A stretch of 55,800 nucleotides of DNA from Hyphochytrium catenoides (lineage: Eukaryota > Sar > Hyphochytriomycetes > Hyphochytriales > Hyphochytriaceae): NCBI GenBank assembly GCA_900088475.1, contig FLMG01000373.1:1-55800 (forward strand), read 5' to 3'. Both the position numbers and the translations under genes were made by a program. Of this stretch, positions 1 through 55,800 are shown in pieces. How positions within the stretch are numbered: the first letter of the stretch is position 1; each line of letters opens with the position of its first letter. The notes beneath the pieces were generated by a model. It had not been told where the DNA came from. It worked only from the letters and a program-made list of their open reading frames with translations, and did not search any database.

Positions 1-881
1 TGTCCGAAAGCAATGTCAAGAGTCTGTTGACGTCACTAGAAGTGTAAGCAAGAGGCCCATCTTTGCTGGCTACGAAATACGTCTGTCTTTGGCCATCGTA
101 CTGAGCATCCTGGCTCAAAGCGGGATGATACTCTTCCAAGGATCTTCTGCTTGGATGGCTTTATTCTTTGTCACAAGCTGCATCCCACAAGTAATTCTGC
201 TATTTAGAGCCCATCCGACACTGCTGTACAGCGTGGTAACGTCATTTGAGTTTGCAATGCTGATCCTGTGCTTGACAGAGTTCATCATTTGCAGCGGTAT
301 TCTAAGGAACTTCGATGGAAGGTAAGTACGCTCCAGCGTTATCTTCGTCACAATCATCCTTGATGGCCGCACGTCGCTAACAGTACGCGTCACTGGCTTC
401 CTTGTCTTTAACGTGTAGGAGCATTCTCATGTCGGGCACCTTGGCGTCGACCATTCTCTCTGCAGTTGTCATTCAGGAGGCAGTGCTCATAGCCAAAGCG
501 AAGGCGTCTCGCTGGGTTGTGTGGCAACTGTCCTCCGTATTGATCTTCCAGATATGCAGTGCGCTGTACTTTCTCACCCTCTCTCAAGATGAACGGAGCG
601 GTACAACAGGAGGAGGGGATGCAGTAGAGGTCGCTTCTGGCGGTATACTTGGCCGCTCGCCTTTGAGCTTCGCTTTGGATGCCCTCTGGAATCTCACGAT
701 CCAAACGTCTCGCAACCTTTATAGCGCAGTGAGAACACCGCACCATCTAGTCTGCGTCATGTCTGACATTCAGTATGACATCACGGTAATAGAAACTAAG
801 GCGACAGCGGTAGGAGGAGGAGCGGCGCAGCGCCACCACCATCCGAAACAGCAACCAACGCATGTAGCATACCACCAGTAG
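1..881 (+). CDS. 12-span membrane family, member A (3' part, cut by window edge)
   Basis: Only the last two exons are in the window: 1-321 (open from base 2) and 419-881, joined by a 97-base intron (GTAAGT donor at 322, TAG acceptor ending at 418) that splits an Arg codon AG|G. Exon 3 supplies spans 7-9, ending in a SFEF-containing helix and NFDGR. Exon 4 supplies spans 10-12, with VVIQEAVLI and the family signature RSPLSFALDAL, then a short His/Gln-rich tail. Two acidic residues that are Asp in every other copy are Glu here (SFEF for SFDF, QE for QD). The family is not one I can name. Exons 1 and 2 must lie left of the window. Confidence 0.85.
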
Positions 882-2286
882 CAGCCGTTAAGTCGCCCAC
901 AACCACTCAGGATAACAACTGCCGGAGAATCAACTCTTTCAGATCTCCGGAAACAGACTTGAGATTAGGAGTTGGCGGCAGAAGAAGAAGAGTAGTGGAC
1001 GAGGCCAGGCCAGGGAGGAGTGGGAATGCTATAATGATGAGAAGGACCTACTACTAGTTATAATAAGCAACAGGCTGGTGAGATAGTGTCATGAGCTTCT
1101 TTGCTCAAGAGTTGGATCTAAAGGACGATGGGCAGCTTGTACACTGAAGCTGCTGCTTCTTCTTGTTGGCCGCCGCGCCAGAGAGAGAGAGACAGCCCTG
1201 CCATCAGATACTGTGACCTACTCATTCAGAGCTTCTCCTGGAGTGGATCATAACAATAGCTTCCTAATCCTCACGTTAGATATACGTAATAGAGATATAT
1301 TATGCCCGCTTTATTTTCGATCAAGAACATCCTGAACAGGCGTTACAAAAAGACCGTTGTATCGTCCAGCAGGAAGTGCACTACTTGTATGGGGCGCAGT
1401 GTGCAAACCATCACCAGGCAGCGTAGCCAGAGGCTGGCGGCTGCTGTACGCCTGACACCAACAGCTCCTTCTTCCCAAGAAGATTCAGTGTGGCGGTGCC
1501 GTTCCGCCCATTGCAGGACGACATCGTCGACCCTTACGCTGCTTCTTATTATGGTGAGGCCCTGTCCTCCGTCCTCTGCTTGCCGACTCATCTCATTCAG
1601 TGGTGGCACCACTGATAACGGCGTCCGTTACGTCGCCAACCGGGCGTTCATATTGAGTGAGAGCAGCTAGGCGATAACGAGTAAGAGTAGCGAGGGCCGA
1701 TCTCAGAGTCTAGGCTGCTGCCGTACTTACTTCCTTGTTGCTCTTACAAATTTGTACCAACTCCTTCCCTGCTGTCAGCTTATAATAGAAGACAGGCCCT
1801 TACCGCAGCAGCGGGGCCATTGACCTTCCTCGTAAACGGCTTCTTCCGCCCGTCATGCTGCCAGATGTCTCTTTCATCCCTTAGCCTTCTCTTTCATTCG
1901 TCTCCTCCTCTCCTTGAGAATACTAGTTGAAGCTGCTCATCAGCCGTGTGCTTATGACACCCTACTGTGACACTCGCGACTTCGTCGGGCGGCAGTGAGT
2001 TGGTCATCAGGAACATACCCGCGTACCCTGGACGGTCCTTCTTTCGATTCACCGAGGAGGCATTCCATTGTTAGTATGGCATTGGTCAGACGCTCTGCTG
2101 TTATAAGTAGGAGAAGTTTAGGGCGTTTAAACGCATTGACGCTGATGAGAACTAGTGAAAGACGTGCTTCATGAAAAGGGTTCCTCCAGTTCGCAAGAGG
2201 AGCTCATTGTTGGCCTTGTCCGCTTGAGCAGGATTTGAGGCAATAGGCCTCTCGCCCACACAGGACACGACGCTTCCTCTCAGATA
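882..2286. other. Intergenic region, no gene recognised
   Basis: About 1.4 kb between two same-strand family members. Open frames here (for example 1302-1670) have no recognisable motif and no splice context. It presumably holds the 3' end of member A and the promoter of member B. No convincing regulatory element was seen. Confidence 0.6.
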
Positions 2287-4795
2287 ATGACGCGGTATTG
2301 GACGCTAAAGCCAGTCCCAAGCTATTTCCCGGAGTACCTTCAATCCCATGAGACGGTTGGCGTGGCACTGCTTCCAGCTAGGGCGATGGACGCCTATCTT
2401 TCAATTCGTCGAAAAGCTCTCTACACGGTCTCGGTGGCTCTTGCCTTCACCTTCGGAATGGCTGCCTTTGCCTTTATAATCCTTTTTGAAGCACATCAGC
2501 CGCCTAGTCTGCGATCTACGGCTGTCGGGATCATGGCTACCGTTTGTCTGTTCTACTTTGCTGCAGCCCAAATACCGGACCTTCATTTGCAACTCTTCAA
2601 GCGCCTCTTCATGCAATGGGAAAGCTGGTTCTTCCTCGTTCAGTCAATGCCTCCAATCTTCCTCCTGGGATATTTCTTTGGCAATCGTGGTCAGATTGCT
2701 TTCGCCTCCACATGTGTGCTAGAATTTCTGGGCGGAATCATCAGCATCTTCTCGGTAGATCTAACGCCACAATTGGAAGGGTCTCAAGTGACTATTTTCA
2801 TCGTCATTAGCGGGACCACTGTCGCTGCACTGTTCTGGCTCTGGTAGGTCTCCCGCGATGCCTGAAGCTCAAATCGACTTCGACATAGCGCTAGCTCTGT
2901 CATTACCTATAACCCTCTTGTTAAGCCTCCCCTCCACCTTTCTAGATGTAGCCATAGTTGGGTCAGCAATGGGCTCTCCCCTTGCCTGCTCAGCGATGGC
3001 TTGAGAATCTAGGAATGCTGATGATTATTGAGAAGTCCCAAGTGGTGACTAATTCATCCTCATTCCCGTTATTCCGTCCTTATCAGGCTTGCGTGGATCT
3101 TATACTTTGACACCTACGAGGGACTGGAAGCGACTAGCATCACCGTGCTAAAGATACCGCTCCATCCTTGGCTGGTAGCTGCTGATTCTCTCGTGCTGAT
3201 GGCCCTGCTGTTACTGCGGCACCTCAGGAAGTACATTTCCATGGTCCGTAGCAGAAAGACTAGAGGCGGCCGGCTCCTGTTCACGATCGTGAAGTGGCCG
3301 ATCATGTTTGAGAGAAAGAATGACGAAGAAAGGAGCGATGAAAAGTCTCTGACGTTCAAGGGCGGGGGACCTTCGCTAACTCTTGCGGATTCTGGCAGCG
3401 TGGTCCTTTGGCCCCGATCTAGCGCTGGCACCAGTTCTCTATCTAAAATCAAAGTCCGGAGCCATCGAGGAAGAAGGTAACGTAAGACGACGTACTAAGA
3501 GAGTTAGCCAAAGCAGCCATGGCAAAGAGTAAGACGCCTAGGTGGATAGTGACACCTTCGTTGTTCCTCATGCTATGCGGTTATTAAGAGAGCTAGAAGA
3601 AAAAGGCATAGATCAAGCTGGTGGCTGGGCGACTTTAACGCCTCCTGCGTTCTGCTGCTGTCCGCAGGAAGCAGGAGGGAGCCGTTAAAGTCTACAGGAT
3701 CCGGCCAGTAGCACCAGAGGTTACTATCAGTGACCACAGTGACCTCTTTCAAGCATTAGATATGCTTCTCAGGAGGTGGAAGAGGCGTTTCCAGAGTATG
3801 GACGTAGGAGCTTTTCCGACGATACCGCAAGCGAAGGAGCAGAACGTAGCGGTTGAGAACCATGGCTCTGCGATTACCTCTATGCTGAACGGGAAAGAGA
3901 TTCTATTGTCAACGCTCTCCATGATGGCGCTCATCTTAGAGGTCACTACGCTAGCGTTAAATGGCTCAACCGCCGTGCTGATTCTATCCGCTCTCCTATT
4001 CTTCTCTTCCACTATATTACTTATGGGGCTTTCTCAACGACCGCTGGTTGGCAAGCTACTGAAGTCCTTCGACTTCTGTGCAATGGCGCTCGTACTGTTG
4101 GAGCTCCTTATCTTCAGTGGACATTTGCTTCAGTGGGACAGAAGGTAAGCACCATGATGTTTCTCTTTGCGCTGGAGGGTCTCGACCTGAGAAGTTTTCT
4201 CCTTCTGCTAATGTGACATAGGTTTGTCTTCATTCTATCGGTGGCTCTGGCGAGCATAACCTCCATGGTCATCCAAGATGCAACCCTCATACCAGGGCCT
4301 AGGAGACAGCAATGGATATCCCTGCACCTGTTAACTCTACTTGGCATAGAAATCGCTGGCATCTTCTACCTTGTAATGAACTCTGGCGGGCCTACTCCAG
4401 CGCCTACACCTACCACAGAGGGAGATCAGAACCATCCACTTGCAATGAGCAAGCTTGGACGTCCTCCGCTAAGCTTTGCACTTGACGCTCTCTGCACGAT
4501 GCTCATTCACACGTCAAGGTGTCTATTCTGCGCCATGTGCTACCCAAACTCTTTCGTGGCAATTCTTTCCGAAGTCGAGTACGAGACCGATTACATCGCT
4601 GCCGTTCAGAGCACAGCAGACTGCAGCGACAGCCTCACTCAAACAAGCAGCGACTTTGCTACAGCTGCTGCTGGTGAGCCACGAGGAGATGCGAAGACTA
4701 GCAGAAGGTTAAATCTAGCTTCGATGGGGAAAATGGTGGCTCCGCAACAAAATGAGAAGAATCTGCGGCCCGAAGCAACAGGTGTGGACTCTTAG
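2287..4795 (+). CDS. 12-span membrane family, member B
   Basis: Four exons: 2287-2843, 3087-3476, 3668-4144, 4222-4795, giving 665 residues. All three introns (243, 191, 77 bases) have GT-AG ends and are in phase 2 (TG|G, AG|G, AG|G). The start is the first ATG, just before the family motif RYWTLKP. Predicted spans lie near residues 45-67, 77-97, 113-131, 137-157, 167-192, 213-233, 394-413, 418-437, 451-471, 476-496, 507-528 and 560-582. The long loop between spans 6 and 7 is polar, with KVYRIRPV just after the second intron. Landmarks: PWLVAADS (Asp about 219), SFDF, VIQDA (Asp about 494) and RPPLSFALDAL. No known family was recognised; a transporter or multi-span receptor is possible, without direct evidence. 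Confidence 0.88.
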
Positions 4796-5030
4796 TATCC
4801 GCAATACCTATTATGCCCGCTTGCTATTCTGAGAGCACCAGCTATGCGATCAGCAGTCTCTTCTCCTACTACGAGAAGCAAGACAATGAGTTGGAGCTGT
4901 GTTAACGATGGGATAGAAGTCAGCCAAGAGCTGAGTCACTTAGTCCATTGCACTCATTTTTGGATATGAAAGTGAGACTAGACACCCATTAGCTTCTCAC
5001 AGACATAGACTTAACTAACGTCTGGTGTGC

Positions 5031-7455
5031 CTAGCCGGGGGCCGACGAGCAGAAATCTTTTGACCCATCCTCCGTGCTTGACAGTTCCTTGACTTGGCCT
5101 CCGGCGGGCTCCTCAAAGACGAGCTTCTGAGATGGGCCTTCTAAGAGCATCTGCCCTCCTTTACAGTCCTTCTTACACTTTGATCCTTCACTCTGCGGTC
5201 TTGTTGGGTCCGCTTGCTCTATTGCTTCTTTCTTTGCGTCAGGAGGGTCCTGTATGAAGTCTATCTCATAAGCTACATCAGACATTATAGAGACGAGAAG
5301 ATGTGGCGATTGAACCATGCTAAGCAGGCTCCGGACGGTGTGCATGATGACAGTTGCAAGCGCATCTAGCGCCAAACTTAGAGGAGATCGGGTGACGCCA
5401 GAGAGGAAGTTGGCAGTGTGTCCCAGCAACGAGGAAGAGTCGTCGTGGGGTGTGAGAAAGACCAGGTAGACCCCACACGTGAGCTCCACGAGAAGAAGCA
5501 CAACGAAGTGAAAGACAAGCCATCGCTTCCTTCTCTGCAGAGGCATTATGACAGTATCTTGCATGATTAAAGAGGAAATGACAGTCAGGGCGACAGATGT
5601 CACGCTGAAGCACCTAAGCAACGAGAAGCAGAGTTAGAAAACCGGAGTTACCAGTGGAAGCATTTGTAAGGCATCGAAAAGAGACAACTCTACCTGGTGT
5701 CCCAGCTCAGTAGGAAGCACGCAAAGACAAAGACTTCCAACAATGAGAAGAGCATGACGGCAAAGTCAAAGGATTTCGTGAGCTTCAACAGAAGAACTGG
5801 GTGTGCTCGACCGACTAGCAAAACGTTGGCGCTGAAGCCGACGAAAAAGAACAGCACCGTGAAGGCCAACGGTCCGTCAACTTCGACCAGTGCCGCCTGA
5901 ATGATGGTCGCGGCGGCAGCAAGGGCAGACAGAGTCGGCTCTTGTCCGACAAACCTCGACACACTGGGAGCAAAAGTTGAATCTCTAGATGACGAGGAAG
6001 ATGCCGGCTGATCACGAGAACAGGGCGTCGTCGTCAAGGACGAAGCTCCGCGGCTTCTTTCTCCACGATCAGGCCGCTCCGGTAAGGTCTTGTTGCTCTT
6101 CCTCATAGGGCCTAATCTGCGCCATCTGTGGTTGACGACCCAGCAGATGTACTGCAACGTGTCGCTGAAGTTGTCTAAGGAAAATGGTTCTTGGACAGGG
6201 CGCACCTTGTACACCTTGCGTCCGCCCTTCATCCTGTTATTTTAGCAATAAAGGAGCAGGGAGAAAGTAAGGATCCGCTCTCTTTTCAGCTGTCATATCG
6301 CCGCAACCCCCGACGTCTGTCACTCTTTAGCGATACCTTTGTCTCTTCTTGTTCTTAGGAGTGTCTGGGACGGATTGGGCTTGTCTTGGCGGCTCTGTGG
6401 TGGGTAGCACTGCTCCCTCATCTTCTTCTAACGGCCCAGGGGCTGCAGCTTGAAGAGAAGATAACCTTTCCAGCCGCCTCTTGGAGGACACATCTTCTTC
6501 AATGGTTAGCGGCCACTTGATCGTCGTGAAGCGCAGGCTGCCGCCCTTAGCCTTTCTTCTCCTGGCTGCCATGATATACCTAAACAAGAACTGGGCATGA
6601 AGCACAGCAATGACGACCAGAGAATCTGCAGCAATCAGCCAAGGCCGAATTGGAATCTTGAAGATAACGAGCTCGGTCTCTTCCATCCCTTCATATCGGC
6701 TAAAGTAAAGCTTCCCAGCCATTCTGAAGGTAACAAACAAGAGACACATCGTTAGCAGCAGCGACGACTAACAAAGACCAAACAGCAAAAAGATAGCGAG
6801 GGTCAGCATAAGTTGGGTCTCTTCAATAGCTGTTGACTTACAATAGCATCGCCAGGGCCGCCACTAATGTGCCTTCGATGACTAACAGAATGGTCATGGT
6901 AGAGCCACCTAGATGCGGCATAGAGTCCAGCAAGAATGGTGCTAAAGCCGTAGCTATGATGCCAAGGACAAAGCCGCATGCCCGTGCATTCTGACCTCTC
7001 ACTCTGTTGATGTAAGAAAAGAGAAATACGGGCGGGATGCACTGAAAGACCGAGAGCCACCCTTCGAATTGACTGAATAGCCGACGCAGAAGTTGCAGCT
7101 GCAGCTCGGGGACAACTGCCAGTGTGTAGAAGGCATAACAGGCGGCGGACAAAGCCCCAAAGGCAGTTAGATCAATGTCCGTCGGCTCCCCACTGTGTAG
7201 AAAGGTAGTGTAGAAGCCGACGTGTCCTAGACTTAGAGCGGCCGCAAGGCTTAGGTTGTACAGCGGAGACCTGCGTAACACTGTCGAATAGAACCTTCCA
7301 ACACGAGGCGGGAAGATTATCTTAGCACCGTTATCTCTGGAGTCCAGGAGAGGCGGGAGGTAACCATCATCCGGCCTTAAGGTCCAGTATCGAGGCATCA
7401 TGCTCTCCACGCTCTTCTCAAGAGGAGAGGAAGGAGCCTCTCTCCTCGCGGCCAT
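5031..7455 (-). CDS. 12-span membrane family, member C
   Basis: Minus-strand exons 7455-6842, 6723-6337, 6233-5694 and 5613-5031 give 707 residues. Introns are 118, 103 and 80 bases, all phase 2. Exon 1 begins MAARREAP and reaches PRYWTLRP about residue 21; an ATG pair just before PRYW is an alternative start. Family marks: QFEGW before span 3, PIRPWLIAADS in span 6, RKVYKVRPVQ after intron 2, SFDF at span 9, LIMQDT in span 10 and RSPLSLALDAL in span 12. The C-terminal tail (about 70 residues after span 12) is polar, Lys/Glu-rich and probably cytosolic. It is convergent with member B, 235 bases from its stop codon. Confidence 0.88.
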
Positions 7456-8022
7456 CGTGCTGCACTTCGTTCTTTAGCCTCAAGAGCTTAGCATGTCCGG
7501 ACACTCGAGCGAATGTTGAACCCGAAGAGTGCTCATAACTCCGACATCATCTCTCAACAACAACCTACGAAATGTTTGGAAGCAAGTCATACTCTAGGAA
7601 ATGGAAGCTTTTCATCTTAACCAATTCTTGAGAAGACTCTTGGTCCTCAAGGTAGACTCTTGACCAGCGAGAAGAGGAGCAACGCTGCTCTGTCAGCCTC
7701 ATGGTGACTGACTCCCATCGGACCAGCGCCCAGCTACTAATACATGTCAACGGCCAACATGCCAGAGCAAGAGAAGGACCTTCAAATACGTGCCGTACAG
7801 AGAAAGATGGGCAGGGATAGGGCCGGGGAAAGGCAAAAGAAAGCGTTGGACAGTGAAGAGAGGGAGGGAGATATGGAAAATAGGAGGGAGAGATAGCGGA
7901 GCAGAGAGAGAGAGAGAGTAGGAGAAAGAAGGGCTCAGATAGCAGGACGGAAAGGAGACGACGCTGCTGACAAAGAACTAGAGGAACGACGGAGAGAAGA
8001 GAGAGACACGAGAGAGAGACAC

Positions 8023-8031
8023 GAGAGAGAG

Positions 8032-8081
<50 letters not shown>
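8023..8081. repeat. (GA)n microsatellite
   Basis: Almost pure alternating GA, uninterrupted over the last ~45 bases, in a purine-rich stretch that begins near 7860. On the other strand it encodes a spurious Ser/Leu run. Confidence 0.95.
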
Positions 8082-8085
<4 letters not shown>

Positions 8086-8395
8086 CGACCAGGACAAAAG
8101 AGAAAGGATCAACAAGAGGAGGGCCGAGGCATTCTTGAGAAGAGTATGCAACCACTTTCACACCTGATTGGTGAAAATGATGTCAATATAGCAGTAAGCT
8201 GTCAAATAAGCATGTGAGGGCCTTTCAGAAAGCCTGTCATTTAGAGCAGTGCTGGCTCTGTGAATTCGCGATAGTTGGACCATCCTGTCGTCAATCTTGA
8301 CAGAATATCAAAAGCACGGCCGTTATGGAGTCAAGTATGGTAAACGCTTGGTCGTCTAGGGACAGAGGGGTCAAAGTCTGTCTCTCCGTCTCAAC

Positions 8396-8700
8396 CACCA
8401 TCACCAGCCTGCAAGTGCACTCTCCAAGCGCTACTGAACTCTAAGTCGCGGCACCAGTAAGGAGAACGAATAGCAAGTCATCTTGGAGAGAGCAGGAAGG
8501 ATAGAACAACCCGCCACCTAAGCTTGTGAGAACAACCAAGAAGAAGAAGGGAAGAGAGAGCGATAGAAAGAGCAAAGTGTCAGTGGCTCCTCCTGTCGCC
8601 CTCTTCTTACCGTCGTACGTGGTGAGCGCTGCTTCTACTTACTGAACGGCCCGCAGCACTGTACCATCATGAGAGGACGCTATGCTGTTTGCGTATTATA
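8396..8700 (+). repeat. Dispersed repeat block 1, copy 1
   Basis: By eye roughly three-quarters identical to 10808-11110 in the same orientation. Shared landmarks include CAAGTCATCTTGG, a CCGCCA-CTAAGCTT stretch, TGAGAACAACCAAGAAG and CTGCTTCTACTTACTG. No coding signature is shared by the two copies, so this is likely an old non-coding or mobile-element duplication of unknown class. Confidence 0.75.
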
Positions 8701-9261
8701 GTGTCTACGGCATCCTCCCAGCCAGCATCATAGCATGAATTCTTAGACCTAACTCATGGGAAGGTGGACGGAGACACAACGGTAGTAGCATTAGGGCAAA
8801 GGAAGGGCGGCACGGAAGTAATGATGGTAGTGCCTCTGCATCTGTCTTGCTCTTGGGTCACCCTATCCTAATTGTCGACTTTATGCGGTGCTGATGGTGG
8901 TCTGATGAGGACAGCATGAATCATAGCTCCGCCGAAGCCTCGACTATGACTCTATGACCATCAAACAACCATGTATCAGTTCCGCTCATTTCATTCCCAG
9001 TGAACAGTCTCGTTGACTGCCGTCTTCGAGTTCCTCTAACACTGCTACGTAGAATACTTTTGGGTCGGCCTTATTAGAAATGAGGATGGAGGCAACAATG
9101 AAACAGAGGTTTCTCAAGAGGAAGACATCGTCCTAACTGGGGTTGGCTCATCTCTTTCCATCCACCAAGAGTGTGATTTCACACGGTAAACGGTATCGCC
9201 ACGGCCGGCGAGCGGGTCGCTCTACCAAGTTGCAGCCTCATCAGGCAGGACAGTCCTTACT

Positions 9262-9582
9262 CTAGCAAAAAATGACGCCGATGTTCTCAAGACCTGCAAT
9301 GAGGAGGCCTTCCATCAGCCTAAGAGACCCTCGTTGCAGACGGAGCAAGCAGCCACCAATCATTATGGGGCCCTTCCTCAAAACAAAGGATTCTCCAAGA
9401 CCCAACAATTTGCGTGCCATCCAGAAAGGCTCGTAAAGGGCTGGACTAGCTGTTGGACGATGCTCGCAGAAGGCAGATGATAAAGGTGGTTCCACTTTTA
9501 TGCTTTTAGCCACTGTGGTCGATTCTTTGACTGACGTCACGGGATCCAGTTTTGACAGATCAGAAGTGAGCTGCACAGCCAT
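9262..9582 (-). CDS. Unrecognised 106-residue ORF within a duplicated block
   Basis: A real ATG (MAVQLTSDLSK) opens a 106-codon frame with no motif I recognise. Its nucleotide sequence is echoed, much diverged, at 10131-10370. There the frame is interrupted: the copy reads ATG, five codons, then a stop. The ORF may therefore be a chance frame inside a repeat, the first exon of a gene, or a gene with a decayed copy. Both copies carry TGACGTCA about 50 or fewer bases after the ATG. Low confidence that it is coding. Confidence 0.2.
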   Translation of the reverse strand: MAVQLTSDLSKLDPVTSVKESTTVAKSIKVEPPLSSAFCEHRPTASPALYEPFWMARKLLGLGESFVLRKGPIMIGGCLLRLQRGSLRLMEGLLIAGLENIGVIFC

Positions 9583-10130
9583 GGATATTTGAGATGATTG
9601 GCTGGCGTGCTTCGGGATGACTGAGGACGTCTATTAGGGGCCCTGTTTATTTGATCGTTGCAATAGAGGAACTTGTCTTCAGCATTCTGAGTAGGGATGG
9701 CTAGCTTACATTATCAGTTCAAGAAGGGAAGAGGACTCCCAGTAGATCTACCACTGAGAAGAAATCATCCGCGGGAGCTAGTAGGAGCTTAAATAAGAGC
9801 CGTGCTTTTGTCTGTCAATCAACATTCTGCGTAGTAGAACTAGTAGCTAATCCTCCATCTCGTACCTCTCATAATATTTTATATGAACAACTGACGGATG
9901 GTGCTGACGAAGTTACGTTATCCTTACGCAGCACGGAAACCAGTTAGCGGGTTATCACTAATAGAGGAACCTCATCCATGACATCTGAACGCATCTTGGT
10001 GGGGTTGTTAGAGACCGGGCCGGGCAGCCTAGCAAGACCTCTCGGCCGAGCGAGGTCGTCCTACTTCTACGAGTTCCTCGTTATCAGGTAGCCCACACGT
10101 CGTGCAAGGGATCTCCTTCCAAGGTCATTA

Positions 10131-10370
10131 TTAGTGCAGACGCTTCACCAGCCACAATAGAAGCCCGCCCTTCTTGCAACAAAAGGATCGCCACCATAGC
10201 CGACAGCCCGTCCGTAACAGCAGTGAAGGCTCGCAATTGGCTGGATACGGTGAGGTTCGCAGATGCGGATCTGGTGGTCTTTGAGTTTGGCTGTTCATTA
10301 CCATCAGAAGTGTGTGGTCGCTTCTTGTCACTGACGTCACGGCCTCGAGCTTACCGGATCGATACGGTCA
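10131..10370 (-). repeat. Diverged duplicate of the 9262-9582 block
   Basis: Aligned by eye with 9262-9582. Both begin TCCATG on the minus strand, carry CCGTGACGTCAGT shortly after, and share a GAGCCTT...ATCCTTTTGTT-like middle. The frame opened by the ATG stops after six codons, so if the block was ever coding this copy is broken. Confidence 0.5.
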
Positions 10371-10663
10371 TGGATTGATGCCCAAAATTGCGAGTGCTGG
10401 ATCAGGAAGTAGAAGAGCAAAGTGTTTAGTTGAATTTCTCTGTCTGTTCCAGTTGAACTTCTCTCTGCGCCTTGGGACAAGTTATACTCTTATCAAAAAA
10501 AAAGGCCTATGATAAAGGAGGAGCATCAACTACCAAGAGTCTTCCAGCACCACTGAAGATACGAGAGAGAGTACGAGAAACAGTGGCATGGCTACTACTA
10601 GCAGGCTAGCGGGAGGGACAGGAGAGAGGAGAGGAGGACGAAGACAAAAAGATGAGGTACAAG

Positions 10664-10770
10664 AGAGAGAGAGAGAGAGAGAGAGAAAGGGAGAAGAGAG
10701 AGAGGGAAACCAGAGAGAGAGAGAGGAGGAAAAAAGAAAGAAGAGAGAGATCAGAGAGAGAGAGAGACAG
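10664..10770. repeat. (GA)n-rich microsatellite
   Basis: A run of GA dinucleotides followed by an imperfect GA/GAAA purine tract, directly upstream of dispersed repeat copy 2. Confidence 0.9.
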
Positions 10771-10807
10771 GGACAAAGAGAAGTATATATAGAGAGTTAT
10801 GGGAAGT

Positions 10808-11110
10808 ATATATCACCAGCTGCCCGGAAGTTCACTCTCTCAAGCCCTACTGCACTCTAGTCGCGGCATCGGCAATGAGAAAGAATATGACAAGTCATCT
10901 TGGCGAGAAGGGGAAAAGATAGAACGATCCGCCATCTAAGCTTTGCTGTGAGAACAACCAAGAAGCGAGGGAGAGAGAAAGAAAGCGGTAGAAAGGAGCA
11001 AGCGTCGGCTGTACTGTTGCCCTCTTCCAACCTTCGATTTGGTCTCTGCTTCTACTTACTGGACGGCTCGTACTGGACCATCATTGACGGACGATATGTT
11101 GCTTGTCCTG
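10808..11110 (+). repeat. Dispersed repeat block 1, copy 2
   Basis: Counterpart of 8396-8700, same orientation. It shares the CAAGTCATCTTGG, CGCCA-CTAAGCTT, GAGAACAACCAAGAAG and CTGCTTCTACTTACTG landmarks with small indels and many substitutions. Confidence 0.75.
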
Positions 11111-12280
11111 GTCGTTGTTATTATCCGGTCCATTTCCTCCTCATCCCCTTGGCGCTGCCGATACTAGTGCCCTCCCACAGCTTCATAAGGTTATCCCTTC
11201 TTGACGTAACATTTCTTTCTGTAGGCTATTCTTCACTCTCAACACTTGTCTTCTCCCTTTCGCTCTTTCACTCTTGCTTCTCTCTCCACGCTCCACTCTC
11301 TTCCGTCCTCTGTTTAGCTCTCGTCTTTCAACTCTTCTCCCCATTCCTCCCACCTCCTCTCCAATCACCCCTTTCTCCTTGTCTCCTCTCTGCCTTCCTA
11401 TTACTCTTCTTTCTCGCTTTCCCTCTCTCTTTCTCTAAGACTACGTCCACCTCCCTTCCTCATCAACTGAATAGTCCGGGTTTGCTTATGGCTATAATTC
11501 CCGTTAAAGCTCTAATCGCCATTAACCGCCGCATAACAGTCGGCCTCTGTTGAATCCCATAAATCCTATGCACGCCGCTCAGACGAACGTGATGGTGGAA
11601 GTAGTCGAAGAATATGAATGGTAACACATTATCCAGAAGGCGCTATCTCAGACATCTATTTCCTGGGCGTTTGTATCTAATGAAGAATCAACTAATCTAC
11701 TCACTGGTGGATAAACGCCACTCGTTCCTCACTTGTCCACTTGCCCTCTAGCTTGTGCTCACCGTCTGCAGGCGGCAGAGATCAGAGTGTAGGGACTATA
11801 CTTTACCGATCTGACCTATAGACTTATAAAAACTCTAGGTCCCCTGCGAAAGACCCGGTAGGGTTCTCTCTCTCTAACTCTCTGGATCTTAGAGTCAGGC
11901 CCAGTGTCCAGGTCTCTTTTCCTCTCAACTGTGCCCTCTCTCTCTCTCTCTCTCTCTAACATTATCTATCAGAGCGCTTTTTGTCTCACGAGGAAGATCA
12001 CAATGTGAGCCGTCACGGTCGATCCCTACCAGGCACAACAAGCCCAGCGACAGAGAGAACGACCGAAGAGACAACAAACAACAGTGGGCAAGGGCTCTCT
12101 GAAAAGCGTGAAGCCTCCTGAAGAAGAAGTACTATTATTATTGTTAACAGTTAAAAAGGTGGAAAGAGCACGGAGGACAAGGACGTTGAGGAGACTGACG
12201 ATGAGTATTTAGGAGACTGACGACGGAGTATTTAGCGTGTGATCTAGTGCACAGAATAAGTGCTGACGACAGTCCAAACC

Positions 12281-13772
12281 TCAGACTGCTGGCGAACGGA
12301 GTTGAGCTTCTAGTTCTTCTGCTTGGCTGAACATGACTCGACTAAAGCTGATGCGGTTCTGAGGTGTGAAGTGATAAATAAGGCAGGCGGGTGTCGTCCA
12401 ACGGCACAGCTCTATATGCGCCGCTGGCTCAAGCTCGACTGCTGCCCTCAAAGAGTGGTCCTCTCTTTCAAACTGAGATGATGCGCGCGGGGTAGATGGA
12501 CCTCGAAGTATAGCCTCGAAGTTGCAGAAGATTGCGACTCGTTCACCCGAAATGTCTAGAGGCTTCACCCTGAGATTGCTCCATCTGATCCAACTAAAAG
12601 CCTCTGTGTACTTGTCCCTATTACAAAGTATCAAAGGCCAGAGCGAGGCGGCAGGAGCGAGGGAAGTATCCACAAATATCATTATGACCAGTGCCAAGAG
12701 AAAGCGCAAGAGCACGGAACTTACCAGATGCCGCCTGGGCTGCCTTCAACAGGAGGACAGAGAAGCTCTTGCGCCCCTCGTCCGGGCTCTTGGCCAACAA
12801 AAGGCAGCGGGTCCTGAAGCACGAAGCAGCCGTCATGGAAGGCGCTAAGGGCAAGATCTGCCTGGCCTTGACCCTGGCTCCTGTTGATCTCTATCATGAC
12901 GGAAGTGGCGGTTTGCACTCTGCACCGCTGTGCGGCTTGTACACTTTTTAGCTGGGTCGCATCCAGCTCCGCGGCGACTGGCAAGGAGTTTAGTCTCAAG
13001 CGGCGCTGCAGTGATCGATGTCGCTGCTCTGCAAGTAAGATTTGCCTTTCTAAGAGCTCGAAGTTCTCAGAAGAGAGGAAGAAATGACTTCTTTTGTGCT
13101 TCGTGGCGGTTGTGTCTTTGGCAGTCCTTTGTTTTTTGCCGTGGGGCGGCTGTTGCTGCCTTCCTTTCCTATGCCTCCGATTATGGAATCCAGCGCCTCT
13201 GCTAATATGGCGTTAGATGCTAACAAGAGAACTATGGCCCGAGTCTATACGCTCCTTCCGTAGTATCTAACTCTCGCTTGTCGTGTCGTGCCTCTCCTTC
13301 TTTATCGCCGCTGCTTATTTTTTTCTCTCTCTGTCTGTCTGCCTCTCTCTGTCTCTCTCCTCTGTCTCTCCTCTCTCCTCTCTTGCACACTGTGTCTCAC
13401 TCCATACCCCACTTAATCTCCCAGAATCTTTATACCATGTCACACCAATGCATCAACTCTAGGTCGGAACTACCTGCTCCGTTCTTCCCGGTCAGCAGTT
13501 TTGCTGCCCTCGCATCGCTGCTTCTCTGAGGGCATCGCAAAAATCGGGCTTGCAAGCGTCGTCGAGTCGTCTCCAATAGTGCCAGACAGCTGGCCATTAT
13601 TGCAGGACGCCATGAAGTTCTTCTGATCTGCACCGCTGCTAGAACATTGACTGTGAGAAAGACACTCTCCCTTCTTACAGTCCACAGCTGCACAATCTTG
13701 GCCCTTCCCTTCGCTTCGCTGAGTTGCAGAAGGAGACAAATCATCTGAACTCCATCCGAAGAGCGGCTCCAT
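12281..13772 (-). CDS. Basic/coiled-coil plus NTF2/SnoaL-like protein, copy 2 (three exons)
   Basis: Minus-strand exons 13772-13474, about 13201-12725 and 12617-12281 give about 370 residues. The middle exon may start at 13198, since TAG|C and CAG|A acceptors are both in frame. Both introns are phase 2: AG|GTAGTT, and CTG|GTAAGT joined to AATAG|G, restoring a Trp codon. The middle exon is one uninterrupted frame with no ATG, so simple ORF calling splits it. It encodes a very basic stretch (HNRRHRKGR, KKQR, KHKRSH; residues ~105-140), then a heptad-like helix containing RHRSLQRRLRLNS. The C-terminal ~190 residues parallel 16721-18203, including PQNRISFSRVMF against SENRISHVRALF and the same final intron position. 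NTF2/SnoaL-like is inferred from size and pattern; a nuclear role is suggested only by the basic regions. Confidence 0.72.
13321..13390. repeat. (CT)n/CTGT microsatellite
   Basis: CT/CTGT-rich simple sequence lying within the first intron of the minus-strand gene 12281-13772, where it reads as GA on the sense strand. Confidence 0.9.
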
Positions 13773-14778
13773 ATCTCTCTGACTGGGGTTAGGGCTTTAT
13801 TTCTCTGAGGTTGACAGGCAAGCGTACAGTCTTCAGCTAACTGCGGGCGACACCAGAGCTCAAAGCCAAGAGCCCAGGCCTGCGGTATCTCTTGATTATG
13901 AAAGGTGACGGACGAGTGGCGATACCATCGGCGCCGGCGGCAGCGGTTGAATTCTATTTGAAAGATGATGAACGAGCCCTGAACGGAGCTGCCCACACCT
14001 GGAAGAGAAGACAAGCCGGAGAGTCTTCCCTCCTTTCCAGATGCCTTTACCAGCAGGGAAGAGAGAAAGTTGCCTCTCAAGGGGAGAAGCGAGGAGGACA
14101 ACTAACTGAAGAGAAAAGGAGCGATAGGAAGGAGAGAGGGGAAAAAACCAAAGCCCCGTCGTTGCTTGGTCATTCTAGAGTCAGCAGCCCACAACGACCA
14201 TTAATGCACGCAGGCAGTGGTGGTTAAACCACCGTCACAGCAGCATTAATCGGCCCTCTCCTCCTTCCTTCCTTGCACCCATGGCTCCTCTTCAAGCAAG
14301 CGTATGAATGATGCCTCTTGTTCTTCGCTGATGATGATCATCAGCACACAGAGAAGAGGCCACGGCTCGTTCCCCTTGGTCCGTTGGCTGTTCCTGAGGC
14401 GTAGGAACTAGTAGGACCAGCCGCACCGCCACCAGAAAGAACTAGAGCAGGACCGGAACAAGAGCAGGACCGGCAGCCAGGTTCATCACCTGCAGCCAAC
14501 CTTTGTCTTGAGGGAGTACACGTGGACTGCGGGTTGGATGACGCTGATAACAGGGAGGTGACGGGGGCGGCTGCTGGGCCACGAGGTATTCTTGGCTTGG
14601 CTCGCAGATGAAGTGTCAACTTCTTCCTCGTTATCTCTCTTTCCTTTCTCTCTCCTGCCAGGCTGGCCGGTCATGCTGTGCCAGCGCCTTCTAATGCGGG
14701 GTGGGAGGAGTTTCTCTCACACTCTGTCTCCCTCCTGCCAACCTGCCCGCTCTTCTTTGGACGCCGTGCATGTCCTTT

Positions 14779-15106
14779 CTGTCTCTCTCTCTCTCTCTCT
14801 CTCCCAACCTGTTCCTTGTCTCTTAGACTCCGCATTATTCCGCTTTCGTTTTTGTGCCACATTCTCCTCCTTTCCACTGGTCGTCCCTCCTTCGCGGTCT
14901 CTCTCAATCAAAAACTTCTGCCCCTCTCTCTCTCTCTCTCTTTCTATTCCTAGTTCTCTTCACCCTCTCATTTCTCCCTCTCTCTCTCTCTCTCTCACAC
15001 TCAACTCTCTCTCTCTCTTTTTCTCGCTCTCTCTTCACTCTCTTCTCTCTCTCTTTTTTCTCTCTCTCTCTCTTCTCCCTCTCTCTCNNNNNTCTCTTCA
15101 CTCTCT

Positions 15107-15140
<34 letters not shown>

Positions 15141-15172
15141 CTTCACTCTCGTCTCTCTCTCTCTCTCTTTCT
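14779..15172. repeat. Long (CT)n-rich tract containing an assembly gap
   Basis: Several CT runs separated by short TTC/CTC/ACTC interruptions. The reference has five Ns at 15088-15092, so the true length of the tract is unknown. Open frames across it encode only Ser/Leu runs and are artefacts. Confidence 0.95.
15088..15092. other. Assembly gap (five N)
   Basis: Five ambiguous bases in the middle of a CT microsatellite, probably where assembly could not span the repeat. Confidence 1.
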
Positions 15173-15360
15173 TCTCTCGTTTGCTTGTTGTACTGTGTCT
15201 TGCTCGGGGGGGGCCACCTGCTCCGCCTTTACTGTATTCTGGGAATTCTCAGATGGTACTGTAGCCAAAAGCTTCTTGGTTGCTAAAGTGAGGTGCGGTA
15301 GGGCGAGGTAAAAGAAATATCAGTACTTGGGAAAAGCACCTACCAGGCATTCGGAGCGCA

Positions 15361-15720
15361 CAAAATCTCTGCATATGGTAGATAAATTGATCTTTAGGAC
15401 CCCCGAAAGGGTGGGGATTTTTACAAGAGCTAGTGCGGTACTGGTGAGAGGAGAAACCCCCAAGAACTATATCGCTGACTTAACTGGAGACAGTGCGCAC
15501 CGGACAGAAGAAAAAAGAGGTACCGCTCTTCTTTCTTCCAATCAGGTGTTTCCTCTTTGCAACACGAAGATTTCCCCGACGGATTTAACATTAAATTCGA
15601 TGCTGCTTACAATGTTAACAGGAACTTTTGGAAAGATATCATGAAATTTACATTGGAATGGGTGGGGGCTTGCCTTTATTCTTGCTTGATGTCCTGCAAC
15701 GTCTTTGCGCTCATCTCTTA
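15361..15720 (+). pseudogene. Possible broken gene or element fragment of unknown family
   Basis: Two successive frames look protein-like. The first runs from an ATG at about 15375 and includes KLIFRTPERVGIFTRASAVL. A second frame, open from about 15480 to a stop near 15720, includes HEDFPDGFNIKFDAAY and NFWKDIMKFTLEWVGACLY. They are out of phase by one frame near 15485. The patch is more AT-rich than its surroundings. I recognise no family; it could be two exons, a frameshifted mobile-element remnant, or chance. Confidence 0.3.
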
Positions 15721-16720
15721 GCCCCCAATAAATCATCTCTATCCGCTCTGTCTCTCAATGTACTAGCACTACTATCCGCAAAAGAGGGTCTCTCTCACAT
15801 CTACTTGGCTCTCCTTCTTATTCTGTCTGTCCGAGTGTCAGGTGAAGCTTCGTTCTTATGAAGAAGATCTTCAAAATCTTTCTCTGCCTCTGATCTCAGT
15901 TCCCATCATAAAGACAGGGAAGCGGCGGCGTGTCTCTCTTTCAACATTCGCAGCGCCGTCTTTTTTCTGGCGCACGGTCATGTGATTCCGGAGACAGAGC
16001 GCTGCGCGCTTGCTGCTCGGTGGCTGCTGTTGCTGCTTCTACTGCTCCTACTGCTCCGGCTAGCCTCCTAGTAAGCATCAACCCTTGTCGGTGTTCTAAG
16101 CGGCGGCGGCGGCAGACCACCCGGGCCTTGGATTATTGATCACTCGCTTTCCTCCCTCGTCTCGGCCATCTTCTTCTTTCGCCGCCGTTGTTCGCGCGTC
16201 TGTGCATACCGTTGCTCCATTAGACTCCAGAACCAATTCCATGGAGGAGTTCTATTGCATCCTTGCTATTACCCCCAGCAGGTCCATCGCGGAGAAGCAT
16301 TCACAAACAGCTGATGTAGAAGAAGGAGATTCGACGCTCTTCGCCCTATAAAGAAGACGGCACACTGAACCCACCAGAACATGAGGTTTTGGTCAAAAGC
16401 GCTGACAAGGAGCTAAACAAATCGGCGCGGCGGACATTAACATGAGCTTCTCAGCTCAGCCAGAGGCATCAACACAAAAAAAGTCCGGCTTGTATGATGC
16501 CTTCCTTCTTCCTATAGAGCAACCTAAAAACCTCTCTCGTTGGGGTGCTTTCATCTCGCACATTCTTCCCTATCGACCCGGCGCTAGCTGCTGCTATACC
16601 AGCGAACGTCTCATCCTGGCCTCGAATCATTGTGTCACACAGAGCTAGGTCTCGGCCTCTCCAATAAGAGGTCTATAGGAACCAAGAGACGCCGCCGGAG
16701 AAAGCTTTACCTGTAGTACT

Positions 16721-18203
16721 ATGACCAGCAAGAGCACTGCCCCTATCTCTGAAGGAGGCCACGGAAGAACATCAACGATTGCTGCTGAGGCTTTGCCGAC
16801 AAGGCCGACTGGCGAATTTTATGCGGCACTAGGTTGGCCAGAGTCAAGGGACTGGCAACAAGAAGAGCCCCTGCAGGAGGAGAGATGGGGAGCCATAAGT
16901 GACATCCCAATTCTCCAAACTTTGTTGACAGAAGCAGACCGGCAGCGAGAGAATCCTCTTCTGCGGTGCAGTGAGCAGTCCGAGGACGACAAGGGCACAT
17001 CTGCATCGAAAGAGAGTCTACATCGACACGAAGAGGATACCTCTATATTTCGAAGCAGTCAATCAATCTCTTCAAGCGCAAGGCGGAGAGAGTATCGCCC
17101 TTACTACTCTTCTACAGCTGTTCACCTCCACAACAGGCACTTACAAAACGAGCGGGCGGAGGAGGACAGTGGGGGTGACATTACAAAGGGCCAACACGTC
17201 CACCGCCAAAGACCGAAGAAGGCTAGAAAGGACAAAGAAGGGGTAGAAGGAGAAGCTGCAACGGGTCAGTGGCCTCGTCGCTCCACACTGCTACTTAGCG
17301 CTGACAGTTCTCCTTTGATGCTAGGTACTTTTCAATCAATGGCTCGCTCTGTTAGAGACAAAGAAGACGATGAAGGACTGCAAACCCCGCCGTCCTCTTC
17401 TGTTCTCGACGAGGGCGATGATCCATCGCTAGAAGAAGTTCGGCTTGATACGTTGCAATCGTTGAAAAGCATCAAGAACCAGCCAGTAAGGCGAAGACGG
17501 ATCCGATTAGAGCATCGGCTGAAGCCCCTAGAAGAAAAGCTCATGGCAGCTGAAGCGCGGCATCGAAGTTTGCAACGGCGACTGGCGCTGAATTCTTGCC
17601 CGACAGAAGAACCAGAGCGGCCTATATGCACGGACATAAGCCTTGAGAGAATTCGAACGCTTAGACTGTTCCAGCTGATGGAAGTGATGCGCAACGCTAA
17701 CGAGGGAAAGTATCATGAGGGGCTAAGCATCTATCACGAGAACTGTCTGGTCGTCCAGACCGAGATGCCCCGCATTCGAGGAAGTACTGACCACTTTTGC
17801 ATAGAGCACGAGTATAGAGGAGCCTCTGGCGTTGTGGAGCACTTGTAAGTGGTTTATGTTTGAGAAGTTCACATGCTCGCTATCAACATAACGTGTCTTC
17901 CACTATTTCAGGCTTAACTACCAGCGGACTTATGCCTATTCTCGATGGGACGATACCAAGAGGGGCATAAAGGTCTTGGATCCTCGAGCAGACAGGACTA
18001 TAGTCTATGGCGTACTGGAAGCCTCGCCGCGCGGGACTGACGAGGAGCTGATGCCAAGAGTAACCATTCCGATGGTCACAATCTTTGTCTTCTCCTCTGA
18101 GAATCGCATCTCCCACGTCCGAGCGCTGTTCAAGACTCCAGAGGCACCGGCTGCAGGCATCCAAGTTCCCTTAGCTGGTGGAATGTTTGATTTGCTGGGT
18201 TAG
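16721..18203 (+). CDS. Coiled-coil plus NTF2/SnoaL-like protein, copy 1
   Basis: Two exons, 16721-17844 and 17912-18203 (67-base GT-AG intron, phase 2, TT|G), give 471 residues. The start is the first ATG after an in-frame TAG at 16676. The first ~250 residues are polar and low in hydrophobics, with a basic cluster RQRPKKARKDKEG near residue 163 that resembles a nuclear-localisation signal. Residues ~255-290 (RRRRIRLEHRL to RHRSLQRRLALNS) are basic and helical with coiled-coil spacing. The C-terminal ~170 residues show the alternating helix/strand pattern and length of an NTF2/SnoaL-like cone fold, for example RTIVYGVLEASPRG and PMVTIFVFSSENRI. It is paralogous to 12281-13772, with RHRSLQRRL and the last intron position conserved. 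The domain is assigned by appearance, and no catalytic residues can be asserted. A DNA-binding or regulatory role is inference. Confidence 0.78.
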
Positions 18204-18728
18204 TAGGAAGCTACTGGTCGGTAGAGTGACTGCACAGCTTGAGTCCTTATCCCTCCTTCTCCAGGTTTTACTCTGCCTTTGCCTGTGATATTATATCTAC
18301 AACTAGGAAGCCCTCTGTCTAAGAAAATAGATCTCGTTAACTCTCAATAGAAATGGGAGAGATTGTCGTCTTCCTCTTCCTAACAAAGATACGTCTTCAT
18401 TGTTATCTGTGACTAGTGCTCTGGCCCTGGACAGCTTCTCTTTTAGCAATAAGAAAAAAAAGGCAAAAGAAGCTTCTCAAGTCAAACTTGGCAGCTGGTC
18501 TGCAGTCATGAGAGAAATAGCAACAGACCTTTGTCGTCCTAGAGGGCCAACTATCGGCAGCCAACATCAAAACTACGCTTATCAGCTTATCAGTCTTTCT
18601 TACCATAAGGGAGGATGTAAGGGAAGATCGCCTGCCACACTCCGTCCCGTCTAACTAGCTTGAGACGCTTACTAGGCTGGTTTTTCCCCTCTCCTCCACG
18701 CTGTCCTATCGTTTCAGCTTTTGTCCTA
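18204..18728. other. Intergenic region between convergent genes
   Basis: About 525 bases separating the stop codons of the NTF2-like gene (+) and membrane family member D (-). A short A-run is present near 18446. No gene or structured element was seen. Confidence 0.6.
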
Positions 18729-20910
18729 CTAGATTCTGCCTGCTTTCTTAGCGGCGAGAGATGCTTCTTCTTCTGGCGGCGTAGCTATGACTCGACCTCC
18801 TTCTGCTTTTTCTCTTCCTTCCTTCCCTTTCATATCCTCTTTCTTCTCTTGTCTATCAATCATTCGGAACTCGACGTCCGATACGACTGACAAGAGCAAG
18901 TGTGGAGCTCTATAAAGGCGCAGCAAGCTCCTCACAGTGTACATCGCGATTGTCCCCAAGCCATCCAGCGCAAGACTTAGCGGCGACCGGAGTGCGGGGA
19001 TGGCTAGACTGGGTAGCCAGGGCTTTACAGCGTCTTCTGTCGGGCTGAGAAAGATAAGGTACAGACCAACACTGCCTTCCAAGAGCAGAAGAGCAACGAG
19101 GTGCGGCACAAGCCAGCGCTGCCTGCGCCTCACAGTAATGATCAGAGTGTCCTGGATAGCCATGGAAGAGAGGACAGCCACAGCCAACGAGGCCAGAACC
19201 CAGCATCTGTAGAGGTAAAATGTTAGTCTCGCTATTCTGACACGCATGGACAGCAGAGCAATCATCATGTCCGCGTGCAGAAAAGAACGGGTGCAGATGT
19301 CAGCAGCGCTAAGCGCGATCAATAATAAAGCCTCCTACCCATAATCAGGAGGATATGAAGAAAGTAAGCGCAAATAAGTAGCAGAGAGCACACTGATGAA
19401 GACAAGAACAAGAAAGAGGTGGTCGCAGGGTGACGGAGCTGTAACAGGTGGCTCGTGCAACGAGGACAGCCTCCGTATTGCTCCTTATTAGATTTCTTGC
19501 ATCATACCTGACATCCCAGTTTAATAGATGGCAGGCGAACAGAGAGAACTCTAAAAGAGAGATAACCATGACCACAAAGTCAAAGGACTGCACCAGCCTC
19601 AACAATAGAGTCGGGTGCGCCCTTGACAGTAGGAGGAGGTGCAGGCAGGAGATGAAGAAGAAGCAGAGGCCAATAACAGCGGAGACGGGCGGGTTGGCAG
19701 CTGCAGCCGCGCATTGAATACCAAGACCCAGCAGCGCGGCTCCTGCAAGCCAGTGCTCTCTCCCTGCAATCATGACAGTCCAACTCTGTTGCTCCTTTTC
19801 TCTTCTTTTTATCGCTAAATGTCTTGATGGAGAGGTTATGGTGGTCTCCGACCCTACCTGAGCACCTCTTTGACTTGCAGCCGCAGGACCCACGCCTGTC
19901 CAGCGGCAGCAGCAGAAGATGCGACTCCTAGTGATGACCCACCGCCGCCAAAGATGGTCCGCGGCGTCCAGACAGCAGGGTGCCTGCACTGGGTAGACAG
20001 CGAACTTGATCTTCCTTCTTGGCCTGGGGGACCTTGTATCTCTAAGACGTAATGGCGGGATGTGACATTAGACCTATGTCTTCAAACCCGAGCGCTTTAG
20101 CCCACGAACCTCGTCCCTGCCATCACTTCTCTCCCTGTGGCACACGGAACCGCCCTTGAGTCTTCACTTGCAGACGGAATGACGTTCTTTCCTGAATCCT
20201 GTTCGCTCTTGCGCTTTGGTCCTTCCTTAACGTCGTCCCTGCTGCTGCTGCTGGTGTTGTTGTCCATGATAGTGGCTGCCACATTGGGCTTCACCGCTGC
20301 TGTTGTCGGTACCTCTAATGAGAAGTGAGTCTCCTCTAGGACTTCAAGTGGCCAACGGATGCTAATGCCGGGTAGAACTCCGTCCTTCCGTCCGAGGCGC
20401 CTAAGGATAGTGAAGTTTCGCCAGAGCTGTTGAAGGTGAAGAAGAGAGAGAACGACGAGAGAGTCTGCGGCGATCAGCCATGGGCGGATGGGAACCTTTA
20501 TGAGGGTGAGCTCCGTTCTGTACATTCCTTGATATGAGCTGTCAAAGTACAGCTGCGCTGCTATCCTAAGGAAAGATAAGAGCCATGAAGGGTTAGCAGT
20601 CGAAGGATAGTAGGTGGTGTCAACCAGCATTGGTTCTTCCGGCCTCGTAGGAGAAGGATTTGTCATAAGACAAAGAGATAAGGAGAAACAGAAAGAGGCA
20701 CCACCAGGATGACAGACAAAAGGAAAGACACCAGCTAGACTGGTGATAGTAGGGAGCTAAGGTAAGAGGATGAGAGCAGGAATGATGATGTCTGACAGAG
20801 GACGAGAACGAGAGAAAGCAGAGAGGAAGTTAAAGAGAGAGAAGGACAGAGAAGACGACAGACAGACAGACAGACAGAGAGAGAAGAGGAAAAGAGAGAA
20901 AGAGAGAGAG

Positions 20911-20975
<65 letters not shown>

Positions 20976-21745
20976 GAGAGAGAGAAAGACAAAGAGAGAG
21001 ACAGAGAGAGAGAGAGAGAGAAAGGGAAGAAGGAAAGAAAATATAGGAGAAGGATTGAACGAAGCAGATAATAGGGATGGCCTCACCACATCATGGACGC
21101 CGACGTCACTAGCATTGCACCGATGCCAGTCCCTGTAACAACCTTCTCAGCTCCCAGGTGCGGCACTGACTCGCATATTAAAGGCCCGCATGCCATGACC
21201 ATAAGACCCACCACCAGCCCAGCCCCGCGTCCATAGGACCCGCTCTGTACATTCGAGTAGGCAAGCAAGGCAGCAGCTGGCAGGCACTGCAACAGGAAGA
21301 ACCAGCCTTCGAACTGGCTCAATAGGCGCCTTAGGATGGCCATCTGGAACTCCATAAATATTGCCGTGGCATAGAGAACGAAGCAGACGGCACAGAGCCA
21401 ACCGAGAGCGCTGGACTGCAGATGCGCTGTCTCATTCTTATCAAGCAGGTTCACGAAGAAACTAACGACAGCACCGAGCTCTATCACAGCGATAGACGCG
21501 ATGTATATAGGAGACCTCCTTACCCTACACATATAGAGCTTTGAAAGTTGAGGAGGCAGGAGTGTGTTTGCCGCGATGCCATCAATAGAAAGCTCCGCCG
21601 GCAGATAGTCCGGTGTTGGTCTCAGTGTCCAAGAGAAAGAAGCGTCTTTAGGGCAGGGTTTGGGGGCTCTTCCGATTGTTTCTTCCACGTCCACGCGGGA
21701 GAGCCTGGGCCCATGATGAGAGAAGGACGCCCACGCTTCCAACAT
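18729..21745 (-). CDS. 12-span membrane family, member D
   Basis: Minus-strand exons 21745-21087, 20565-20110, 20023-19508 and 19206-18729 give about 702 residues. Introns are 521, 86 and 301 bases, all phase 2. The start is the first ATG in the frame, MLEAWASF; the frame is open further upstream without an ATG. Exon 1 contains SWTLRPTPDYLP, with Ser-Trp where other copies have Arg-Tyr-Trp, and QFEGWFF. Exon 2 has PIRPWLIAADS, exon 3 KIKFAVYPVQ then SFDF, and exon 4 MAIQDT and RSPLSLALDGL. The exon 2 donor is the weak GTTCGT, chosen because it keeps phase and the AG|G Arg codon found in the other copies. Intron 1 carries a 200-base GA tract. The function is unknown. Confidence 0.85.
20810..21022. 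repeat. (GA)n-rich microsatellite in an intron
   Basis: GA/GACA/GAAA purine tract on the plus strand lying wholly inside intron 1 of member D, so it reads as CT in the transcript. It accounts for most of that intron's unusual length (521 bases). Confidence 0.95.
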
Positions 21746-23425
21746 GCCTCCACAATATGTAAGAAGAGGGATAGGTGTACAGAATGGGAAGGAAGAAGAG
21801 AGATGATGGTCAAGTTTCTGTGGTGGCAAAGTGCATCCGTCAGTCTGCTGGGCTGGGACTTTCCTTGAGAGGAGCAAGAGAGGCGATAAGGGCGTGTGAC
21901 CTACCGCCTAGCAGCAAAGCGTGCGTCACGAGTTTGTTACCTCATCATTCATCTCTGCTTAGGCAGAAGGGAAGAAGTAGCATCAGAGACGAGAACCAGA
22001 AGGCGGTCAGCAGCAGCAAAGAGCTCAGGGCAGGTGTTTGTCGTATAGGATGAGGATCAAACAACATGCGCGTAGGTAGCATACTCATCCGCGGCCTGTG
22101 GTCCTGCCCACATTGGTTAATACCTTGTAAAATCCTGCACCAGGACAGCCTCCATCTCACCTCTATACGTCTTGATCATCTCTGCTGCTTCGTCCGTCCT
22201 CTATAGCCCAATCCAGGCTTTCTTCTTTCTTCTCAGGCGCGGTTCTTCAATCAGACAGAGTCTTCTGGGATCTGATCTGTTGGTTACTACTTCTTAGGGA
22301 TGTGGAGAGGGCCGTCCCTGTAACCGCCCTGGCCTAGTAGGGAGGGAAGTGGTAACAGCCAGAGCAGCAGCCTCTCACTCATGATCTTTGCTTCTCTCCT
22401 CCGTCTCCCTCGTTGATGGTAATTTGCTTTCTCTCCTGCTTACTAACCCATTGTCCCTTGTCAGTCTCCTCCTACCGGTGGTTGCTGCCTCCTCTCTCCT
22501 GTATGTAGGTAGGTGTTATCTTTCTCCTTTCCCTGCTAGTCCGTCGGTCGCTGTAAGAGACAGATTTTATCATTGTTATCATTGTTAATACAGGCAGAAC
22601 TGACGATATATAAGATGCGTTGCGAGCGCACTGATGAACGCTGTGACTGCTCAAGAGCTGGTCTACGGCGTCGAAGTGCCAAAATAGAGATGGACAGTGT
22701 AAAGAACTATGAACAGCAGCGGCGTGAGCTTGAACAGAAGTGGACAAGAGACATCTCTAGAAGATACGACCGCAGCTTCTTGGCGCGTCGTGCCGTCCAG
22801 TAGAAGTAGCAGATACAGTGAGTCTGAGCATGATCATATAGTAGGGAGCTGGTCTGTTATGCGTTCAGAAAGTGATAATCGCCAAGCGGCAGATGGAACA
22901 GAAGCAAGTGTCAGCTCACCGGCTGACAAGTAACTGTGCACGTTCCAACGCTATTTAACGGGGACACCTAATGGGGGGGCCTCAGAAGACGATCGGCAAC
23001 AGTTTCCGCCGACGCCATGCCATGAGACAGCTGTCCCTACTCATCTGCGCTGTGAGGGTCTCTCTTTTTCCAATCTCCGCTGACGCCATACCATGAGACA
23101 GCTGTCCCTACTTATCTGCGCTGTGAGAGTCTCTTTTTTTTTTTTGCTGATGTGCCAACAACTAGCTCAAGCTGTCAAGCGTATCACTCATTAGTAGAGA
23201 AGGAGCTCGTGTCCTGAAGGTCACGGACCTTAGAAAAAGGCTTTGACTTATGCTATCGAGGGTTAATAAGGGCAGTGCACAGTTAATATATGTAACAGGT
23301 ATCGCCAGTCGAGGAGAGATTGGCGCATGTGCGCATTGTAGCCGCATCACTCAGGGCAGTCGCGTCTCTATGTAATCCTCCACTACACCCTCTCTGTCTA
23401 TTGTGGCTTCTGCGGGGAGAACAGG
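21746..23425. other. Intergenic region with a 71-base tandem duplication
   Basis: About 1.7 kb between head of member D and tail of member E. It holds the tandem repeat at 23005-23145. A Lys/Arg/Glu-rich frame at 22615-22803 was considered and not called. No other feature was seen. Confidence 0.6.
23005..23145 (+). repeat. Two-copy tandem repeat, 71-base unit, each ending in a T-run
   Basis: Units 23005-23075 and 23076-23145 start TCCGC(C/T)GACGCCAT and share CATGAGACAGCTGTCCCTAC and TCTGCGCTGTGAG with few differences. The first ends in CTCTCTTTTTCC and the second in a run of about 13 T. T-runs at the end of short repeated units are compatible with RNA polymerase III terminators, but no A/B box promoter was recognised. 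Confidence 0.85.
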
Positions 23426-25689
23426 TCATCCAGACTCTCGTTCCCGACAAGCTCTAGGAGGAGGAGGTGGGATGCCACCTTCTACTGGGCGAAAGTGCAG
23501 TTGGAAATCTACGTCTGAGAGCAGGGAGACCATCCGATTCGGCCATTTGATGGAGCCCAACAAACTCCTTGCCGCGTAAATGATGATGGTCGTCAGTCCA
23601 TCCAGAGCCAGGCTTAACGGGGAGCGGCTTATGATACTCGTACCGCTGCTGGTGCTGACTGCTGATACCGGATGACCTCCATGAGGGTTAAGAAAGACTA
23701 GACTTAGACCACAGGCAACCTCTAGAAGCAATAGGATTGAGAAATGTATCCACAGCCAACGTTTGCGACGCTCCATGGCCATCACGATAGTGTCTTGCAT
23801 AACCATGGAAGTCAGGGTAGTCAACGCTAGGGCTGCAATGGCAAAACACCTGGTGGAGGTGAGCAATCGGAACAGCAGAAAATTGTTGGCACAAGCATAA
23901 CAGGGTCCCGTCTCCAGTTCGGATTCTTTTTTACCTGGAGTCCCAATGGAGCAGTTGTCCTGCAAAGACGAAGAACTCCAGGAGAGAGAGAAACATCACT
24001 ATGAAATCAAAGGACCGGACCAACATACTGACCAGCATCGGATGGGCACGTAAGAGAAGCATGAGATTGGCGCTCACAGTCAGGATGAAAGAGATTATAG
24101 CCACAATGAAAGGCCCGTGAAAGGCTTCCACACCGGCCTGGACGGCCACCCCAAGGCTTGCAGCCAAGCAAAGATGATGTTCTCTTCCCACTGTAAAGAA
24201 ACGCAGTGCACCTGGCGCTGTCAACGATGATGTTGTTGATTCCATAGCTAGTTCTGGCACAACCGATGGTCCGGCCCTTCCTCCTGTTCCTCTCAAAGAA
24301 GCGACGGCCCGTTTTACGCGCTGGTATTCGTTCAGGAAAGCTGTCCTCAGCAGCGCCAGTGTGTCATCGAAACCATCTACGGCGACGGGCGGTCGAACTG
24401 GGAAGCACCGGTAGCTGAGCATTCTCGGCGCACGTCTTTTGACATGTATGAAGACAAAGAGGGCGTGGCGTTAGAAGGGTATAGATAGCTTTTAGTCCAG
24501 AGTAGGTTCCAATATTGGCGCTTCAACTGCCAGTGGACTTTTCAACCGTTTACAATGAAGAAAAGTTCTTACCTCTCTTTGCTAGAAGTTGGCCTCGCCG
24601 GGGAACCGTTGTCTTGCCCCTCCTGCATCTGAGGGGTGAGGCCTCTTGGCCCGGAGCTTCTGCGGAGCTCTGATGGCGACATTTCCCCGATGTCGTCTGC
24701 ACCCTCCTCCCTAAGGCCAGACCCTCCTCCAGCAGGAATCTCTAGCGCTTCTCCGCAATCCTCAGCCGCCATAGGCCACTTAATGTTGGCAAACCTAAGA
24801 GTCCGCACAGGACCATGGCCTCTAGGTCTTTGGAGGAGCCTCACTGTTCTCCTTAGCTGTTTGAGGTGTAACAGAGTTATCACTACCAAGGAGTCTGCAG
24901 CAATGAGCCAAGGATGAATGGGCACATCAAACAGTGTGATCTCTGTCTCCTCGATGCCCTCAATATCCTTCACATAGAGCAGTCCTGCCATCCTGACAGA
25001 GGAAGCGTCAGTGTGGGCAAGAGGACAACGACTAATAAGACGGGCTTTGCCACCATCTCAGGCATGGTACAACAATAGTCATCAATGAAGAGAGGGAATT
25101 GGACCTCAAACTGCAAATGTACGTACCACAGCATTGACGCTGATGTCAGCAGAAGTCCCTCGATGCCAAAGATCAATGCCAACTTGAAAGCAGCAAGATG
25201 CGGAATGCAGTCTCCTACCAGAGGAACGCCTGCCATCATTCCAAGTCCCATTGCCATACCAGCCGCTCGGCCATATCGCCCTTTAGTTCCGTCCAAATAG
25301 CCGAATAGTGCAATGGGCGCCACGCATTGACCGAGGAAGAACCAACCCTCAAATTGGACAAAGAGACGCTTCAGTATCTCGATATGGAACTCCAATAGCA
25401 GAGCTGCTCCGTAGAGAGCGAAGCAGGTTATGCAAATCCAACCGGCGATCGAAGCTCTCCACTCTGTCGTTCCATCTCTTCTATCCAAGAAGATGAAGTA
25501 GAAGCTAACAAGCCCCACGGTCACAGTCAGGCCTAGGAAGCACATATAGTACGCTTTCCACTTGCGTACCGTTCCATTGTAGAAGGCTTTGGCTTGGGGA
25601 GGAAGTACAACCTCTGCGACAGTCTTTGTAGAGTCCAACTCTGAAGGAAGGTAACCTGGCACGGGCTTCACGACCCAATACCGAGCCAT
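23426..25689 (-). CDS. 12-span membrane family, member E
   Basis: Minus-strand exons 25689-25127, 24992-24573, about 24435-23935 and 23849-23426 give about 635 residues, the shortest complete copy. Introns are 134, ~137 and 85 bases, all phase 2. The protein starts MARYWVVKPVPGYLP, with no N-terminal extension before the family motif. QFEGWFFLGQ precedes span 3. Exon 2 has PIHPWLIAADS; exon 3 has a long polar stretch then SFDF; exon 4 has MVMQDT and RSPLSLALDGL. The exon 3 acceptor is ambiguous: GTCAAAAG|A at 24435, or CCGAG|A at 24423, which would match the length in member C. It lies tail-to-head upstream of member D on the same strand. Confidence 0.87.
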
Positions 25690-27074
25690 GCTTACCTCCC
25701 TTGTACGGCGCAGCAGCTCAGACGTTTAATTTTCGCCTTGAGAATACGTTCCACATTCACAAAATGAACAGGGAAAACTCTGCGTCTACTCCCAGGGGCG
25801 TAGTAAACCTGCTGGTGCATGGGAAGGCCCCTCCTCCTGTAAGCTGCGTGAAGTGAGAGGGCAAGCACTTAATGACCTTGTTCTCTTCACCAGAGTTCAA
25901 ACACCGTTACCTTCCAAGGACCAATCTCATCAGTACAACAAACAAGTGGCTCGTTAAGCAGAGAAAGGAGTGGGAGCCCCCGATAGTAAACCGCAGTCCT
26001 TTCTTATCAGTGACCATGTGAGTAAGGGCAAGGAAAGGACCATGGAACTATCACATCAACACCCAGCGGGAAAGAAGAAAGGGAGAAGAAGACGCAGCAG
26101 AGGTGAGTCCATGGTCGCAATTTGAGACAACAATCTTCTGAAGAAGGTAGACTCTTAAGAGGCTCCGAGCATGCGCTTCACCCCTTGTATGCCACCAGCA
26201 GCACAGCCAGGGCCGGCCTATAAATAATAAGACGGAAAGCCGTTCTTTCTTTGTCTGCTAATGCGACGGTTGGTGGCTGGCCGAAGTAGGTGGGAGGAAA
26301 GGAGGAAAACAGGGAAGGAAGGGCGATTGGCCTGTTACGAGCCCGAAGTGCACTGGGTTGTTTGATTGATGATGTGTTGCTGTAACGGACATGTGAAGAG
26401 GCCGTTAACGGCTTTATTGGACCACTTTGGTCGTTACAAGTCCACGCCCCTCTCTCAGTTGCCCCTTGCCCCACCTTCTATGCGGACCATCGTTACTTTC
26501 GGTCAGACCATGCGGGATCTGCGATAATGAATGACAAGCTGTATCTGATTCTGACCTTTTAGTCCATAATATTTCTAATAACGCTGGGTTACGCAAACTT
26601 TTTGGTCGCATGATTATCTTTGGACAAGCGATCTTTTGTACCAGAGACCGCTCCGTATCTTTCCCATCACCGTGACCACCACCACCATCGTATCACTCAC
26701 ACTCTCAGAAGAAAGGCCATCATCCTCTATCCTCAACCTGATGTCCACACCTTTTATTAGAAGCAGGGCAACAGCCACAGACCCACATCTCTCGTCTTCG
26801 TCGTCATGATGGGTCAGCGTGCATGGTAAGGACAGCCAAGGGTGGTGGTAGTCTCAAAGACTTCCAGGAGCAAGTAGGAGGAGGAGAGTTTAGTCTGCAG
26901 GCCCTCTTTCACCACTTGCACCGGCTGTCTTCTATGAATAAAGAAGTTAGTGATTTTATACAAACAATAAAGGAATCGATAGCATGATGAGGAGGTGCAC
27001 GACGAAAGCTCTCGACCACTTCAGAAGTAGCGCAGGAAACACCAGAAAGCATCCGTGACTCATCGCTAGGTAGA
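25690..27074. other. Intergenic region between divergent genes
   Basis: About 1.4 kb between the start of member E (-) and the start of the first P450 (+), and so the likely promoter region for both. No conserved element, repeat or RNA gene was recognised. Short frames such as 26178-26474 lack supporting features. Confidence 0.6.
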
Positions 27075-29298
27075 ATGGCTTCCTCGATAGTGGAGCAGCT
27101 CCAGCTGGAGAGCGATAGCTTCTCGGCTGTCAAGCTTCTCTCTTCTCTTCTTCTCGTGGGAACAGTTGCATCTCTTTGGCACCACCTGCAGGGAGGTTCC
27201 CTTCCCCTCGAAAGCGATGCTGCTATTCGCATCAAAGCCAGAGCACGCTCTGTGGCGCCTACCGTACCTTCTTGGCTACCTTTCCTTGGCTCTGCTCCAG
27301 ACTTTCGGCGTGACCCTGCGGCCTTTTTGAAGGCTTGTCGTGGGCGCTTTGGCTCCACTTTCCGCTTGAACCTTGGCGGCCGTTCTTTTACATTTCTTAC
27401 GGACCCACGAGACTTTCAGGGGCTTATCCGATCCCCCGACTTTTCTCTTGATCCGATCAACGCAGAGCTGAACCGCAGTGCTGTTGGCGTGGACGCAGAT
27501 GTTGTCAAACATATCGGGGCAGGGTCCGAAATAGATGCAACCATACACTCTCAATACATTAAGTACCTGGCGTCAGGAGAGGGGCTCAAAGAGCTTTCTG
27601 ACAGGACGGTGAAGCAAGTCCAGAAGATATTGAGGCGAGACTTTTCTTCTCAATCTGGCTCCCCATCACCACCTCCTGTTCATTCAGTGCAGCTCTATGA
27701 CTGGGTTAAGCGTGTGATGTTTGAAGCTGGCATCGTCTCTTTGTACGGGGAGGAGTTCTACGAGTCTGAGAGGGTGCTGGAGGAGTTCAAGCTCTACGAC
27801 AAGGCTTTCCCAGCTCTGGCCTCGAACATTCCGGGCTCTAACTGGCTCTTCAGAAGAGGAATCAGAGAAGGACGGGACAAGCTAGTGAGTCTTCTTTCCA
27901 TGTGTTTATATTACCTTAGTTTTCTAGCCACATTACTGTGCTCCAGCTACGCTTTCTTAAGATCTGGCTCCTTGCAACTCGCAGGATAGTACCTTCTGCC
28001 GCCCCTTCTGTAATACTGACTCTACCACTCTTGCATCTGTGTGCCGCCTGCATCCCTTACTCAGACGAGCCGATTAAGAGAAGCAGCGGGAGAGGGAAGC
28101 GCCTTAGCCTCAACCTTTATAAAGGCCAGGGATGAGCTATTTGCCTCAAAGAGGCAGGTGCTAACGGCGGCTACCGGGAGGGACAACGGACCTGCTGTGC
28201 AGCTCGGAGTTCTCTGGGCTTCGCAAGCGAACGCTATTCCAGCCACGTTCTGGACCCTGTTTTTCCTTCTAGCTGACGATAAAGGAGCGTGGGAGGAGGT
28301 TGAAGCGGAAGTAAAAGAACATCTGGCTCGTAGAGATACTGAGGAGAAGACGACAAAGGACTCAACGGTGTGGGAAGAAGATGGAGGACGACAGAAGATG
28401 GGTGATGATACGGTTAAGGCTGCAACTGAGCCTGATGATGGGGGTTTTTACGACTGGTCGACAGAACAGCTAGCACGGTGTGTGAAGTTGGAGTCCGCCA
28501 TCAATGAGACACTGCGTCTCACTAACGGTGCCATGGTAATGAGAGAGGCTATGCGAGACACCTTTCTCCATCTACCAAGTTACGCAGACGAGGATGACGT
28601 CGGAGAAGGAGACAGAGGGATTCATGTCAAGAAAGGCGAGCACGTGGCGCTCCTGGTCACTCTCAATCACATGGACGAGAAGCTATTTCCTGAGCCTGAG
28701 ACCTTCAAGTAAGACTTGTAGCTCTGGGTCGATGTAGAGCCTGATGCCGCCCGCCCGTCTCATCAGTCAGTCATATCATTAGCACTTTCTCAATATTTGC
28801 CGCACTTGACACGCCTGTTGTCCTCATACGAGCAGAGCATGAGGACCTAGTTGCTGACCGTTCTCCTTTTCCTTCTTTATCCCAACCACAGTTCTCTCAC
28901 CACTTTTGGAGTTCCTTCTACTTTCTAATGCGTCGCCCTCCCTCATTTTTATTAGATTTGACCGCTTCTTGCAAGAGAAGCAGCGACCCCATGAAGCATT
29001 GAAGCTGTCCTTTTTGCCGTTTGGAGCGGGTCGCTCACTGTGTCCAGGAAGGCACTGGGCGAAGAATGAAATTAAGGCTTTCATTGCCGCCTTGATGCTC
29101 TCGCTTCAGCAGAAGCCGCAGCTGCGGTCCTCAGAGACAGTAGAACAACTAAATGATACCACCAGTAACCCGATGTCAGCCGAAAACCTTCACCTCAGAG
29201 GGCGGCACTGCTGGCCTGCCTTCGACGTGGAGAGAGTGGGCTTCGGCATCTTCCCACCCAAGACGGATGTCGAAGTCCGTCTTCAGTTCTCCGCATAA
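27075..29298 (+). CDS. Cytochrome P450, CYP7-like (sterol 7-alpha-hydroxylase type), copy 1
   Basis: Exons 27075-27884, 28065-28708 and 28956-29298 give 598 residues; introns of 180 bases (phase 0) and 247 bases (phase 2). An N-terminal membrane anchor (about residues 16-36) is followed by PSWLPFLGS, a hinge-like proline motif. The I-helix LWASQANAIPATFW (about 319-333) lacks the usual acidic-Thr pair and closely resembles the CYP7A helix. The ExxR motif is ETLR at about 418-421. The heme loop is FGAGRSLCPGRHWA with Cys about 514. A Glu/Lys-rich insert lies between the I and J helices. Known CYP7 enzymes hydroxylate sterols at C7 at the endoplasmic reticulum; the substrate here is unknown. 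AATAAA overlaps the stop codon. Confidence 0.9.
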
Positions 29299-29302
29299 TA
29301 AA
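29297..29302 (+). promoter_or_regulatory. AATAAA overlapping the P450 copy 1 stop codon
   Basis: The TAA stop at 29296-29298 runs directly into AATAAA. This matches the animal/plant polyadenylation signal, but whether it is used in this organism is not known. Confidence 0.35.
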
Positions 29303-30619
29303 GTCTTTTTACTAGACCGTAGGACGACGACCACTTGTCGCTCCACCAGGCCAGCCGGTCAACTTATGGTGAATGCCTTATTAGAGGCAATTTTGCTAGC
29401 AATCTCAAAAAGAAACGGAAGAAAGGACTTGCGTCGATTGCAACCCTTTATTGTCCTCCACGTTCTCCAGGTAGGCGGAGCTGGTGGAGCCTCTGGAGCG
29501 GTGACGACAGTGCAAAGGTTATCTTGATTATTGACGTCGACGCGTGCCTCTGCAACCGCAGGCTCAGCAAACCTTCTTCTTGCATTTGCTCTTCTAGAGT
29601 ATATCTCTAACTTCTTTTGGGGCGAAGCAACGATCGAGCTGTACTTTCTATCAGAGAGATTGGTTGCCGGCAGCTTCTTGACCGTCGGCTCCATCATTCG
29701 TGGTGTCCACGCGACGGAGCCTCAGCCTCTGCCTGCAGAGACATGAGGAGAGTTCATTGCAAAGAAGAGCTTCTCTCGTTTGCAGCAGCTTTTTTTGAAC
29801 TCTTGATGTCGGCAGCCTGCGTTCCGATCCTTGATAAATGACTCAAATAAATCTGGATACCCAAATCAGTGCCTCACTCATCCTGAATATCTGGCTCGTC
29901 GCCACTCATGAGAGGGGGGACCAGCCAGGAAAGGATTTTTTTACTTTTGCTGTGAATCTTTCTTTCTGAGCAGCAGCGGCGCTTGGTTGCCTGCAGGTGG
30001 TGGCGCGGCTTTTGGACATCATCATCTCAAGCCACTTGTGTCCTACTCTTTTGAAGGGCTACGGTCTAGTCGACAGAGTCTCCAGCCACAGTGGAGAGTA
30101 GAACCATCTGTCGACTGGAGAGTAGAACCATCTGTCGACTGCGATGCAAGTGAAGAGGAAGAGCAAACCCTTGCCTCCCGGCTAGGGTGTCGTCGTCGAC
30201 AATAAAGAACTACGGGCAGGATGAGGGAGAGAAGGAGCAACAGCCAGCTGCAGCGCTTCTCTTTCTTCTTGCTTCTGTGAAGAGTCATAGCCACATCAAT
30301 CTCAACAGGTAGAAAGAATTGCCACTCTTCCGGAAGAACTATATCAGGATCTACTACTCTACCAAGGGTAGAAGAGACCTCCTGGACGACGAGCAAACGA
30401 CTGATGGTGAGAGAGCGATCATCAGAAGAAGGTTAAGAGAAGAGAGAGACCGAGCTTGTCATCGACTGATAGTGCCAGCCTCCGCAGCCCATGTCGATAA
30501 TTCAAGAAGCAGCAAGATAAAGAGCCCCCAACGCATTATTTGTTTAGCCTTTACTAGCTGAACACCTTAGCGCTCCCACGACTACAAGGTTGCTTCGCTT
30601 CTTACTCTCCTGGGCCACT
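29299..30619. other. Intergenic region between tandem P450 genes
   Basis: About 1.3 kb that must hold the promoter of P450 copy 2. It contains a 24-base direct repeat at 30093-30140. A 112-codon minus-strand frame (29697-29359) opens with ATG but has no motif, and I do not call it. Confidence 0.6.
30093..30140 (+). repeat. 24-base direct repeat, two copies
   Basis: The unit GGAGAGTAGAACCATCTGTC followed by GACT occurs twice in tandem, essentially identical, about 480 bases upstream of the second P450 start. It could be a regulatory duplication or simple slippage. Confidence 0.85.
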
Positions 30620-32879
30620 ATGGATCCAAGGGACTTTTTAGAACAGGAAGAGGCGAGTCAGGGAGGTTATCATCCGCTAACGAGGGCGCTACTGCTACCA
30701 GCTCTTCTATTGAGCACGGCAGCCTTCACTTTCGTGCTCTGGCACCTTCTCTCCAGCTTCTCTCCTCTGCAAAGTGATGCCGCTATTGTGCGGAGGGCAA
30801 GAGCTAAAAGTGTTGCTCCAGCAGTGCCCTCGTGGATCCCCTTCTTAGGTTCTGCGCTGGACTTCCGACGGGATCCCGCAGCATTTTTGATAGGCTGCCG
30901 TAAGCGTTTTGGCTCGGCCTTCAGGCTAAATCTTGGCGGCCGCTCGTTGACCTTCGTGACGGACCCACGAGACTTCCATGCGCTGATTCGGTCCCAGGAT
31001 TTCTCCTTTGACCCTGTGGCCTCAGAGTTCACCCGCACTGCACTTGGCGTTGATGCTGAGGTTGCTCACGGGGTTGGGCCAGGATCTGGTGTGGACAACG
31101 TCATCCACTCACAGTACGTCAAGTACTTGGCATCAGGAGAGGGTCTAAAGGAGCTGTCAGACCGGAGCGTCAAGATGGTCCAAAAGATCATTAAGCGGGA
31201 TTTCTCTTCTGGTTCACCTACGAGTCAATCTTCTAGTAGTGGCAGTGCTCCTACCTCTACATCTTCTGGTCCTCCTGCTGTTCACGCTGTGCAGCTCTAC
31301 GACTGGGTAAAGAGGGTGATGTTTGAAGCTGGCATTGTCTCGCTGTATGGCCAAGACTTCTATGACTCTGACTCTGAACAGCTACTGAAAGAGTTCAACG
31401 CTTATGACAGTGTGTTTCCTTCTCTTGCTTCCAATATTCCGGGTGCCGAGTGGCTCTTTAGGGAGGGAATCAAAGAAGGAAGAGATAAGCTGGTAAGTCC
31501 TTTATCTCTCGCTGGTGTCTCCCTTTGGTTTCTCTTTCTATGATCAATCAGATAGGTTCCCTACTAGTTCTGCTTCTTTTCTCTTATTCTTCCCTAAGGA
31601 AATTTTTTTATATAGGACACCGCTTAGCTAAGCTTCGGCTCTGCTCCTTTTTGTTTTTGCAATAGGAGCACCGACTGAGGCAAGCTGCTGCCAGTGAAGG
31701 AGGAAGTCCGTCCTCATTTATCCAGGCACGGAATGATCTGTTCGCGGCTAAGAAGGCTGTCCTTCGAGGCGCGTCAGGGAGGGACAATGGACCAGCTATC
31801 CAGCTAGGGGTCCTCTGGGCGTCACAAGCCAACACTATCCCTGCCACTTTCTGGACTCTATTTTTCCTTCTCGCAGATGAGAAGGGTGCATACGAGGAGA
31901 TTCTGGCAGAGGTGCAAGAACATCTGGGTCGTCGTGCGGTATCAAAGATTCAACATGACAAGAATGAGGAGGTTGGGCCTCAGTCAGAGGCGGCTGCTAC
32001 AACTCATCCTCAGAATGCCAGGAAGGGACTGGCGACGGCTGAAGAGGCGAACGAGGAGTATTATGACTGGAGTACAGAACAGCTCGCGCGCTGCGTAAAG
32101 CTTGATTCTGCTATCAGCGAGACTATTCGCCTAACTAGTGGCTCCTTCATGATGAGGGAGGCCGTACGGGATACCTTCCTCAGGCTTCCAAGCTACGCTG
32201 CTGATGATGAAAAAAGTGGCACGGGATCGGAACTGAAGGGCATCAATGTGAAGAAAGGAGAGCGTGTTCTGCTCCTTGTCAGCCTCACTCACATGGATGA
32301 GAAGCTCTTTCCTGAGCCTAACGCCTTCAAGTAAGTATTGCACACGGCATAAAGTCTCGTTGAGGTTTTTCCTCCTCTCCTTTTGCTTTTTTTCCGCCAA
32401 GAATTTACTGCTAAGCCTCTCCAAGGGCCTCATCTCCTTTACGCTACACCGTTGATATGCTCCGGTTGTGCTTGTAGATATCGCTCAGTTTATGCCATCT
32501 TTCAGGAGCTAGCACTGCCACGCGCTTACCTGTTTTCCTCTTGTTGCGCAGATTTGACCGCTTCATCCAAGAGAAGCCGCTGCCACATGAGGCAGTGAAG
32601 ATGTCATACCTGCCCTTTGGAGCAGGCCGTTCTTTGTGTCCTGGGCGGCATTGGGCGAGATATGAGATCAAAGCTCTCTTGGCGGCTTTGATCCTCTCCC
32701 TCTCACAAAAGCCTCAGCTTCGTCTGCCACCCAGTGCGGGAGGACAACATGACGCCAGCCATGAAGGGAAGAAGCAAACAGCAAGTTCGTGTCAACTCCA
32801 ATTTCAAACAGACAGAATGGGGTTTGGCATTCTGCCACCCCGGACGGATGTGGAGGTACTGTTGCAATTTTCAGCCTGA
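30620..32879 (+). CDS. Cytochrome P450, CYP7-like (sterol 7-alpha-hydroxylase type), copy 2
   Basis: Exons 30620-31492, 31666-32330 and 32552-32879 give 621 residues. Intron positions and phases (0 and 2) are identical to copy 1, proving tandem duplication. The start is the first ATG (MDPRDFLEQEE). A hydrophobic anchor lies near residues 28-48, followed by PSWIPFLGS. The I-helix LWASQANTIPATFW is letter for letter what I recall for vertebrate CYP7A1. ExxR is ETIR, the heme loop is FGAGRSLCPGRHWA with Cys about 542, and the end GFGILPPRTDVE also parallels CYP7A. A Ser-rich insert (SSGSPTSQSSSS) lies in the middle of exon 1, and a Glu/Ala-rich insert sits before the K helix. Enzymatic activity looks intact; the substrate is inferred only by family. 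Confidence 0.9.
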
Positions 32880-34781
32880 AAGAGAGATTGGGACTACCAT
32901 CATGCTGATGAGGGTGTTCGGAGGCGTAAGCAATGCGGACGGAAGCCATCCAGTTATCTTCTAAAGCGACTGAGGTGATGGGCACCGCGCTGCTAGAAGC
33001 GATGATTAAGGTAGCGGAACTGCTTTAAGATTGTAAGGAGAAGAAACAGGAGCGAACGGTCTCAGATGGGAGAAGATTACCTTGTTGCTTGCCTGTTAGT
33101 TGACACTTGCAACCACAAAGAGGAGGTGATAGAATAGACCAAAGATCCGTTCAAGCGTCGCCGTAAGAAGAGCTTCTGCTGAGTAAGTACTTCAGCCAGA
33201 GAGACTTTGGAGACGATATGCAGGCAGAGGACTACCTTGAGGAGCTATGGTGTCGAAATTCAATGAAGGTCAAGAGGTGAATGAAGAGGTGATATTAAGT
33301 CTCTCTTAGCAGCTTCACTCCTATGAAGAAAGCACTTTGACCCTTATGCTTGCGCCGTTGTCTTGGAGGTTTCCGGACCGAGGTCCATCCAGATGCAACT
33401 TCCTCATACCGCTGGCGGTGGTGGTAGAAGTGAGCATATTGATATTAAGGTGCTCCCCTGTCTGCTGGCTGCTTCTTGTTCCTTCATGATATTTAAGACA
33501 GAGTCACCCCTCTACCTCCTACTACTAGGTGTAGGGACTACTACGGTCATCATCGCCCTTGGCATCCCGGGTCTGCTGCCTGCTACTCCTGCTGCTACCT
33601 CTTATAATGTCGCCTCCGGGGTCACCGGGGCGAGCAGCGGCGGTAGGAGAAGAAGAGTATATAAGTGATGGCACACCTGGCGAAGGACAGTATCATTATT
33701 AAAGATAGCCGCAGGAAGGAAGACAGACGGAAAGCGGGAACGGTGGGGTCTCAGAGGGCGAGGATGGGAGGAGGAACGATGCACAAGGCTTGTGTCATCC
33801 TCTCAGCTTAAGACTCATCACATGCCCTTTCTTCCTCCTCCTTCCTCTTCCTTCTCTGTCTTCTTTCTTTACTCTCAGTGCTTTCACGCTTATCTTCTCT
33901 CTATCTCTAATGTGCCAACCTTTGATTCTGACCCATCCCTCTCTGCCCTGAGCCCTCAGCTCCATGGGTCTCCGAAGATGTTCTGATGGGTTCCTTTCCA
34001 CTGCTCAAAACATAAAGACAGCGGCAACAGCGGATAGTGGAGACACAGCTGCCTAGACCTCTGCACTGCTGCAGAACAGTCAATCGCCCGTCCGCTCGCC
34101 CATAGCCGGGTTGGACCCCTGCTAGAAATAGACAATCAATACTTATGATTTTATCCCGTTAGAAGCGACAATACCGTCTGCCAAAGTGGGAAGGATCATG
34201 CACTCTACCGCTATTCCTTCGCGAGCTAGTGAGTTAGGACACGACTATTATAGGGCAAGTGCTCCCTTCCACGTGATCCAGCAGGCGGGAAGGAAAACTC
34301 ACAGGCTAGTAGTGTCAAGCTTCACCTTGATCTCCAGCTAGCCAGAGGCTTGTACATCTTGTTGGTTGGTGCTCTTGTCACCATTCGGATGAGCAGAAGA
34401 ATGCCTCAGTCAGGAACTGAGATGAATTATGATCTTCAGGCGATTATTATAGCCAAACACTAGCGCCTGTCTCTTCATGGCATTCTCCCTTCGGTCTGGG
34501 CTTTATCCGGATGGCGCGCTCTCTTAGTTCAGCCTTGGCCATTTGTGTCAAGCGCCTTGCGCGTCTTCGTTTCTATGCATTTCTTCAAGCCACTCTTCTC
34601 TTCCCACTCCTCTATTTCCTATCTCCCTTTCTTCTCCTCTTCTTTTTTTTTATTCTATCGTTTCCACTTCTTCTTTGCTTTTGCTTCTTCTTCATGACGC
34701 ACACTCTCTCTCCTCCTTTATTCTTTCTCTCGCACCTTCTTTTCTCCTGTCACTATCATATTCTCTGTTCCCTGCTTCTAG
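32880..34781. other. Intergenic region downstream of the P450 pair
   Basis: About 1.9 kb. The first ~200 bases resemble the sequence downstream of the decayed P450 at 40431, for example the AAGCGACTGAG and GCGATTAAG-like stretches, so they belong to the duplicated unit. A small hydrophobic frame at 33393-33668 is listed separately. The remainder shows no gene. Confidence 0.55.
33393..33668 (+). CDS. Possible small membrane protein (91 residues)
   Basis: An ATG-started frame, MQLPHTAGGGG, with two hydrophobic stretches (KVLPCLLAASCSFMIF and PLYLLLLGVGTTTVIIALGI) and an Arg-rich C-terminus. There is no family match and no splice evidence. It could equally be a chance frame or a single exon. 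Confidence 0.22.
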   Translation: MQLPHTAGGGGRSEHIDIKVLPCLLAASCSFMIFKTESPLYLLLLGVGTTTVIIALGIPGLLPATPAATSYNVASGVTGASSGGRRRRVYK

Positions 34782-35130
34782 ACTGGCATACATTCTCTAC
34801 TTCTATCCTTATAAGTGATGGAGCACACTGCCATCATAATCTACTGGGGTTCCGATCCGCTGCCGGCTCGTGGCCGTTGACTCTATTATTGTCGTCGTGG
34901 CGCTGCTTCACTGTCCTCTCTTGCAGCTACTAAGATGCTCTTAGGAGCGAACCTTGTGCTCCTTCCCTCTGAAGACATGCTGGTGTCTTATTCCTTCTCC
35001 CTTAGTCTCCACGTGGACGCGCTTCTGCTATTGACTTTGATGCTCCAAATCTGACTGAAAAGTCTGTTGTGTCCATCGCCAGGCAGCTGCACCAGCTCGT
35101 AGTGTTGGCTCTCTCCTTCAGATAGACGAC
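34782..35130 (+). pseudogene. Decayed membrane-family copy (exon 2 and exon 4 fragments)
   Basis: From 34782, just after a CTTCTAG acceptor-like site, the sequence reads LAYILYFYPYK then MEHTAIIIYW. After a one-base frameshift it reads VPIR, then LVAVDSIIVVVALLH, which is family exon 2. From about 34935 it resembles exon 4: LVLLPSED, SLSLHVDALLLLTLML, an in-frame stop, then in another frame SLLSIARQLHQLV. Exon 3 is missing. The closest relative is member I (51137-54649), which has YILYLYPYPGMEHTAITIY and LVLLPSEG. Frameshifts and stops show it is dead. It lies tail-to-tail with member F, exactly as member I lies with member H. Confidence 0.8.
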
Positions 35131-35711
35131 AAATTCGCCAGTTTGGCGCCTCCTTCTTCTCTCGTCGGTTTCCCCGCTGCTGCTTCTCTCTCTTCACCAA
35201 GCAAGAAGGAAGATAAGACCCAAACTGCAGGGAAGAAGAGGGCTGCTGCTCAAGACAGACCACACTTGAGAAAAGATTGGAGTTAGAAGAGAATGGTGCC
35301 CAGCCCGCTAAGCGCACGGACCGTCCTTCTCAGTAGCCTCCCTTTCCTTCTCAGTAGCACTTGATTCTTGGTCATTCTCTTTCTTAGTCTCCTCCTCCCT
35401 CGACGCTGCCCCCACGCAGGGTTCCTGCTTCTTCTTCTGTATAATGAGTATATACCTTTCTCTAAAACCGCTGCCCTTTCATCACCAGGGAACATCTGCA
35501 TGAGCAGGATAAGAGCATGGGACCTCTCCCCTTGTGGCAGTATTCTGCCTCTTATTATGCAGAGGAAAGCTTGGGGCAGCAGCGAACGTCATTCCGTTCT
35601 CAGTAGCTTGTCGCTTGCTTTTTCTTTCTTCTTTTTCACCTCTTTGCTAGTGCCAAGCCCAATATTCTCTTTCTCTCTCTCCCTCTTTCCTCCCACCCTA
35701 AGACTAAGCGG
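35131..35711. other. Spacer between the fossil copy and member F, part of an inverted duplication
   Basis: In reverse complement this stretch aligns by eye with 50664-51050, the spacer between members H and I. Shared landmarks include GAAGAAGAAG with GGAACCCT, then TAAGAAAGAGAA. No gene is seen. Confidence 0.6.
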
Positions 35712-38664
35712 TCAACTTGCCTCGCCTCCGTCCTTCTTCTTTGCCGCTTTGCGGTTTTCTAGTTCAGCCATGAGCTCCTCTGCCGTTAGGTTGATAACCT
35801 GGCACTCTATGCGTGAGAGGCCGGCGACAAGCATGTCCGGGTTGTAAGCAATGCTAAACAGGCTCCGGACAGAGTAGACAAAGATGGTAAACAGCCCGTC
35901 TAGAGCGATAGAGAGAGGTGACCTAGAAAAGATAGATTTAGCTGCTTCCCCTAATCGTAGATCGTTGTTGACGTCCTCCAACGGGCGGAAGACGAGATAA
36001 ATGGCACAGCAGACTTCGCCAATGAGTAGGACTGAGAAATGAGGGATAAGCCATCTGCGGCGCTTCTGAGGAGGCATCATGATCGCGTCCTGCATGATGA
36101 GAGAACTGACGACAGTCACACAGGTAGAGCCAACTACGAGCGTCCTGGTGGTGCACAGCAGGCCATGGGCAGAGAGCAAGCGGTGGAGTGGGCAGGAAAG
36201 AAGGAGAGAGTTAGAGGCAGGCGTTGAGTTGAGAAAGAGAGAGAGCAGGAAAGAGAGACCGATGACAATGCGAAAAGAGAGAAAAGAAGAGAGAGAGAGA
36301 CAGCGAGAGAGAGCGAGAGAGAGCATAAGAGACGGCGGTTAGAGAGTAGGAGGACGAGAATACCCTCGACCTCATAAAGTATAGCAAGAGAGGATGATTC
36401 AACGCAAAGAGAAGAAAGATGGAGTGAGAGCTTGTTTTACCTTTCGTCCCAGCGGAAGAGCAGGCAGGAGAAGACAAAGAACTGCAGGACGGAGAAGAAA
36501 ATAAGGGCAAAGTCGAAGGACCGCAGCAGTTTCTTGACGAGCATCGGGTGACAGCGACATAACAGCAGCGTGTTTGTCAAGCAGGTGAAGGCACAGAGCA
36601 CAACTTCGGCGGAGGGAGAGACGCCGAGCTCTATCATTAGCATCTGCAGCAGGGTCCCGGTCAGTGGTGCCAGAGAGAGAAGAGGCTCTTTCCCTACAAG
36701 CACATTGTGAAATTTCTTCTCCTCCTTCTCCTCTTCTTCTCGCCTTTGCTCATGAGCCGCATCTGCTAAGCGAAAAGGCCGTGATGGCAGGATTCTCAGC
36801 TTCCTTACGCCGTCTCTCTTGTCCTCTCCGCTGAGAAAGGCTTGGAACTTCTTGAGCCCAGACTGAAGGCAATCCTCGTGTGAATCGATGAGGATGGGCT
36901 TCTGCACAGCTCGTAGCTTGTATATTCGCACTGTTTTTTGGCTACTAATAGAGACCTTTCGGTTAGCCAGTAGAATTTACTAGGCATATTGAACAGCTAA
37001 GAAGACACTGCCTCTTCGTCTGCTCTCTGCTCCCTCTCCTCTCTCTGCTATCTTCTCTCACTTCTTCTTGTCTGTCCCTCTGTCTCCTAACCTCTCTCTT
37101 GCTCTCTCTCTCTCTTTCAGTGCTGGTGGATAACCTGATGTTAGTACCTGGAACCGTCTTGAGGTTTCCTTGGCTGAATATTACTAGTGAAGTGGTCGCC
37201 CTCCCTGGCCTGGCAAAGTTCAAGCGCTCTCTGCTGCCCATCTTTCCTCCTGTCAGCGGCGGCTGATGGCACATCCTCTGCCCTCTTCGGGCCCGTTGTT
37301 TCTTCGGCAACCACAATCCTCTGGCTAGCCTCTCCTCTCACCGGCGATGAAGTGGTAATTGTTGCTGTCTCCTTGCCCGTCACACTTTCTGTACCATCTA
37401 TTGCACTGAGGAGTGAGGAGGCTGTGGGTGGCAAGAAAGAGACAGACTCTATAACTAGCGGGCATCTGATGTTTAGAAAGTCACTGGTCCCCTTCAGGCT
37501 CTTGGACTGCCTCGTCTTGGCCAGAAGCTTATTCAGCTGCTGCAGACAGAGAAGCACGACAACCACCAAGGAATCTGCAGCGATAAGCCAGGGCCGGACC
37601 GGGACCTGAGAGACGATAATTTCCATCGCTTCTATGCCCTCGTAAGGCTGGAAATAGAATATCCACGTGATTCTGAGGAGACGCAAGGACGAAGTGAGAG
37701 GAAGCCAGTCATCATCATCATTGCGGACGCCCAAGATGAGTACAATTGTGGCCCAAGAAGACTCTGGAGCGTGGGGAGGGAGGTAAAGGACAGTAAGAAG
37801 AGGAGCTACTAGGAGAAGGGAACAGGAACTGATAAGTGCCCCGCCGGATTCAAAAGGTAGGAGAAGGTGATTAGAAATCGTCTCCAAAGAGGAGGAGAGG
37901 TCAGGTCTATAATGCGAGGATGGTTAGAAGGGGACTGACCGGGAAAGCATTGCCACGCAGAGGGAGATACCGACGATCGTAAAGCGGGTCGTGGTCTTTG
38001 ACAGGCCTACGGCTACGGTGTCAACGATCATTGGGACCAGGACAATCAACTGCAAGGCCAGAACAGATGCAGAAGCTCTGGACAGCTGTCCAGTGACAGA
38101 GAAGTGGAACGCACAGACACCAAGCGCAGGCAGCGTCTGTAAGATATAGAAGCCCAGCTCAAACTGACGACACAGCAGTTTTAGCAGTTCTGCATGGATT
38201 TCTGGGATCAGCGTGGAGGCGTAGACGACGGACACGACGGTCACGGCGTATCCAACCGACGAAGAGGTCTCATCCCCGTGCTTGCTTCTAACTTCTAAGA
38301 GATAGAGGAACCCGATGGCCATGGTAACCATAGTCACGCCGCAGCAGAGGATGACATAAAGAACGTTACGGCGAAGATGGTAGTAGAATTCTTGCATCGC
38401 GGAGGGAAACAAAACGCGAGACAGAGTGATTCTGGAATCCATAAGTTCTGGGATGTAGTCAGGCTGAGGCTTGACGACCCAGTACCGGCCAGCTTCTAGG
38501 ACATCATGCGGAGGAACAGGAAAAGAAGCGGAAGGGCACGCTGTGCTAGCAGCAGAGCCGTGGAGGTTGAAAGCAGGAGGAGAAGACGCGGAAGAACGGG
38601 AAGCGCTGGCAGCTCCCGTTTGGTCTTCTGCTTCGACCATCGGCCCAACTCTTGGCATTTCCAT
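35712..38664 (-). CDS. 12-span membrane family, member F
   Basis: Minus-strand exons 38664-37940, 37672-37148, 36941-36441 and 36144-35712 give about 727 residues. Introns are 267, 206 and 296 bases, all phase 2. An N-terminal extension of about 60 Ser/Ala/Pro-rich residues precedes GRYWVVKPQPDYIP. Family marks: CRQFELGF, PVRPWLIAADS, KTVRIYKLRAVQ, SFDF, LIMQDA and RSPLSIALDGL. The exon 2 acceptor-proximal residues are Arg-Ile-Thr-Trp. The exon 3 acceptor has two AGs three bases apart; I chose the one that aligns with member H. It is nearly identical in protein sequence to member H on the opposite strand about 9 kb away, with the same exon lengths to within a few codons. Confidence 0.88.
36284..36330. 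repeat. GA-rich microsatellite in intron 3 of member F
   Basis: GAGAGA/GCGAGA purine tract on the plus strand, reading as CT in the transcript. It lies between the exon 3 donor at 36440 and the exon 4 acceptor at 36145. Confidence 0.85.
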
Positions 38665-39754
38665 GGTATCTTCTCAGAATCGGGAGTCAACATGAGAACG
38701 GGGTAGTCCGACCTCGTCAAGGGATAGAGAAACGCATATTCTTACGGCTGAATGCAGCAGAAGAAGAGGCAGGTGGAGTGGAAAGCGATGATGCTACCAG
38801 TCTCTAACAGTTGTTGTTCACAACTCCTAGCACTGCCAAGATGACGGGCTAATGACTCCGCCGCTTACTGGAGATCGATCCTCGGCCCTGCCAGGTGAAC
38901 ATTTGGGAAGAAATCTGGAGAACGCGTGAGCTGGGTGCATTGGTCTCGCGCTATAAGATTTTGCACGACAATGACTCATCGCCCATAATGGGACCTAAAG
39001 GATATAATCTTTTAAGCCGCAGCACCGTCAGCCAAGATGACTAATCTTATGCATGTATTGTGCGCACAGATGATGAGTCATGAAGTTGTTGTCTTGTGTA
39101 CGAGACGCGTGTTAGAAAGCGCCTAGGCAGCCCAGGCACTGCGTAATATCCCGACAGAAAGAAGACGATGGAAGAGGCAGGGCCGACCTAGACTTCTGGT
39201 CCTAGCTGCTGCAAATCTCTCCTCTCCTCGCCTCTCTTCTCTCTCTCCTTCCTTTCCCCCCATCTTTCTCTCTCCCTTGTCGCCCCCAGATCGCAGTCAT
39301 CCCAACATGGTCCTCTCTGTTAACCTCAGCCCGACCCTTCTTTAACCTGCGGCTGACTGCCCTACGTGGACAGTGGGCACATAAATGACACTCCTCTGAT
39401 AGAGAGAGAGAGAGCAGCAATGGAAGACAAGTGTCTTGGTACTCTCTCTCTCTCTCTTCGCTCATTGTTTGCTCGGCTTCTCTTTCCAATTCTTGACGAC
39501 AACTTTAGAGGCACCACCGCGGTAACGGACAGACACGACACTGAAACGGCTCACACTGACACAGCCCGACTAAAGCGAATAAATTTGGATCCTATAGGAT
39601 GATGCCCCCAGTGTAACTAATGAGATGATCTTGGCATGGGTAGCAAGCAGGTGTCAAATTAGTCTTAGACCAATATCCTTCAGTGACGACAATTGTCAGC
39701 AGCACCATTCTGCTCTGTTACCTTTGGGGTGAGGGTCAAAACCCGGAGGGTATT
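38665..39754. other. Intergenic region upstream of member F
   Basis: About 1.1 kb with short CT runs (39220-39270, 39440-39460) and no gene recognised. The first tens of bases upstream of the member F ATG resemble those upstream of member H, so the inverted duplication may extend slightly into the promoters. Confidence 0.55.
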
Positions 39755-40431
39755 ATGACTGGATTGTATAACAGCGAGGCCTAACTCACTCGTGGCTGCT
39801 TCCATGATGAGGGAAGCCAGGGTGTAGAGGAGACCTTCCTCATTCAATGATGAGGCTTCCAAGCCACGCTGTCTGTCAACCTCAGCCATACGGATGAGAA
39901 GCTCTTTCCTGAGACTGACAACTACTTCAAGAAGTAAGTCTTGCTAAACCATTGATGATGAGCTCTGTGGGTGCCGGTTGAGGAGTTTGTGCATAATATT
40001 GTGTCAATGTAGTCGCTTGAGGTAGCACCAGCGATGCCGCTTATTCAAGCCTATTGTTGCTCTTGTCAAGCCTGTCCTTGTCATTTTACTATTGTGCGCA
40101 GTTGAATTCCCGCTTCATAAAGAGAAGAAGCCACCGTGAAGATGCTATACCTGCCCTTTGGAACAGGTCCTTCTCTGTTTCTTGGGTGGCATTGGAAGAG
40201 ATATGAAGAGATATGAAATAGAAACTTCTTGGCGGCTTTGATCCTATCTCTCGCATCATGAAAGCCTCAGCTTCCTCTGGCAACCACGCTGGAAGGACAA
40301 CATGAAGGGAGATGAGGGGAGGAAGGAGCCGACAGCAAGTCCGTGGCAGCCCGGCTTGATAGAGATCGGGTTTGGCATTCTGCCAGGCCGCACGGATGTG
40401 GAAGTCCTATTACAACTCTCAGTCTGTGAGT
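39755..40431 (+). pseudogene. Decayed CYP7-like cytochrome P450, third copy
   Basis: It aligns by eye with P450 copy 2 from the K-helix region to the stop. Landmarks in order: TATGACTGG, the ATGATGAGGGAAGCC stretch (MMREA), GGATGAGAAGCTCTTTCCTGAG followed by a GTAAGT donor-like site, then LPFG and the C-terminal GFGILPGRTDVEV. Exons 1 and most of exon 2 are absent and frames are broken by indels. The heme loop reads Phe-Gly-Thr-Gly-Pro-Ser-Leu-Phe-Leu-Gly, so the axial Cys codon TGT has become TTT. It is closer to copy 2 than to copy 1, and its downstream flank also matches copy 2's. It is certainly non-functional as a P450. Confidence 0.85.
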
Positions 40432-41762
40432 ACAGCCGATGAAAAGGATGTTAGGAGACCTAAACAAGGAGGACGGTAGCAGCAACCTATGCAAGGAGGA
40501 CGGATGCAACTACTTATTATCCTATAAAACGACTGAGCTCCGCGCTAGAGGCGATTAAGACAGCGAAGACGCGCCAACATTAAGGAGGAGGACAATCAGG
40601 AGCAAGTGGTTTCCGATGGACGGAGATATTATCAGACCAACCGTCTTTCCAAACGTTCGACGTCAGAAGAAACCGATTATGCTGCGAACTAGTTCAAGCC
40701 CTTTATTCAGTGCTACTGGGAGCTATGATGTCGTAGCTATCGGAAATGCAGAGGAGGAAACAGATATATCTAGCAGCTTCACTTCCACTTGTTGGCCATG
40801 CATTATGCTTTTTATTTGGATCTCTCTGTCCCCCGCTCCATAATGATGTCAAGGTCCTCGTCTGGCCACTTCTTCCTCCTCTGTTGTTACTACGTTATGC
40901 CATTGCTTTCCTTTCCTAGGGAGGAGGTAGATATAATGCTCATCAGCAGCATCGTGGGCCCTGCTTCCTGAGTTCCTACCCTTCGTCTGTTTTCCCTTTC
41001 CATTCTTGATTTCTCTTCTTCTTTTGCTTGTGCTGACGGGGATGATGAGGGCGATGATGGTGATACTAAAAGTGCATCCGTTCTTTCTCTTCGCTGTGAG
41101 GAGCCTTCAAACGCCAGAGTGCTAATCGAGCGGCCCCTCACGAGCGAGGACGAAGCACCAGCAGCTGGAGCTTGAAGAGTAATCTGCATTGACACTCAAC
41201 GAAGATTGACGAGGAATTATCATAAATTTCCTTTTGTAGGTGACTGGTGCTTCTATTCTATGGGTGGTGCGGCGGCCTCCTGGGAGGTTGCCTTGACACC
41301 GCCCCCTTGGGCAGTCCTGCCCCTTCGAAATATATAAATAAAACAGACGGCAGGAGCACGCAGGAAGCACTACTACTAACCAAGAGGGACGGGAAAGGTG
41401 ACAAAGGGTGTTGGGGGGAAAGGAGGGGGGGACTCCAGAAGGCGGGAGGGGTAGGGAGAGGTTATTCACCTTGCAGTACCGTTTTGCACAGACACCCAGG
41501 AGGTATGCAAGAGAACTGTGGTAATCTTATCTCTAGTTATCAAAGATTGTATGGCGAGATAATCGATGGCGGTCATGAGATGGGAGAAGTCGTTACAGAG
41601 TCATCTCTCTAAACGGCTGAGCGGCTGGTTGTTGCTGGTGGGAACAAGATGGTCTCGTTCATCCCGCTCCGTTGTTGCATACCCTGCTGCCTCTGATGAT
41701 TCCTGGTGTCTAGCTCCGCCTCTCCCTTCCCCGCTCTTCACCAGCTGCCATCGTGTGTTCCC

Positions 41763-41794
<32 letters not shown>

Positions 41795-42679
41795 ATGTCT
41801 CTCTCTCCTCTCTCTCTCTTTCTTTTTCTCCCTCCATCTCTCTCTCTATATCTGTGTCTGTCCTTCTCGCTCTCATCAGTCTCTTCTGTCTTGCGTTATT
41901 ATTCTCTTCCCATCACCATTCACCAAAGTGTCTCTATCACTCCTTCTTGATTGAGGCCAGTAGGCGGCTCCCACCCCTGTTCCGACAGAGCCGTTCTCTT
42001 CTCTGTCCTCCTGCCAATGGTTTGCATACCTCTTCACCATCCTGTCCAGCGTCAACTTTTTATCTTTGCTCTTCTCTCTCCTTCTTCTTCGCTCTGGCGG
42101 CTCCTTGTATAATTCATCGTTCTTTCATCCTTCCCATTTATGATTTGAAGACGGATACCGCCGTAGGGCTAGCAACGCCAGAAGAGAATAGGTTCCTTGT
42201 ACCCCCTCTTCATCTTGTCTCGTCAGAAGCCCAACATTGCAGAACATCTTTCCTTGACAGATAATAAACTCTACATCGCTCCCACTAACGATGTAGAGAC
42301 AGTTGCTACCTGTTAAGTCCTTGTTGGTGGTGAAAAGAAGTAGTCTTCATGGACCGGCCTTCCTCTTGCTCTACAGGTTCCAATGGTCAACATGTGACAA
42401 CATCATCGTTGTTTGCCCCTTAGACCGGGAGCAGCTAAGCTGGCGAGTGAGCTACATCCTCTAGAAGGAAGGAGGAGATGGATATCTGCGCGGAGATGAA
42501 GGAAGTGTATAAAGGGTTAACGTCAGCACACTAGCTGCCTCCAAACCAACCGGCAGTAAAAGACGCGATGCAACGGAAAGCTGTGTAGTAACATTTCGAT
42601 AGTAGATAGCCCGTGTTTGCCTTATAGCTAGTCCTGCTGGGTGGTTCCAACGGAATAGTGAGGTCCAACGAGAGAAGCC
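40432..42679. other. Intergenic region with CT microsatellite
   Basis: About 2.2 kb. The first ~200 bases are duplicated P450 3' flank. A CT tract lies at 41768-41850. Frames across the region have no motif, and those over the CT tract encode only Ser/Leu runs. No gene is called. Confidence 0.55.
41768..41850. repeat. (CT)n microsatellite
   Basis: TCTGTCTG then CT repeats with TTTCTTTTTC interruptions. Confidence 0.9.
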
Positions 42680-44930
42680 ATGAAGGGTCGGTATTGGAAG
42701 CTGACCCCAACTCCTGATTACCTTCCCGAAGTGCTCCTTTCCTGGGAGACAATGATCACCACCTGCTTTCCGTCGAAAGTCACTAAGCTGTACTTGAGGA
42801 GGTTAAGGGGAACTATAGCTTGTGGTGTGACAATCAACCTTTCCCTGATTGTGGGAATGATTGGACTTGGGTGGACCATGGCCGACTCTGGTGCAGCTAA
42901 AAGCGATGTCACTTCGACGGTGTTTGCATGCATTGGTGCCATTGCTCTCTGCTTAAACACTTTAAGTTTCATCCCAGAGCTTCATGTTCAACTATTTCGA
43001 AAGCTGTTCACTCAGTTTGAGGGATGGTACTTCCTATATCAGTGTGCTCCCGCAATAGCACTCTTGGGGTATGTCAATATTCAGCGAGGCCAATATGCTA
43101 GGGCACTAGCATTCGCTGCTGGTCTAGTGGATGCTGGATTATCTCCTCTCTTCTGGGAAACCATGCCTCAAATTGGAGGTTGGAAAAGCCTTCTCACTCT
43201 TCCTCTTCTGTTTAGCGGGTGCCTGATGGGTTTCGTTACGATGCTGTGGTGAGTCAATGTCCCTTCTTACGCCGACGCTCTCTAGCTCATCTGACCAGAT
43301 TCTCTTATTATTACCCATGTCAGTATGGCATGGATGCTTTACTCAGAGGCGTACGAGGGCCTGCAAGACACGGAGATAACGTTCTTTCAGGTTCCCATTC
43401 GGCCCTGGCTCGTGGCCGCCGACTCCTTGGTTGTCCTGGCTGTGCTTCACATTCAGATCTTTGTAAGGCAAGCAATGGCCAAGTCCAGGCGGAGAGCTCG
43501 TGATGGACAGTTACGCTTCTGCAGCATAAAGTGGCCCTTGCTTCTTGAAGAGGATGAACATCAGAGCATCTTTAAAGAAGAGCAGGCTGCTGTTGGACTT
43601 CGCCCAGGCAATGTTGTCCCAGTTCATCCGCAGTTAGCAGCCAATGGGAAGGGCTTACTAGGAGGAGGACTCATTCAGGTGAAACAAACCAAAGCAAAGA
43701 CCAAAGAACAGAGGTCAGTCTTCTCCTTTTCAGAACCGCATGTGAGTGAGTTTTGGCTGCTCACAGCAGTGGTGCGGGGGGGAACGCGCCTCACATATGG
43801 GGAAGGTGATTGATCATCAACCTCTACCCTCCCTGACGGTTGATTTGTCCTGATTCTTCCTTTCACAGCAACCAAAGAGTTAAAGGAGCGCGCAAGGTGT
43901 ACCTGGTCTACCCTGCACACACCTTGGTCTATCTTGACGCTTATGAAGACGTCCTTCACCGCTTGACGCGAGTTCTCTGGCGAACTCTGGGAAAGTCGCT
44001 CACCTACATCCAGTGGCCCGTAATAAGGAAAGCTCCTGGTGTCGTAAGTGACCGTCCTGAAGAAGGTAAGGATGAGGCACGAGCCCCAGCAGGTGTGCCA
44101 CGGCTCCTAGGGCTGGAGCCCGCGCTAGCAGGAGTAGCGTTGCTATGTATTGTTATTCAAGCTTTATGCGCGGGCATACAAGGACCAGACAGCCCTGGGA
44201 TAAGCTTGTCTTTCACGGTCAGCTGCGCATCCAACCTGCTCTTGATCTCTAGAGCACATCCTGGCCTACTATTCAAGCTGCTAAAGTCCTTCGACTTTAT
44301 TGTCCTGGTCTTCTCCCTCTTAGAATACGTGTTCTTCTCAGCTCTACTGTTTGAAGCAGATAACAGGTCAGTATGGCTGCTAGATGATGGATCGGAGCCT
44401 TTTGAGTCTTTACAGCCGTTGTTCTGACAGTTTGGAATCCTCCTCCTCCGTCTAGGACGCTGATCGTGCTCTCCTTGGCCTTGACCATAACATCATCCTT
44501 CATCCTGCAAGACGCTGTCCTGGTCCACATAGTTGGAAAAAGACGCCAGTATTGGCTGGGAATCCAGCTCCTGTTGCTGTTGTTGCTCCAGACACTATGT
44601 GGCTTCTATCTCTTGTTCTTCGTCCCGAAAGAAGAGTCAGCTTCTACTACGCACCAGAATTCTACCACGCAAAGCATACTCTCGCTCATGACAAGATCTC
44701 CTCTTAGCTTGGTTCTCGATGCGCTGGTAACCATCGCCATATACACGGGAAGGAGCCTCTTCACTCTATTACGGCAGCCCAACCAGCTCGTAGCTATTTG
44801 CTCACCTATCGCCTACGAGTTCCAGTTCATCCCTCCGAATGAGGTCTCGGCGCTAATGGACAAGCTAAGAGTTAGCGCCCCTAGTAAAGACCAACACCGC
44901 AAGATTGTGGTCCAAGCGCAGTCATTATAA
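42680..44930 (+). CDS. 12-span membrane family, member G
   Basis: Exons 42680-43248, 43324-43713, 43869-44366 and 44456-44930 give 643 residues. Introns are 75, 155 and 89 bases, all phase 2. It starts MKGRYWKLTPTPDYLP with almost no N-terminal extension. Marks: QFEGWYFLYQ, PIRPWLVAADS, RKVYLVYPAH after intron 2, SFDF, FILQDA and RSPLSLVLDAL. The exon 2 acceptor is CAG|T, so the split codon encodes Cys rather than Trp. The TM6-TM7 loop is short. It is the only plus-strand member in this half that has no close inverted partner in the window. Its role is unknown. Confidence 0.88.
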
Positions 44931-46800
44931 TGATTGTGTTTGCCTTGTTGCCCGCCATTAGGGTGATATAAGAGGTCCATGGTGTCTGATGCCCTGAGGA
45001 CTTCAGCGTAGTAGTACCTCCTAACAGTCACTGTCATGGGACAATGAGGACAAATCCTATTTGTGCCTAGAGAATAGAGAAGCGGGGAAATGCATATGCT
45101 ACTAGGAAGAATGTCCCTTCTTCCCTATATGTTGAAAGGGAACAAAGATGACCGGCACGAAGTGTAGAAGAAGAGGTGCGAAGTAGTCGTGCGATCGCTG
45201 ACGATAAATGGAGGCGTTTCCCACCAGAAGCCCTTACATCAGGTCTCACAGGCTTTCGCGCTTCTTATGAAAAGACAGATTCAGCCTAAGCTGCTGCGGT
45301 CGGCGCTACTTCTAATATCATTGCAACTAGCTTCGGAGATCCTCTCCCCCTCCCAAGATCTCTACTACCATCTCTTCATTGGAAGAGAGTAAGGGGAGCA
45401 GCGGTCCCATCAGAAGATAATCCTGCCTTTCCCAAGAGAGAAGATGTCACTTCTTCGTATTCAGAGACTTCGTCGTCATTCGTTTCCATCGGTTAGGTCG
45501 GACACCACCCTTCGGTGATGGCGCGGCTCTCCTAATCGGGGAGGGAATCACTGTTGCTCGTCCTTTTCACGTCCGCGCTGCTGCTTCACCTTGTTCCGAT
45601 GGCTAAGTAGTTCTATTTGAAGTCTACTACTCGGACTTCATGATGAGAGCGGTCGAAGCAGGTCTGGCGAATAGGACAGCACCACCGATGACAAACGATA
45701 AATCCTGAGCTGGTTTCTAGAGTCCCTCCTTCTCACACACTAATTATCCGGTCATTTCCATCGAACTGTGTTCGGACATCATCATGATGGGCCCAGTAAA
45801 AGTAAAGCTCTCATCATCGGCATAGTCCAGCGGTGAGACTGGCTCTTCGAACGACATGCTAGACGAAGAAAGGAGGGATCCTTAGTAGTGGTAGAGACTC
45901 TTCGTAAGGCAGGAGGGGAGCTGATGATAATTTTATGCGCATCGTCGACGCTGAATAAAATATCCTCTCTACTATGGATCTCAAGGTCCGGCCGGCGTAA
46001 GAAGACGAAGAAGATAGAGACGTCCACCGCCAAACCTCTGCAGTGAAGAAGGAGAAGACAGAGCTTCATCTTGTACTATTCATGGCGTGAAGCGTTCTAC
46101 TAGACGGCTGCGAAGAGCTCTGCATTCTAGCCCCATCCTTCCATCGACTCCTCCCTGCTACTGATCCCTGGTCCCCGCGCGCCGAGCGCATTATTGTCTG
46201 GTAATAAAATCACCGAAGAGAGGTTCGTCATCTTGCTCTGAAGTTATCATTCAAGGTCCTTAGTATCTCCTTCCATCGTAAAGAAAGCGCCTCGCTATCG
46301 TGATGTCACCGCTCTCTCCTCTCCTCTCCTGCATCGTCGTGGATCTTTGCGGTGGAGATCAGCTGCACCAGCAGATCTACCACAAACCATTGAAAAAGAG
46401 ACTTTCCTAGAGTTGTACGAAAGAACTTTTGCGCCTGAATGAGACAGGGCTGCCTATTCTTGTCGTATAATTCAAGGCAAGAGGTGTTTACTACGGTATT
46501 ACTTTAGGTAGCCCCAAATCCTAGCTGTAATCCCTAACCTTTACCTCAGTTGCCAGACTGTTAATAACCTACTATAGTCGCTTTACTGACGGCGCAGTGA
46601 CAGGTGATGAGAACAAGCCGTTTCATGAGCTGAAAGAAAAACGAAGGTGCGACTTCCTTTGTCTCCTGCTTGTCCGTTACCGAGGTTCCCTCTCCATGAT
46701 AGCACTCAAGGAAACGATGAGAAAAGAGGAGAGAAAGAGCCCAGATCCTCCTTCTTCCAGCTTTCTGCTGGAGCAAACAGGAAACAACAACGGGGCCTTG

Positions 46801-46802
46801 TT

Positions 46803-46834
<32 letters not shown>

Positions 46835-46868
46835 TCTCGCCCTCTCTCTCTTTCTCTCTCTCTCTCCT
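46801..46868. repeat. (CT)n microsatellite
   Basis: CT repeats with GCCCTC interruptions immediately upstream of the tandem duplication at 46951. Confidence 0.92.
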
Positions 46869-46950
46869 TAGCGTTGTCATCATAGTCCCGCCTGCCAGCT
46901 GTCCGTCTGAGAGAGGCAGCCGCAGAGGGAAGGAGTCAAACAGGAAGTGA

Positions 46951-47253
46951 AGGGCTAAAGGTGATCTGAGGAATAGAAGAGAGAGAAAGGAAAAAGAGGA
47001 AAAGAGAGGGGAGGAAAGAGACCTGCAGCTAGGTCCAGAAGTCGAAGCTTGCCCTTCCTCTCCCTTTTTCTCCTTCCTTCTGTCGCAGAGAGGAGGAGGA
47101 CGAGTCAAAAAGGAAGGGAAGGGCTAAAGGTGATCTGAGGAATAGAAGAGAGAGAAAGGAAAAGAGGAAAAGAGAGGGGAGGAGAGAGACCTGCAGCTAG
47201 GTCCAGAAGTCAAGTTTGCCCTTCCTCTCCCTTTTTCTCCTTCCTTCTGTCGA
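46951..47253 (+). repeat. Two-copy tandem duplication, 169-base unit
   Basis: The first unit starts AGGGCTAAAGGTGATCTGAG at 46951; the second starts with the same bases at 47120. Both contain GACCTGCAGCTAGGTCCAGA and end near CCTTCCTTCTGTCG. They are nearly identical, with a few indels, so the duplication is recent. Each unit pairs a purine-rich first half with a pyrimidine-rich second half that are partly complementary, so a long imperfect hairpin is possible. Confidence 0.92.
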
Positions 47254-47730
47254 CATAATAGAACAATGCTGACACTCCGCTCCTGACTCTCTTTGTGCTT
47301 GTGACGGTTAGACCCTTCTTCCTGCCAACACTGCTGGTGCTGCTAAATGTACTAAAGACAGTCTAATAATGTAACACCATCATCATTAGCCTGGCTGGAA
47401 GTGCCGCTATCCCTTGCGCCCGTCGCTTATGTATTAGTCACAAGCAGTTAGCGGGGACCAAGGCAGTCCATTCACTACTTTTTTGAGCTTCTCCTCTGTT
47501 ATCCTCCATTCGTTCTGCTCCCTTTCTTCTGTCGTGGCTGGCTTAGGAGGGCCGGTGGTATAAGGCGAGACTAACTCTTCTTAGAAGAGAGAAGAGAGAG
47601 CAAAGAGAGCAACTACTATAGGCCACTTGTCTCTTCTTCGGCCGGCCTAGCAGCATTGCCCTTCTCTTTTCCTTGATGAGCTCGAACAGTGACGTCCTTG
47701 GTTGTTTGACTTCACAGATCGCTGGATACG

Positions 47731-50663
47731 ATGATGGAAGGACCACGGGGGAGTTTGCTGATCAGGGAGGAACAGACGGGATCTACCAGTGCTTCATCTT
47801 CCCCTCCTTCGCCGTCTCCCCCTGCTGTTGATCTTCACGGCTCTCCTGCTAGCACCACAGCTTGTCGTCCCTCTTCTGACCCTGCTGCGCCTCATAATGT
47901 CCTAGAGCCTGGTCGGTACTGGGTCATCAAGCCTCAGCCTGACTACATCCCAGATATTTTGGACTCCAGAATCACTCTGTCGCGCGTCTTGTTTCCCTCA
48001 GCGATGCAGAAGTTTTACTATCGACTTCGCCGTAACGTCCTCTATCTCATCCTCTGCTGTGGCGTGACTATGCTTACCACCGCCATCGGGTTCCTCTATC
48101 TCTTAGAAGTTAGAAGTAAGCATGGGGATGAACCCTCTTCGTCGGTAGGATACGCCGTGACCGTCGTGTCCGTAGTCTACGGCTCCACGCTGATCCCAGA
48201 AATCCATGCAGAGCTGCTTAAAGCGCTGTGTCGTCAGTTTGAGCTCGGTTTCTATATCCTGCAGACGTTGCCTGCGCTTGGTGTCTGTGCGTTCCACTTC
48301 TCTTTCACTGGACAGCAGTCCAGAGCTTCTGCCACGGTTCTCGGCTTGCAGTTGATTGTCCTGGTCCCAATGATCATTGACACCTTAGTCCTCGGAGGCC
48401 TCTCGAAGTCCATGACGCGCTATACATTTGTCGGTATCTCGCTCTGCGTGGCAATGCTCTCCCGGTCAGTGCCTTCCTAGGAGTCCTCTCATCACAGGCT
48501 TATCTCTTCTACCTTATCTCTCCTTCTTCTTCTTGGAGAAGATGTCCTGTCAAAACTCCTGTTATCTTTGTGATACCCTATCCTTGCGGTTTTCCCCCCT
48601 TCTCCAGCTCTTCAAGGTCTCCCTTCCGTAAGATCGTACTAAATCCTTGTTGGCCATATACAGCGTCTTAACCTTGTCAACATTGACTTGGCCTTCTTCG
48701 TCCTTCTCTCCTTAGAATAGTCTGGATATTCTATTTCCAGCCTTACGAGGGGATAGAAGCGATGGAGATTGTTATATCTCAGGTTCCCGTCCGGCCATGG
48801 CTCATCGCGGCAGACTCTTTGGTGGTCGTCGTGCTTCTCTGTCTGCAGCAGCTGAATAAGCTTCTGGCCAAGCTGAGGCGCCCCAAGAGCCTGAAAGGGA
48901 CCAGTGACTTTCTAAACATCAAATGCCCGCTAGTTATAGAGTCTGTCTCTTCATTGCTGCCCACAGCCTCTTCACTCTTCAGTGCAATCGATGGTGCAGA
49001 AAGCTTGGCAAAAAAGGAGGAGACAGCAACAAGCACTTCGTCACCCGTGAAGAGAGAAGCTAGCCAGAGGAAGGTGACCGACCAAGGGACAATGCAACCA
49101 GCTAAGGCGGAGAATGTGCCCTCAGCCGCTGCTGACAGGAGGGAGGAGAAGCAGCAGAGGGCTCTGGACCTTAGCCATGCTAGGGAAGGTGCTCACCTTA
49201 TCGATACGCTGAAGAAGGCGCAAGACGGTCCCAGGTACTAACTGCAAGCTATCCGACAGAAAGTGCAAGAGGAGGTCAGGAAAGAAAAGGAGAGAAAAGC
49301 AGTGAGAGAAGATAGCAGACAGAATCAATGAACGACGCAGTGTCTTCTTAGCTCTTAGATATGCCTAGTACGTCTGATTGGCTTACTGGTTCGTCTCCCC
49401 GACGAGCAGGAAGAAAACAGTGCGAGTGTACAAGCTACGAGCTGTGCAGAAGCCCATCCTCATCGATTCACACGAGGATTGCCTTCATCTTGGGCTCAAG
49501 AAGCTTCACGCCTTTCTCAGTGGGGAGGACAACAGGAAAGGCGGCGTAAGGAAGCTGAGAATCCGGCCATCACGGCCTTTTCTCTTAGCAGATGCGGCTC
49601 ATGAGCAAAGGCGAGAAGAAGAGGAGAAGAAAAAGAAGAGAGCTCACAATGTGCTTGTAGGCAAAGAGCCTCTTCTCTCTCTGGCACCACTGACCGGGAT
49701 CCTGCTGCAGATGCTAATGATAGAGCTCGGCGTCTCTCCCACTTCCGAAGTTGTGCTCTGTGCCTTCACCTGCTTGACAAACACGCTTCTGTTATGTCGC
49801 TGTCACCCGATGCTCGTCAGGAAACTGCTGCGGTCTTTCGACTTTGCCCTTATTTTCTTCTCCATCCTGCAGTTCTTTGTCTTCTCCTGCCTGCTCTTCC
49901 GCTGGGACGAAAGGTAAAACAAGCTTTCACTCCTTCTTTCTCTTTGCGCTGGCCCATAGGTGGGGTGGGATAGAGTTCTCCATGAAAGTTCTTTCTACTG
50001 ATATAGCTCTTTGAGGTCTAGGCTACTATCTTCCTACTTTTACTTCTAACATCGTCTCTTATGATCTCATTCTGTCTCTTTCTCCTTTCTCTCTCTCTTT
50101 CTTTCTTTTCTCTCTCTTTGGTCTGTCATCGGCCTCTCCGTCGTATCTATAAACTCACGCCTGTCTCACATTCTTCTTCTTCTCTCCCGCATTTACGTGC
50201 TCTCTTCCATGACCTGCTGTGCACAACCACCAGGACGCTCGTAGTTGGCTCTACCTGTGTCACCGTCGTCAGTTCTCTCATCATGCAGGACGCGATCATG
50301 ATGACTCCTCAGAAGCGCCGCCAATGGCTAATCCCTCACTTCTCAATCTTACTCTTTGGTGAAGTCTGCTGTGCAGTTTACTTAGTCTTCCGCCCGTTGG
50401 AGGACGTCAGCAGCGATCTACTATTAGGAGAAGCAGCTAAATCTTTCTTCACTCGGTCACCTCTCTCTATGGCTTTAGACGGTCTTGCCACCATCGTAGT
50501 CTACACTGTCCGGAGCCTCTCTAGCATTGCTTATAACGCGGACATGCTTGTCGCCGGCCTCTCACGCATAGAGTGTCAGGTTATCAACCTAACGGCAGAG
50601 GAGCTCATGGCTGAACTAGAAAACCGCAAAGCAGCAAAAAAGAAGGACCTTGGGGCTAGTTGA
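47731..50663 (+). CDS. 12-span membrane family, member H
   Basis: Exons 47731-48464, 48716-49234, 49410-49913 and 50234-50663 give 728 residues. Introns are 251, 175 and 320 bases, all phase 2 (CG|A, AG|G, AG|G). A Ser/Pro-rich N-terminal extension precedes GRYWVIKPQPDYIP. Marks: CRQFELGF, PVRPWLIAADS, KTVRVYKLRAVQ, SFDF, LIMQDA and RSPLSMALDGL. The exon 1 donor is GTCAGT, as in its near-twin member F, and unlike most other copies. It is convergent with member I, 473 bases from its stop. The exon 3 Lys/Glu run (EEEEKKKKRAH) marks the cytosolic-looking loop before span 7. Confidence 0.9.
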
Positions 50664-51136
50664 CTGCTCAGTCCCAGAACGAGGAGAAGAGACAACTAAG
50701 GGAGAGAAAAGCGAGAGGAGCTGTTTGACAAGGGGATCCACATCCTCTGCTGCCTCAAGGTTTCATGTGCAAAATACGAGGGCAGAAGACGACCCAGAAA
50801 GAGGAAAGAAAGTCCACGTTGCCATGATGACTCATGCTGCTCTTTGCTTATAAATAGCATGAGAAGAAGAAGGAACCCTCTGTTGGGTCAGCTGTGGGAA
50901 GGGGAGGAAGAATAAGAAAGAGAACGACGAAGAATGGAGTGGTGCTGGGGACTAAGGCTAGTGAAAGAAGGGAAGACGAGAAGGGGACTCCTCCTTTGCA
51001 TCCCGCTCCCTCTTCTTCTCTTCGGCATCCTATTCCAAAAAAGTAGATCACTGTGGCTGGGCTAACCCTGCCCTTCTCACTGTCCGATTAGCGGGCTGTG
51101 CATCTCATATCCTCTAAGTCATCAGCTGTTTCTCAA
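50664..51136. other. Spacer between convergent members H and I
   Basis: 473 bases, purine-rich, matched in inverted orientation by 35131-35711. No gene or terminator-like structure was recognised. Confidence 0.6.
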
Positions 51137-52474
51137 CTATTGCGTTGAACTCCCGTCTTCCCAAGGATGTGGACTCTTCTTCTTCATTGTCGGTGGAGAG
51201 AGAGACGAAGCAGGGAGATTGAGAGAGGGAGGAGGCTCCAGGGTTTCGACCTTGTACTCTATCCGAGAGAGAGTCATCACCAGTAGGTGCGGCTGCCTGG
51301 CGATAGATAACAGACTTCTCAATGTATAGACCATCACAGTCAGAAGCGCGTCCAGCGCGAGACTAAGGGGAGAACGATTAAGGACAGACAGAGTACCACC
51401 GAAGAGGATCACTCCTTCGGAGGGAAGGAGCACGAGGTACACGCCTAAGAGCACCTGGGTAAGAACAAGAGAGGAGAGAACCGGGACAAGACAGCGACGT
51501 CGTCTGCTTGGCGGCATGAGCATGGAGTCTTGAGGGAGAAGCACCGCCAGCACCGTCATGGCCAGTGAAAGGGGCACCAAAATCCTGAGAGAAAAGAGAC
51601 GAGAGAGAAGAGAGAGCTTCACAATTCAGAAGAGCAGAAGATGGTGCGGATCCCGCGAAGAGAGACGAAGAGGAAGAGGAAGAGGAGAGACGGGAGGGTG
51701 CAAATGGCAAAGAGAGAGACCGAGTAGAGGGAGAAAATAGGGAAACCAAGGGACGAGACCCGAGAGGCATAACTATAGAGAGAAACGACCGGCTCACTCT
51801 TTCCTCAGGTTGGCCTCTTACCTAAGATCCCACTCCAAGAGGACGCAAGAGAAGAGAAGAAACTCCATAAGGTTGAACAGAAGAAGGGCAAAGTCAAAGG
51901 TTCCGAGAACTTTCATCAGGAGAGCAGGCTGGCAGCGGAGGAGGAGAAGACAGCTTGGACAGAAAGAGAAGAAGAAGAGGAAAGCCAAGAGATAGCCCAG
52001 AAGTTGCTCTTCTTCTTTCCCTCTCGTTCCCGCTCCTCCGTCAACCTTGTCAACCACCAACATGAGCAGGATCTGTGCGACAAGACCCAGGAGAGAGAAG
52101 AGAAAGAGAACTGACTCTTTTCCAACGACACAAGCAACCCACCAGCTTCTCTCTCCTTCCTCTCTTTTCCTGGCAGGATAACCCGCCATGTAGCATGGTT
52201 CAAGGGGATGAGAGAGAGAAGGCGAGATGAGAACCTTCTTGAATGCTGAGAAGCGGAAGAGGAAGTGCTCGAAGAGGAAAGAGAGAGAGAGAAAGACGTC
52301 CTCATGTGTATCAATATAGAAAGGCTCCTGCAGGGGTCTCAGCCGGTAAATCCTGTTATCTCTGTTGCGTCTGCTATAGTATTAGAGGAGAAGAAAATTT
52401 CATCGTCAGACTTCGTGCAGCTTGTCTTTTTCTCTCTCTCTCTCACTCTCTCTCTGTCTCTCTCTGTCTCTCTC

Positions 52475-52523
<49 letters not shown>

Positions 52524-53501
52524 CTCTGTATGTCTGTCTGCCAGTACTCTTATCATAGCTCTCTACTTTCTCTCTCTCTATCGCTTGCTCTCTTCATGCT
52601 CTCGGTCTGATCTTTTCGACCATGTTTCACCTTTCCCGTCTTTCTATCTTCTCGCTATTATCCTGGTTGGCTCTGCCCTATTCTCTCTTTTCTCCGTCAC
52701 TCTTTCTCCATGAACTGACTTGATTGTCGCGTGTTTCAGGGCTTACCTTGTCACTCGTATCCCTCGCTGGGTAGACTTGTTCTTCTTGTCCATAATAGCG
52801 CTCTTCAGTGTCTCCACATCTCCGTCTTCTTCTTCCTTTGCTGCCTCTTTGTATGCGTCTTTGCAGGTTGTTTGTTCTTCCCTGAGGGACTCAGAACTGG
52901 CAGGAACTCCGTTCTTTCCTCTTTCCTCATCGTTTCCTGCTCTGACAGGAGAGAAGCACGAGAAGAGCTGACGCGTTTCTCTGTTTCCTCTCGCTTGTTG
53001 CGCTCTGATCGTCTCACTTTTCTCTATCTTACTTTCTGGAGATACCTTACCAAGAGGAGAAGGAGAAGTCTTGATGTCTTCTCTCTTTCCGTCCTCTGCT
53101 CCTCGCTCGTCCTTCTTCCCTCCTGACAATAACATTTTCCGTGGTTCCCCTCCCTTCCGGGTCTTCTGTTCTCTCGCGTCGTCTTCTTCTCTCCATCTCT
53201 CTATCGCCAGCGGACACGTAATGTTCACAAAGTCAGAGGTCCCTCTGGCTGCCGTCCTCGAGAGTTTGCTGATGTATCTATGCAGCTGCTGGAAGTTGAG
53301 CAGCACCACGACGACGATAGAGTCAGCCGCCACGAGCCAGGGACGGATTGGGACCCGGTAGATTGTGATGGCAGTGTGCTCCATCCCTGGATAAGGATAC
53401 AGGTAGAGAATGTAGGCCACTCTATGAACCGAGCAAGACACGACGAGTGATAGACCAAGAGGGAAAGAGAGAGGGAGACAGATAGAGGAAGAAAGCGTGT
53501 G

Positions 53502-53546
<45 letters not shown>

Positions 53547-54649
53547 GGGTTGCGAACAGCATAGCAAAGGTTAGGCAATATCAACTTCTGACTTGGAAAA
53601 ACCGAATGTGCAGAAAAACGAGAAAGCCAGCAGCCAATACGTGGACACCTCTAGCCCGCAAGAAGTGGGAAAGGATCTCAGACGAGAGACAGAGAGACCC
53701 GACGCTGAGAAGAGGAGCAGCATGGGAGAAGATGGCCAAAGCCCCTTAAGAAGTGCGAAGACTGACAAACTCACCGTGCAAGCACCAGGATGACGAGAGA
53801 GATTCCTGCTATGACAAAGCGGGTAAGACTCCTGGAGAGACCTCCGTGTGGCATGGAGTCAAGCATCACAGGAGTTATCACACAGCCACCCAAGCCAAAG
53901 AGAGAGAGAAGGACCCTGGCCCAGTCTCCCTGAGCGGAGAAGTGGTAGGCAAAGAGAGAGAGAGGCGGAAGGCTCTGGAAGACGTAAAAGTAGACTTCCC
54001 ACTCACAGAAGAGAAGGGCAAGAAGGTCTCGATGGAGCTCTAGCAGAACGGAAGATAGATAGATGAGTAGAGAAAGAGCGGCACAATAGCCAAGGATAAC
54101 CGAGGAGAGAGACAGTGACAATCCTCCCCTAGGGTCATCCTCCTCTCTCTCTCTTTCTCCTAGAAGAAGAATGACAAAGCCTGCGGAGCCCAGCGTCAGG
54201 CTTCCACCAACCCAGAGGAGAAGATAAATTGGACTTCTCCTGAGAGAGAGATAAAAATTTCTCAGCGGAGCAGGAAGCATCTGTCTTGCAACGGTTCCTT
54301 TGGCGTCGATGTAAGGCTTGAGATAGTTAGACAGAGGCTTCACAACCCAGTATCGGTCAGGATAAAGGGAAGAAGATGAAGATATAGGCGGAGAGCGAGG
54401 GAGAGTGTGCGAGGAGGAAGGAGACAGAGAGAGAAGAGGGAAAGGGGAGCTATGGCATCCGGGTACTGGGATGGCAGGAGCTGTTAAGAAGGGAAGAGTC
54501 AAGGGAGGAGAGGAAGAGAAAGAGTGAGAGAGAGGAGAGAAACTGTTTTCTTGGAGCTTCTTCGCCTCTTCAGGAGGCATCTCTATGGGCGTCACAGCGG
54601 ATGAGGAAGACCATAGATTGGACCGCGACATACTCTTATCTTCCATCAT
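51137..54649 (-). CDS. 12-span membrane family, member I (longest copy)
   Basis: Minus-strand exons 54649-53775, 53421-52747, about 52370-51822 and 51584-51137 give about 848 residues. Introns are 353, ~376 and 237 bases, all phase 2. A ~105-residue Ser/Pro-rich N-terminus precedes DRYWVVKPLSNYL. Exon 2 carries PIRPWLVAADS, then about 165 charged residues rich in Lys, Glu and Arg, the largest span 6-7 loop in the family. Exon 3 includes YRLRPLQEPF and a TFDF motif in place of SFDF. Exon 4 has LLPQDS and RSPLSLALDAL. The exon 3 acceptor is uncertain (52370, 52361 or 52352 all keep frame). Introns 1 and 2 contain GA and CT tracts. Confidence 0.85.
52430..52522. repeat. (CT)n microsatellite in intron 2 of member I
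   Basis: CT repeats with TCTGTC interruptions on the plus strand, reading as GA in the transcript. Confidence 0.95.
53514..53544. repeat. (GA)n microsatellite in intron 1 of member I
   Basis: Pure GA run on the plus strand, reading as CT in the transcript, between the exon 1 donor at 53774 and the exon 2 acceptor. Confidence 0.95.
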
Positions 54650-54819
54650 GTTTGAGAGATCATCAACATAGAGGACAGTGGGCTGCCGCAGCCTCTCCCT
54701 CTTGTCACTTCTTCATCTCTCGTTCCTTTCTTTTTTCCAGCACCTACTTTCTATTTGGTGCGTTCGCAAAGCTTTTGATCCCTACTTCTGACCGTGGAAC
54801 CGAGAAAAGAAGAATAAGA

Positions 54820-54822
<3 letters not shown>

Positions 54823-54900
<78 letters not shown>
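54823..54900. repeat. (GA)n microsatellite
   Basis: GA repeats with two GACAGA interruptions. Confidence 0.95.
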
Positions 54901-55770
54901 CGGCCGAGAGTGAGGACAGAAGAGAAAGGAAATAGAGGAGGAGCGGCAAATGGAAGAGTGGATCCAAGAGATAAAATAGAAGGGGAGAAAAGAGCAAGCC
55001 CTTGACAGACATATACAGCCGGCAGTAAGAAAAGAGAGAGAATCCTGGTCCACTGATAGTGAAGAGCGGTGAGAAGGTAACAGGATCCGAGCCGCGAGAG
55101 TTACTGCCTTGATGTGAGGAGAACGCGTTGTTGCTGGGGCAATAACACTACCGAAAGGAACAAGAGCTACTCTCATTTGCTGATTGAGGAGAGAAGAAAC
55201 AACCGAGAAGAGCAGACTGCAGGACCACTGCATTTGCGCAGGATGATGCACCTTCTTCTTCTGAGACCCATGGAGTTGAGGGCTCTAGGTAGGGGAGAGA
55301 TAGAGGGATGGGCGCGCTCAAGGATTGGCACAGTAGAGGTAGAGAGAATAATAAGAAGACAAGCATCTACTGAGAGGAGGAGGAGACTGAGAGGGCTGTG
55401 AGGATGAAAGAGAAGAGAAAGGCGGGGAGAAGGAATGAGGAAAGAGGAGAGAGGCTCTGATGACGCGTGGGAATGGAAATAAAAGACGAGTCTTGTGCGT
55501 CGCTCCTTCAGCAGCAGAAGGAAACGAGAGGGGCAGAAGAGGCTAGCGAAAATAGAGTAGCGAAGTGATTGCTCTAGTGGCAGCGCCACCGAGAGAGAGA
55601 CGAGAGACAGAGAGAAAGAAGGATTGGGGAGAGCTAACATGGAAGAAGGAAGACGTGGAACAATATGCCAAAGAGATGCGAAACGACTGAGGCTTGATGA
55701 TGTGCGAGAGGTGGAGCTGAGGGGGAGATTGGGATGAGCACGACGCCTAGGGAGTGATTGAGTGAGCGAG

Positions 55771-55800
55771 ACGATAGAGAGAGAGAGAGAGAGAGAGAGA
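55771..55800. repeat. (GA)n microsatellite cut by window end
   Basis: A GA run from about 55771 continues to the last base of the window, so its full length is not visible. Confidence 0.9.

Follow-up and report, generated by a model that had tools for sequence, protein, structure and literature searches.

A family of predicted twelve-span membrane proteins in Hyphochytrium catenoides, without detectable relatives in the databases searched and with a likely internal six-span repeat

The window analysed here, a stretch of 55,800 bases that makes up the entire contig C131 of a 42.5 Mb assembly in 1105 contigs, carries many copies of a gene for a polytopic membrane protein, which raises the question of what these proteins are and whether they belong to any described family. 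An earlier note on this DNA had counted nine copies, one of them cut at the left, and one fossil, spread over both strands. Exon profiles, splice models and tblastn bear out this count, giving eight complete copies (B-I) with four exons each and predicted products of 628-842 amino acids (aa), the cut copy A and the fossil (Table 1). The left edge of the window is the contig's own end. Profiles built from the exons of B-I recovered the copies in the window and one additional piece at 34849-34923, which masked tblastn lengthened into the fossil; over 34726-34905, the fossil is 43% identical to copy I.

Table 1. Family copies and other features; positions without a prefix are those of the window.
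Feature	Position	Strand	Exons	Remarks
Copy A	1..881	+	exon 3 remainder 1-321, exon 4 419-881	Cut off at the left contig end; exon borders assigned by eye
Copy B	2287..4795	+	2287-2843, 3087-3476, 3668-4144, 4222-4795	665 aa
Copy C	5031..7455	-	6842-7455, 6337-6723, 5694-6233, 5031-5613	707 aa
Copy D	18729..21745	-	21087-21745, 20110-20565, 19508-20023, 18729-19206	702 aa; two junctions set by hand among scored candidates
Copy E	23426..25689	-	25127-25689, 24573-24992, 23935-24414, 23426-23849	628 aa
Fossil	34675..34923	+	exon-2 remnant	Two stops; nearest copy I
Copy F	35712..38664	-	37940-38664, 37148-37672, 36441-36941, 35712-36144	727 aa; recent inverted duplicate of H; two junctions set by hand
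Copy G	42680..44930	+	42680-43248, 43324-43713, 43869-44366, 44456-44930	643 aa
Copy H	47731..50663	+	47731-48464, 48716-49234, 49410-49913, 50234-50663	728 aa; one junction set by hand
Copy I	51137..54649	-	53775-54649, 52747-53421, 51822-52352, 51137-51584	842 aa
C119 match	L070:1-700	+		Very divergent further family member or remnant
C702 copy	L042:4157-7398	-		Divergent copy
C738 match	C738:17230-17448			E 8e-4, query C702
C480 match	C480:13287-13562			E 3e-3, query C702
First ORF of pair	12721-13212	-		
Second ORF of pair	16679-17848	+		
First P450 gene	26991-29298	+		
Second P450 gene	30548-32879	+		
CBM_1 protein, contig C104	L035:644-2419	-	single frame	591 aa
Beta-tubulin gene	L044:793-2133	-		
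Beta-tubulin gene	L045:796-2160	-		

Sixteen complete genes were modelled, eight in the window and eight on six other contigs, and all show the same four-exon layout with three matching join places. Exons were located as open frames and joined by a scored enumeration of GT-AG, phase-2, stop-free joins (GC being allowed if strong); phase 2 was first read by eye in copies C and G and then imposed on the splice search, and five junctions in D, F and H were chosen by hand among the scored candidates. The 48 GT-AG introns tallied in the 16 genes, like their phase 2, thus reflect search conditions and are not independent evidence; the informative part of the tally is the presence of an open join at the matching place in 48 of 48 cases. 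GTAAG is the commonest donor (14/48), and CAG or TAG forms the acceptor in 46/48. Intron 2 has the least certain borders because it sits in a variable linker, and the starts, placed at the first in-frame ATG, are uncertain. For the inverted pair F and H, dS is 0.33 and dN 0.11, and the dN/dS of 0.32 indicates that the reading frames are constrained; silent sites are saturated in five of six other copy pairs that were tested, and nearly so in the sixth, F/I. Chance open frames or dead repeats could be suspected from the fossil, the simple repeats in introns, the four copies broken at contig ends and the splice borders found under preset conditions and from DNA alone, but 16 models open from start to stop, in a single exon layout, and the purifying selection between F and H make this highly improbable. 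Instead, this selection and the finding of a single layout in all 16 copies, which lie on seven contigs, speak for real genes under constraint.

The family extends well beyond the window. Genome searches returned 69 matches for protein C and 61 for protein C104a; they fall on the window's contig and on contigs C137, C545, C1065, C1019, C159, C104 and C702, those outside the window reaching E 1e-37. A match on contig C119 (E 7e-4, query C104a) was read by eye as a divergent 22nd copy. The genome thus holds at least 22 copies, at least 13 of them on eight contigs other than the window, and 22 is a lower bound because of the weaker places on C738 and C480, which may be very divergent members or remnants. 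In the divergent C702 copy, exon 1 is broken within the LLRRLFxQFE helix; the copy otherwise keeps the family layout, and the break looks like a gained intron. This copy, the cut copies A, C545d, C1065b and C104b and the C119 fragment are left out of all statistics on 16 rows. The family had been described as locally expanded, and a recent expansion of this kind is not supported: apart from the copies elsewhere, the eight window copies are scattered among the others on a tree of the 16 proteins (5 label changes, a value as low in 216 of 500 label shuffles), so that most of the array is old paralogues; the one recent duplication seen is F/H (dS about 0.33). Since the four cut copies are broken by contig ends, the contigs may be fragments of larger arrays.

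A profile search of the spliced proteins against Pfam, which the earlier note had proposed as a check on its statement that the family matched no named one, gave no confident match to a characterised family, and the statement holds within Pfam, NCBIfam and PDB sequences. Nothing credible emerged from Pfam (eight full proteins and 17 exon-1 pieces), NCBIfam (eight proteins) or three PDB sequence profiles; taking a curated cut-off or E<=0.001 as the mark of family membership, no match in these collections rose that high, and the best in Pfam was DUF805, found in 3/17 exon-1 pieces with a best E of 0.0017. Word-filtered searches of 5.8 billion proteins, in which 8000 candidates were scored each time, yielded none at E<=1, either with the alignment of the eight full proteins or with that of 17 exon-1 sequences. 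The first cytochrome P450 gene of the window, used as a control in the same protein set, returned two matches at E<=1e-5, with 29% (unnamed) and 28% (stickleback CYP7B1) identity; the latter indicates that the set includes eukaryotes, and only two proteins for so large a superfamily mean that the word filter is blunt and the null result in this set weaker than it looks. As the control reached no close relative of the source organism, the family could exist in unsampled kin. On viral and prokaryote contigs, the exon-2 motif of nine copies gave 1 and 11 pattern matches, respectively, none of which was confirmed. In the literature, the motif letters were not found, and none of the keyword matches concerned such a family, as far as titles and the beginnings of abstracts tell. 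Judged by these searches and by the predictions described below, this is a sequence family without detectable relatives in the databases searched, yet of familiar build.

Hydropathy averaged over the 16-row alignment, at a threshold of 0.9, gives exactly 12 spans arranged as 6+6, in keeping with the approximately 12 proposed from a first reading; single proteins at a stricter threshold of 1.5 give only 7-11. Near-membrane K+R is higher on the presumed inside (even) side in 16/16 rows, and the N-terminus, the C-terminus and the central linker are accordingly predicted to lie inside. The central linker is variable and has a mean length of 197 residues. Several of the motifs that had been listed as common to the copies recur in 15 or 16 of the 16 rows, namely the W of RYW (15/16), P-W-x-x-A-A-D and Q-D (each 16/16), the F and the D of SFDF (each 15/16), and the C-terminal R-x-P and D-x-L (both 16/16). 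By entropy, conservation is strongest in spans 6 and 12, in outside loop 9-10, which is very short, and in inside loops 8-9, 2-3 and 10-11; it is weakest in spans 1, 2, 4, 7 and 8, with span 5 next. The predicted outside loops average 3-27 residues, one reaching 46, a count that misses insertions of up to about 18 residues between spans 7 and 8 in some copies. The suggestion of an antigen-like family is thereby disfavoured: the long variable parts are predicted on the inside, and an antigen role seems unlikely because the exposed loops are small.

The same features bear on whether the proteins could be chemosensory or signalling receptors, whose spans would bind small molecules while inside loops and linkers contact cytosolic partners. 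Rhodopsin-like and gustatory-receptor-like seven-span receptors are likewise multi-copy, divergent and membrane-spanning, and about 22 divergent copies, several of them in arrays, would suit such a role, as would long variable cytosolic linkers and the finding that inside loops 2-3, 8-9 and 10-11 exceed most spans in conservation. However, the 12 spans of the 16-row average and their internal two-fold 6+6 repeat differ from the seven-span receptor layout, no receptor profile was matched in Pfam, and linker and tail carry no signalling domain (Pfam, eight proteins). A receptor role is considered unlikely, though slightly less so than the channel and MFS readings discussed below.

The 6+6 layout reflects a feature that the earlier note had missed, as the protein appears to be a tandem repeat of one six-span unit, a conclusion that is well supported by the comparison of its halves, though not proven. 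Each unit would open with a short strand, [RK]-x-[WY]-x-[LV]-x-P, which leads into spans 1-2; an amphipathic helix on the inside, LL[RK][RK]LF-x-[QS]-F-[ED], would separate these from spans 3-4, and a turn with D...P...[RK], likewise inside, would follow before span 5 and a span 6 that starts with P-x5-D. The RYW..KP start thus corresponds to the strand after intron 2, and PIRPWLIAADS to RSPLSLALD; the alignment of the repeats pairs RYWxLKP with RVYRLRP, LLRRLFRQFE with LLLKLLRSFD and the span-6 motif with the span-12 motif. P-x5-D opens both span 6 and span 12 in 16/16 rows, and an A stands two before its D in 16/16 rows for span 6 and 12/16 for span 12. The order of span conservation is also alike in both halves (r 0.95; 2 of 720 orders are as good). 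Intron positions do not match between the halves and lend the repeat no support.

Half-versus-half scores point in the same direction with unequal force. In HHalign, these elements lined up in order, but the local significance was weak (P 0.008-0.019, Prob 2.5-5). With whole halves, the real score of 24.6 was exceeded by 2 of 100 window-shuffles (26.2 and 25.6) and 1 of 100 hydropathy-shuffles (26.2), and with spans only, none of 100 + 100 shuffles exceeded the real 23.1 (best 23.0 and 22.6). The HHalign rotation control was uninformative, since the score of the real pair was shared by the five top rotations and by the median. A semi-global test with our own profile aligner, which was designed after the local HHalign result had been seen and compares the halves end to end, scored 38.1 for half 1 against half 2 and 25.6 against the reversed half. 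None of 300 reached 38.1 in each of three shuffles (z 5.1, 6.4 and 4.1; best hydropathy-shuffle 37.3), nor did any of 200 rotations (mean 29.1, z 2.0, best 36.8).

A duplicated six-span unit could also belong to a channel, a lipid scramblase or a membrane enzyme. Some channels are built in this way: two-pore channels consist of two six-span repeats with a cytosolic linker between them, which the family resembles, and conserved polar residues lie within its predicted spans. Voltage-gated-like and two-pore channels differ from it, however, in that the span 4 consensus of the family lacks a basic residue and its loops 5-6 and 11-12, with about 17 and 27 residues, are too short for the usual pore loop. 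Nor did Pfam yield a credible match to any ion-channel or enzyme family, and such a role looks doubtful.

Secondary transport is placed first because a parallel 6+6 repeat, a cytosolic linker and a symmetric acidic pair fit a carrier best, and the family is most likely, if only tentatively, one of secondary transporters with two six-span halves and a symmetric aspartate pair. In such a carrier, the two halves would rock around an axis of pseudo-two-fold symmetry; the aspartates paired between spans 6 and 12 may bind a cationic substrate or the coupling ion, and substrate range might be set by the divergent spans 1, 2, 4, 7 and 8. That spans 6 and 12 and inside loops 2-3 and 8-9 are among the most conserved parts agrees with a core that moves and substrate-facing spans that vary. 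Both transport with its coupling and the part given to the aspartates are inferred here from layout and conservation. Against the carrier model stand a homologue search that returned no relative of known function, an MFS_1 profile that is blind to the family, a weak HHalign repeat score, shuffles and rotations that came close to the semi-global score, and span counts below 12 in single proteins at the stricter threshold.

The familiar build recalls the Major Facilitator Superfamily (MFS), whose members have 12 spans in two parallel six-span repeats and keep both ends, as well as the long loop between the halves, in the cytosol; inside loops 2-3 and 8-9 are conserved in them, and each half of the fold is made of inverted 3-span repeats. 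By prediction, the family agrees in its 12 spans as 6+6 (single proteins giving 7-11), its cytosolic ends, its long central loop and the placement of its conserved inside loops, and might hence be a very divergent MFS branch whose sequence similarity has eroded. Yet no MFS match was obtained with the eight full proteins at E up to 1 or with the 17 exon-1 pieces up to 10. In this genome, MFS_1 (PF07690) matched ten times but never on a contig that carries the family (9 of 60 candidates were scored), so that the profile detects MFS genes here but no family copy. In addition, the loop motif LLRRLFxQFE differs from the glycine/aspartate/arginine motif of MFS loops, and the family has a short strand before each half and P-x5-D in spans 6 and 12. 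Descent from the MFS thus seems a doubtful explanation.

Beyond the carrier model, a bolder possibility, to which we give a somewhat small chance, is a transporter or receptor superfamily with its own fold, in which a six-span unit with a cytosolic strand would have been duplicated once, with symmetric aspartates in spans 6 and 12, and would have expanded to at least 22 old divergent genes in one eukaryotic lineage, absent elsewhere. A polytopic family that has no relatives in Pfam, PDB sequences or large protein sets is a candidate for a new fold, and here the internal repeat offers a structural test, as the two halves must superpose. Lineage-specific membrane families are common in little-sampled protists, and many prove to have known folds after structure prediction. 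If the proteins are transporters, the lineage would have grown a carrier family of its own, with at least 22 genes, in addition to the known carriers.

Several other genes were observed in the window and near family copies. Two ORFs in the window share similarity around HRSLQRRL..LNS (pairwise E 8e-14, 29% over 106 columns); neither gave a credible Pfam match, and they constitute, judged from this alignment, a second small family without Pfam assignment. Two cytochrome P450 genes form a tandem pair in the window, their first-exon frames being 66% identical over 267 columns. On contig C104, near a family copy, a single frame encodes a protein with two fungal-type cellulose-binding domains (CBM_1), the C-terminal part of which matched no Pfam family. 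Among markers of lineage, chlorophyll-binding proteins gave no match and Zn2Cys6 gave one; elicitins gave none either, which does not show their absence since the control genomes were equally silent, and the only hint came from tubulins. Finally, two beta-tubulin genes were seen (Table 1), and their products presumably resemble stramenopile tubulins.
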